Assembly (NCBI RefSeq): GCF_964355755.1
Contig: NC_092680.1
Span: 3,635,001-3,699,000, forward strand
DNA from: Antedon mediterranea
Lineage: Eukaryota; Echinodermata; Crinoidea; Comatulida; Antedonidae
Length of the DNA: 64,000 nt
Direction of reading: 5' to 3'
Each line of letters begins with the position of its first letter. The first letter of the stretch is position 1. Position numbers and translations under genes: made by a program. The notes beneath the pieces are model-generated. The model saw only the letters and a list, made by a program, of their open reading frames with translations. It was not told where the DNA came from and ran no database searches. Shown here piece after piece: positions 1-64,000 of this stretch.

Positions 1-60
1 TGTGATGTGTCCATATATGGACATGATGATGTCATATCACTACCATATTTGGGTATATGT
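1..60. mobile_element. CArG-MITE (family A) copy, cut by window edge
   Basis: Interior and one side of the family A element. Perfect CArG boxes at 11-20 (CCATATATGG) and 43-52 (CCATATTTGG). The left terminal repeat is outside the window. Confidence 0.7.
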
Positions 61-84
61 AAACCAAATTAAGAAGTTTCAAAC

Positions 85-3000
85 CTGTCCAATCCAGCAC
101 TGCATATAGTCTGGGTTGACAGACTGTGCCTTCTTAAACGCTTCATGCGCTAATTTAATATCACCGTGTTTAAGATAAAGTGTTCCTAGATTGGTCCATG
201 TAACTACATCCTGAAACAAAACAATATGAAATTAATATAGTTTAAAAAGACATATATAAGGTTCTGTCTACACTATCAAACTTTATGTGACAAAAAAATG
301 TAATGTGCCCATATATAGACATGATGATGTCATATCATTACCATATTTGGGAATATCACCACCATATTTTGGCACATCACACTTTTTTGGTCAAACAAGC
401 TTGATAGTGTAGACAAAGCTTAATACTTACTGTAGATCATTTAATATATCAATAGCTATTTCTACACCTGCATACACCCCCCTCTATCTAGTGACGATTT
501 AGCTTTCAGGTTTTACAACCAGTCATCATTAGATTTTATAAAAAAACTTACATTTTTGTCAATTTGAATGGCCTTGATAAAAGCATGTTGAGCAAGTTTT
601 GGCAAATTTACCTCTGTAAAATAACACATTTATAAATTAGAAATACTGTTATTATGAATATTATAATATTTTAATTTGTTTATATAATATTATTTTTTTC
701 TCTCAGTTGTTTCACTGTGTTATATCATTAACATAATAATTATCAAAAATTACAATCATAATATAATAATAACATCATAATTAGCAATCAATTAAGAATG
801 TCAATTCTATTACCATATTTTAATTTGTTTATATAATATTTTATTTTTCAGTTATTTCACTGTCTTATAATATTAACATTCTTTTGTCATCTTATAAAAA
901 TGGCTGAAAACCCATCTCTTTCACATAGCATATGAAATGACGTAATTGCCACCTTGTTTCAAGCCTTGTGGACGTAGCGCTTTGGAGAAAATTTATTTTG
1001 GTTAAGCGTTATACAAAAGACAATTATTATTATCCATATTATCATTATTTGAAATTGCCCCATGCAGAATGAATAAAGAATTTGAATGACTAAAGTCTTC
1101 CTTACCTTTAGATGCCCAGATTGTACCCAACGCATTCCAGTGTGAATTGTTATTACTGTCTATAGACACAGCCTTCTTTAAACACTGTTAATAATATAAC
1201 AAAAGAAAACAAATAATATAACAATATTTCAATGTATTCACATTTTTAACAGCCAATCTACAGTAGTTACACATTTGGTAACAACTAAAGAAGTATTGTC
1301 CCCAAAAAATATGAAAATTAATCAAATCAGACTTTAAATAGGCCATTTTGCAGTTTTTCGCAATAGAGTTATTCACTTCTGTTAAAAAAAACAAAAAACA
1401 AAGATATTTCAATTATAAAAAGACAAAAGAAACATTCAATTTTAACCAAAAACCCTTTTCTTACAGTTTTTTTGATTTAAATTACATTTTTTCAGGAAAA
1501 TTATTTTTTTTATCCAGTTTTTGGTCAAATTAAATAACTTATGTGACATTAAAATTGCATATTAAAAAAAAAATTGAAAAAAAAATTGTTTAGGGGGACA
1601 ATATATCTTTAAGTAAATCAAGTAAATAGATAGATTTTTTATAGATTTAGTTATCAGGCCCAATAGTTAATATGAAACTGACCTGTACAGCCTTGTTGGA
1701 CAGTTCTATCTGCTCTGCATACTGAGCTTGTCTAAAGTAGTTTATCCCCAGGTCATGCCAAAGGCTGGCACAGTCTGGTAGTAACTGTAATGCCTTCCCA
1801 TAACATCTATTGGAATAAATAATATAGATTTCTTAGGATTATATTAAAAAAATAAATATGATTATGTTAAGCTCTGTCTACACTATCACACTTTATGTGA
1901 CAAAAAACTGTGATGTGCCCATATATGGACATGATGATCTCATATCACTACCATATTTAATTATATCACTACCATATTTGGCCACATAAAACTTTTTTGT
2001 CACATAAAATATGATAGTGACAGAGTCTAAAGAAGGAAAAATAACTCTTGCCACCTATATTTGCCATGGTAGCAAGCATTCAAAACAAGAATTTTTAAAA
2101 CATAGAGCTTAAAAAGCTTTCACAATTTTACCTTGACCCGATGGCTAAAAGTGCAAATTTCCCAACATCCACAAGGGTTGATGAATCAGAAGTGACATTT
2201 GTGAGGACTGCGGGTATTTTGATGCTGTTCAACAAGAAATTGAAAAAACAAAACAATTAATTAAAATCAACAATCAAGCACGAGAGTACATTAAAATTTA
2301 TAAACTTCAATTTGAGTATTTTGCCTCCTTGGTGTCCAAGTTAAAAAATATAACAACAACACAATACGGAATATTACTTATAAACTACATATGATGTGAC
2401 GTACAGTAAGCTCTATCAAACTTTATGTGATCAACAAAATGTGATGTCATATCACTACCATATTTGGGCATGTCACACTTTTTTTTGTCAAACTAGTTTG
2501 ATAGTGTAGACAGAGCCTTATGGTCCCACATTCACATATTTTGATACAAATGAAATTAATATTTTAGATAAAATAGCTCGGAATATCGTAGTAGCATATT
2601 TACACATACTTTTGTATATCTATTTCATAAATCATATTTTAACACTAAAATTATTAAATATGATACTGTAATATTGTTATTATATTATGTTAATGATCAC
2701 ACACCTTACTAGATCCAGGACATGAAGAATAGTGCATGCATCACCTAGTAATTTCCACAGGCAACTCAAATCGGGACGTAGCATAATAGCCCTGCGAAAT
2801 GAAAAGAAATCGTGTTATTTTTAAGTTTAATATTGATGACTAAAAACATAAACATTGTGTAATAATCTACTTTACTGCCAAATCTATATGAATTGATGAG
2901 TAGTTTGTATCAGGGACAGTATTTTAATAAAGACAGTATTGTTTGGTTTATGGATAATTTTCAAAAATTACCTAATGCAATTTTCACCAGACAGTCATTA

Positions 3001-6000
3001 AAATGCATTTTATTTTCAATAATAAATAAATAAATTCTACACTTTTTCAGTCTCTAATAGTATACAAATAATGAATATTTACGAGTGGAATGGTACAAAT
3101 AATTTCATGAGGTAAAAGATGAAATTCTATTGAAATAGTACATATTATTGCACACCATGTGACCCAAAATTGGCCAATCAAATGACAGGAATATATTTAG
3201 GCGTTATATAATATAACAAGTTAGACTCACTTGTTTAAGGCTGTGATTGAATTAGCAACGTAGTCTACTGCTTTTAGATTCAGAAACTCAACTAGCGAAT
3301 CTTTGGCAAGGAGAAGGTAAGTTTCACCAAGACCTTAAAACACAAATTATTTAATATAATAATAATAAACGATGAATTCACTGTACTTTTGATTATCATG
3401 TATTCCAGAATGTACAGTGGAAGCATAATAATTGCGAAACAGGCCATGAAAATTGGAGAAAAAATTACAAAATAATACATAACAGAATATCTATATTTAA
3501 AAGCGCATTTGGATGTGAATATAAGCCGGAATCATTATTATTCTTATCTACAATTGAAAATATTTTTTCAGACATTTTGAGCCAGCCCGAAGCCAATTTA
3601 TTTTATGAGAGGTGAGTGAATTACCTTTAAGGGCAGGCACATATCCTTCTTGTCTGGTTAGCACTAATTTGTAATCACTTACAGCCTCACTGTACTGTCC
3701 TACTGTTTGTTTAATAGCTGAAATCCTGTAATATTGAGAAAATATCCATTCAAACACTAATGTAAGCATTCATTTTGTTTATTGATTATCTTAATTAGAA
3801 AAATAAATCTTTTTATTAACAAACAAATATGTATATGATTCTTAAACATACCTGTATTATAAATATTACAGTAGTCAATTTAGTAGCAAACATTAATTTT
3901 TTTAAACCACTGGTGGTGCCATGTGAAACAAAAGGCAGGAAAATTCCATTTCAATATTTGTTATCAACATTAATAATTAATATCAAAATAGACTTACTGA
4001 TACTGACAATATATAGAAGATTCATCAAGCTGAAAACAAAAAAAAACAAAAAAACATTAATTCAATTTGTAAGTAACTGTATTAAATTTTAAAACAGTTA
4101 GAAAATGGTATATAACCAAATTCAGAACGGTATTCTTGTATCATATAAGTTAGGGTTATAATTCAGACAATTTCAAAATGTCCATAAACTCGTTATTGTA
4201 ATTACCTCTAGGCTTCTTGTGAATGCTTTTAAAGCTGCTGTATAGCTCCCTCTACTGAGGTACGCTTCTCCCATACACTCCCAACATCGACTGAAACCCA
4301 AAACAACAAATCATGTGATTAGTAAAATTTAAATTTTGCCACGAAATGTGGTGGTTATTTTCGTAGAATAATATCTGAATATTCTTTGATTTTCATAGTG
4401 GAAAGATTTTTACAAAAATTAATTTAAAACATCAAATTAGTAAACACATTTATCCAGTGGTTCAGTGTAGGTAGAATTTAGTGAGTATAAAAATAAATCT
4501 TTTTATGATTTTCACTAATAATTTATTACAAAATTTCATATAATTACCTGTCTTTAGTATCAGCTCTAAGTGCTGCCTGAAAACTTTAAATGCAAACAAA
4601 AATTATATTAAAAGTTGGTTAACGTTAATGAGTAACAAATACTTTATTTGAAGTATAATAAAGCTATGTCTACACTATCAAACATATTTGTGTACATCAC
4701 ACTGTTTTGTAACATAAAGTTTGATAGTGTAGACAGAGATTTACAAGTATGATGTGTTAAATGGTTTTATCAATATTTTCAGAATGTTTGTATTTTCCTT
4801 TTAAATAATATATAAATTATAATAGTAAAACCTTGTAACAGCCTTTCCTGCATCATTGTGTTTGAGTTGATAAAGACCGAGCCTTAGCCACGCCCATTTG
4901 GCCATACCAGCAGCAGCTTGGGAGGTCACTGTCTGCAACATAGACAACGCAGAGTCCTACAAAAAACCATTGTAGCATTGAAAATAAAAGACATTTTAGA
5001 TAGCATTATATAGATTTTTGAAGAAGTAAAATATAGATGTATACCAAAATGGATCTATTAATATAGATATATACCAAAATGGATCCTTTAATTTACCTCA
5101 TCTTCTGTTATGATACAGAGATCAGCAAAGGCAGTACCTGATGCTGCATTATCAGGGTTCAAATCAAAGGACTTCTTAAAGCAACTCTTTGCTCTCCTGG
5201 AGAAATGAAGTAAAACTCTTATCAAATCTTACTAACTGAATTAAGTTTTATAGACTCACAATAAGTACAGAGAACGAGTAGAAGTAATATAAGGTTTGTG
5301 GTATACCAACATTACCATATAATGATACTGTACAATATTATATATTTAATACATATTGTAGTGGAGCTGTAACTTGGTGGTTAACGTGCTTGCCTTCCAA
5401 TCCAAAGGTCCGGGGTTCAATCCTGACCTAGTGCCAGGGTTGTAACTCACCACTCCCTAAACCTAAAATGAGACTTAGTTTATAAGCACGCTAACTTATA
5501 AAAATAGTTTATCCCTCCTGTAATTGGCGAGTTACTCGCTGTTGGATGCGTATGAAATAAATCAAATATAATTTGATAAAAGGAATTAAGCAAGATTGAG
5601 AATATCTCAATGTTTCAGTTGTATTGTTCTCAACTGCCTTTTTATTCATTTTCATAGACTAGCAATGCTAGACATGGCCATATCAATAAAGTAACAAATA
5701 AGAAAAAAATCAAAACCTGATGGATACCTAATATCTTGTGCAACCTGCTGATAATAATAACCAAGATGATGGAATACTTCTGAGTTATAAGGATCAAGTT
5801 TTGCTGCCTTCAACATAGAAACAATAACATTTAATTTATATAAAACTTTAAAATCGATGGATTCTTGTCATCGAGTTTTTATTTATAAATTTGGTAACGT
5901 CAGACTTTATTATGATACAGAAATTTCTTAAAAATTTAACAAAAACATTTTATTTTACCTTCATAAAATTACTAAGACACATCAACCTGTTTTTTCTAGC

Positions 6001-9000
6001 CTCCTCTCCAGACTTCCACTGTATTTTTCCAAGCCATAAAAAAAACTTTGCATTATCTGGTTTGTGTGCAATTGCTTTGGATAGTCTGGTAAAAAAAATA
6101 TATACATATTATAAACTATCTAAAGCTCTGTCTACACTATCAAACTAGTTTGACAAAAAAGTGTGATGTGCCCAAATATGGTAGTGATGCTCAAACATGG
6201 TAGTGATATGACATCATTGTGTCCATATATGGGCATATCACATATTTTTGTCATATAAAGTTTGATAGTGTAGACAGAGCTTAAAACAAATGTTTTTTTT
6301 TTGTTAGTGATAAAAATAGTTAATCATGCATCATATACCTTTCTTCTGCTTCATCATATTTTCCTTGTAGTCCTGAGAGCCAGCCAATCAGAGCTTCTGT
6401 TACAAAATTGTCTGAATCCAACGACACTAGTTCTGTACAATGCTTGAATATATAAAAAAAATAGTTTGATAACATCAAATGATTTAAATACAACTACGGT
6501 GTTCCAATTGATAAACTTTAAATGAAGCAGTATTTAAAAATAATAGAACTATAATGGCAATGTTCCACAGTATTATGTAAAAGAATAAAAAAAAGTTTGC
6601 ACAAGAAAAAAATAAAATAAATTGTGAGATACTGACCTGGTTAGCTTCTTTTAGTTTGTTCAGAAAGCAGCAACATTCCACCAACAACTGCATACACTCT
6701 ATTTTCAAAATTTCTGAGCTTTGCAACTGTAAAAATAAATATTTTTAAGTCTAATTAAAATATTCCATACTTGTATGAATGATGCTTCTCATTAAAACAA
6801 AATAAAATAATACTGTTAAGCTCTGTCAACACTATCAAAACACAAATCAAAAAAATTGTGATGTACCCAGATATGGTTAGTGATATGCCCTAATATGGTA
6901 GTGATATGCCCAAATATGGTAGTGATATGACATCCTCATGTCCATATATGGGCATATCACATTGTTTGCTAGTGTAGAAACAGCTTTAGTTTGTGTTATA
7001 CTTTCTATACTTACATCATTTAATATATCAATAGCTATTTCTACACCTGCATGCGTCCCTCTATCTAGTGACGATTTAGCCTTCAGAAACAAAAATTGTT
7101 CTCTCAAATCTTGCCATCTTGTAAGGCGCTTTAATAGTTTCAGTCCTTAAATAAAAGAAATATTACTTGATAATATAAATAATGAGTATTGTAGTACACA
7201 TGTTTAATGTTACTATAAGAACTAGATGACTAACTTCAAAACACTATAATAGCATAACAGCTTGAAAAGCATTCTACCATAGAGAAGGACTGCCCAATAT
7301 GGATGCACCAATCAGTGTACACAGTATGTGTAACCTACCTTTTTGTGCTGCTTGTTCAACTCTGACATTATCATGAACTGCTATGCTTGCTCTACTAACA
7401 TACAACCAACCATGCACGTTAGTTGGTTCTACTTTTAACCCTAGAAAAAAAAATGAGATAGTACAAAAGATACTTTAAATAACTTTTTACTTTGAAATAA
7501 AAAGACAACGGTTCCAATACTGGACTCTCTGAAAACCAGAAAAAATTTCTTGAGATAAAAAAGGTCACAAATTAATTTTTATCATTAAAACGCTGTACAA
7601 CAAAAATTATTAGATAGGTTAATTCCATAATCTGTTATATTTGTATTTGTTTGACATAATAAAAATAAACAATATATTATACCCTCTTCCAATAATGATT
7701 TTGCTTCAATGTAATTCTCTTCTTCTAGTTTTATTTTACCAAGACATAGGCTTGCTAATCCAGACTTTTCATCGATGGTTTTCAGTTTCTGAATAGCTGT
7801 TATAGCCTCTGCAGTACAGACTGTGAATTAAAACAAAGTTTCATTATTATTTCTATGAAAATCTAACCAACGTACAACTTACTAATTAGTATAATAAAAT
7901 GCTACATTATAAGCAAACAAATATGAAGAGACAAACAACAAATGAACTGACCATTTTGAGTGAGATAGACTTGAACCATTGACTTCAGTGGTTGAGTGGA
8001 TGAGGGCAGTTTGGTGTGCATCTTCTGACTTACTTCAAGAATCTGCTGATCACTGTCATCTTTCTGATTATATTTTAAACAAAACATTTTTAAAATCAAT
8101 AAAAAATTTGTGTGGCTGACATCAGATTGTTTACATAAATCAATATATATTCAAATGTATACTTTAAGATAACTGTATTATTACCATTTTCAATAAATCC
8201 ACAAATTTGACAAAATTGTCTTCCAATGCTGTGTCATCTTCAGTTAAGCCAAGTATGTTTGTGTAAGCAATTTCAAGCTAGAATAATAAAAACAATTTAT
8301 TTTTGGTCATCAATGAATAATGAGTGAGTATGCTAAATCCATTTTTATTGGTTATCCGCACTTGGCGGATAACCCCTTGTTATTGTCAGGATCTTTTTTT
8401 TTTTCTTTTTTTTTTTCTTTTTTTCCTATTTTCTTCTTTCTTTCCACGAATTTTGTTGCACGCATATCTCTAATTCTGGCCAACATAAGATTTTGTAACT
8501 TTGTCATAATATTGACCTGTAGCGGTAGATGTGCAGGACGTTCGTTTTTTTACTTTAGAGTCGCGCAGCGTAAGTTACGCGCAATTTTATGAATTTCAAT
8601 GATTGATCATAGATTAAAAACTAAAAGTCATTTTGTATTGAAACTTGGTGAACATTTAAGTCATATCTTGCGCAAACTTTCTATGGATTAAAAATGGCAT
8701 GTTTCCCATAAAGTTACGCGTGCACGCGAGTTTAAAATTTCAAAATGCGTAAAATCAATTTCTAATCAACTTTCTACGCGTTTCAGGTCATTTTGAGCAT
8801 TTCAAAATTTCCCACGGGTGCGCAATTTTTTTACGCGCGCGTGCGCACGTAGCGCAAAAACATCTTTTTTTTGCTTGATTTTTGTTTTTTCAGTCTTTTA
8901 TAGTAAATTTACCAATTTTCAATCAATTTCGACTTCAAATCACGTCATACGAGCACGTAGAATTGAACAATTTGCGCGCGTTTTTGATGAAAAAGTTCAA

Positions 9001-11771
9001 AAATTCGTCAAAATTATGCCTTTTTTAAAACAGTCATAGATTCTAAACTACGTGGTGAACTTTTTTAAAATTACATATTCTGGTAGTAGATAAGTTGCAG
9101 ATATCAAATCTTGCATCAATATGGCTAACCGGACATTGTGACGTCACCGTATGGCCACTCGAATATAAAATATAGGATTTTTGTCTCTTTCCTCGTAGCT
9201 CGTCACATTTAATATAGCGCATCTCCACTTATTTGTATTCCATTTCCCCCCATTTTTTTATGTTGTCTAGGTCAATCAATTATCTTTCGCACGATTCACC
9301 ATTTTAAAAATTGTGATAACGTCATCATGTTCAAAAGCGTCAATAACTTTGGTCACTTATTTTCACCTATTCTGCACTGTATGTAGTACGTATACAGTAT
9401 ATAGTGTACACCGTATATACTTAGACGTGACGAAAAATAGAGAGCACACTAAAATTGTTTCAATGCCTTAATCGTTTTTCTGTGCGCAATATTCCAACGT
9501 ATGACGTGCACGTGGCCTTTGCGCTGCGGATAACCTAACTCGTCCGTAGTGACGAGTTCAAATCTAGTTTTATTTAACCTTATTTATAGAGGGTGACCCT
9601 AAACCGCATATTCTGACAATCAAGGGGCCCTCTTGATGAGTTATGATAAAGTGTCTATGCGTGACAGTGGCTGTGTGTACTAGTACACTGGGATAACCCC
9701 CTACTCGTTTCGAAGGATGTACTAGGTTCTTTAAAGTGCACATGAGCCAGATGTGTACAAGGACCTACGGTTTATAGTCCTTATTACCCATAAACAAACC
9801 AAAAGACATTACATTCAACACAATAGTAATAAAATAGATACAAAATACAATTGATAAGTAAATAAAGTAATATGTTGTAGTAATAAATCTTGAAAACTGT
9901 AAAATCTTTAATAACTAACCAATGCATTATCCTCTGTTGATAATGTTTTTTCATTTGTCAGATTTGAAGCGAGCTTTGACCACCACATCAACTTCACTGA
10001 ATTATCGTCTACCACGTCTGCATTTAAAATGTCTAAGATCACCATGATAGACTAAGATATAAATAAAGACATAAAAAAACATGTGTTAATTGGCAATGTC
10101 TGGTCTAAAAATCAAGTAAAACCGAATTGAGAGAAAGTACTCCTATTTTTAGTGAGGACTTGCTAAAAAAACTTGGCCTAGCTAGACGCCCTGCTGTTCA
10201 AATGTCAGAATTATACACTGGGACTTTCCCTAGCGAAATGGTTGTATGTGAAGGTGATCATAAAGTCAGGGGTGGGATTATAGCAAAGATGGGACTATAG
10301 CCTATGTGGGACTATAACCGAGGAACTATGGTATATATAAATAAAGTGAAGCAAACAACACCTTACTTACAGTACGATAAACATGTTATACATAAAAGAA
10401 AAGAGTAATAATAAAACTGTTAATGTTGTCAATAATTACACATACCTTCTTTGTTTTATGGAGTGTTTCGTATAGCTTGACTTGTTTCTCAGCCACTGTC
10501 AGCCATTTTGATTTGTCAGTATTGGTTAGAAGACTTGCCATTTGTTGGTATGCCTCAATCAGTGTGTCTTGGTTTTGTTCTGTTTGGTTTCTCTCACATA
10601 AATCACACAAACCCTGTCAAGAGAAGTACAAGTTACAAATTATTTAAATATACAGCTATTCAACTAAAAAAATTGTTAATAAATCAACAAATAAACACAC
10701 AATTTTATAATAAAAAATATATATATAAACTTTATTCCAATGTATTTGTTTTCAATTTCAACCAATATTTTAAATTATTTAGAACCATTTTAAATATTAT
10801 AAATAAAATAAATACATTATTATCTGTTTAGTTTCTGTTTTGGTTTATTGTTTTGTATCTCTTCGATGCTTTTTTAACAAATTGAATTGAATAAATTATA
10901 ATGATAAGTTATGGATGTAATGAATTCTAAGGTATGGTACCTGCCATGCAAGTAACTGATTTGGATCATATTCCGTGGCCTTCTTATAAGCCATTCTAGC
11001 CTGCTCCAATTGCTCCATTTCTGTGGCTGCTTTTCCAATGAATACAAATGCATTGTAGTTGCTTTTATCAAGTTTTAGTACAGCCTATCATAAAAAAAAG
11101 GATAAAAAACATTAGTTACTAGCAACTGAACTCAACATATCTTGTAAAACCAAGTACTCACTGCAATATTAAATATACAATTGAAGAAATAAACCTCTAT
11201 CTACACTATCAAACTTTATGTGACAGAAAAACAAAAATGTGATGTGCCCATATATGGACATGATGATGTCATATCACTACCGTATTTGGGCATATCACTA
11301 CCGTATTTTGGCATACCACTACCATATTAAGGCATATCACTACCATATTTGGGCACATTACACTTTTTTTTGTCAAACTAGTTTGATAGTGTAAACAGAG
11401 CCTTATAAAAGAATAAACTGCAGACAAGGGGATACCATCTTAACGAATGTGGGATTCTCCTTTATTTTTATGCCCAATAGTTGAAATGATTTTGGCCTCT
11501 AGACTTTGGTTTGACACAATGTAGAATCTTGACCCCAGTAACCTTTAACCTGAGCACCTTAATGCCTGCCATGCTCTATGTCATAGGATACAACATCTAT
11601 GATTTTGGATGGAATATTCATAGCATGCATGCATAATATTTTATACAGTTCAACATGTGATATATAAATCACCTTGCATTGTTTTAATGCGTCTTTAAAT
11701 TCTTTATTCTTGATACACTCCCTGGCATTTTTTAATAATGTTTTTATTTCCTTGCTTGAACCGCTTGCCAT
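85..11771 (-). CDS. SKIC3 (TTC37): SKI complex subunit 3 / tetratricopeptide repeat protein 37, N-terminal 891 codons (partial)
   Basis: TPR scaffold of the cytoplasmic SKI complex that feeds mRNA to the exosome for 3'-5' decay. Coding exons in transcript order: 11673-11771 (ATG 11769-11771), 10941-11084, 10446-10613, 9920-10051, 8185-8277, 7952-8063, 7683-7820, 7339-7440, 7015-7145, 6637-6726, 6339-6442, 5959-6085, 5728-5807, 5097-5196, 4832-4956, 4548-4583, 4206-4290, 3998-4029, 3625-3725, 3231-3333, 2705-2791, 2132-2224, 1683-1806, 1106-1184, 552-613, 85-210. All have AG/GT borders, and phases join to a continuous 2673-nt frame. Diagnostic stretches against the vertebrate protein as I remember it: NNYNA-like start of TPR1, [37 protein letters not shown] and CWIGQ at the window edge. 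The exon at 4548-4583 must use the distal AG; the nearer AG breaks the frame. The rest (human protein about 1560 aa) lies left of position 85. Confidence 0.95.
258..422. mobile_element. CArG-MITE (family A) copy
   Basis: Both terminal repeats are present (CTGTCTACACTATCAAAC at the left, TTGATAGTGTAGACA at the right). One perfect CArG box at 341-350. Sits in a SKIC3 intron. Confidence 0.85.
424..508 (-). pseudogene. Broken partial copy of an internal SKIC3 exon inside a downstream SKIC3 intron
   Basis: About 75 bp here repeat the 3' half of the genuine exon 7015-7145, including the sequence for AKSSLDR and AIDILND and even a CTTAC donor-like end. The copy differs at several bases, has a net +2 change in the run at about 477-483 that shifts the frame, and has 5 extra bases before the donor. 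It lies between exons 85-210 and 552-613 and is not needed for phase continuity, so I regard it as a non-functional duplicate. Confidence 0.75.
990..1050 (+). mobile_element. Possible SINE/LINE tail remnant
   Basis: AGCGCTTTGGAG, then TTAAGCGTTATACAAAAGACA, then an ATT-rich run. This resembles retroelement tails seen again at 42.4, 42.6 and 53.3 kb in this window. Assignment is by resemblance only. Confidence 0.3.
1291..1612. mobile_element. Family B inverted-repeat element (GTCCCC ends)
   Basis: Begins GTATTGTCCCC and ends GGGGGACAATATATCTTTA, an inverted pair. The interior has an imperfect long inverted repeat (AAAAACAAAAAAC / TTTGTCTTTTT type arms). Non-coding; in a SKIC3 intron. Confidence 0.65.
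1868..2030. mobile_element. CArG-MITE (family A) copy
   Basis: TIRs TAAGCTCTGTCTACACTATC and ATGATAGTGACAGAGTCTAA. CArG boxes at 1919-1928 and 1972-1981. Confidence 0.85.
2407..2520. mobile_element. CArG-MITE (family A) copy with shortened left end
   Basis: Left TIR has lost about 9 bases (TAAGCTCTATCAAAC). Right TIR TTTGATAGTGTAGACAGAGC is intact. One CArG box at 2458-2467. Confidence 0.8.
4659..4742. mobile_element. CArG-MITE (family A), internally deleted copy
   Basis: 84-bp copy retaining both TIRs (AAGCTATGTCTACACTATCA / TTTGATAGTGTAGACAGAG) but lacking the CArG-bearing core. Confidence 0.8.
5363..5564 (+). mobile_element. tRNA-derived SINE
   Basis: tRNA-like head with an A-box-like GGTGGTTAACG and a perfect B-box-like GGGTTCAATCC (about 5414-5424), followed by a body ending TAATTGGCGAGTTACTCGC and TGAAATAAA. 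The same tail recurs at 41.4 kb, 56.7 kb and (inverted) 61.0 kb, showing a dispersed family. It cannot be a functional tRNA, as the arms do not pair properly. Lies in a SKIC3 intron. Confidence 0.7.
6121..6283. mobile_element. CArG-MITE (family A) copy, reverse orientation
   Basis: Near-perfect TIRs. CArG boxes CCAAATATGG at 6172-6181 and CCATATATGG at 6223-6232. Confidence 0.88.
6817..6987. mobile_element. CArG-MITE (family A) copy with three CArG boxes
   Basis: TIRs are present but partly eroded. CArG boxes at 6889-6898, 6909-6918 and 6942-6951. The internal ~21-bp unit ATATGGTAGTGATATGCCC is repeated, so box number varies by unit number. Confidence 0.85.
8338..9567 (+). mobile_element. 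Helitron-like non-autonomous element (tentative)
   Basis: This block in a SKIC3 intron differs from its surroundings (many CpG and CGCG words around 8.7-8.98 kb). It starts near a palindrome GGTTATCCGC...GCGGATAACC (8349-8376), and GCGGATAACC recurs at about 9526. The right end has hairpin AACTCGTC/GACGAGTT followed after 5 nt by CTAG and then T, as in Helitron 3' ends; a TC preceded by A at 8338 could be the 5' end. No transposase or helicase frame. An alternative is a TIR element bounded by the GGTTATCCGC repeats. Confidence 0.35.
9590..9790. mobile_element. SINE-like remnant
   Basis: Contains TTCTTTAAAGTGCACATGAG and AAGGACCTACGGTTTATAGTC. A related block occurs at about 41117-41180 (ACTTTGAAGTGCACATGTAA, GGACCTACCGTTTTAT). 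The pattern resembles the central part of deuterostome SINEs. Boundaries not determined. Confidence 0.4.
11190..11405. mobile_element. CArG-MITE (family A), expanded copy
   Basis: Longest copy here (about 216 bp), with four tandem copies of the ~21-bp CATATCACTACCATATTTGG-type unit. Perfect CArG boxes at 11248-11257 and 11343-11352; the other units are one base off consensus. Confidence 0.87.
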
Positions 11772-11787
11772 TGTACTACAATCACAA
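11772..11787 (-). other. SKIC3 (TTC37): 5' UTR part of the SKIC3 start-codon exon
   Basis: A polypyrimidine-AG acceptor ends at 11788 (TTTTTCAG on the minus strand), so the ATG exon appears to start at 11787 with only 16 nt of UTR. At least one further non-coding exon is expected upstream, between about 11.8 and 12.6 kb. Its position is not visible. Confidence 0.5.
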
Positions 11788-12359
11788 CTGAAAAACAAAA
11801 ACATTTCTGCATTCTTATTGCTCTTTTTGCACAACGCCCAGGATCATATACGTTATACATTTGACGTATTCGATTGGGAACTTTTGTTGTCAACGTAAAG
11901 ATTCGTTTTTTTTTTCTTTTTGTATTCGAATTGTAAATTTGTGCTCAACAAAAAGTCATTCGAATAGAAAACGTTGACAACGAAAGCTTTTTCGTTAAGA
12001 ACAATCTCAACGCTCAAAATACTCCGGTAAAGAAGAACTCAACGGAAAAACTGTACTCAACGGTGAAAGTCTAAATCGAATACGACAATTATTACAGTAA
12101 CTAATTTAATATTTGACAAAGTATATGTTTATTCAGCACAGTTTATCTGAACTTTAAAACATGATTGCATCACATAATTTAATTAGAAAACATACATGAA
12201 AAATAGGCCAACAAAGATATGTACTGTAGGTAGGTATAGACAGGAGACCATATATGGTGGAGGAGGTTAGTACTATAGTAATACCTCCACACAGACCACT
12301 CCATTTAATATTAAAACAGGCCCTTTATAGTATTAGTAGTAACTATTATACCACGCTCC

Positions 12360-12610
12360 ATGGATGTCTACAGTATTACTACTAGACTAGCTAGGCCTAC
12401 TACTAGCCTAGCAAGACCAAACTGTCTATTCTATTCTGACTATCTAGGCTAGGCCCTACCTAGCATAGCTAGGTCTAGGCTGCTAGAGCCTACTAACTAG
12501 CTAGAGGGGCCTCTAGCTAGGAGGGTAGACAATTGTCAATAGCCTACCCTAGCTAGGCCTACCTACTCTACTAGGCCAATAGTTAGCCTCCTTTATCTAG
12601 CTAGCCCTTT
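12360..12610. repeat. CTAG/AGGCCTA-rich low-complexity tract
   Basis: Dense overlapping CTAG, TAGGCC and GCTAG words about 600 bp upstream of the SKIC3 start codon. Similar tracts occur at 22.30-22.52, 33.11-33.18 and 36.56-36.77 kb, each near the 5' end of a gene. Confidence 0.7.
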
Positions 12611-12839
12611 TATACGATCTTTGTTATTAGTACAAAGAAACTGCCACGAGGCTTTAATAGAATAATAGAATCATATTTTTTAGCCCTACTACACTATCTT
12701 TGATTGAAGAAATGATGAACATCATGTGTGTTGTTGTCCTCCCCGAGGTTTATCAGAGCGTCATTCTGACGACTGGAGCGCCATTCTCTACTTCTCTACG
12801 GAGCGCCATTTATGCCTTTATTAACTTCAATAATAGAAA

Positions 12840-13312
12840 TAGTACTACGGCAAGTGGACCCAATTTAGTACCACGGTAGCACAGTGAAATGATAAAATAT
12901 AAATAAGTCACTACTTTTAATATCGTTTCGTATGTTAATACACTGTGCTCAAGTTGACCCAATTTGGCGCCAGTGGAGCACAGTGATATAAAATAGAAAT
13001 AAAGTCACTAAATTTAAACATCTTTTCGTATGTTAATCACTGTGCTCAAGTGGATCCAAATTGGCCCCAGTGGAGCACAGTGATATAACATAGAAATAAA
13101 GTCACTTAAGTTTCAATATCTTTTCGTATGTTGATACACTGACTGTGCTTAAGTGGACACAATTTGGCACTAGTGGAGCACAGTGATATAAAATAGAAAT
13201 AAGTCACTGAATGTTAATATCTTTTCGTAATGTTAATACACTGGTGCTCCAGTGGACCCAATTAAGTTTCAATATATTTTCGTATGTTAATACACTGTGC
13301 TCCAGTGGATCC
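12840..13312. repeat. ~110-125 bp tandem repeat, about 4.5 copies
   Basis: Unit contains GGAGCACAGTGATATAAAATA, AAGTCACT, CTTTTCGTATGTTAATACAC and CTGTGCTCAAGTGGACCCAA. Copies differ by small indels. Within each unit AGCACAGTG and CACTGTGCT form a short inverted pair. Directly adjoins a tRNA-like sequence. Confidence 0.75.
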
Positions 13313-13323
13313 AATATTCCACC

Positions 13324-13388
13324 GACCAGCGTGGGAATCGAACCCACAACATATGTGTTGTGGGTTCAGGCGACTGAGCTAACTGGTC
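13324..13388 (-). pseudogene. tRNA-like sequence (not a functional tRNA)
   Basis: On the minus strand: a 7-bp acceptor pair (GACCAGT/GCTGGTC), A-box-like TAGCTCAGTCG, and a perfect T arm GTGGG-TTCGATT-CCCAC. Only about 65 nt long, and the anticodon arm is an overlong stem with a 4-nt loop, so it is a pseudogene or SINE head. Confidence 0.6.
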
Positions 13389-13579
13389 ATTTTGGTCACA
13401 AGGTTCGAACCTCTGCGGATATTGTTTTTTAATGGAAAATAATGAATATTTTTCTTTTATTTTGAAAGAGAGATATTTTGAGGTTAGTTTATTATTTTAT
13501 TTATTTCTTTTTTCTTCTTATTATATTCTTACTATGTATATCTTACTCGTCATATTTGATTATGTTTATGTATCTTTTC

Positions 13580-13625
13580 TGGTGGGTAAGCCTTAAAGTT
13601 CTTTGAACTTATTTGCCCACCAGCC
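13580..13625. repeat. Short inverted repeat
   Basis: CTGGTGGGTAAG pairs with TTGCCCACCAG, with an inner AAGTTC/GAACTT. Possibly a transposon end; no partner found in the window. Confidence 0.4.
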
Positions 13626-13629
13626 ACAC

Positions 13630-14450
13630 ATCTTTCTTATATACATGTTCATTGTTACTTAATTATCATATTAATTTTACGTATGACTGTGCTGTCATCA
13701 TCGGTATGTCATTATCGATTGGCCACTTTTGTGGGTGTGTATAGAGGGTGACCGATTGTGTCACGCCCCCTAAAATTTCTCTCAAGAATAATAAAGTAGG
13801 TCATATTAATTTTCTTGTTGCAATGGGACATGGAATCCAATTGTAGTTTGCCTATATAGAAATAATCCAGTCGCTAGAAAGAAGGCCATGCAGATGCACA
13901 TTTTTTTTTCATTTTGTATAAATAAATCAAACTTATTTTTTATATTAACAACACACACAGTATAATTTCACACATATACTTTATTAAATAGACAAATACC
14001 ATAATTAACATGAACAAGTTTACCTAACTAGATGAAATAAGAAAGTGCAAAAATGAAGCATTATTTAACATGTGAATGTCCTTATCGCTATCTGTTAGTT
14101 GTTGTAAAATAATATACACAGTCCAAACTCAAACCACAGGTTCTGTTTTATTTGTGTATTTTATCAAAATCAATCAACCAGCAGCAGCACTGTAAGGTAC
14201 ATAAAATACACAAAAAGAACTATACAGTTATTTTTCAAACCTACTATATACGGTATTAATATTTTGACATACTAGATTCTCAACTACTTTTAGGTCTAAA
14301 AATGCAACAAATTGTGTCCTACTATTGGAACTCTAATTCTAAAATCCAGACTTTATGTGCATATCACATTGTAATACAAATAATATAAAAAAATGAATTA
14401 ATTACATATACTAAATCAATTACGTTGTTTAAAATAATGACAAATTAACA
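13630..14450. other. Intergenic, no gene seen
   Basis: AT-rich sequence upstream of SKIC3. I see no exon with matching splice sites and no repeat I can place. Confidence 0.5.
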
Positions 14451-14795
14451 CTTAAAAATGAAAAAATAATTGTAAAAAAATGTATTTGTTGAATATGCCA
14501 TTTTAATCTAACATAATAGTTATCCACTTTGACCAAAAATTGGATCGAAAAAAAATGTATTTACCTGAAAAAAATCTAATTTAAAGCAAAAAAACGGTCA
14601 AATTGGCTGCCAGCCAATGGGTTTTTGGTTGAATTTAACCATTTATTTTGTCATTTTATAAGTGAAAACACTTTTCTTTTTTTTTTCTATTGAAGTGATT
14701 AACTTTATCAAAACTACAAAATAACATATTCGAAGTCTGATTTAATTAATCTTCATTTTTCATGTTTTTGGGGCACAATACATTTTTAAAAGAGC
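14450..14795. mobile_element. Family B inverted-repeat element, diverged
   Basis: Carries the family B interior (GCCATTTTAATCT, TAGTTATCCACTTTGACC, TGGGTTTTTGGTTGAATT) and the right end CATGTTTTTGGGGCACAAT. The left terminus is eroded. Confidence 0.55.
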
Positions 14796-15172
14796 ATGAT
14801 CTGATTACAGTATAATCCCTATTAATCCCAACAAAGTGCCCTTTAATAAGATATCACATAAATAGTGGTAAAACATACATTTCATGAGAAAGTGTTTGCT
14901 ACTATCTATCGATGTTATTGTGTATATTCTGTAAAAATCAGTTTTTATTATTATTCATAATAAAATATGTGTAAAAAGTTGAAAACATCGAAAGCATGCT
15001 AAATCATTAATATCCATTAATACACTGGAATTCTGAATATCAGAAGTATCCGTAATGCTGATGGACATACAATGTTCAATATTACATTTCAATATTTCAA
15101 TAATTAATACACATACTAGAGCTTTCCTGGTGTAAAACCACATTACAGGTATTACCATTTATTCCAATTTAT

Positions 15173-16018
15173 TAAAGATATATTGTCCCCCTGAAAAACA
15201 ATTGTTTAACAACTTTGTTGAATAGGCCATTTTAATGTCACATAATAGTTATTCACTTTGACCAAAAAATTGCAACAGGAACAAATATTATTTACCTGGA
15301 AAACTGTAATAGTAAAAAAAATAGTCAAATTTACTGGAAGTCAATGGGTTTTTGATTTAATTTTAACTGTTTATTCTATCTTTTTACAAGTGAAAAAATT
15401 AAATTTGTTTTTCTACGGAAGTGATTCACTTCACTGCGAAATAAGCTATTCAAATTTTATTTTATCAATTATCATTTTTCGGGTATTGCTAAACCCCGCA
15501 AACCTCCAAAAAACCATAGCAAACCCCACCGAACCAACATAAAAGTGATTGAATCATGTAGTGTACAACCCACTGGGTATATCCATGTAAAATATTAAAT
15601 TTCTACTGTTAACTACTTATTTTTGGGGTAAAACATCATTTTTTGATAAAAAATGATTGCTAATTTTTAACCAAAAAATGATGTTTTATCCCCAAAAAAG
15701 TAGTTAACAGTAGAAATTTAATAATTTATATACCCAGTGGGTCGTACACTACATTATTCAATCACTTTTATGTTGGTTCGGTGGGGTTTGCTATGGTTTT
15801 TTGGAGGTTTGCAGGGTTTTTATCAATCACAAAAATAAGTTGTTAACAGTAGAAATTTAATTTTTTTTTTTACATGGATATACCCAGTGGGTTGTACACT
15901 ACATGATTCAATCACTTTTATGTTGGTTCGGTGGGGTTCGCTATGTTTTTTTGGAGGTTTGCGGGGGTTTGCGGTGTTTAGCAATACCCTCCTTTTTCCT
16001 GTTTTTGGGGGACAATTA
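15173..16018. mobile_element. Family B element interrupted by a foldback element
   Basis: Left end TAAAGATATATTGTCCCCC, right end GTTTTTGGGGGACAATTAA. Its body is split by the 15481-15989 insertion. The right terminus supplies the stop codon of the gene on the minus strand (TAA at 16016-16018). Confidence 0.7.
15481..15989. mobile_element. Foldback element with one arm duplicated
   Basis: Begins GGGTATTGCTAAAC and ends GTTTAGCAATACCC. The left arm (15481-15650) is matched in inverted orientation by 15660-15818 and again by 15819-15989. Shared words: TTGGTTCGGTGGGGTT, TAACAGTAGAAATTTAA, ACCCAGTGGGT. Inserted in a family B element after ATTTTTC. Confidence 0.85.
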
Positions 16019-19000
16019 AACCGAGGTTGCAGGAACGTCTACTACTTCTTTTAGACCATTTGTTGTTGTTGACGTCACCGTTGTTGATGTCACCGTTGTT
16101 GACGTCACTGTTGTTGACTTTGATGGTAATTTCAATTTAATGAAAATACAAGCACAAATCGGTAAAATAATAAGTGCCAATAAGAAGAAGTAATTACTAT
16201 TTACTGAAAAAAAAATTACATTGGTGGTCAATTATGAGAAGTGGCCCCTTACGGGAAGTGGTAACTGATATATCATTAACAATATTTTATCGCTTTCTGA
16301 AGGTGGTCGCTTACAAGAGATGGATCATAGTTAAGTAAATGGATGCATTTGCACAAATTTAAACAATTTGTATAAATACTGTAGACCTAATCTGTTTTCA
16401 TATAAGTTTGTTTAGAGTTCTATGGTGCGACGCCACAACGATAGAGGGCGCTGCATGGTTGCTAGCCAACCAAAAAATGCGTTCAGCGCTACTATGTTGA
16501 TAAACTGTATAGATCTGTATTTCTATCAAATTATATATCATTAAAAACAAATATTTAGTGATCTTTTAAAATTTTAGTTTGTTTTTATTGAAAATTATTA
16601 AGTTTTAAAATGACTACGTCGATAAGCCTATTCCAAACCATTGGTGACCTGAAAATCACTCAGGCAGGTTGAACGCATTTTTTGGTTGGCTAGCAACCAC
16701 GCAGCGTCACCTACCGTCGTGACGTCAGCACCGCAGAACTCTATAAATAAACCTAATCTTTTCTCAGTTTCTTATACCCCTTTCACATCAGACTTGGCAG
16801 TGATCTTCAGAAACACACCAGGGTTTGTGGCCATTCTCAGTGATCTCCGGAGAACATTCGGCTGTTCAACTCCGGTGTTTTGAACTCCTGAGATGTTTGA
16901 TTTTACCTTTCCCATAACCACAACCCCAATGTGTCAAAACTCTGGGGTGTCTCCGGAGTTTTGCTTGTTGATGTGAAAGGGGTATTAGATGAATACAGTA
17001 TATATATAATTTGCAAAACAAAGAGGTACAAAATGTGGAAACTTTAAGCAATTGTGAAATGAAAATGGTCCGCTCCTACTACTGTATCAATTGGCAAAAA
17101 TATTTCAATATAAGATAAATAATTATTATAATGAATTATTATTAATACCTCCATCCTCGTCAAAATCTTCAGTTGGAGGTTTCTCTGGCTGCACTGTAGC
17201 TGAAAAAAAAAATTTAAAAATCAAAGAATTGTTTTTCTCACTTTTTGGTGAATAAACAAAATTCAACTGAAGCTACCTATACAATAAGTTTAAATAATGA
17301 AAATGGTCAGCTCCTTCTATCAATTTGACAAATAATCTATTATAGAATAAAAAAATAACTATTAAATATGTATTGTTCCTCAAAACATGAAAAATTAAGA
17401 AAAAAGGGCCATTTCATAGTTTCTATCTGTTAATTAAAAAGACAAAAATTGGATCCAATTTTTGGTCATAGTGAATAACTATCATAATATTATGTGACAT
17501 TAAAATAGCATGTTCAACAAAAACATTTTAAACAATAAATATTTCGACTTAAAACCAGCTTTGTAATTATTGTTCTTTCTTCAGAAATAATTATTTATTA
17601 TCAATTATTTTTGTTTAACAATCAGTAGTAAACATTTTGTGTAAATATAGTCTGGCCTACTGCACAGAACAAACATATAATCATAATAAACTAAACTATA
17701 GTAATGTACACATTCCAGGGTAGGGACAGCATTACTCCCTCATAGACTCTCTATTTCCAGACGTACGTTGGGTCAAATACAAGCAACATGGACCTATAAA
17801 TTAGTCTAGTTTACAAAATCCCAAAAATGTCAACACTATCAATATAGTTTTAGTGATGATACAGTTCCTACGATTCCGTTCTCTTGGCTATAACTGCTTA
17901 AGGCACAGCGCAAAAATTATTTTTTCAGGGGGACAATTATATCTTTAGCCTTACCTTCAGTCTGTACTGTAACTGGCTGCAATTCAGCTGCCTCTACAAT
18001 GTTTAAATAACGTAAATAGTCAGCTCATACTATCTTTGATTATTTTTTTATTATTATATATGTTCCATTTAACAACTTTTTTATTATTGGTAATTTTAAA
18101 AAATAAATTTAAAAAGAGAGGGTTTTGTGTGTTTTACATGGGAAAAAACTTTGAAGGAGACAAAACAAAAATTGGTAATTTGTATAATTTGTGGTCATGG
18201 TCAAAATCTTACCTGTTGTTATTTCCCTAGGAAGGCTGGTGTTTGCTTGTGTTACCTGGTCTATAATACATAAATTTTTTAAGAATTATTTTTTTCTGGG
18301 GGACAATACATCTTTAATATTAGCGGTTTAAAAAAAAAAGCTAATGGATGTAAAAAGAAATTTAAATATAATTATGTAATATTAAAGTATGTTTCTTTTG
18401 TTTTTTTTAAGTATGTGTGCATACAGACAGACAGCAATCCAACAAGATTGGAATTGAATTGTTATGCAAGACCATGTCACAATATCACAGTTTGCCAGAT
18501 GTAGTGTAACGGCTAACTAAAAACACTAAAAGACACTCTACTAACACAAGAATCTCCTGTTCGTCCAAAACGTGTAACAATTTCGAAAGGCATTATAGGA
18601 TAGAATAGAGCTAATGGGTGGCGACATTGTGAGCCATGGAGTAGTGCCTTCATCAAATTAGAAAGGCAAAATCTGTAGAGAGGATCTGCTAATCTATACT
18701 ATAGGGGGGATAGAATAATTGACTGAGCTCTCTATAGGAATTAATAGATTTGACTTCCTAGTTTGGAGAGGGCGCTGCTCCATGCTGTGAAATGGTGTCG
18801 CCCAGTTTAACCTTTTAACCCTGTACTTCCGATACTGTGTTTTGAATGCAAATTGAAGAACAGGAGATTCTTGTGTTATAAGTTCTTTGGTAAAAGTAAA
18901 ACTGCATGTGCAAATTTGCCAATGAATCAGCAAATTTTCCAAACAAAGAGGTACAAAATGCGCAAACTTTCAGCAAGTGCGAAATGAAAATGGTCAGCTC

Positions 19001-20766
19001 CTACTATCAATTGGAAAAATATTCCACTATTATAAGATAAATAATTATTATAACGAATTATTATTAATACCTCCATCCTAGTCAAAATCTTCAGTTGGAA
19101 GTTTCTCTGGCTGCACTGTAGCTGAAAAAAAAAATTATTTAAATTTAAAAATCAAAGAATTGTTTTTCTCACTTTTTGGTGAATAAACAAAATTCAACTG
19201 AAGCTACCTATACAATAAGTTTAAATAATGAAAATGGTCAGCTCCTTCTATCAATTTGACAAATAATCTATTATAGAATAAAAAAATAACTATTAAATAT
19301 GTATTGTTTCCCCAAAACATGAAAAATTAAGAAAAAAGGGCCATTTCATAGTTTCTATCTGTTAATTAAAAAGACAAAAATTGGATCCAATTTTTGGTCA
19401 TAGTGAATAACTATCATAATATTATGTGACATTAAAATAGCATGTTCAACAAAAACATTTTAAACAAGAAATATTTCGACTTAAAACCAGCTTTGTAATT
19501 ATTGTTCTTTCTTCAGAAATAATTATTTATTATCAATTATTTTTGTTTAACAATCAGTAGTAAACATTTTGTGTAAATATAGTCTGGCCTACTGCACAGA
19601 ACAAAAATATAATCATAATAAACGAAACTATAGTAATGTACACATTCCAGGGTAGGGACAGCATTACTCCCTCATAGACTCTCTATTTCCAGACGTACGT
19701 TGGGTCAAATACAAGCAACATGGACCTATAAATTAGTCTAGTTTACAAAATCCCAAAAATGTCAACACTATCAATATAGTTTTAGTGATGATACAGTTCC
19801 TACAATTCTGTTCTCTTGGCTATAACTGCTTAAGGCACAGCGCAAACATTATTTTTTCAGGGGGACAATTATATCTTTAGCCTTACCTTCAGTCTGTACT
19901 GTAACTGGCTGCAATTCAGCTGCCTCTACAATGTTTAAATAACGTAAATAGTCAGCTCATACTATCTTTGATTATTTTTTTATTATTATATATGTTCCAT
20001 TTAACAACTTTTTTATTAATGGTAATTTTAAAAAATAAATTTAAAAAGAGAGGGTTTTTTTTGTGTTTTACATGGGAAAAAACTTTGAAGGAGACAAAAC
20101 AAAATTGGTAATTTGTATAATTTGTGGTCATGGTCAAAATCTTACCTGTTGTTATTTCCCTAGGAAGGCTGGTGTTTGCTTGTGTTACCTGCTCTATAAT
20201 ACAAGGGAATACAATTAAAAAATAATTGTTTTTTAAAAATGTTTTTATTGTAGATGAAAAATAAAATACCAGGAAAATATTTCTGTTGTTGACATAATTG
20301 GCTGGCTGTCTTGAGATCGACTTCACGCCAGGCGCGCGTCAACCCACGTGCGGTCGTAATAAACATACACAAATAATATTCCTTAATTGTAAGACGTGGT
20401 TGTAAGGATAAATCCCTGTTTGACACGAGAACCATCTGTGGCATGCACGTAATATAGAGGGCATGCAAACGAAGTTAGCATGCCCTCTAGTAATAGCAAT
20501 TAGATACAATAAATATTAGATTATTACAGTACTTACTGATTGCAACAACAAGTCCAAGAGCATAATAAAAACACACCACTGTAGTGTAAAATAAAATGAT
20601 TTGAACAAATATGCTGTGTATGAAATAAACAAAAGGTTAAATATTTTCCCTAATTAAAGAAATCCACAAAACTATTACTGGACTTTAAATTAATTTTAAT
20701 GTTATTACTATTGTTATTATTATTAGGGATAAAAAAAATTAACTTACGGATTAAAAATGTTTTCAT
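16016..20766 (-). CDS. Unrecognised small signal-peptide/single-TM protein with a duplicated exon cassette
   Basis: No family recognised. Exons in transcript order: 20748-20766 (ATG 20764-20766), 20537-20578, 20146-20193, 19887-19925, 19071-19121, 18213-18260, 17955-17993, 17149-17199, 16016-16203 (stop 16016-16018). All junctions are phase 1, so cassette exons of 48, 39 and 51 nt can be included or skipped freely. Predicted start MKTFLILVCFYYALGLVVAI is a convincing signal peptide. The ectodomain is short, with Thr, Gln, Pro and acidic residues. The last exon encodes a TM segment (YFFLLALIILPICACIFI), then basic KLKLPSK, then a TTVTS repeat tail, suggesting a type I protein. Exon 19071-19121 has an in-frame TAG (19078-19080); skipping it gives 157 aa with the TM, including it a ~63-aa secreted precursor. 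Splice sites and signal peptide are seen; expression is inferred. Confidence 0.6.
16069..16115. repeat. 15-bp coding minisatellite with TGACGTCA palindromes
   Basis: About three copies of GTTGTTGACGTCACC, encoding the TTVTS repeat in the tail of the small TM protein. TGACGTCA occurs at 16070-16077 and 16100-16107; it matches the CRE palindrome but is probably incidental to the codons. Confidence 0.7.
16414..16742. mobile_element. Inverted-repeat element (~70-bp arms)
   Basis: AGAGTTCT at the left pairs with AGAACTCT at the right; inner arms GCTAGCCAACCAAAAAATGC and GCATTTTTTGGTTGGCTAGC are exact inverses. Lies in the last intron of the small TM-protein gene. Confidence 0.85.
16774..16985. 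mobile_element. MITE with TACCCCTTTCACATCA ends
   Basis: Ends TACCCCTTTCACATCA and TGATGTGAAAGGGGTA. Inner words CTCCGGAG and ACTCCGG also invert. Flanked by TTA-like bases. A possible relic of the same family is at about 32634-32690. Confidence 0.8.
17013..18262. repeat. Segmental tandem duplication, copy 1
   Basis: About 1.25 kb nearly identical to 18936-20195 (offset about 1.92-1.93 kb). Carries exons 17149-17199, 17955-17993 and 18213-18260 of the small TM-protein gene plus a family B element. Starts at AAACAAAGAGGTACAAAATG. Confidence 0.9.
17371..17947. mobile_element. Family B element with interrupted interior (copy 1 of duplication)
   Basis: From TATTGTTCCTCAAAACATG to GGGGGACAATTATATCTTTA, ending 8 bp before the donor side of exon 17955-17993. 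About 370 bp in the middle is not family B-like. Confidence 0.55.
18270..18316. mobile_element. Family B terminus only
   Basis: GGGGGACAATACATCTTTA with its adjoining T-rich run. On the minus strand it lies just upstream of the acceptor of exon 18213-18260, contributing the pyrimidine-rich region. Confidence 0.45.
18542..18878. mobile_element. Inverted-repeat element between the two duplicated blocks
   Basis: TAACACAAGAATCTCCTGTTC at the left and its inverse ending CTTGTGTTA at the right. Inner arms GGGTGGCGACATTGTGAGCC and GTGAAATGGTGTCGCCC pair imperfectly. Non-coding. Confidence 0.8.
18936..20195. repeat. Segmental tandem duplication, copy 2
   Basis: Second copy, carrying exons 19071-19121 (with stop), 19887-19925 and 20146-20193. 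Differences from copy 1 are scattered single bases and small indels, suggesting a recent event. Confidence 0.9.
19302..19879. mobile_element. Family B element with interrupted interior (copy 2 of duplication)
   Basis: Paralogue of 17371-17947 carried by the segmental duplication; ends GGGGGACAATTATATCTTTA next to exon 19887-19925. Confidence 0.55.
20455..20489. repeat. Perfect 12-bp stem hairpin
   Basis: TAGAGGGCATGC, an 11-nt spacer, then GCATGCCCTCTA. In the intron between exons 20537-20578 and 20146-20193 of the small TM-protein gene. Function unknown; could be a minimal inverted-repeat element. Confidence 0.7.
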
Positions 20767-20778
20767 TTTCGTACCAAG
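20767..20778 (-). other. 5' UTR part of the start-codon exon of the small TM-protein gene
   Basis: Acceptor TTACAG ends at 20779 on the minus strand, leaving 12 nt of UTR before the ATG. An upstream non-coding exon is implied. Confidence 0.4.
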
Positions 20779-20930
20779 CTGTAATGTTAAAACAAAATAT
20801 CAAACTGAAATTAAACACAAGATACAGCAAAGAAGTGCTGTTTATAAGGTATTGTTTAATTTAAGAATTACACAATGTTTTTAAATTAAAGAATGGATTA
20901 AAGTAATATTAAATTTTATTCCATGTTATA

Positions 20931-21262
20931 TTAAAAATATATTGTCAACCTTAAAAAAAATAATTTTTTAAACATTTTTTTGTTGAATATTCCATTTTAA
21001 TGTCATAATGGTTAAAACTGGATCTAAAAAAATTATTTTCTTGTAACAATGTACTCTAAAGCAAAAAAATACTTAAATTGTCTTGTCAGACAATGGTTTT
21101 CAGTTAAAATTAACTGTTTATTTTGTCTTTTTATAATAAATAAATATTTGTGTTAATTTTTTTTTTTAGAAGCGAATAAAACTGCAAAATGACCTATTCA
21201 AATTCTGATTTTATTAATCTTTAGTTATCAGGTTTTTGGAGGACAGTGATCTTTAATAAATA
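20931..21262. mobile_element. Family B element, diverged
   Basis: Left end ATATATTGTCAACC, right end TTTTTGGAGGACAGTGATC, with the family interior (CCATTTTAATGTC, TGTTTATTTTGTC, AATGACCTATTCAAA). Lies in the spacer between the small TM-protein gene and UBAP1. Confidence 0.6.
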
Positions 21263-21663
21263 TCATAAATGAAAAATTTAATGTTCTCAACATCTGTAAT
21301 AAGTGGCTGCATCTCAATGGAGATAACAAATAAAATAAGCAAAAACCTAAATAAAAATGATATTAATCATTCTTGACAATTGTGACTTTTACTTTGCTGT
21401 GCTTGAATATCTCAGGAACTGAATATGCCTAAAATATCTGTTTATGCTTGCAGCTTTGTAAATTGTATTGTTTTTTTTTTTTCTGAATGGTGATGATATG
21501 ATGCAAGAACATGTCTATAAAATCATGAATTGAAAGGACTTTTTATGTGAATATCCTTATAAAAGTACTTACCTTAATACAAGGCCTAATTCTTTTGTTT
21601 ATTGTGTCTTACACTGAATGTTACAGTACAGTAATTACTTATTAGTTCGCCTGACAATACAAA

Positions 21664-21735
21664 AGGTGGGTGTGTAACTAGTTAGGTTTTGGTCTTGTAA
21701 TGAGACGCCAGATCACCAGTAGTTCAAATTCTTTT
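21664..21735 (+). pseudogene. tRNA-like remnant
   Basis: TAACTAGTTAGG (A-box-like) and AGTTCAAATTC (B-box-like) about 45 nt apart. Arms are not intact; likely a SINE head remnant. Confidence 0.35.
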
Positions 21736-21839
21736 TCTTTGAATAATATGCAATACTGCAAATTCTAAATGAAATATAAACAAATACAAACTTAAACTAT
21801 TCAAAATTAAACAAAACAAAGTAATTTCCTGGCAACCTT

Positions 21840-22270
21840 GATTCCTCTAAAAATGGCCACTTACATCGCAACATGCGATACACCGGAAGCGACGGGAAAT
21901 AGATGGATGCAATACGTATAGTATACGCAATGATTATTGTATAATTTACTCAATTTATAAGCTACAAACTTTAGTCAACTTAAAATTATTATCTTACGAT
22001 TCCTAGAACTTGTTCTCATACCAAGAAAACACATCTAAAAAAGGCCTTTTGTCCGACGACCTTTTCGTGTGGTGGTTGTTGTTGAACGAGCGCCCTCAAA
22101 ACGGTAAAGAATTGATGCGGTCTGGCACGATTTAGTTAGAGCGAGAGCTGAGAAGAAACTCAATTTCTATAAATAGAAAAAATGGATTCCGTTCTTCAAT
22201 TTTTGGTAAAGAGTTGTCACAAGATTATGTCTCACCTTGGTAATAACATATATTCTAACTAAAAAATGTA
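21840..22270. promoter_or_regulatory. Putative promoter region of UBAP1 (possibly bidirectional)
   Basis: Between the divergent small TM-protein gene and UBAP1. Contains AAAATGGCCAC (YY1-like) at about 21850 and ACCGGAAGC (ETS/GABP-like core) at 21882-21890. A first non-coding UBAP1 exon probably lies at about 22.1-22.25 kb; candidate donors are GTAAAG (near 22205) and GTAATA (near 22240). Inference from motifs and position. Confidence 0.35.
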
Positions 22271-22299
22271 TAAAATATGTATAAATGTATATAATAAGG

Positions 22300-22520
22300 G
22301 CTACGCCTAGCCTATAGTATAGCTAGACGCCCTCCTACTTCTTCTACTAGGCCTAGGCCTAGAGGAACGGGAACTAGGCTAGCCTCTACTCTCTAGCTAA
22401 ATAAGCTAGCCTAGGCCCTACTAAGGCTAGCTAGAGAGGTCTACCCGCCTAGGCCTCTCTATCTAGCCTGGCCCTAGAGAGAGGAGAGAACTAGCCTAGG
22501 TAGAGCCTTCCCAGGCTGAC
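22300..22520. repeat. CTAG/AGGCCTA-rich tract near the UBAP1 5' end
   Basis: Overlapping CTAG, AGGCCTAGG and GCTAGC words, as at 12.36-12.61 kb. Lies between the presumed first exon and the exon starting at 22824. Confidence 0.7.
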
Positions 22521-22823
22521 AGGCTCGGCTAGTACCTTGCCATAGCCTGCCACCAAGCCTACTTACCCTGTCTGTATTGTATCATGCCATGACTATCCGC
22601 CAAAATGCCATATCCAGCTGATTGATTGAAGCTATTGAATAATGAAACGGTCAATGGTGCGCCTTATTAATTATAAATAATTAGATTTGCGAGCAGAAAA
22701 CCCCAGTCAAGCGGTTGTTAGTAATAATATTAATAATGCCTACATATGCATATAGGATAGGCAGTAAGGTAATGTGTGCCTAGGCCGGCTATATAATATT
22801 CATATATGTTTTTTTCTTTTCAG

Positions 22824-22893
22824 GATATGAAGTAATTGCTAAAAATGCTTAACACTTTCTGAAAAAACGAAACAGAATTTGAGAACTACAAAC
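22824..22893 (+). other. UBAP1: UBAP1 5' UTR in the start-codon exon
   Basis: Strong acceptor TTTTTTCTTTTCAG ends at 22823; 70 nt of UTR with several stops in all frames precede the ATG at 22894. Confidence 0.55.
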
Positions 22894-25649
22894 ATGACGC
22901 ATTTTCCAACAAAAAATATAGATAGGAGCACTTCTGGAGTCGGTGCGTAATAAACTTACAAGTTGTATGTTGTAGTTAATATCAGTTAAATCAATATTTC
23001 ACTCCTACTTTTGGCTTTCTTCTAATGCCATCTGTCCCACAATTATTGATGACTTTTGATTACTATAAACTTGCAGTCACTATACGAATACTGACAAGTT
23101 TGTCATTTAAAATGTCCTGGTTGCCAACAAGATTGTGTTTTATTTAATGCGACACTTTTTCAATTTCAGGCTCGTATATGGACGGTGTACAGTTGAGGAT
23201 AGGGGAACGTTTCAAGCAGTCACAACGAATAACACTACCAATAAATTATATAGAAAGAAATGCTAATAATAATGATTTTTCCAGATTTGAGGTAAGTCTT
23301 TGAAAAACCCAGTTTGTAAAATAACTGGCTTAGGCTTCCTTCATGATAATAGGGAGATTTATGAGAGTATCATGGTATTTAAATCGTCCACCTCTGGTAG
23401 TACAGGAGTAAGTTTGTCAAAGCAGAAATTACAGGTATATTAATATTCTACACATTTTAGTAGGATTAATTAATTACTATTATAACATCTTTGTATATAC
23501 CAAAAACGGTAAATCTTTTCAATTATCAATTTCAGTATAATTTTGAATTGGAGAACAGTGTTCTGAGAAAAGCTGAAGAAAGACGTTTGCAAGAGGAACA
23601 AAATAAATTAAAAGAAAAACAAAAAATAGCTCTTCAAAGTGAAATGAACAATGCAAATTCCGAGGTTAAATCTGTATCCAATGAAAATGGACAAAGAGCA
23701 GAAGCAGGGTCACATCAGGTATCAAATGGACTTGCACAAGAACCAGTTTTGATGATCCAACCAAGGCCAGCTATGCTAGGCATGGACATACTTACGCCCA
23801 CCCCTCTTGCTAATGCGGCTAATGCGCCAAAAACTACGGTCTTTGAGAAGCCGTTAATAGATCTAGCAGATTTTGAAAGTAGAGCAACGGACCCATTTGA
23901 AATGACTGAATTGAAAACGCTTAATGATATGGAAGAACTCAGAAGCGTTCTTGAGCAGACTCTTCCAACTTCAGATACTACGTTGGCAAATGATACGCAG
24001 CCAACACGGCAGGGAAGGCAGGAGGAAGAACACACAACTGAGAGTGAATTGGTAGTGGAACCAATCCACAATAATGTAGATCAAGCTCCGCAATACACTA
24101 TACCAGTAGAGATGAACACATCTGGTGAGGCCAATGGTGGCATGATGAACTACCCAGCAGCATCCACCACACCATATCCAATCTTGCAGAATCCTTCGCA
24201 ACAAACATCCAATACTCCTGCGTATGTCTACAAAGAGGATTCATTTGCCAGAAGAACCCCGCTTCCGCCAATTTCTCCCAATTGTCAAAATTATGCTGAT
24301 ACTTATCAAGACCCAGATATTGAAGATGATAAATATATTATAAATTTTAATAGAACTGGTATGTCTACAACAAGTAATATAGACTCAGTTAGTTGCAGAG
24401 CTGGAACGTCAATGGGAGTAGTTGAGGTGCCACCCAGCTTTCCAATGGTAAGTTTAGTATTCATCGCCTAGGTTGGATTTAAGCTGGAGCTTTCCAGAAC
24501 ATTATTCTGTACTCTGGCATATATTTGGCTACATCTAACATTTACTTGTAAGCTTAATTTGTGGCAAGCCCAGAGCACAACACCGATCATTATCTAATCA
24601 TCAAACAAAAAATGGGCTGGCCTACATTACAATTACAAAAATTCTATCAATTATTTACTCACTGGAAAATGTGTACACATGCATTATCGGAATATACATA
24701 TATTTTTTCCTTTAAAAAATTCCAGATTGGTTTTTTTTCTTGATCTATGTAAATAATACAGAATCTGATCATTTAATATAACATTCTGTTTTCCTTTTTT
24801 CTGCTATAAATTTTGATTGACATTTTTATTTCATATAGAATCTTAATAAATACTCCTGTTTACCACCTAAATCAGCAAGCCCTGCTTTACAATCAGACGA
24901 TCCACAACAACACCCACTATTTATGTCGCTAGACACTGAAAAACAACACTTTGTAAAGTCAATAGCAGCGATGGGCTTTCCTCTACTACGAGTGGCCAAG
25001 GTGGTTGAAAGAAACGGCTGTGACTCGGAACTGGTAAGTGTTCTTCATTTAATATTCATATAGCGATTCCAGACCTCCCAACGCTCCTGATATATTGATA
25101 ATTGTTGGTCCGAGATTTCATTTTGGTGGGACGTTGTGTGATGTTTTTTAAGCATTATTTTAATGATTGTTAATTCATAATGTTGTCAGGTTGTTGAGAC
25201 TCTATGTGCAATACAGAGGCTGTGTGATAAAGGCTATCTGGACACCAAGGTTGAGGACGTCCTGAACCTAGTGGACAATGATGAACAAAAGGTAAAACAA
25301 TAATGTCATTTAAATGGGAAAAAAGTCAACAAGAACCGTTTATTTTGTCTTTTATATAAACAAACTCATTATTTTTTTACTGTAAAGTGAATAAAGTTTG
25401 ATTTTATTCATCTTTATTTTTCATGTTTTGGGCATGGAGGAATTTTTTATAATAATAATAATGTTTTGATACAATTTATAGAATAATAGTGCTTTAAAAT
25501 CTTTTATTTCTTGCCAGGCATCAGAGTTTTTAAGGTTAATAAATCAATTTGAGACGCTTGGTTTTCAAACAGAAGACATAAAAAAACAGTTGATAGTTGT
25601 CGGAACAGATGAAGACAAGATTTTAGATGCATTAACAAAAACATCATGA
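22894..25649 (+). CDS. UBAP1: Ubiquitin-associated protein 1, ESCRT-I subunit (complete)
   Basis: ESCRT-I component that binds ubiquitinated cargo at endosomes for lysosomal sorting. Exons 22894-22942, 23170-23291, 23536-24447, 24839-25033, 25190-25291 and 25518-25649 (TGA 25647-25649) join to 503 codons; human UBAP1, from memory, is 502. N-terminal UMA domain about residues 18-75 (GSYMDG, GERFK, LPINY, then YNFELENSVLRKAEE, a charged helix). Central DLADFE...DPFE...LKT...EELR motif (about residues 176-205) matches the vertebrate protein closely; the linker is disordered and Pro/Thr/Gln-rich. The C-terminal ~120 residues (FVKSIAAMGF, LCDKGYL, FETLGFQ, ILDAL) form the SOUBA ubiquitin-binding domain. 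A longer in-frame upstream opening before 23536 is intron: TTTCAG precedes TAT AAT and the phase fits exon 2. Convergent with the methyltransferase gene. Confidence 0.94.
25310..25442. mobile_element. Family B half-element in UBAP1 intron 5
   Basis: AACCGTTTATTTTGTCTTTT to TTTTCATGTTTTGGGCATGG is the right half of family B with a damaged terminus. Confidence 0.45.
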
Positions 25650-26010
25650 TGACTACTGTATGTTATACTTCACTTGTATCATGATAGCAGCCATGAAATG
25701 ACACTGTTTATGGGTCCATGTCATTTTTAAATAGTAAGCCAACATGTTGACAGCCAAATTTGACAATCTGGATACGACAGACTGGTGGTAGCAAATTCCT
25801 ACAATTTTAACATAGCAATCTATCTATCTAGTTAATGGTTGGTTTAATAATCCAGATCTGGAGCTTTTCGTCATATGTGTAATCTGAATTGCGCATACCA
25901 GATAGACTGATCAGAGACACATTGTGATTTCTGTTTCGTCCATTAACTTATGTATTCCTTCTTCGTCAATTTAGCAGTATTGTATGTATTCAGACCATGT
26001 CTTTGGATAA

Positions 26011-26136
26011 ATCTATCTGGATAATCTATCTATATTTATAATCTATATGGATAATCTATATTGATAATCTATCTGTATTATTTTGATAACTTATCAAGAT
26101 TATCTATATTATTGATAATCTATCTGGATAATCTCT
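26011..26136. repeat. Degenerate GATAATCTAT repeat
   Basis: Imperfect tandem copies of a 13-16 bp unit such as GGATAATCTATCT, rich in GATA/TATC words. Confidence 0.65.
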
Positions 26137-26748
26137 CCTACTAGAGTACACTGGGTCAAATGGCCAAGCACTGAGGCTGCATGGCTAGGAGTTGAAAACT
26201 CTATAGCTACAATATTGGTAAAAACAAACCGACAAGGGACCAACTACAGTACGATCAGTCATAGAGACAAGTTCAATAGACAAAGCAGCTTTAAGAATTT
26301 ACAAATCGCAAATTTAAAATCGGTTTCCTTCCTTTTCGATTAATAACACAAATTGAAAACTCGCTATCAACTTTCAGTAGACAGAAGTTGGTGCTAAACA
26401 AAATTGGAAACTAAATAAAATTAATATTGTAATATCAACTTTTTAAAATTATAATGCATTCCTCTATTATTAATATTTTTTTAGAAATGGAATAATCAGG
26501 ATTATTTTTTTCATGTTTATGAATAATGTACAGTTTAGTACCACACAGAAATAACATTACTAAGTCATACAAAACAATAACTTTTGGTTATAATTTATAG
26601 TTGCATGTACTGTAAAATTGCTTACTATGAATGTAATTATTAATTATGCTTTAAAAAATTAACAATAACATATCTTTCTACATAAATTAAATGAAGGAAA
26701 AGCAGGACAGTTTAGGGAATTTGCATTGGTTTAAAAAAGAACAGATAA

Positions 26749-26839
26749 TTAAGCTCTGTCCACACTATCAAAAATGTGACATGTCCATATTTGGGCACAC
26801 TTTTTTCATCAAAATTGTTTGATAGTGTAGACAGCTTTA
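26749..26839. mobile_element. CArG-MITE (family A), shortened copy
   Basis: TIRs TTAAGCTCTGTCCACACTAT and GATAGTGTAGACAGCTTTA. Single CArG box at 26785-26794. Confidence 0.83.
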
Positions 26840-27545
26840 GGTTAAGAGGGTATTCAAATATATATATATACAGTACATGCTTAATAGTATGTTATGCACG
26901 CATGTTTTAATTTCTGCAACAATTATAGTTGCAGTTGGTTATTATTATCATACATAGATACTTCTATGTATGGATGAAATTGGGAAATATAAATATATAA
27001 ATTATATAATACAATTATTTTAACCAATACTTGGATTAGAAATTTGAATAAAATAGTCAATTCAATTATTGTTAATGGTGTCAATATAGTACCTGGAGTT
27101 CATTTTGTTATTTAGAATTTGTCAAATTAACTAACAAAGTTTAAAAAAAATAATATCCCAATTAAATTCCTCTCACAAATAAAATGGTTATAATCATTGG
27201 CTTCTGTACATGTCGTTATTGCTGTAAATATTTGTAAAATGTCTGTATAAGAACATTTCATAGGTAGAAAATGTGTATATAAAAAAAATCAACATAAAAT
27301 TTATTATCAAATTTAACAAGTTTAATTATTTAACAGAATATATAGTACACATTATATCCACCACCTTTTCTATTAGAGTTTTATATTTTTGTTTTAATCA
27401 TGTTACTACCCTTTATTCATATGAAAGTTTTAATAATAATATTAAAGATACAATTTTGTTGTGGAACATATAATTTGTTTATTATTAAAAAATATGATTT
27501 AATGTATTTGTTCAGTATCATTGAAATATAATTATCATCATCATT

Positions 27546-27829
27546 ATGGCTATTGGTACAGTTAACTATGCATATAAATTTTCTATGACCACAGTTGGCC
27601 ATGCCAATAGCCAATATTTAGTGTATATAATAATATATAGATGGCTATTGGTACAGTTAACTACGCGTATAAATTGTCATTTTCTATGACCACAGTTGAT
27701 CATGTGAATAGTCAATATAGTGTAGTGGCTATTGAGGTGGTGGACATGGTCCTTAATTTTATTGACAGGTATTTAGGTGATATATACTGTGCCGATAGAA
27801 GATGCTATTACAAGAATGGTTGACTGTGC
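27546..27829. repeat. Three consecutive inverted-repeat units with TGGCTATT ends
   Basis: Units at about 27546-27613, 27642-27716 and 27726-27829 each start (A/G)TGGCTATTG and end with an inverse such as CCAATAGCCA or GAATAGCCAC. The first two share an interior (GTACAGTTAACTA, TCTATGACCACAGTTG). A related element is at 49121-49210. Confidence 0.7.
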
Positions 27830-27959
27830 GAATAGCCACTTCCATTTATAGCAGGGAATGCTCTTTCAGTCTCTGAATGGAAATACAAATTTGCATTCAT
27901 GATAGTTACAGTGTAAATACTAAATTTGGTAAAATACTGTGCTATAGTCACTTATCATT

Positions 27960-30482
27960 CTATTCTTTAGAGCCAGAATCTTTTGTACATATGTATATAA
28001 TTTTATCTGAATCTGTTTGTGTTTTCACACTGAAGCCAGCCCCTTGAATCAATTCCATTGCCTTTTCCATACCCCATGCAGCACCCAGCCCCTCACCACC
28101 TTCAAAATACATTGAGCCAGGTACACAATATAGCATGCTGAACATATACTTCTGTACAGCGTAATTAATGTGCACATTTTCAGAATGTTTTGTATGTAAA
28201 TTTAAATCCATGATAACGCCCATCCCAGATGTTTTTTGAACGCGGTGGAACTCACTTAATCCTTTCTTAGGATGGGCTAGATCATGAACTACATTATGAC
28301 AGAAGACAAAGTCAAATTTTTCATCCCATTCTTTTGGAAGTTCTTCAATGTTTTGCACTTGAAATGTCACATTACATATGTTTCTTTCCTTTGCTCGTCT
28401 TCGTCCGGTCTCCAATTGCTCAGAGACAAAGTCAACTCCAATGAAGTGAGACTTGGGGAAATGCTCTGCCAGTAGCAGCGTGGAGTCGCCTGCTCCACAG
28501 GCCAAATCTATCACCTCTGCTCCATTCTCTAGTATTATAAAGACAAAAATTATTTTTCGTTTAATAAACAATTTTTTCCAAATAATGAGTTTGTTAAAAG
28601 GGGACATCTACGTATGTACATTAAAGTCTATTTTCTACTAGACAAATATATACGCACAAATCGAACATTCCTAAACTGTGATTGGTTAAATTTTGTTTGC
28701 ATCACTAAACGTAGATGAAAACATGAATATGTATGGGCATTAGTCGACAACTTCTGTTCGTCCCTAGTGGAAAACAGGCAATAATAATTATTTATTTCCA
28801 CAAATAATAGAACAAAATACAGAGTAACATAATAAAAATACAACCAATAATGAACATACTGATATAATAATAATGGCAACCTTTCACAGATGTTTCTCTG
28901 AGCATGTGCAGAATGACTATTCTACTTAACAGCTACGTAGTCAAGTGGCATGTCATGTGACAAAAGGTCAAAGTTTATATATTGTAATACATGCAAGGTT
29001 CAGTTACAGATTATTTTCATAGTGACACCTCCCCCAGTCAAATGCATTATAGTCTCTCAATTCATAGTGACACCACTATATCTACATCACTTACCAAGTA
29101 ATTTAGAAGCGCCCTCAATATTTTCTATATACGACAGGAGCTTGAAGTTAAATTTCATGCAATTGATTTCTGATTTTTGTCTTGCAAAGTCCAGATAGAA
29201 GTCTTGAGCTACACCTGAAAAACAAATGTATACTAATCACTATAACATAAAGTTCCAAGACCTATAAATAATAGGCGAGTTTAGTAAAGCTTCGCGTGTG
29301 GTACTGCTTCTTAATACTTATGTCCTTTGGGAATATAACTGTCTAAAGGCGTGGTGCAATTACAGCCTTACCTGTTGGTCCATCCTTTGGAAAGCAGGTT
29401 TTAACTTCTTCTCTAACCATATACAGCTTAGGTAGTAACTGCATGCTCTGTACACATATGGATTTGAAGTCTTTAGTGTTGAAATAATCACGACGATGTT
29501 CAGGTAGCAAGTAGGATTCAGTGGTCGGGTCTATGTCAACAATGCCACCCATTGTCAATGCCCCAAGCAGTTCCTTTACATATCTAAAAACAAGAATATT
29601 ATAATCATTGAAAATTTTATAACATTTTAGAGGGACTACATGCCTTTTAAATTGATTTGTGCTTCTAAGCATTGAATCGAAGTATGACTATACATCAAAG
29701 AACTCGTACTGTAGGTGCGTTTGTAAACTATCTTATTAAAAAGTTTTGATATAAATAGTTGCAGTACTGAAACCAATACAAATCTGGCTATAAGGTTTAT
29801 CGCAAATACCTTGATTTCGCAAGACACGTCATTGCACAATGCATGATGGGAAGGGTTTGGAAGCAATAGCGCCACCGTATAATACAAACTTAATATACTG
29901 GTGGTGGCGCTATTGCTCCCAAACCCTTCCCATTATGCATCGCTCGCGCAATTTGCGATAAACCTATTTCCTGGTTATTTTTCATTGGTGACCAAATAAT
30001 TATTATGATATATAAACACAACAGCACAGAACATGAAATCTAAATTTCCCAGTGACATACTGAAATTTAATTAATTTAAAATGATAAGATGAGGAAATTT
30101 GTGAGAATGAGAAAAAGTCGAACCCGGAACCTTCTGCTTGATATGCAGATGTCCTAACCATTAGACCAGTGGGCTATTGTTCAAACACGATTGGATAGCG
30201 AATCTTTAACCCACTCAGCGTGCTACGGCGGAACAGCACTAGTCCCTTAATTGTACGCCAGAGCAACAAAGATCAAATTGATATGTTTAAAGGACATCAA
30301 CATTACCTTGGTTTTAATTTGGATGCATCCGCTATTTCCTCATAAGTCTTATGTTTATCGAAGGTGCTTAGAATTTCAAACAAACCAACTTCTACTGCAG
30401 TAATGATTGCAATGTTCGTCATGGAACTGTTAAACATTGTGTTTAGCCTAGCTGCAAACATCTCTCCTGTTTCTTTACTCAT
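27960..30482 (-). CDS. SAM-dependent methyltransferase, Rv2258c-like (complete, 358 aa)
   Basis: Four exons: 30307-30482 (ATG 30480-30482), 29372-29583, 29095-29214, 27960-28528 (TAG 27960-27962). Phases join without break to 359 codons. N-terminal part (residues about 10-110; EVGLFEIL, YEEIADASKLKP, YVKELLGALTMGGIVD) is a winged-helix dimerisation-type domain. The Rossmann methyltransferase domain follows: motif I VIDLACGAG at 175-183, then the acidic-loop segment FIGVDF, a post-I motif (NIEELP), FDFVFCHNVVHDL and a GMGVIMDLNL strand. Length and order fit the Rv2258c-like family found in bacteria and several marine invertebrates (family knowledge). The methyl acceptor is unknown, probably a small molecule. 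ATG chosen because it opens the first conserved exon and follows an AG acceptor at 30493-30494. Confidence 0.87.
29793..29965. mobile_element. Near-perfect foldback element in a methyltransferase intron
   Basis: AGGTTTATCGCAAAT and ATTTGCGATAAACCT ends, with long arms including GGAAGGGTTTGG and AGCAATAGCGCCACC inverted around about 29880. Non-coding. Confidence 0.85.
30118..30182 (-). pseudogene. tRNA-like sequence, degenerate
   Basis: On the minus strand: TGGTCTAATGGTTAGGAC (A-box and D arm as in tRNA-Asp/Glu), anticodon stem TCTGC/GCAGA with 7-nt loop ATATCAA (anticodon would be ATC), B-box GGGTTCGAC. The T-arm and acceptor do not pair, so it is a pseudogene or SINE head. Confidence 0.55.
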
Positions 30483-31084
30483 TTTTCTAAATCTAAAAGA
30501 ATAATTAATTAAAAATGGATAACAAATACAAATTACAGCATGGTTTATTCGGATAATTGTTAATAAATTCTAAATCATTGACAACAATAAATTGACAATA
30601 TATAATAATAATCTTTTTCGCCGCTCTTTACCAAAAGGTCTCACAGCGCTTACAATTAAAAAAAGTTGGGTTTTAAGAACAGATAAAATCAATTGAAGTA
30701 GTAATTATGTTTTCATTTGACCATTTCACGAATCTAGAGCATAATTACCCCCTATAGGTAGGATGAGGTATTTAAATTCAACTTGTAAAATAATTAAAAC
30801 AAAAATACCACAAGCAACAGCAAGTATCAGCAATAAAAACTTTATTATATAAAAATCAAACATATTTAATGTCTTGAAATATTTATTTATACAGTATTAG
30901 TAACTTAAGTTTCATGCATCAAGATTTCGGTCACATTTTGCTATAGAAAGCAGTAGTATTTTACAAATATAACAATGTTAATGTAAACTTTCTCTTTTTG
31001 CTTGAATATACTGTTAGTATTAATATAGTTTTCAAAATCAATGACCTAAAAATGTTTTTTGTTTATGGCAAACGACAATGTCAA

Positions 31085-31386
31085 TAGTTTTACATTCATC
31101 TGAATGATGGATGAAACTAAGCCTGTTTAAAGCACCTTAATTGCTCCTAACATTGATAAAGGTCTTCTCGCATCCAGTGCTCACCTTGACCAGAGGAGAG
31201 GCATAAGCCAATACTAGATGCAGGGGCTGTCAAAAGAGTCAGCAGTGCTGATTTCAAATGCCTAATGAAATCCCAGCTCCATATACAGCACCCGATATTG
31301 CCAGAGGGTATGTCATCCAAGCTCTAAACAGGCCCAACGTTGCTTAACTTCGGTGATCTGACGAGAACCAGTGGTAATGTCGTATA
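31085..31386 (-). mobile_element. 5S rRNA-derived SINE
   Basis: On the minus strand the head (31386 down to 31284) matches eukaryotic 5S rRNA: GAGAACCAGTG, GATCACCGAAGTTAAGCAACG (with a T insertion/mismatch near GATCAGATCACC), GGCCTG, then a diverged 3' end. About 12-13 nt near the 5' end are missing. A non-5S body of about 200 bp continues to about 31085, ending ATTCAGATGAATGTAAAAC, like known SINE tails. Fits the 5S-headed SINE3 class; a lone 5S pseudogene is the alternative. Confidence 0.6.
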
Positions 31387-31518
31387 AAAAAAATAAGACC
31401 TAAAAATATAAATACTCAAATGACCTTTGACATGCAATTTTTTTTCACTGGGTCGACCAAAGTTCAAAATATTGTTGGTATTAATGATAAATCAATATTA
31501 AACTGTGGAACATGATTG

Positions 31519-31682
31519 TTCAAGATATATTGTCCCCCTAAAATTTTTTTTTTTAATATGCCATTTATTTTACGGTCACATAACAGTTATTTATCTATTC
31601 ACTTTCACAAAATGGCCTATTTAAAGTCTGATTTATTAATCTTCATTTTTCATGTTTTTGGGGGACAATACATCTAGTTTAA
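31519..31682. mobile_element. Family B element, short copy
   Basis: AAGATATATTGTCCCCC at the left and GGGGGACAATACATCTAGTT at the right, about 165 bp, with an inner deletion relative to other copies. Confidence 0.7.
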
Positions 31683-31785
31683 TAAATAATTAAGGTGATG
31701 GAATTTTATTTACCTAGCAAAAAGTGACCACAAAGTACTGTTTGAGATAAAAAATAGAGAAAGTAGCTTTAAAAAATCTCTTTAC

Positions 31786-31945
31786 TTCAGCTTTTGATGC
31801 TTGTACTTTCTCCTGGTAAAGAATATGGCCGTTCTTTAAGTCTTCAGCAGCAGTTGGCAGTTCTGAAAACATCTTTAAAACCTGATACTGTTTCCCATGT
31901 CTCATAGTGATATTGTTTTTCCTCTTTCTCTTCGGCATTATCAAA
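31786..31945 (-). CDS. Possible small coding exon upstream of the methyltransferase (unrecognised)
   Basis: Acceptor ATTGACAG at 31946 onward, ATG at 31936-31938, and a basic start (MPKRKRKNN) leading to a 51-codon frame up to donor GTAAAG at 31784-31785. If read to the next donor instead (31712-31713) the frame ends in TGC TAG exactly at the exon end. Spliced to the methyltransferase start exon at 30492 it would hit TAG after one codon (E-I-stop), 7 nt before the methyltransferase ATG, giving a 52-codon upstream ORF. I recognise no family. It may be a uORF, a separate micro-gene or a non-coding exon. Confidence 0.3.
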
Positions 31946-32633
31946 CTGTCAATTTTAAAATGATACAATAAATATTGACGATTTAATTTGGCATTTACCG
32001 ATATTATTATTGTATGGCATATAATTTTAGTTATTTTATCATATTATTAATTTATATCTTTAATGGCTTAAACTAACATTACATCACCACGCTGTATAAA
32101 CTTTCACTCAAATGTATATCTTGTACTTATCAGATAACATTATTGCAAAAAGTATTACATTAAAAGTACAATGACAACAGACCAATCAGATGACTTATAC
32201 CTAACCATGTGACTCAAAAGAGTCTTGTTGAAGCATTAATATCTATCAAACCCTTTATTTTTCTTTTAAATAGTTTATATGAACTTAAACTAAAAATATT
32301 ACTAATTTAGAAAGAACTATGTGTCATGTTTTTTGAGAATTGTTACAGGTTTAGCCTATGTATACATCAAGTCTGAAGAAGCTGATTGTGAATTTAATTC
32401 AATAAATATTCTTATAAATACATTAAAATAAACTTGATTATACAATTATAAAAATAATACTCACAATTCTCAGAAAAAAAGGTAAGAAAAAAGTTGAGTA
32501 CTGTATGTTATACCGATCTCAGCAAAATGTGTGGCAACGCAATGTAAAATACTAAATTTGTATTTTAGTGAACGTGTGACTCAAGCAATCACATTTTATG
32601 CAAATTAGTAGAAAAAATGCCTTAAAATTATAT

Positions 32634-32700
32634 CCCTTTTACATCGCCTACCAAAACTCTGGAGTTTTAGTAGTGACGTTGTAAATTGGTCATGATTGTG
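32634..32700. mobile_element. Relic of the CCCTTTCACATC-type MITE
   Basis: TATCCCTTTTACATCGCC followed by AAACTCTGGAGTTTTAGTAG resembles one end and interior of the element at 16774-16985. Confidence 0.35.
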
Positions 32701-33099
32701 AAACTGCGCAAGAAAATTCAAATTGCACATAACATTATTACCATATTACACCAAAAAAAAAAAAAACACTACCCTCAATAATACGCAATAAACAAACGCT
32801 TCCATAAAAACCCTCTCGAATTAAATACAAACATAGCCTACGTACGGAATTACATGCGATTGCTAGGTAAATATTAATGCACGATGCTTGGTAAAACTAA
32901 ACATTAAAATGCTGATTGCGTGATGTACTAGGCCTATATTGTGATGCAAACCTACTGCTATTATATTATTGCAGTTACACTGATCCAACTGTTTTGACAT
33001 TACACGTTGACTACCCCTCCCACTTTAGGTCACGTGGTTATCCATCATCACTGCACTGGCCTTTTTGGAAGCATGCACACACCAAAGGGCCAGGCCTAC

Positions 33100-33190
33100 T
33101 CTAGCGCACTGGACTGCTATCAGGGGCTGCCTGCCTGCCTAGGCTTTTAGGCCTACTCGTATTTCTAGGCCTACACAACAAGCAGAGCCT
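33100..33190. repeat. AGGCCTA-rich tract
   Basis: GCCTGCCTAGGC, TTTTAGGCCTACTC and TCTAGGCCTAC clustered just inside the presumed first intron next to the exon at 33252. Confidence 0.55.
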
Positions 33191-33251
33191 GAGAGCCAAG
33201 ATAAGTAAGGCTAAAACTGGGTTAAAAAACTTCTCGTAAATAAAATGTTAC

Positions 33252-33340
33252 CTGCTTTGCTTTGCAAAAGTACGAACAATTTGGATTGAACAAAGTTTCA
33301 GACTCCGCCAGCACTTTTTCAGGTTTTATGAAAAATAAAT
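33252..33340 (-). other. Putative first non-coding exon and promoter side (methyltransferase or the small upstream ORF)
   Basis: A donor (CAAAGCAG followed by GTAACA on the minus strand) at 33250-33251 closes a GC-richer stretch with no long frame. Two ATAGAGGGCGCTAT palindromes lie just upstream at about 33362-33375 and 33401-33414. Position between LRRC61 and the methyltransferase suggests the 5' end of the latter. TSS not determined. Confidence 0.35.
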
Positions 33341-33869
33341 GAAAGAAGCAAGTCCAAATTATAGAGGGCGCTATAACATTCTGAACAATATTAAAACCAT
33401 AGAGGGCGCTATACAGAAGTCTAAAGACATTTTACAATTTGTATAATTTAATTCAAGAAAGTCACACCAAGCTAGAACACAAACTATAATTCATAAATGT
33501 ACTTTTAATCTAGAAGAGTGATAAGTGTACAGTATTTTAATTAACCCTTTAATTAAATTGATAGAGATACCTCAGCAAGTGTGTTGATGAGTAAATCATT
33601 TGAAAACGAGATCCTTGTTAATACAGTACAAATAAAATATATTTAATAATAATTTATTTTATTTAATTAATAAATGGATAAAACATCAACTCGTCCGATT
33701 TTGTATATACATTATCAGTTATATTGGCGCCTGACTACAATATTCCTGTAATGAACTATGGAGGTCTACTTTCATCATAACACAAAGAGAATAGTAATCT
33801 CCTTTACTCAAGGCGATTTCCATACAATGTCATTCTCTTCTTTGTAATGTTCTCTTTCAGTCTCTACAC

Positions 33870-33970
33870 CAACATAATGATGTCATACCACTACCATATT
33901 TGGTTATATCACTACCATATTTGGGCATATCACACTCTCTTTGTCAAACTAGTTTGATAGTGTAGACATG
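33870..33970. mobile_element. CArG-MITE (family A), left end lost
   Basis: Right TIR TTTGATAGTGTAGACA present; CArG boxes at 33894-33903 and 33915-33924. It ends about 25 bp from the LRRC61 stop codon, i.e. in the LRRC61 3' UTR region. Confidence 0.8.
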
Positions 33971-33994
33971 AATACTTCAACTCGACTATTTTCA

Positions 33995-36841
33995 CTACTT
34001 TGTAGACTCCATAGTCAATGCAATGCTCTTCTCTGCCCGTTTGTTCAGATTATGACAATCTGCAAGAATATCTGTATTTGAAAAAAATATCAATCAATCA
34101 ATCAATCGTTCGATTTATATAGCGCCATTCCAACAGAATAGAATTTAATTAATCAGCAACCACCATTAAATAAGTAATACACGTAAAGTGTTTTGATTGT
34201 ATTAATACAGTACCTCTAATATTTTGTTCAATTTGTAATATGTTTGTATCTTCAGATGGTTTCTTAGACAACATGACATCATCAACCCATGGAACTGGTA
34301 GTGGAGACTCTCGAATCGGTCCTTCTCGAGGTGCTGGGGAAAAAGAAATATTAAATTGGTATAATTAGTATACCCTAATTAAAACTCATTAAATATTTAT
34401 GCTACCTGAATATTAATTGGTATAGTCTTATTTTCATCTATTATAAGTTATGAGGTTCGAAAGCAAAGCCGAAATTATAAGTATACAGTGTAAATAAAGC
34501 TATATCTTATTATAGATTTGACATCATCAGTGCTTGGTTCCCGCTTGGAAGTAATGTAACGATGTAAGCTCACAGTTATTGATGTGATGGAGCATCCAAA
34601 ATGTCACCTGTGAACTCACTTGTTTTGCACCTACGTGGTTGCGTTGTGACCAAGTAGGAGCCAAGTTTTAATAAGTCATAGGTCATCAAGGTCAAGTTTT
34701 TCAACAATCACACATACCCTCAAAGCAGGCATCAATTTCTTGGCACAATTTGAATAAGTCGCTACCTGGACCTGAAAGCCTATTCCCATCAAGTGTCCGC
34801 AGTGAGGGCAGCAGATAACAAATTGTTATTGTGTAACTTTGATCTTTGCATATTGGATTATCTAACTTATTCACAATGTCTTGCAGTCGTAATGTTTTAA
34901 GGAATTCAAGGCCAGCTAGTTTGCTCACACTGTCAAAACTGAATTAAAGAAAGAAAATCATATAACATCATTATTATCTTATTATCAGCATCTGCATACA
35001 TGCCAACATCTAAAGCCTTGTCTACACTATCAAACTTCATGCGACAAAAAATGTGATGTGCCCATATATGGACATGATGATGTCATATCACTACCATATT
35101 TGGACACATCACATTATTTTGTCACATAAAGTTTGATAGTGTAGACAAGGCTTTAGTTTAAAAAACGGGAGCTGGTGTTTTTTTTATGTCACAGTACCTT
35201 CTATCTATTATCGAGAGGTAAAGAGTGCAGTGTGACGTCACAAGCGGTATCGCAAGAAGCAGTATCATAAATTGTATTTAATGCTTACCTGTTGATCAAG
35301 TTTCCAGCAGCATTCAAAGATTGTAAACTATCTAGACAACCAACTGGCTCTGAAAATGAATAATGTTATAAGTTGTAAAAGTAGATATTTTTTCATATAT
35401 TTTCAAATATAATGGCCTATTTTGAGACTTAAAAATATTACATATTTACATTGTTTTATGTTTTAATGTATGCTTTGAGTGCTGGTGTGGCACGCCTTAT
35501 GGCGACAGTGGTCCTTCGACCTCTTTTGCCACTCCTTGGCACACTCAAAGTTTATGTGTTGTTTTAATGTTGCTAAAATTAATAAAATAAAATAAATAAA
35601 TAAACAATGGTGAGGTTGATTGTAGAGTTGCCCTGGTCCTCTCCACACTCCCAACATTTTTTGCTAATGACTGTAAATGGGATTATCTCTTTTGAAAAAT
35701 GTGTTCATGTTGGTTTACTCACCTAAATCTGTGATTTGATTGGCTGATATGTTGAGATCAGTAAGTTGCTTTAACTTGTTGATTGGCAGCAGACTTGTAA
35801 TACAGTTGTGAGAGACATCCAACCTTTCAATATTCTCACAATGTCTGATGTAACCTAGGTCCTTGATGCCTGCACAGATATCGTGTAAAAAAAAAAAAAA
35901 TAATTAAACACCCCAATTAAATGAACCACAACAAACCACAATGAATTGCATCAAACCAAAATAATGAACCACAGTGAACTCCAATGAACCAGGGTTAGAT
36001 GAAACAACCAGTGATGTAAATGTAATGAGGGAATAACCTGCAACTTGCAGCCTACTGGGCTCAATTGCACACAGGTGAGGACGACACACACAACTTTCTA
36101 CTCCCCTATGTAAGGGTCCCTTCATGTGAGTGAACTTGAAGCCATGAAGGTTTATGCTATGCCCAGCGATCTTGAATTGTTATATAGTCCATTTGGTGCA
36201 GTTCAGTGGAGTAATTCATTGGTGGACGTTCATCGAGAATGCTGTATTTCATTGGAATTTGTTTTGGTTTTTGATGTCCGATGTAATTTGTCGGACCGGT
36301 AACCTGATTGGGATGTGTTGTTACCTTTTTGTTTAAAATTCAAATAATGAATACTAGTAACATCAAATTCTCCTGAAACTCTTTTCAGTACTTCAACAGT
36401 AATGGTCTCAACTGCATCATCTAAAAAAAGAACGTTCAATGTTTATAAATTATATTATTTGTTTGAGCATGTTTCTCTTGGCCACAATTTAAAATAAAAC
36501 AGTTTTAATTTTTTAATCTGAGTTGCCAAAACTGGCTTACCCTGCATTTATATAGAATAAATGTTTAGGCAGATCGAGGTAGGCCTCTGCTAGGGTCTAG
36601 TAGCCTAATCCTACAGTGTAGGGTCTAGGCCTACCCTCTAATATTAGATAGTAGCCTATCTAGCTACAGTATTTTGACTGACTTACTCTGTAGAGGATGC
36701 ATAGTCTAGACAAGCAAGGAAGGGTGCCTAGCTTCTAGGCCTAGGCTACGACAATGTGGTTTATTTATCTATTTATTAAAAGGAGAGTATTATCATAACT
36801 GCATTACAAACCATACTTTCTTTTTCTGTAAATTCAGCCAT
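33995..36841 (-). CDS. LRRC61: Leucine-rich repeat-containing protein 61 (complete, 248 aa)
   Basis: Exons 36817-36841 (ATG 36839-36841), 36325-36420, 35723-35869, 35289-35349, 34718-34938, 34214-34333, 33995-34071 (TAG 33995-33997) give 249 codons in continuous phase; human LRRC61, from memory, is about 259 aa. Conserved pieces: GEFDVTSIHYL (vertebrate GEFALDSILLL), LDVSHNCITSL and LNISANQITDL (LRR cores), LQSLNAAGNL (identical), LEFLKTLRLQD, NPICKDQSY and PSLRTLDG (LRR cap), then GSDLFKLCQEID. The C-terminal tail is short and polar. The first exon must end at 36817 (donor GTATGG), since the alternative donor 5 nt downstream breaks phase. Molecular role is poorly defined; LRR proteins of this type are protein-binding. 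Confidence 0.9.
34092..34140. mobile_element. Retroelement-like fragment TTTATATAGCGCC
   Basis: (CAAT)n followed by CGATTTATATAGCGCCATTC; a similar fragment, (CAAT)n then CATATATAGCGCCAGT, is at 61940-61975. Such junctions are common in marine-invertebrate retroelement ends. Family not determined. Confidence 0.4.
35011..35155. mobile_element. CArG-MITE (family A), best-preserved copy
   Basis: Perfect TIRs TAAAGCCTTGTCTACACTAT / ATAGTGTAGACAAGGCTTTA, with matched changes in both ends. CArG boxes at 35062-35071 and 35094-35103. In an LRRC61 intron. Confidence 0.92.
35906..36319. mobile_element. Possible inverted-repeat element in LRRC61 intron 2
   Basis: ACACCCCAATTA at the left versus TGATTGGGATGTGT at the right, with several loosely inverted CAATGAACCA / TTCATTGG words between. 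Weak. Confidence 0.3.
36560..36770. repeat. CTAG/AGGCCTA-rich tract in LRRC61 intron 1
   Basis: GTCTAGTAGCCTA, TCTAGGCCTACC, CTAGCTACAG and CTTCTAGGCCTAGGC within about 100-250 bp of the LRRC61 start exon. Same character as the tracts near SKIC3 and UBAP1. Confidence 0.65.
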
Positions 36842-36984
36842 TATAAAGGTCTGGCTCAGTCATATTTATTAATTTTATGAACAATTCATGCAGTCTGTTG
36901 TTTGTTTGACGTCGCTGTGGATTTTTTATTTCTTAATTTTCTAAAACAAGTTGTATAGCGCCACCAGTATTATAGTCGATCCAC

Positions 36985-37055
36985 CCGAGATCTATATATA
37001 TAGATAGATCAAGATCTGTATTATATAGATCAAGATCTGTATTATATAGATCTCG
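36985..37055. repeat. Palindromic AGATCTATATA repeat
   Basis: CCCGAGATCTATATA to TATATAGATCTCGGG enclosing two direct AGATCAAGATCTGTATTAT units. About 145 bp upstream of the LRRC61 ATG. Confidence 0.65.
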
Positions 37056-37059
37056 GGTC

Positions 37060-38683
37060 AAGATCGAATAAATTGTTGTCTCTGCAATTTGGTTAATCAG
37101 TCCTCAAAAAAACACATTTGCTTTATGTTTGCTATATTTATTTATATTAAAGTTTATAAGAAAACTCAGGTCTTAGTCCTCCACATAACTTTAGTAATGC
37201 ATCAAAAGTCTTTTATCTAGGGAGCCTCATTTTCATCCCCTTAAATAACGCACAACAAATAAAAGAAACAAGTCAATAATGTATTAATTACTTTTATTAG
37301 TTTGCTCAAACGGGGCGACTGTTGTGTAGGCTAAAATATAAACAGGGGACTAGGTTTTCACACCCTCTGTTCGTTTATTCTTAATCATCGTAAACGGGAA
37401 AACATAGACTACCTACATGATAATGCGAACTATAAGATCACAAATGTATAAATACAATCTGGTTGCAATTACGTGAAAGAATAACCTTTAACCTACTAGA
37501 TAACGTTTGGTGATAAAACGTTTCAATGAAGAATCACAACGTAAATGAAACAAACTAGGGATTTTATTTTAAACATAGATAATTTTGCTTTTAATAACCT
37601 AGCTGATTTTTTTCTTGGTAAAATCTACAATAGTTCCAGATATAAACTGCCTACTGAAAACACTGCACGAGACCAAGCAGTTAGTTCTATTAACTCAATA
37701 TAGCGTTAAATTAATTAAAAAATAAAGAAAAATTATTTCAAAGATTGAATTAGGTTTTCTAACATCATATACATTACAGCTACAGACAACATCTTTGGAA
37801 TAAAAATTACTGTATGAAAAAAAAAATATTTATATATGATTATCTGTATTAATAACATGTAAGCCTATGGACACAGTGATACTAAAAGTTATAGGAAGGG
37901 TTGGAACTTGGTAACGTACCATCACAGAACGAGTCTGCTCATTGGTCGATGATACCACAAGTTACAGTAATCAACAAATTAGGGAGATCAGTTTATTGAG
38001 GGAAGGGTAATTCTGTTAATTATTATTCAGCTGTCAAAATACATAACCTAAACAAAATGAATACATAAATAGTGTACAAAGAACTGGAAAATATCGGCCG
38101 GAACATGGCTTATGAATGTTTATTTATTGTAATACTGATACATGAAATGATACCCAGATATATTTAGTTTTACCGTCAACAACACAAATGTCTTCATCGT
38201 TTTAATCAATGCTCCATGTGCAGTGCCTACAATATTTAATCAATATTTTTTTTTTCTTTTTTTAAATAATTTTAGCTTATGGGTGCCACTAAAGCCTACA
38301 TTTACACGTTATCTAACCTAAAGCTCTGTCGTCGTCCAATTATCTTTTCATAGCGTTCTTTATGCTTTCCAATTCCTGATTAAACTTTCCCTTATTACAC
38401 AGTTGATAACAATTTTTTGGACTAACTATTCCCGGGGGTAAGGAACCATGGAGGAAGGGAATCCCTACCCCCTACACAGCATCACATTGGAGTGTAATAT
38501 TTAAAAAAATAAATGAAAAAAAAATGCAACAAATATAGAAATTTGTATTCAAGTACAGAACATGCTGGTACTCCCGAAAAATTTCATTGGATTTCTACCA
38601 TAACCAGGATAAGTAGAAGAGATGATAAAAGATGTTTACAGAAGTATAGAAAGTTTGTCAAATAGATTGATAGTAGTAGAGAT
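37060..38683. other. LRRC61 upstream region and tropomyosin 3' UTR side
   Basis: No coding exon recognised. The part adjoining 38684 should be the 3' UTR of the tropomyosin isoform ending there. Confidence 0.45.
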
Positions 38684-38766
38684 TTACATAGCATTCAAGT
38701 CAGCAAGGGTCTGATCCAACTCATCAGCAACCCGTCGGGACTTCTCCTTCTCCATGAACAACTCAT
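38684..38766 (-). CDS. TPM: Tropomyosin terminal exon, variant 1
   Basis: Encodes DELFMEKEKSRRVADEL then DQTLADLNAM and TAA. Entry phase 1, 83 nt, the same as variant 2 at 40901-40983, so they are alternative 3' ends. The C-terminus sets head-to-tail overlap and troponin-T binding in muscle isoforms (family knowledge). Confidence 0.92.
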
Positions 38767-41700
38767 CTGTAAGGCGGAGTAAAGAAGCGAAAAGAAAAAA
38801 AAATGAATGTAAAAATATAGTAAGAGAGAAGGATAGATAGAAATAAATTGCAGAAGCACTGATAAAAGCACTTATTGTAAATATAATTAGCACAAAAAGC
38901 AACCAAGCAAATATTAGAGGAAAATGTTAAAAATCACAATATATATTCTACGTACATATATGTATGCAAAATTTATGTTGACATTATTACTACCACCACC
39001 ACCACCATATGCTTCTACCCTATACAGCACCCTAGGAATGACCGCACTTCAAGCTTAATTAGGTCTATCGGCCTCTACAGACGGCCATTTTTATTTATTA
39101 AATCTTTTTCCTACAAAGTTATATTATCTATACCTAATTTTACCATGGAATGTCTATCAATATAATCAGACAATAATTTGTATAATTTTGCGTAAAACTA
39201 TTGCAAAGCCCAGTCCACACTACCAAACTTGTGAGGAAAAAAGGTGTCCATAAATGGGCGTGGTATCACATTACATATCAAATCACATAAAAACAGTGAA
39301 AAAGCAATTTGTTAGTTAAATTTAAACATATAGGATTTAGTCATAATTGTTCAAATAAATTTGATAGAATTTGTTGAGTGTGAAAGGGCTTTACTTATTT
39401 TTTTAAAAAAATGAATTTATTTTTCATAACATGATCAAAAAGTTAATAAAAGTTAATTTATAATATGTTGATTCAGGCTTAATAAGAAAAAGCCACATCT
39501 ACAAATTACACTATATTGTAGGCAATAACACAGTATATATAAATTACAAGAGTCTCTATCATGTGTATGCAAATGGACTACATGTCCCTACATTGGCAGA
39601 TAATGACAAAATGCAAACAAAATAATTAATGATTATTTTCTTAAATTCTAGAAAAAAAAAATCAATTGCCTGTAGGAATATGTTTACAGAATTGGGTAGA
39701 AATTAATTAACTAGGAAAAACACACAAATATAATTGTGTAATATAAAACATTTTTAATCAATCACTTTTATTATATATATATATATAAAAAAAGAACCAG
39801 ACATATCATTGGTCCTGTAATTCCATCATTTGGTCAAGCAACCCCCGGTACATTGGTGACCGGCAAGCAAGATGAAAAATAAGCACAAAAAAACAATAAT
39901 AAAAATACAAAATAAGAGTGTTTGACTCCATGTGCTTTTTGTCATTATTAACTCTTTTCACTTGCACAACATTTTTTCTAAACACAATCTATGTCTACAA
40001 ATAAGTTGGTCACTTGTTCTCGAGGTGTTAAGCTTGACCTTGCCACGTATAACTGAAAGAGAAAAAAAAAAATCAGAAAATTATAATAACAAAATTTTAG
40101 CAAATTGCACAGGTAAGCCTGCCACCATTTTCAGTAATTAACATTTTTCAGTATGTTTTATGATTATCTTATTTTGTCACCCGATTCTCATTTATATGGC
40201 ATTAAACTGTATGCCCAGTATCATAGGAAAATTCTGTAATACAATGTCACATGTATCACACAGGCTTATGGCCAACTACAAGAAATAACCGCCCCAGAAC
40301 GGGTACCTCTCCCCACCCCAATGCAGTAGTTTAAACACAATTCACAGTACAAATTTCGTTCATGTTGATATTCCATAGTTCCCAGTAGGGTAACATTCTG
40401 GCACAAAGTGTGATGTCATCAAATATGGTAGTAATAAGCCCAAATATGGTAGTGAAATGACATCATATGTCCATATATGGGCACATCACATTTTTACTTG
40501 GGGTACCCGAGTCTACAGTAAGACTCTCTCATCTTCTCTTCCATCCAACACTATTGAGTAAAAAGTGCAAATTATAAAAGTACTACTCCTCTCTTATTCA
40601 TTGTACTATTGAGCTGGGATTTGGCATGAAAATACTACAGAGACATGTCCTCAAAGCTATAGAGCCGGATTTTTTAATTTCAACCGGATGCAGCCATATG
40701 ACGTCTAGAAGATGGTACCGTATAGCCGTAGCGAGGTTATTGATGTCTTGTGACGTCACATCCCGTCTTTTGACGTCATTACGGCTTCGTTTGCTGTACC
40801 CCAAGTATCGCACATTCATGCTTGTTTTGTAACATAAAGTTTGATAGTGTGGACAGAGCTTTAGCTAACAACATAATAATTATGTTCAAACTAACCTTAT
40901 TTACATAGCATTAACTTCCAGAAGTAGGTTATCCAATTCTTGTTTAGCCGCTTCATATTTTTTTTGCTCCTTCTCAAGATCATCTGGAAAAGATATGAAA
41001 TGATATTATGTTACATATATCCTCAATTTTTGTAATTTTCAAGCATATAATTATAGAAATAGAACATAAAATTCTAAAAAAATTGGGATTAGACTTTCTA
41101 CACACCCACAACAGCGACAGTTCGAAAGATGCGTTGGGTACTTTGAAGTGCACATGTAAGCACTGGACCTACCGTTTTATCAGATTCTCATATCTCAAAA
41201 TATGGCATAATTTGCCCAGTATCATAGGCGAATTCTGTAATACGGTGTCACATGTATCACATGTGGTACCTACATTATGTTAAGTTTAGGCTTATGTGAC
41301 ACTGTGTCATAGAAATTGCCTATGATTACTATGTATATACTATACATACAGTACAGAACTGTGAATAGGCTACTAGTTTTACATCCTTATTATCCAAGAA
41401 GACAACTATCAAAAAAATGTTCGAGTAGTTTTTTATATACGCATCCAACAGCGAGTAATTTGCCAATAACCACTCAGTCACTCAACTCAAGATTAACTGC
41501 AATTTTTATTTCATAATAAAGTTGATTTTTTACTGGGTAAATCAGAACCTTAGTTTATGAATATATCATTTCTTGAATGGTCCATTTACATTCATCGTGA
41601 GCCATTTTATGATTCTTAATTATGAAATTTATTCTTTTGCTTTTTTATTTGTGAAATAACTTCAAACTTGAAAGGAAATTCCAAATGTTTTAAACCAAGA

Positions 41701-44700
41701 ATTATTTTTTATTAATATGTATAATAAACCAATTATTTGTTGGATGATATTGCTAGTTAACTAGCATGGCAATATTTACCTATATTGTATCATAATATAC
41801 ATACAAAATAAATACAAAAAAATTAATATTCGAATTAAACTCCAAATGGGTAGAATAAATCAACAACAGTACTTTGACTTTCCTAAACTATGTTAACATT
41901 TATTTATTTAGTTATTTTAAAGATAAGTTTATTTTTTGTAACAACTGTAAGTATTTAAAGGCAAATAAGGCAACCTAAAGCTCTGTCTACACTATCAAAC
42001 TAGTTAGACAAAAAAGTGTAATGTGCCCAAACATGATGGTAATATGCCAGTGATATGACATCATCATGTCCATATATGAGCACATCAAATTTTTTTTCAC
42101 ATAAAGTTTGATAGTGTAGACAGAGATTTACAAATGTTAATGCCGATAAACAGAATATTCGACTACTACAGATATTGACATAACTGAACCATTAGACAAC
42201 AGAGACCAAGTCTAACTGGGCCATTTGAATTTTGTTATTATTGAACTGATTGTTAATTTAAACATTATTTACTGTCTGCTATTCAATGTTTGATTTCTTC
42301 TATTAAATTGTATATTTTATCCAACTGGTAGTTCTCTACAGTATTAAGATGAAAAAATAGCTGCTGCATTACGGGAGCATGTTTCCATACACATTTGATT
42401 TTAAAAAATGACCGGGATAATAATGTGAAGATATGCTTAAACTTATTGTGCATTAAGCGATATATAAGAACGAATATTATTATTATTAAAAACAAATGTA
42501 TCCAACAAATGTCATAAAAGAGAACAATTAAAAGATAAAAAACTAGCTGCTGCATTATGGGAGCATGTTTCCATACGTGTTTGATTTATAAACGGGATAA
42601 TAATATGAAGATAATGCTTAGAAGTATTGTACATTCAGCGCTTTTATAAGAATGAATATTATTATTATAAAAAACAAATAATAAAAGAGAAAGACAATTA
42701 AAAATTCTTGACGACAAAAAATGACCGACTGGATTCTAACAACGATAGGATGCAATGAAAAGACTGTGACAAATCACAAATGAAATATAACGAACCTCTG
42801 AACAGTTGGCTGATTGGTTAAAAATAATTTAACATTTGTAAAAAGATATTTTATCTGTCTGTATTGGTATTTGTGAGAGTTTTAAATATGTAGTGTTTTT
42901 TTTCACACGGAATAATCAAAGTTATTACCTTCATCTTGCCTTTCATCTTCACAATTCTGGATCATAGTTTTTATTTGAAGTTATTTTTAATCTTTTCTCC
43001 ACAAAAACACAATATTAAAGTCTATAATCTATGATCACACCATGCAGTTTGGATGTTTGTTTGTTGTAATTTTTCCACAAAATCATGCAGATATCAATTG
43101 AGGGCGCTAACAATTACGGTTGAGCGTGCATAGTTGTGTTTACACTTTATAATTATGTTGCGTTTTACAGTGAATTAATAATGTAATGTATACATGAACA
43201 TGCCATGAAAATTATCCATTAAAACGTTTTAATAACAATTCTTTTGTAATGGAATAACAAAAATAATATTACTGGTTATGAATTAATAGTACCTACAAAA
43301 TGAATATATTTATATTTTATAGTTTACTATAGCGAAAGTCTTGAAACACTGAATTTAATAGACCTGTTTTTTCTCATATTTTGACATCAAATTTTTTATA
43401 CTGTATTTTATATTTTTCAAAATTCAAATGATCTACTGTATTTTTCCAACACAAAACTGTTTTCTCCAACCTCAACACAACAAACTAAATTGATCTATGA
43501 TTATTACCAAAATGATTAAAAAACTTAGGTTAGTTACAAATATTATTTCACAATCAAATGAGTTTACAGTGGAACATCCATCCATTAAGAGGACACCTTC
43601 GGGACCCAACTAAGTGTTCCCTGAATAGGGGTTGGCATTGGTGTTAAAACATATATTGCCTCTCATACATGTCCCCTGTATGGGGGTCCCAAATGAGCGC
43701 CTTAAACTGCAATTCAAACCCCACAGACTGAGACTGAAGCTAATTTGAGTATAACAGTTCAACTTGAAATTACAGAATTACTCAATTTAATTTAAGATTT
43801 AGTAGTTTTTGATGACAATGATGATCTATACAATCTATTATAATTCTTAAGTTATATATTTTAAATAATAAAAACATTCCTACATTATATTTAAGATTTA
43901 TATAATAATATGTGACAATAATAATATCATAATGTAGTTATGATGATTAATAAATTTAAAAAATGGCATTTTATGTTCTAAAACTTGGAAGGAAATAAAA
44001 AGTGATAAAATCGTGCAAAAACAAATGCTTTGTATGTATCATTCCTCAACTGAAAACTAACACCAGGAATTTTAAGTAATTTATCAGACATGTGAAATTA
44101 GAGGCTGTTTATGAAGAATCATACAACAATTATGAGCATGATGAGGGGAAGTATAAAAAATAAAATAAATAACTATATGTAGTTTGGAAGGGCTGGTCTT
44201 AGGATGTATTCAAATTATAAACTGTGTGAATAGATAGTAATTTATGTAACTTCTATTCTGTGTGTGAATCATACCTATAGATATAGTAATCTATATAACT
44301 TCTATTCTGTGTGTGAATCGTACCTATAGATATAATAATCTATGTAACTTCTATTCTGTGTGTGATTCATACCTATAGATATAGTAATCTATGTAACTTC
44401 TATTCTGTGTGTGATTCATACCTATAGATATAGTAATCTATGTAACTTCTATTCTGTGTGTGAATCGTACCTATAGATATAGTAATCTATGTAACTTCTA
44501 TTCTGTGTGTGAATCGTACCTATAGATATAGTAATCTATGTAACTCCTATTCTGTGTGTGAGTGAATTGTACCTACAGAGTTTAATAAACCTGACCTCCA
44601 ACCCCTGAAATTTGTTTTGTTTACTTGCTTTAAAATATCTCATTAAATTAAAACATTCCAAAATAGCTACAAATCTATTGTGTCACAGTTAATGTGGAAA

Positions 44701-47700
44701 TGAAAATTTGAAAATAGATTTATGAAATAATGGACATGCCTGGGTAATAGGATACAGAGGCGGAATACAATGCTTATACTGGGTAATTTTCTAGTCACAT
44801 GCTCAATATTAAGCCCTCCTTTCGATGCAAATTGTAGCATTGTGAAAAAAAAACAGGAACATTCTAAACCTACATGTCCTTAATAGTACACAGCAGAGGT
44901 ATGAATATATGTTAGCAAACAGTGGTTATTTTAGCATGCAATCTGGTACATTCTCAAATTAATGAGTAACACTCAAAAAACCATTCTCACACTCAAATCT
45001 TACACTGGATTCTCTCCTCATAATGAGGTTACAATCAAAAACACAAAGAATTTTTTTTTAAATTTAAAACAAACAATAAGAAAAACAGGCTAGGGAAAAA
45101 AAATCATATGAATGTAAAATAAACTTATATATTAAAACATTCAATAGAAACAAATTCATAATTGAAAGAAAATATTGAAAATAGATAGAACAGTAGTGGT
45201 GGTGGTAGTGATATGAAAATATTAACTGTTAAAATTTAACTTAAATATAAAAAACTTAATTATAACTGTACTATTATAGTTATACCGTAACACATATACT
45301 GTATATAACTAAAAACTCACTGGTCTTAACATGGAAACACAACGATACAACCTTATTACTACTACTACTCTGGCTTTACATACATACACAATATATACTG
45401 TATTTTGAACACAGCAAAAACTATTCAACATTAGGTTAATTTTCAAAGACAAAAAAAAACCGTCCATATTTTTTAATATCGAAACCAATATTCTCTCAAC
45501 TGCAAATATGATTAGTGGGTCAAAGTTCACCAATTTAATTAGCAGGTCAAAGTTTACAGGAACAAGCGCAACAGTGATCATACTCACTAGCTTCTTCCCA
45601 TAACTCTCTTTTTGCACCTACGGCAAATTGTCATTTTTCTCAGTGTTTGAAATTTATCTACCAGAATAGAAGCAAAAACAATAATGCAAAATGTGGTGTT
45701 TAGTTTAAAATTTTCATTTGCATTTCAATTTTGTGAAATTCTCTATTTTATGACCTGTAAACTTTGACCCCAACATATTTAGCCAGTTCAATGAAAATGG
45801 CTAACCATTTAGATAAAAAAATAAAAAATGGTGCAAAAATCCCGAAATATTGTGAAAATTAATCTAAACACTACACACTGTGCATTTATCTAGTTACAGT
45901 AATTTTAAATAATTTTATTTGAACATAACTTTTTCAATGAAACATTATTAAATCCTTATAAATAAGCCTAGTCTACACTAGGAGACTTGATCAAACTTTA
46001 ATTTGCAAGAACCGCATATTTATCCGCAAGTTTGTTAGTGGAGACTAGGCTTTACACCAACAGTACTTAGACAATACTAACACACTTCCTGGAAAATGGC
46101 TTTCTATATCCACACATGCAAATTACTAATTTTAATAATGTAAAATAATCACCTGCATTCACACATGAATGTAAAATTAAGAAGAGTGAAAAGAGAAACA
46201 TACCTTCCAACTGATCAATAGTGACACGGATTGTTTTCTCAGACCTCTCTGCGAACTCGGCTCTTGTCTCGGACTATAAACAAAAAGCATTTTGATTTAG
46301 GCAGGTAAATAAAGTATCCAATCAAAATGAAGTATGGAAGTTTTCTGCCATTAATTAGGTATCCCAATGAAAGCGCACAGAGGGGTATCACTTTTGAAAT
46401 ATTGACGAAATTCGAAAAAGTAGTATGACTTTGATGTTAAATAAATCGTATTCAATCTTAATTAATACTTACAAAATTTATATTGTTTGAAAGTACTTGT
46501 TTTAATCTATGTATAAGTGTGTTTATAATTAAAATTAATGAATTAGTTGCCGAGAAAATGCGATTTTAAAACGGTTCTAAAATCCCGTCGAGCCGATTTC
46601 CGCGCGTTGAAAACCTCATCGGAAAATCCCCATCAGTTTTCAAAACACGATCGCTCGATTACCATTGGAGCTAGCGGATTAATTTTTGTTGTATGTTATC
46701 AGGCTTTAAATAAGCTTTAATTTGATACGAAAATCGTCTTCTATAAATAGGTTTTTCGTAACGAAAAGTCAATTTTTGTGACAAAAATCCAATTTTGATT
46801 CACCGTTTATGGAAAAATATTATGGATTTTGGTATTAAATTATAGCTAAATCTACATTGAAATCGATAAAACATAGTTTACAAACGTATTGTGCATGGTA
46901 ATTGTGCGAACTACATTTTAAAATGGTGCATGAGGCGTAAATCCCGTTCAAAATTTTAAAGATCCAACCATTATAATCCGGTGAATATTGTAGTGAGTAA
47001 AATATTGTACTCTAAAATACGCGCGTGTTTGTTGTGGCGTTTTCCGTTAAATACATTAATGCACCCTATCAGCGAATGGTACGTTCCATATTTTGAACAC
47101 GTTGTTTAGTTTTCCTCGCTCGGGGTCGACCGGCTCGACGCGAGATGTGTGACAGCAGCGATGTCGGAGATTGACATGTCCTTTTCCGTCGTAGAATATC
47201 TGGTTTTACACATTAATTTAACAACTTAAAATTGATGTAATGTGCGGAAGATTTATTATGCAAGTATACAATGCAAATGCGTTAGGTTAAAATGTACCGA
47301 GGAAATTTATTAAGCTAATTTACCAACGTTACATTTGACTCTGTATACGGCGGCCGAAAGTCATTAACTGCGACCGAAATACTTTAACGGGAGCGACTAC
47401 TGATCGCGAGTAAGCCGTGACTTGGCCTAAACTTTAGCTCCGTATTTCAATTTAATAACGTAATAATACGAAAAGAAAACAATTTTTATAATGTTATATA
47501 TACTATTCAGGTAAACAATTAATTGTTTTAATTAACATTGATTATTTTAAATGAGTTTATTTTGACCCATATTGTGCGTTTGCCTTAAAAAGAGCATATC
47601 TTACTTAGCAGCCCGGCTTAGATTTGGTGTCATAATCATATGGGCCTAAAATCTTGTTTTACGTATTCAAAAGTTATATATAATAGTATTTATGATTGAA

Positions 47701-50700
47701 ATTATAAATATAAAGTATATTAAAATATTCTAATAATTACACTTACCGAAAATTAGTGTAAAAGAAAGGAAACAGTACACACCGTTTTTAACATACTTTT
47801 TCATTTGTTTTTTTTATAATTTTAAATTTCACCATTAAAAAAATTTGTTTTTTTCATATACACATTTAAAATATATTTATTAATGAAATATACACTACAT
47901 TCTAACAAGTACAAAAAAAATTAAATGAATTAGTACAGTAGTTCAAAAGTTACAGATCATTGAAAAATTGCAGTTTTTTCATTTTTTAGGGAATTCCAGC
48001 AAAAATGGGCGTTAAATGCTTTCCTACCACTTTGCGGACCAATAATTTAAAAAATAGGTTTCGTTGAGGCTCCAAAAAAAATAGAGTTGTACAACTCTGT
48101 GATATCTATAGGTTTAACAAAATTCAAAACTTTTAACTAATTATTGTAAAAGTTATAACCTTTTAAAAATGCTTCCAATTTCAACTGCAAAAAACACCAT
48201 TTTTAGGCAAAAAATCGTATATTTTTTTACCACTTTAAATAACCATAACTTTAGAACGGGTAATCGGATTTCAATCATTTAAATTGCAAAATGCTAATTA
48301 CATTAAGTTCTTTATGGTTAACTGAAAGAAAATGTAAAAAAATTAATCTGAATTTTTTCATTGGGATACCTACATTAATGGGACAAAACAATGACAACAC
48401 AATAACTAAATTTAAAATGTATAATCTATGTAATAATACCAGGGACTATACAACTATAACCTTCGATGACAGGAAGGATGAGTATTCCCTGGAACAGCTA
48501 AGGTAACAATTAACAATAGAAAACATAAATGGTGTATGAAGGGACAAGGGCACAAAGATAATTACAAGGAGCGAAACAAAATTTAGCATTCGCCTCGAAT
48601 CTGCCCGAGGGAGAAATATTTTGTGACATTTATCATATAACATTTTAGTTGTCAAAGAAGTGGGAACTGAGTGATTTTTAATTTGATAACTGGGCAACAA
48701 GAAACATTCACCAGTGTTTTTAATCCATAAACACTCCCTACTACTAACTCTAAATTAATCTTCTCTTTCACATCAAAATAAACAAACCTCTGTCATCTTT
48801 GATGAAAGTTCCTTAATTTTCTTTTCAAACATGTCCTCTTTCTCGCTGGCAGTCTCCTCAGCCCTCGACAGTTCCTTGACTTGGTTTTGTAGGAGTGATG
48901 TTTCTTCTGTCAACTCCTGCACTTTGCTGTTGGCGACAAATATAATATGGTTTTAAATTTGTTGATTCAATGAAATTTACACTGGAGTACATTTCTTCAC
49001 AATCGTACATCCAAAATTTAGAATATTGCCCCAAATTCTTGTCTAATAATTGAGAAAGCATAAACAGACGGCTGTATCAGAAACAAGGTGTGGTTAGCAC
49101 ACAATGTTTTTACCAACGCACCACTAGAATATGTAGCTATTGAGTTAAAAGTCATTCTGAATATGCTTAGAAACATTTATTTGACTCAATAGCCACGTAG
49201 TCCAGTGTTCTGGTTTTCTCTAAACTCTAAACACACTCCTTTGTTACTGTACATACAGCACACAATTGAACATTTTAAAAACATATTTCTAGTAAAAACA
49301 ATCCAAACTAAATTAATAAATAACATTATGTGTTAAGATTTAACATGTGTCAAACATGTGTTATTATAACAATGCAATAACATTATATGCCCTAAATCAT
49401 GTTAATTCATATTAAATAAACGCATCATTAAACAACGAAAACATATTCTTGCTCAATCATCTATGGTTATGTTAATTATGACAAAAAATGTTAGAACTAA
49501 ACCAGATTTCTACATTAATGGATGCTGTAAGAGAAAAGATTGTAGTTAAAACATTCAAAAACTAAAGTTAAATGACAATTACTGACCAAATAAGGTAGTA
49601 ATGAACACAATATGGTGGTCAAATAATAAAGTACAGTACTATGTACACAAAATGGTAGGTTCAGGTTAGATGGACAATATTGTACCAATATGGCACTTGG
49701 ACACAATATGGTGGTCAAGTAATAAAGTACTATGTACACAAAATGGTAGGTTCAGGTTAGATGGACAATATTGTACCAATATGGCACTTGGACACAAAAT
49801 GGCAGTCATGTTAAACGCACAATTATTGTACCTACAAAAACAAAATGGTGGTCATGTTTAAATGGAAATATTGGACCAATATGGCACTTGGACAGAAAAT
49901 GGTGGTCATGTTTAAATGGAAATATTGGGCCAATATGGCACTTGGACAAAAATGGTGGTCATGTTTAAATGGAAATATTGGACCAAATAAGGTACTGTAC
50001 TAAGACACAAAATGGCGGTAAAGTTAAATGGAATGTCACTTTGCAATGGGATATTGATTAGTACTAAACGTCACTAAATCCATTCGTAAATCATGCGTTT
50101 ATGAAAAACAAAGAAATGTATTATTATTTGTTACTTCCACAATTCAACACCCTATAATAAAAGTGTAAATGTACGGACTATATGTTAGAAGGGATTTTCC
50201 TTGCATGTAAGTAGGGGAATGCTTTGGTATCCTGACTTAGTATGTAAGCTGTAAAAAATGCTAAATTAGAAATGTATTAAGATGATTGTTATTATTATTA
50301 CTGGTGATACTATTAACTCCATGAAGATTGTTGCTAAACTTCAAGCGCGTGTCGAAATCCATGCTGCTGCGGTTTTAGAACAATCACTAAGAAGAACAGC
50401 GCATGCAAATCTACTGTAAAACGGCAGTGTGTTATCAAACTATTGCCGTGACAGCACCTAACCTTTCTGCCTGACTGGCACGCTCTTCAGTACGCTCCAA
50501 TTCACCTTCTGTTACGGTCAACTTTCGCTGCACCTAGATTTTAATGTATGAAAACATGTATTTATTTACTCGAATTAAAAAAGAAGGCAGGATCAGTAGA
50601 TTTAGGCAAACAGATATCTATTCTGGTTATCTTGCTCCTCGGGGAGAATATGGCATTTGTCGATTCATCCAGTAAGTTAGGCACGAAATAGACTTTATAT

Positions 50701-53700
50701 TATTTTTATTATTTTATGTTTAAAGAATATATAAATTTGTACTGAAAACAAATTTTGTTCATTTGCAAGTCAAATTCGATTTCATAATCACCAGAATAAT
50801 ATCTGTTGCGTCTAATCCTACCAATTCTGCCTTCGTGTATTATGTAATCAAAACCATAATCTCACCTTTTAGCAACGCTAAGTTGTTGATCATACCTATC
50901 ATTTTCAGCTTCAAGTATCTTATTCTTGTTACTCACCTAGTGAGTAGGAGGGATAAAACAAACATTTCATTGATGAAAAAAAAAAAAATTAAAAAATGTA
51001 CCAGAAAAGATGTACTGTACATGTAGCAACAGGAATGATATTATATTATACACGATGGTCAATAACACATTTGATAAAAATATGTTCAAGTAAATAAATG
51101 CGTGGTTTGTATCCAGAAAATAATTGTCTGTTTTAATGTATTGTAGTTTGTTGACTGCTACAAAAAATATTGTATTTGAGAAGCGATTGCCAGATGTATT
51201 GGTAATTTACATATTGTTCATATTTGTGCTGTGGTTCAAATAGGAAGGTACTGTAGCTCTTAAGCGTGGTTCCCACTAGCGACGCAACCCAAGGACGTAA
51301 CGCAAGTGAATTGACTAATCACAAGCGATGGTTTATTCGCTTGTGATTGCTAACTGTCTATAACTTCGCTTGTCATTGGTTAAAACGCTTGCGTTGCGTT
51401 TACGTCTTTGCGTTACGTTCTAGTGGGAACCAAGCTTAAAACTAGCCAACAATTTGGTAGTGACCACATTTTAAAACTTAAGTTTTGTGCAATAGTGTGT
51501 GTGTATTCTGTATATTAATTTTTGTATATTTTATATTTATCTGTTTTTTTCGTACTATTTGCCAATCTTGAAGAAGAATTTCTATTGTTATTTTATTATG
51601 ATAATAATTGACAAATAATGCATTTATTATTCAATGTAAATTAGCTTTAGTCTTCCCAAATAACACTTGAATATTTAAGAAAGTTAAAAGGTAAAGGTTG
51701 TCAAAGGTCAAGAAAGTATACAGATACTATTAATTGTTCAAATAATTTTTCCCTCAAATGAATTTTCTTCAATTATAAACCGCAATTAAGAGTAAATTAT
51801 TATCTCATTTGTTGCCATGGTTACTGATTGTTACCTCTTCAAATTTGCGGTCAGTCTCCTCTGCAATTTCCTTTAACTTTTGTACTTGTTCCTCCAAAGA
51901 AGCAATCTGGAAACAAACATCAAACAAATTAATAAAATACTTCAAAATAATTTGCTTATCGGTGAAATTGTATAAAGCTCTATACATTATCAATTTTATG
52001 TGACAACAAAATGTTATGTGCCCATATATAGACTTGATGATGATCATATCACTACCATATTTGGGCATATCACTAGCATACTTGGGCACATCAGTTTGAA
52101 AGTGTAGACAGAGCTTTAAATAAATGTTTGCTTACCTTCTCATCATCTGTATTGCTGCGGTTTTCCAATACTTTCCTCATCCTATAAAATAAAAATAATA
52201 TGCGAGCTTGAAACAGTGATGAGAAGAAAAGTATTGTATTAAACCAGACATTATGCTACCCCGTGTCTATGGATATCATGCGTCCAAATTATCACTTCAT
52301 TCAATACAATTTTGTTTGTAAATTAATTGTAATTGTATGGAAATATTTTTCCAGTAAAAAAGTAATATATTTTTATTACATTGCAACTTCCACGCCCTCC
52401 TAACAGACACCACGCCACGGACAATATGTACATACTGTTGGTATTTGTCGCAGCCAGACATAAGATCAAAGGACTAGTACAAGTTCCTATCTTGGCAAGG
52501 CAAGCTCAGTGTCCCGATGGCCTTGCTTCTAGTGTATATTATGTTAATAGGATATAAGTATTCTATCCAGGGTAATCTAATTTTCAAATAACACTAGTGA
52601 GAAGAATAGCATATCCTTTATGAATATTTAAGAGACAATTGTACTGCATATAAAACATTATTCAAATACTTCTAATACTAACTATATTACTTTAATATAA
52701 TAAATACAGTACGGTATATTATCATATCATGTTATTTTTCATTTTATTATAAATATGATCATACATCGTACACAGGACCAAAAGATTTACATCCCATTCA
52801 AAGGATGATGCAAAGCGAGTATCTTGTCCAAGGATACCACATAGAGGAATCGAACCTATGCCTCTTACATGCTAGTTCAAATCCCTCATCATTATGCCAC
52901 TCTACTGTATGTTTTGATGTCTCTATGACAAAATGAATACAAGCTGTGATATAATGATAGCAAACGTCAGACAGTACACAAACCTGTCACCTTGCATTTC
53001 TTCAGATTCTATTGATCTTATCACACCCTTTTAATTTCCGATATAATCGGTATCAAGTCCACTGAATTAGACCGTAAGGATTTCCTATCTGATATGATAA
53101 TCATGTTTATTGCAGTGTATACTGTAACTTACTCAGTATAACATTCATCTGCTTAAAGAGAAATTTAAATTTAAACCGCATATTGTAGCTTGTCACATGT
53201 AGAATCTGTATCTATCCTGAGCGGAATTGGCTTATATTCCAGGGGAAGGGCTGGGATTTGTGGATGGGTGGAAAGAGGGTCGGAATGCATTATCGGAGTA
53301 GGTTTCCATGTGTATGATCAAAAAATGACCGGCATAACAATGTGAAGCATGCAGATGTTGTTACAATCCAGTGTACATAATGGAAAAGGATTTGTACAAT
53401 AACTCTGTACCTCTATATCATCTATGGATCTTTAATACATTATTAAATATTTGAGATAATAATTAATGGAAAAGAGTGCATGTTACTCATCTTTCTACTG
53501 TAGATGTGTTTAATTAACAAGAGATCCCACTAGACTACAATATAGATGGTAACACTTTCTAATTAACTTGCTAAATACAGTACTTTTTCAAAGAAAACAT
53601 GTCATCAACTAATATTTTCGTAAAAGGTATCAGTACAAAATGATTCTATTCTGTAAAAAGTCATTTTGAAAACCAGAGTGTTTGGAATTAAATGTTAATG

Positions 53701-56700
53701 ATTATTATACCTCTATAGTAAGTAGTAATGGCATAATTGAAAATTTAAATGTTTTTAATAAAGGTAAGGAATTAATTTATAATTTATCCATTAATGGCTA
53801 GAGATTACCGCCAAGCCAAACTGATAATTACTGTCAGAATCCAACAAAACAAAAACTGTCGCTGCAACAAAAAAACAAGGCTTCATATTGAACTCGTAAT
53901 GAAAATATCCTAGTACTGTAAGGTGGGTGTGGTGTGTTGGGTGGGCGTGACATGTGTTGGGTGGGCGTGACATGTGTTGGGTGGGCGTGGCCAGTGTAGG
54001 GGGTGGCCTGAGAAGGTTAGGAAATGGGAACCTACAAAAGCTTTTTATTTTGAACGTGTTTGTCGTGGTCCGACATAAACATTCATCAATTTCATCAGTT
54101 ACAATTCACCGGTGCGTGTTTATCATTACTAAGTTTGTGCCAGTAATTAGGAGAAGATACGTTGTATTACAGTATTTCATGATCACACAATTATTAACAA
54201 TTTTACTTAATACTAAATAGTATAAAAGAAATCAATTTCTGAAAGCGTGTTTGGATACTTATATTAATCTACTTTCATCTCTAAATAGAAACCACAATGA
54301 AATGTGATAATTGACTACAGTAATAGAAAAATTCTTTCCAGGTTAGTCATTTGTATTTAGTACAATTTGCATATAGCCCAAGGGATTAACTTAACAGTTT
54401 TAATTTAATACTAAATTGAATACAATAGTTTCATTGTATAAAATGCTAATAGTGAATGAGGTAATAAAAATGAATTGGTTGAATTTACTTTTAATGTGAA
54501 ATGACGAATAGTAACAAGTTTATTATCAATTCACTAAACAATAAAAATCATAGTCTCCATTTCATTCTTTAAAATCTTTCTTTAAAATAATCTGGGCTAG
54601 CATACTGTACCTGAATTAGGTTGTGTTAAGGTAGGAGGGAAGGGAGGCAGGGGGATACCCACCTACAGTACTACAAACAAGGCTTATTTTAACCTTTGAA
54701 CTACACTTAATCCTTGCACTCCATTTAATTTTACCATGTAACAACTATCAAAGAAACCTAAGACTTTCAATGACAGCAGAATATAAAATAATAAGATGTG
54801 TCCATATGGACATGATGATGTCATATCACTACCGTATTTGAGAATATCATTACCATATTTGGGTACAAAACACTTTTTTTTGTCATTGAACTAGTTAGTT
54901 GATAGTGTAGACAGATCTTAAGACCTTGTTTATGTAATACTGTATATCCTCAATTTTAAAGACCATGTAATATTGTACATCCTTAATTTACAGTAATTAT
55001 GATAATCCTACAGACCCAACCCAAACAAATTGTAATATAATCGGATCCTGTAACAAAATTGAACAAACAATTTTTGTATCCACCAAGTTTCTGTGAGTGG
55101 GCAGTGGCGAAAAAATGTTACCATCACCCGAGGTTCAAGATGCACTAAAGGTCAACGGTGGTCAATCAAATAAACACCTTTGTAGCTAAAAGTTACACAG
55201 CGATAAACGGTTACAACTACATACTAATCGTTATTTTCATTTAACCGTTTCTGCTGCCAAAAATTGGGGAAAAACTAATTAATTCACATGGAAAATTAAT
55301 CATCTATTTTTATGCAGCAGAAACACTACCTATGTCTACTTGCAACAGGCAAACTCTGTTCAACACCGGATACCTGTGGGCTTTAAGAAATGATAGTATT
55401 ACTGTACGAATATGTTTTGAATCGTTAAAAAAAGAAATTAGGACCTTTTTAACCTCTCGATAGTTTGTTTTTTGGAAGACTTTCCGGTTTTTAAAGAGTC
55501 TGGTATTGAGAGAGTTGATTTTAGTTCAAAATGAAGAATGTGGTTTGCAATATAAAACAGTGAAACCCCTGTTTTAATTTTCTATCCATATGAGTCTTCG
55601 ATTTTTCACACTTCATCAAGTTATAATGGTAAATGCAGGAGCCTTGCTAAGTACTATTACTCAACAAGTTTCTATTCAAAGAACTAAGTCTCTTCCACAA
55701 TAGAATTCACTAAGAATACTCAGCACAGCAAACAATGCGTTGTATAATTAGCCAACAGTTTGGGATAATAGAACCGCTTAAAATGTTTGTTAGTCTCTGA
55801 TTAGATCATGGACTATGAATGGAATTTGGTGAAACTATAATGATTCAAGTGGGGTTTATTCAAATCCTTTATACAAACGCATTTACTACAAAGGACTAGT
55901 AGTAGAATAACCATTCTAGAAAAATATATTTCAAACTATAAGTAATTAGACTATAAAGCTCTGTCTACACTATCAAAATATGTGATATGCCCATACTGTA
56001 CATGGACATGATGATGTAATATCACTAACATATTTGAAAATATCACTACCATATTTAGGCACAACACACTAGTTTGATAAGTGTAGACAGAGCATTGGTA
56101 ATCAAATTTCGATTCTGATAACAGTGTGCATTATGTTTATTGTGACAGTTAGCTGGAAACGTATTGTAATAGACGGCTTTTAATTTGCGAAGACCGAAAA
56201 AAGTCATGTCAATTCATTGTATGCATGCCGGGATGTTGGGACACACTTCCTTGTTCCACACATAGACATTTACGACATGGTTCGGGCAATGAACAAGTAG
56301 GTTAGCTCAAACGATGCGTCGTTCGTTGTCGTAGATTGAAAGCCCCCTCATTAAACTATATAAACCGGTCCTTTTAATGAGTATATTGTAACTTGGTTTT
56401 GACAACCACCATCACTTCTCTATGTCATCTTTAGGAAAAGGTTTATCACCTTTATTTAAACTCGAAATGATAGATTTTCTCCATTTTTAATCATATCCTT
56501 AAGCTCTGTATACACTATCAAACTTTATGTGACAACAAAATGTGATGTGCCTATATATGGACACGGTGATGTCATATTACTAGAATATTTACAGTAGGCA
56601 CATCACACTTGTCAGAACTAGTTTGATAATGTAGACAGAGTTTTTAAGATCACATTTTTTATCATCATCTATATTTGGCGAGTTGCTGGATGCATATGAA

Positions 56701-58592
56701 ATAAAAATCAGAAATTCCAAATGAAAAACTAAACCTTTAATGTGGAAGTACTAATAGACTCGAACCCCGCACCATAGGATTTGAAATCAACAATCTCAAC
56801 AACTGAGCTGTTTTTATTTAGTGTGTAAGTGTCTACACTAGTGTGCTGTTGTAGTATACTGACTAAGTTATTTTCAATATACTTATTTAAAGTATACACT
56901 AAGTTAACTGTACAGTATTTTTATTACTACAAGATGCAACTGTTAAAACTACCCACTTATACCAATATTAGTTTATTGTTATAATAATAATAAGTTTTTA
57001 TAGAAAGCATTCAAATAAAAAGCTTCATTGTTGCACTTTGTATTATATCTTGAGGTTTACAAAGCTCTACCAGGTCATGTCAAAAGACTTGTACATTTAG
57101 GGATCTTCTTGGAATATTTACTACAAACAAACGCTGTGATCAGGGCGTGAAAATTAGTTGCACACATGGTTTTACTACAGTATTGTCACCCTTTAAAATT
57201 AAGTACTGGTATGCAATGATAAAATGGATAATACCTAACAACTTTTAAAATTATAGTTAAACACAGTTATTTTTCTAAATCATTTAGGGTTTTTGTATAA
57301 GATTTAATATAGAAGGAGCACCTTTAGAAAAATATGATAGACAATTTGGTACGATACGATCTGAGGAAGCCAACTCTAGCATGTCCAACAGTTGTGTAAA
57401 AGCGTCTGTGCCTTCAATTAACAACACAGCAATTGTATTTTGTTTGTTTTTTAGGTTTTGCTTTTTAGTCTAATCTGTATTCAAATAAAACTAAATATTA
57501 ACTGTAACTGGAATTTTTTTAAGGAATGTAGTACCAGAACTTGTGAAATGTTATGCTGTATTTGAACAGAAACAGTATACATATAAAATGTTGATTTAAT
57601 ATAGTAAAATTGTTCATGGTTGACAGCAGCAACAAGTGATAATACATGATTCAAAAGATTCTCAATCTGTTTGTACTACACTCTATAATCAATGCACACA
57701 ATGCATCATAGCATAGGTATTGATTTCCTGATGATAATAGACTTTTATACAGTTGACAAGGTTCTTTCTGAAACACTACAGTGATACCTCAAGCAGGGTC
57801 AAAGTCATGCTACAAAAGATGAACTCTAGACCAGTGCATGACAACACATTTCAACTAGTACACCGACTGCAACGTACATAATGTAAGCCTACGCAGGTCC
57901 TAAACGCCTCACTATCATTGTACCACTGCACATGCCTAACCCTACTAGATGCTAATACACATTTAAGTACTTCTAAATATAACGGAACCCAACCCTCTAA
58001 ATATTCCCCTCTAAATAAGTAGGAGTACAGTACTAAAGTGTAATAACTCAAAGCTTGGTTCCCACTAGCGATGCAACGCAAGGTACAGTATGTGATTTGA
58101 CCAATCACAAGCGATGGACTATTTGAACCGTGGCTTGTCATTGGTCAACGTTGCACTAAGTCCTTGCATTGTGTCTCTAGTCGAAACCACTCTTTATGGC
58201 ATGTGGTACAGTAAGTGTTACTGACATACTGTCTGTGTATTGTTTAGTAGGACTGGGCTACACTGTAAAACAATGTCCTTTTTCCTGTGGTATGTACTAT
58301 ATTGTGATTTAATATGTCCTGTTTTCGTGCAGCGGCTTTAGCCAGCTATATTCCCAGAGGACATAAGCATTCAGAAACAGTTACCACACGCGAAGCTTTT
58401 ACTAATTACTGACACTGACAGAAATGAGAATTTGTAATCCACTTGTTGCCATATTTACCTGTCACTCTCTTCTACTCTCTGTTCAAGCTCTTCAACTTTG
58501 GATGTCTGAGAAGTTACTCTTTCCGATGCCTTCTCATACTCGGTGTCTAGAAGCTGAATTCGTCTATTGAGGTTGTCTCTCTCAAGCTCAGC
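38684..58592 (-). CDS. TPM: Tropomyosin, exon-3 equivalent to C-terminus (5' partial)
   Basis: Coiled-coil protein lying along actin filaments, controlling myosin access in muscle and filament identity elsewhere. Exons in order: 58459-58592 (134 nt), 52136-52181 (46), 51835-51906 (72), 50866-50936 or 50463-50533 (71 each), 48788-48926 (139), 46204-46273 (70), then 40901-40983 or 38684-38766 (83 each). One pass gives 204 residues; adding the usual 80 from exons 1-2 gives exactly 284, the canonical length. Landmarks: LNRRIQLLD, MRKVLENR, EETDRKFEE, ELERTEERA, ETRAEFAERSEKTI. The frame has no breaks and no gaps in the heptad pattern. Exons 1a/1b and 2 are not visible and should lie right of 58592, probably beyond 64000. 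Confidence 0.95.
39209..39395. mobile_element. Diverged family A-like element
   Basis: AAAGCCCAGTCCACACTACC at the left and GAGTGTGAAAGGGCTTTA at the right recall the TIR layout; CCATAAATGG inside is a CArG match. Membership uncertain. Confidence 0.35.
40390..40866. mobile_element. CArG-MITE (family A) split by a nested insertion
   Basis: Core with CArG boxes 40440-40449 and 40471-40480 runs to 40495; the remaining end (TTTGATAGTGTGGACAGAGC) resumes at about 40826-40866. The intervening 40496-40806 has its own terminal repeats. Confidence 0.75.
40496..40806. mobile_element. Nested element with ACTTGGGGTAC ends
   Basis: ACTTGGGGTAC and GTACCCCAAGT are exact inverses. TGACGTCA palindromes occur at 40751-40758 and 40771-40778. 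No target duplication is clear. Non-coding. Confidence 0.7.
40901..40983 (-). CDS. TPM: Tropomyosin terminal exon, variant 2
   Basis: Encodes DDLEKEQKKYEAAKQEL then DNLLLEVNAM and TAA. Nearest to the upstream constitutive exon. Use requires cleavage and polyadenylation before 38766, or skipping for variant 1. Both variants end NAM. Confidence 0.9.
41117..41180. mobile_element. SINE-like remnant related to 9.6-9.8 kb
   Basis: GTTCGAAAGATGCGTTGGG, ACTTTGAAGTGCACATGTAA, GGACCTACCGTTTTAT parallel the block at 9690-9780. Confidence 0.4.
41436..41475 (-). mobile_element. SINE tail fragment
   Basis: Inverse of the GCGAGTTACTCGCTGTTGGA tail seen in the SINE at 5363-5564. Confidence 0.45.
41976..42130. 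mobile_element. CArG-MITE (family A) copy without intact CArG box
   Basis: Both TIRs present (TAAAGCTCTGTCTACACTAT / ATAGTGTAGACAGAGATTTA). CCATATATGAG and related core words are each one base off consensus. Confidence 0.87.
42350..42690 (+). repeat. Tandem pair of retroelement-tail-like units ending (ATT)n
   Basis: Units at about 42350-42500 and 42540-42690 share GCTGCTGCATTA(C/T)GGGAGC, ATGTTTCCATAC, GGGATAATAAT and AAGAA(C/T)GAATATTATTATT. A third, diverged copy is at about 53283-53395. Confidence 0.65.
43560..43745. repeat. Dispersed repeat with GTCCCC / AATAGGGG words
   Basis: GTGTTCCCTGAATAGGGGTTGGC and TGTCCCCTGTATGGGGGTCC resemble 59370-59425 and the minisatellite at 59608-59808. 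No coding potential. Confidence 0.45.
44226..44575. repeat. 49-bp minisatellite, about 6.5 copies
   Basis: Unit CTATAGATATAGTAATCTAT / GTAACTTCTATTCTGTGTG / TGAATCGTAC. Highly uniform, in a tropomyosin intron. Confidence 0.9.
45963..46054. mobile_element. Small TIR element, distinct from family A
   Basis: TAAGCCTAGTCTACACTA and TAGTGGAGACTAGGCTTTA; inner CTTGATCAAAC / GTTTGTTAG partly invert. About 150 bp from the tropomyosin exon at 46204-46273. Confidence 0.6.
46358..48370. mobile_element. 2.0-kb TIR element, no coding frame
   Basis: GGTATCCCAATGAAA and TTTCATTGGGATACC are exact inverse termini, both flanked by TA. The interior differs in composition from its flanks (CGACGCGAG, CGGCGGCCGAAAG, more CpG). 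I see no frame over about 60 codons inside, so it looks non-autonomous. In the tropomyosin intron between exons 46204-46273 and 48788-48926. Confidence 0.75.
49121..49210. mobile_element. Small inverted-repeat element with GCTATTGAGT ends
   Basis: CACTAGAATATGTAGCTATTG and its imperfect inverse CAATAGCCACGTAGTCCAGTG; related to the units at 27546-27829. Confidence 0.65.
49577..50010. repeat. Composite minisatellite (~95-bp and ~57-bp units)
   Basis: Two ~95-bp units with GGACAATATTGTACCAATAT and GGCACTTGGACACAA, then ~57-bp units AAAATGGTGGTCATGTTTAA / ATGGAAATATTGGACC. Open frames through it are by-products of unit length. Confidence 0.85.
50463..50533 (-). CDS. TPM: Tropomyosin alternative exon, canonical version
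   Basis: 71 nt, phase 0 to 2; VQRKLTVTEGELERTEERAS matches vertebrate exon 5 (ARKLVIIEGDLERTEERA). Shares length, phase and a CTAG-GTG start with 50866-50936. Confidence 0.92.
50866..50936 (-). CDS. TPM: Tropomyosin alternative exon, divergent version
   Basis: 71 nt, phase 0 to 2; VSNKNKILEAENDRYDQQLS. Only 8 of 24 residues match the other version and the core Leu becomes Asn, yet the frame is open, splice sites are good and the size is identical. Mutually exclusive use is inferred: including both (142 nt) would shift the frame. About 330 bp separate the pair. Confidence 0.8.
51260..51438. mobile_element. MITE with GGTTCCCACTAG ends, copy 1
   Basis: TTAAGCGTGGTTCCCACTAG and CTAGTGGGAACCAAGCTTAA; inner CAAGCGATGG / CGCTTGTGATTG and CGCTTGTCATTGG arms. 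Confidence 0.85.
51973..52118. mobile_element. CArG-MITE (family A) copy
   Basis: TIRs eroded but recognisable (TAAAGCTCTATACATTATCA / GAAAGTGTAGACAGAGCTTTA). CArG box at 52055-52064. Seventeen bp from tropomyosin exon 52136-52181. Confidence 0.82.
52766..52913 (-). mobile_element. tRNA-derived SINE
   Basis: On the minus strand: AGAGTGGCATAATGATGAGG (A-box-like), GGTTCGATTCC (perfect B-box), then TATCCTTGGACAAGATACTC, a core typical of deuterostome SINEs, then TTGAATGGGATGTAAATC and TTTTGGTCCTGTGTA. Confidence 0.72.
53283..53400 (+). repeat. Diverged copy of the 42.35-42.69 kb repeat
   Basis: GCATTATCGGAGTAGGTTTCC, ATGACCGGCATAACAATGTG and a following TGTACATAATGG align with the pair at 42.4 kb. 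Confidence 0.5.
53925..54006. repeat. GT-rich ~20-bp tandem repeat
   Basis: Three copies of TGTTGGGTGGGCGTGACATG and relatives, strongly G-biased on this strand. Confidence 0.8.
54793..54920. mobile_element. CArG-MITE (family A), left TIR missing
   Basis: Core plus right end GATAGTGTAGACAGATCTTA. CArG box at 54853-54862. In the tropomyosin intron. Confidence 0.78.
55244..55330. mobile_element. Short GTTTCTGCTG...CAGCAGAAAC palindrome
   Basis: Mini-version of the 62847-63736 element termini: CCGTTTCTGCTGCC at left, GCAGCAGAAACACT at right, AT-rich inverted interior. Confidence 0.6.
55953..56094. mobile_element. CArG-MITE (family A), no perfect CArG box
   Basis: TIRs TAAAGCTCTGTCTACACTAT and GTGTAGACAGAGC; core boxes carry one-base indels (CCATATTTAGG). 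Confidence 0.85.
56500..56645. mobile_element. CArG-MITE (family A), no perfect CArG box
   Basis: TAAGCTCTGTATACACTATC and GATAATGTAGACAGAGTTTT; core reads CCTATATATGG. Confidence 0.83.
56669..56815 (-). mobile_element. tRNA-like head and SINE tail fragments
   Basis: Minus-strand AGCTCAGTTGTTGAG (A-box) and GGGGTTCGAGTC (B-box) at 56755-56815. On the plus strand at 56669-56709 the tail TTTGGCGAGTTGCTGGATGC as in the SINE at 5.4 kb. Orientation differs, so these may be two insertions. Confidence 0.45.
58050..58196. mobile_element. MITE with GGTTCCCACTAG ends, copy 2
   Basis: AAGCTTGGTTCCCACTAGCG at left, CTCTAGTCGAAACCACTCTTT at right (decayed), and inner AATCACAAGCGATGG, GGCTTGTCATTGG as in copy 1. 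Confidence 0.78.
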
Positions 58593-58680
58593 CTACAAAG
58601 ATGGATAAAAATAAATAAAAGGTGTACACACAATTATCAGTGATAACATAGTAGGACTTGACTAACCTTCAAGTTCACAC

Positions 58681-58862
58681 TTAAGCCGTGTCTACACTAT
58701 CAAACTTTATGTGACAAAAAATTAATATGTATCCATATTGTATGGACATGATACAGTATGTCATATCACTACCATATTTGGGAATGTTACTACCGTACCA
58801 TATTTGGGTATATCACAGGTTTTTTTTCTTCAAACTAGCTTGATAGTGTAAATATACCTTTA
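58681..58862. mobile_element. CArG-MITE (family A) copy
   Basis: TTAAGCCGTGTCTACACTAT and CTTGATAGTGTAAATATACC. CArG boxes at 58772-58781 and 58798-58807. About 90 bp upstream of the tropomyosin exon 58459-58592. Confidence 0.85.
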
Positions 58863-59468
58863 TATTATAGGATATCCATTCTACCCCACCCACCCCACAA
58901 ATCCCACTCCCAGTAGATACTAACACAGCTTACTACATCTGTGCAAGTCTCTTGTTGAAACAATTACTATATTCTGATTGATACAGTAGCTATTTTCATA
59001 GCTCCATATTATCAAACCTTGAACAGTAAACAGGACTGTAGTACCAAGTTCATACAACAAGGAATGTACAAATCCCTTGTGTTGTTCTAAAACTGTGAAA
59101 ACCCATTCATGAATGAAATATTCACCAACACCAATCAATACTGAGATGATTAAATGATCCAGTCCAGAAGATAATAATGAAATGAAAACAAATTAATTCA
59201 GATTGAGAGAGAACGCTATAAAGACTTATTGAAATTCAATCAGAGAACTATCAAAGATGGAAACTTGATTGTGTTGTCTTCTCCCATACAAATGTAAAGA
59301 CGAGGCAAATTGAGCGGAATATCGGAATATACTGTTATGAATTAGATACAAGTTACAATTTCAACCTAGATAGTCCCTTTAAAATGGGTGTCTCTGAGTA
59401 GGGGTTGGCTGCAGTGTTATAACATACTGTTTACTGTACTGCCCTCGTTTTGCAGGAAAGTTTCTCCT

Positions 59469-59606
59469 TTAAGCTCTGTCTACACACAAATGTGATGTGC
59501 CCATTATATGGATGATGTCATATCACCATACCATATTTGGGCACATCACACTTTTTTTGTCAAACTTTTTTTGTCAAACTAGTTTGATAGTGTAGACAGA
59601 GCTTAA
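59469..59606. mobile_element. CArG-MITE (family A) copy abutting a minisatellite
   Basis: TTAAGCTCTGTCTACA and TTTGATAGTGTAGACAGAGC. CArG box at 59531-59540. Partial internal duplication TTTTTTGTCAAACT. Confidence 0.85.
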
Positions 59607-59607
59607 T

Positions 59608-59808
59608 TGGGATGTCCCCTGATTAGGGATGTCCCCTGAATAGGGATGTCCCCTGAATAGGGATGTCCCCTGAATAGGGATGTCCCCTGAATAGGGATGT
59701 CCCCTGAATAGGGATGTCCCCTGAATAGGGATGTCCCCTGAATAGGGATGTCCCCTGAATAGGGATGTCCCCTGATTAGGGATGTCCCCTGAATAGGGAT
59801 GTTCCAAA
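59608..59808. repeat. 17-bp minisatellite, about 11-12 copies
   Basis: Unit GGGATGTCCCCTGAATA with occasional GATTA variants. Because 17 is not a multiple of 3, three frames stay open through it; these are not genes. Confidence 0.93.
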
Positions 59809-60970
59809 AGAGGGGTTCTATGGTCTTTTGCATGGTGCAGTTTAATGAAACCAAAAAATATGTTAAAAAAATGATTTATATATTTGAATGTAGATGCTGT
59901 CCAGTATTATAATTACATCTTTTTTTTAATTATACAGTATTTTCTTTTGTGATATTATTCAGTGCTTTGGGAAAACTGATCAATAAAAGCTGTTTACCAC
60001 TCAAATATTAATCTGTACAGTACTCAGTGTATATTAATATAATTCAGTCATAAAATTTCTAAACATAACATTTTGTTAATAACGCTTGGCTCATCAACTC
60101 GTCACAAGTAGTCTATAATTACCATCATGCTAATTAGTTCACTAAGCCACCAGTGAAATGATGATTGTCAAAATAATAAATGAATGCATTAATCTTCACC
60201 TCATGTACTGTACACATTGTTTTTATTCTTTTAGTAGAGCACCACCTGTGCTTGCTCATTCCTTATATTTTTATAAATGACAATTGGTAATTGTGTTTTG
60301 TTTAAAATACAGTATCACTATCATACAGTAGTATAGTACTGTAAGTTTATGTAAAAAAAGTACTTTTTATTTTCAAATATTAATGCATTGATATAGCCAT
60401 TAAAAAGATGATTATACTGTATATTGTATACACTTCACTTCAACCAGATTCTCAGAATGAAAAGTTGAACTGTGCGTTAAGATTTATCACTAGACAACAC
60501 TTGCAGAACAGGTGGGTATACAGTATTTCTGTAGTATTTAAAACAGTACACTTAGAGAGAATTCAATTAAGAATGGCTTTCCCTTTGACCCTACAGTACC
60601 TGTATGACTCTAGTCTGGTTACCAATGTCCAGTATATATTTTTAAACTTTCAGTATAAAAATAAAATGCAACATATCAGCCTAGAACTGTGACCTACATT
60701 CCAAAAGATGAGTTGTGGTTGTCAAGGCTAGACACCTTCAACAAGCTATAGGAAGTGTGCTATAGCTCTAATTAGTGTTACAGTATTTGACAGTTTATAC
60801 TGTACTCAAATGAAGGGCAACAGATAAGTGCTCATCCTTAAAAACCAATAAGGCCCACCCTTTCGCACCGAGATCCAGTGGCAGGCAGGGCCTGATAAAA
60901 GCAGTCCTTTTAAAATGCGCAAAATATTTGTACTGTAATTCGGCATGTTTTTTTTTTTTAATTTATTTTT

Positions 60971-61025
60971 TTTTTATTTCATACTCATCCAACAGCGAGT
61001 AACCCGCCAATTACAGGATGGATGC
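60971..61025 (-). mobile_element. SINE tail fragment
   Basis: Inverse of CCTGTAATTGGCGGGTTACT and CGCTGTTGGATGAGTATGAAAT, the tail of the SINE at 5363-5564. Confidence 0.55.
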
Positions 61026-62227
61026 TGAAATGTTGATTTCAGTCTCAGTGGGAAAGGACCTAATTGGTTTTTAATAGAATGAGCACTTATTTTTTGCCCT
61101 TTCTTGGACAATGCCCACTAAATTACTTTAGGTGTAAGTGTATAAACAGTTACGTACGATGGTAAAACTGTAACTGTCAGTCATTAAATAATAAGAAGTA
61201 TTATTAAACTTCATTGTTTTGGGTTGTCACCATTATTTAAAGAAAAAAATCTTGTATACATTCCTAAATGGCAAATAAGTATGGAATATCTACAGAACTG
61301 ATGATAGACCCATGGGACTATGTGGAAATCTGGCTTCCCAGACTAGGACTTCCAAACATCCCACTTGGGAGATTTGCCACAAAGAAAAATCCAGACATTC
61401 TGTAGTACTATCCTTTCCCCTTTCCTTTATTACTTTGGTGTACCACATGTCTTCACCTCAGCCAGCTTACTAAAATGAAAGTACCAACAAAATACTATCA
61501 AAAGTGGTTACTCACTGTACTCAACAATATAAAGTATTGTACTTTACTGATCACTGTACAGCTAGGATAGTAACTGCTAATATAATGCCTTAGAGTGGGC
61601 GGTAAAACTCCAAAACAATTACTAAGTGTCATTGACCTTTCTACCGGGTACTACGGTATGGTTTTATTGTAAATTGTCAAAAAAACTAAACTCTCTTTTA
61701 AAAAACACTATATAGTACTGTAGTAAGTGTACAAATATACTGTTCATAATACTAGTACAGTATAATATTAACCCACTATAGTACTACTGTACCTTACAAT
61801 ATGAATTGATTTGCTTTACACTTTAAACTGGGTTTAAAAAAAATCTTGTTCTGAGAATGAAATGGATTGTGTATCATACAGTACCTAGTGTAAATATCAG
61901 GTATGCTCAAATTTTAGTATGATAATTACAAATAACACAATCAATCAATCAGACAACATATATAGCGCCAGTATCCATAAAAATAATGTTTAAATTCGCT
62001 TGACAAATTTAAACAGGAAATTCTTCCAAGTACAGGTGTGTTTTCAGTCATATTTTGAAGGTGTTGGGGTTTTCTGGTGTCTTTATGACTATTGGTAGTG
62101 TACAGTAATATCATGGGGAAAAGATACATCATGACATTTATAGGAAAGCCAAGTATGTGCTAGAATTGAATACCAACCTTGGGTCATTAAAATACTGTAC
62201 AGGACTGTTTTGCATACTTGCTATTCG

Positions 62228-62284
62228 TTAAGCTCTGTCTACACTATCAAACTAGTTTGACAAAAAGGTGTAGACAGGGCTTTA
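62228..62284. mobile_element. CArG-MITE (family A), 57-bp deletion relic
   Basis: TTAAGCTCTGTCTACACTAT followed almost at once by GTGTAGACAGGGCTTTA; the core is gone. Confidence 0.8.
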
Positions 62285-62846
62285 AAATAAAAGAACAATA
62301 GGTGACACTGGAGAATAATACTTTAAAAAACAAAAGACCACCTGCAATACTGTCTTGTTTGTTAGACAGGACTATTTAAAAGTAAAGTACTACACTAGTG
62401 AAAGCACCATTATTCTCCTCTAATAACCTTTTAATTACTTATACACAAGAAAGGTGACAATCTGTGGAGTCACCAAATACCTCAGTGGCCTCTATTTATC
62501 TTCAACTTTACCCTATATTTAGTAGCTGAATTGTTTCCTTGTTGGATACCATATAGTGTCTAATGATCTTATTTAACTGATCCAGGGTTTAGAATTCCTC
62601 TAATGTTTTGGAACTAACCTCAGGGCATTCTCAATTTAGAAAATAAAATATTAATAGTTTTGGAAATAACTTTTTCAAAAGTTTTGGAAAAACTGTAATA
62701 CAGTACTTGTTCAAAAGTTTTGGAAATAAATTGCTTAAAAATGTTGTAAATAACTTGTTAAATTCATAAAGTACCAACTCAAGTCATAAACATCAACAAA
62801 TACTGTAAATAATTAATGATGCACAAAACCATATTTTGTCAAAATA

Positions 62847-63736
62847 AGGGTCTGTTTCTGCTGAAAAAATCAAAATAATCGATTTTTTCCAGTCACCGCA
62901 AACCACAAAAATAATCGCGTTGCAATTGAAAATTGCTACGACTTTAATCGGTTATTCAGGTAATCGGTTTTTAAAATCACGTCATCATTCCCCCACAGCG
63001 GAGTTCAAGTTATGAAAGGCCGATGAGAGTTGGTTTGTTTTAACATCGTATCGCTGCCTAAAACTCTCACATGTAGGATTAAAAAAATTACTCTTACGTA
63101 AAGCTATATTATTTGTAAAATAAACATCTAGGCCTACTACCGTACCACATACAACAGAATAATGATGTTATATTAATAAGGACACGTCGGCGAAAAAAGT
63201 TCGTTTCGCCGTTCGTTGGCCTATAGGCTATATATTTCTACCGAAACAAGTCAACAGACAACAGGCCTAAAAAATGACATGTAAAACATCGTTAGCCTGG
63301 ACTGGTGGTATGTAACGGGTGTACTTGTAACACAGAATCCTGGAGTCTTTCGGTATAATTCTCCCCCACAAAATAATACAAATCAAATGTTTAACATTTG
63401 ATTGTTATTCGGTATACTGTACATCGCGATCGTGGTTTTGCTGATCGTCGTCGATATCGCGCAAAACAGCATGCTTTGTTACGTGAATAAGTTTGTCATA
63501 CTCTAGAGGTCAAAGTGAGGTCAATAATCGCTATTTGTGTTGCAGCTCAAAACTGCTCCGCAATAATCGGTTAAAACAAGAAATAATCGATTAAAACACG
63601 CAATGGATTGAGTGTTTTTAATCGGTTATTTTTAATCGGTTATTTTATTTTGCGCCGTTTCTGCTGCCCAAAAATAATCGATTAAAAAAATAAACGGTTA
63701 ATAATCGATTATTTCTGCTCAGCAGAAACAGGCCCT
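62847..63736. mobile_element. 0.9-kb TIR element rich in AATCGATTA / AATCGGTTA
   Basis: AGGGTCTGTTTCTGCTG at left, CAGCAGAAACAGGCCCT at right. Both subterminal regions carry many ATCGATT and AATCGGTTAT words. No long frame. Flanked by TAA / AATA. Confidence 0.78.
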
Positions 63737-63928
63737 AATAGACATCTTAATAATATTGATAGTAATTATACACATTCCTGACAGTCTTTTCTTTAGCAGT
63801 TGTTTAATTCACAAGTTTCATAAAATGATAGTAAAGTCCGGTTTGTGGTACTGTCTTAAAATTGAAATTTAATACATAAAGCTTAAAATTCTTCTTTCGG
63901 TTGTTTTAGCGCTGTTAGTAACTCTACA

Positions 63929-63968
63929 AGACATGTCATGTCATGTCATGTCATGTCAAGACATGTCA
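63929..63968. repeat. (ATGTC)n microsatellite
   Basis: Five to seven units of ATGTC with one AAG interruption. Confidence 0.9.
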
Positions 63969-64000
63969 GATGTTTAATACTGTACAAATTTAGCTTAAGT

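Follow-up and report, generated by a model that had tools for sequence, protein, structure and literature searches.

The 64-kb window, meaning the whole stretch of DNA that was analysed, carries many copies of one palindromic MITE with perfect CArG words, CC(A/T)6GG, and by estimate, one in two of the genome's words of this type comes from this family. We favour, with a probability of roughly 80%, the reading that the element is a non-autonomous palindromic cut-and-paste MITE of about 30,000 copies, and that its amplification multiplies CArG words as passengers which decay neutrally.

Structure and consensus of the element

The element is a MITE: it is short and non-coding, has conserved TIRs and TA/TWA target sites, and is dispersed at high copy number. 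Full-length copies have 125-230 bp in the alignment model, typically about 125-190 bp, and no coding capacity at this length; one full-length copy has an insertion of about 200 bp. The consensus, derived from 87 copies of the window and of genome samples, is TAAAGCTCTGTCTACACTATCAAACTTTATGTGACAAAAAAATGTGATGTGCCCATATATGGACATGATGATGT + n x (CATATCACTACCATATTTGGG) + CACATCACACTTTTTTTGTCAAACTAGTTTGATAGTGTAGACAGAGCTTTA, with the conserved TIR TAAAGCTCTGTCTACACTATC at both ends, and the copies have a mean identity to this consensus of 93% at aligned positions. Among 53 full-length copies, the unit number n is 1 (20 copies) or 2 (25 copies) and otherwise between 0 and 5.

The consensus folds on itself to a hairpin with hardly any interruption (DNA energy -56.9 kcal/mol), with two 62-nt arms that differ at a few positions only. 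There is one perfect CC(A/T)6GG word in each arm, and the two boxes oppose each other within the stem: the arm ending with CCATATATGG is an inverted copy of the arm starting with CCATATTTGG. Thus, the MITE has two boxes because it is a palindrome, with one ancestral box being seen twice, and boxes beyond these two are caused by tandem copying of the 21-bp unit that contains a box. At least one CArG word is present in 0.4% of Markov-1 shuffles of the consensus; such a frequency is low for any single motif, but not surprising across the several hundred known TF motifs that could have caught the eye.

The family may have evolved from a founder element that had a CArG word in its arm; the long inverted repeat would then provide one box per arm, CCATATATGG in the first and CCATATTTGG in the second, and the 21-bp unit, which includes the second box, would expand in tandem via slippage or unequal exchange. 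We infer this order of events (founder box, one box in each arm, unit expansion). Transposition would spread the CArG words genome-wide as passengers; once inserted, the boxes decay as fast as the other positions of the element. Mobilisation is presumed to occur in trans, via a transposase encoded at another locus, as no autonomous partner was found in the sampled sequence.

Target sites and transposon class

The flanks of 27 copies are not scorable; 31 of the 32 scorable copies have TA or TWA flanking both ends. A duplication of TWA points to PIF/Harbinger and a duplication of TA to Tc1/mariner. The respective MITEs, Tourist (PIF/Harbinger) and Stowaway (Tc1/mariner), resemble the element described here in being short and non-coding, with high copy number, long TIRs, TA or TWA target sites and a hairpin-forming consensus. 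In contrast to both, the target-site duplication of this MITE is mixed: identical TWA is found in 18 of the scorable copies, TAA on the left with TTA on the right (TA only) in 13 and the reverse in one, proportions that are biased because many copies were picked via a TAAAGC or TAAGC end. In the unbiased subset the corresponding numbers are four, two and one. The TA-only class often reads C-TA-G, and it is hard to derive both this class and the identical TWA class from one transposase. The element is not assigned to either superfamily because the duplications are mixed and the sampled sequence revealed no transposase that has such ends. A search for Harbinger transposases returned at least 150 DDE_Tnp_4 matches in the genome. 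No different interior was found beside the unpaired TIRs of 30 loci: all were ordinary MITEs with one end damaged or missing. Joined MITE flanks identified no usable empty site in the sampled genome sequence, and the TIR sequence was not found in print in the literature searched.

Copies within the window

A profile-seeded, unit-aware alignment identified 22 MITEs in the window, fragments included, in agreement with the about 20 copies claimed by a sequence-only reading of this DNA, and TIR matches (up to 4 edits) are spread over positions 257-62272. There are 31 perfect CC(A/T)6GG words in the window, of which 26 are inside a MITE copy or at most 40 bp away from one, close to the previous count of about 25, and five are elsewhere. 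The window is about four times denser in MITEs (22 per 64 kb) than 13 arbitrary 8-kb regions (9 per 104 kb).

The copies differ in unit number, completeness and box content. A complete copy with one unit (35011-35155, plus strand) is flanked by C-TA and TA-G and has boxes at 35062 and 35094. Copies with two units are 257-421 (plus, near full length, box 341), 1868-2025 (plus, boxes 1919 and 1972), 6121-6282 (minus, boxes 6172 and 6223), 51973-52118 (plus, box 52055), 54788-54919 (plus, box 54853) and the 5'-truncated 33865-33968 (plus, boxes 33894 and 33915). Two further MITEs are at 58683-58862 (plus, boxes 58772 and 58798) and 59471-59604 (plus, box 59531), one is cut by the window edge (1-85, plus, boxes 11 and 43) and one lacks the left box (2405-2519, plus, box 2458). 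Internal deletions are present in 4660-4742 (minus, no box) and 26751-26839 (plus, box 26785), while 40398-40496 (minus, boxes 40440 and 40471) is a core without TIRs. Boxes are lost from 55954-56096 and 56501-56644 (both plus), and 41976-42130 (minus) has no perfect box but CCATATATGA and CCAAACATGA. The remaining fragments are a degenerate one with approximate limits (39205-39273, minus, box 39248) and two MITE ends, 40810-40862 (minus) and 62229-62272 (minus, core deleted).

Two copies are expanded: 6818-6988 (minus) has three units and boxes at 6889, 6910 and 6942, and 11190-11405 (plus) has four units. TRF confirms the tandem unit of about 21 bp that had been noticed before, at 6858-6929 (3.4 copies) and at 11270-11355 (4.1 copies). 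Structurally, 11190-11405 does have one box per unit, but most of these boxes are mutated: of the four, the one at 11343 alone is still a perfect CArG word, the other three read CCGTATTTGG, CCGTATTTTGG and CCATATTAAGG, and the only other perfect box of this copy is at 11248.

The MITEs 257-421 and 6818-6988, which have opposite orientations, adjoin tracts that are 90% identical (428-510 and 7008-7086) and resemble an exon shared by neighbouring gene duplicates; this suggests that the two MITEs were independently inserted into matching introns. The end of the MITE 59471-59604 is abutted by an array of a 17-bp unit (59605-59802, 11.6 copies, 97% matches). Positions 27963-29687 (minus strand) contain a probable gene whose product has an Rv2258c-like winged-helix domain and, after it, a SAM methyltransferase domain.

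Contribution to the CArG words of the genome

The genome has 354 Mb in 11 long and 7 short contigs. In the 20.6-kb contig C17, the first 10 kb contain no long open frames when read with the invertebrate mitochondrial code. Extrapolation from the nine copies in the 104 kb of arbitrary regions gives about 30,000 MITE copies genome-wide, and matches are dispersed over several chromosomes. With up to one mismatch, the TIR has 16,734 matches in the genome and its reversed control has none; a 25-mer of the MITE end has 25,102 matches with up to two mismatches.

The word CC(A/T)6GG is present 66,265 times, compared to 20,176 times for the reversed GG(A/T)6CC. Of the two family words, CCATATTTGG, counted in both orientations, is found 23,460 times (514 reversed) and CCATATATGG 11,568 times (531 reversed), together 35,028 versus 1,045, a 34-fold excess. 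Their share of the genome's perfect CArG words is 53%. That the MITE supplies about half of these words is an estimate, because some family words could lie outside the MITE family, as they do at position 12248 of the window and in an array on C1 at 89283 that has a different, 38-bp period. The claim of a high-copy MITE that spreads perfect CArG words, made from the window sequence, is thus borne out at the scale of the genome.

The abundance of CArG words could also be an effect of base composition in an AT-rich genome, with no contribution of the MITE. CArG words other than the two family words do exceed their reversed control (31,237 versus 19,131, by subtraction), but we consider this explanation extremely improbable, given the 34-fold excess of the family words and the positions of the words in an unbiased set of 168 kb (window plus random regions): this set has 45 CArG words and 10 GG(A/T)6CC words, and 34 of the 45 are in or beside MITE copies that cover 2.3% of the sequence. 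At L013:3965-4106, about 150 bp away from a MITE, there is a separate 33-bp minisatellite with five CCTTATATGG CArG words.

Decay of the boxes

Copies for the decay test were sampled at random or via the TIR, never via the box. When base composition is equalised, substitutions have a rate of 7.5% for the left box, 9.5% for the unit box and 8.3% for the other core positions, and the bootstrap intervals of the differences between the boxes and the remaining core include zero. The left box is intact in 27/56 cases and the unit box in 62/131, with 47.8% and 47.1%, respectively, expected if boxes undergo substitutions as the core outside them does. For a genome-wide count, perfect matches to the 27-mer TATCACTACCATATTTGGGCACATCAC were compared with matches that were selectively relaxed: 3,058 places are perfect, and the number increases to 3,515 when the CC of the box is relaxed, to 3,885 for the GG of the box and to 3,578 for two C's outside the box. 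The changed fractions are therefore 13.0%, 21.3% and 14.5%, respectively, with standard errors near 0.6%. The CC of the box shows marginally fewer changes than the C's outside it (about 1.8 standard errors) and the GG is least conserved, partly because a box-less TTTAA variant of the unit has spread.

Thus, as a class, the MITE boxes decay at the neutral rate, like the remaining element. Neither the sampled copies nor the genome-wide 27-mer count revealed better preservation of the boxes than of neighbouring positions; this is the first half of the outcome that the sequence-only reading named as refuting its idea. Special maintenance of the boxes was rejected, as intact fractions match the neutral expectation in the sampled copies and the genome-wide count agrees. 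An average that is neutral is compatible with selection on a small minority of copies.

Host SRF and possible binding of MITE boxes

One SRF gene was detected in the genome; its two exons are on C10. One MEF2-like gene is on C11. The DNA-binding core of this SRF is identical to human SRF at 83 of 86 residues (about 96%), and the MITE words are therefore very probably bindable by SRF in vitro. SRF selection motifs favour TGNCC(A/T)6GGNCA, and the left MITE box TGCCCATATATGGACA presumably fits this motif.

A subset of MITE copies could have been co-opted as SRF-dependent regulatory sites, comparable to the Helitron CArG boxes of PHERES1. The near-identity of the SRF core to its human counterpart, the roughly 34,000 perfect family words above background, several MITE copies that by eye adjoin apparent exons, and the precedent of a MADS factor that binds transposon-borne CArG boxes (PMC6914339) all speak for co-option; the neutral decay of the boxes as a class speaks against it, and we regard it as unlikely. 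Similarly, it is doubtful that the MITE, as the source of about half of the perfect SRF boxes, rewires part of the SRF targets or serves as a sink for SRF throughout the genome. Most MITE copies probably have no SRF-dependent role. The suggestion that the family seeds SRF sites stands in so far as CArG words are amplified in a genome that encodes SRF, but there is no sign that the words are kept for SRF binding; seeding is possible only as an occasional by-product.

Comparison with known transposon families

In Arabidopsis, RC/Helitrons distribute CArG boxes of PHERES1 that are bound in ChIP-seq and linked to expression (PMC6914339). The MITE family shares with these the copying of CArG-like MADS-factor motifs across a genome; it differs in being an animal MITE with SRF as candidate factor, in its neutral decay and in being known from sequence alone. 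Plant MITEs also amplify TF-binding words, for example E2F sites in Brassica. In both cases the high copy number of a MITE makes one TF word dominant among its kind in the genome. The two cases differ in the motif, the kingdom of the host and the element, and the family described here is known only from its sequence. In our best reading, it is of a kind already known, a MITE that amplifies a passenger TF motif, at a striking scale.

The family provides a countable case of a transposon that shifts the genome-wide abundance of one TF word, and it makes testable the question of what happens to a factor that is confronted with tens of thousands of new perfect sites. If our reading is true, one MITE family is the source of about half of the SRF boxes of an animal, including arrays of up to 16 boxes among the places listed. 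The neutral decay is also a caution, since regulatory use cannot be deduced from the enrichment of a motif in a transposon family.

Tandem expansion and satellites

Three consecutive units, with up to three mismatches, match at 2,183 places genome-wide. Among the places listed, the longest perfect array of the 21-bp unit is at C2:39109537-39109872, with 16 units and thus 16 perfect boxes; further perfect tandem arrays are at C2:38190284, C3:36213275 and C3:3029142. The boxes in such arrays are spaced by two helical turns.

The box or the 21-bp unit could be an internal transposition site, recognised by the transposase or a host factor, with its resemblance to an SRF site being incidental. The unit is reiterated with a period of two DNA turns and is symmetrical in both arms, as this explanation would predict. 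However, copies with no unit, without an intact box or with a deleted core are common, the box-less TTTAA variant is common and recurs in separate copies, and the core with the box varies more than the TIRs do, a comparison that is biased, as most copies were chosen by their TIR. We consider an internal transposition site quite unlikely, even more so than co-option, and prefer amplification of a passenger word.

The TIR, too, has turned into a satellite: at L002:1375-2990 (C1:410764-412379), a 42-bp unit that consists of the 20-bp TIR and AACTGCTCAACCACTTTCTCT extends over at least 1.6 kb and finishes in a MITE-like end. In another array, at C1:1406557-1408783, the TIRs are spaced by multiples of 92 bp.
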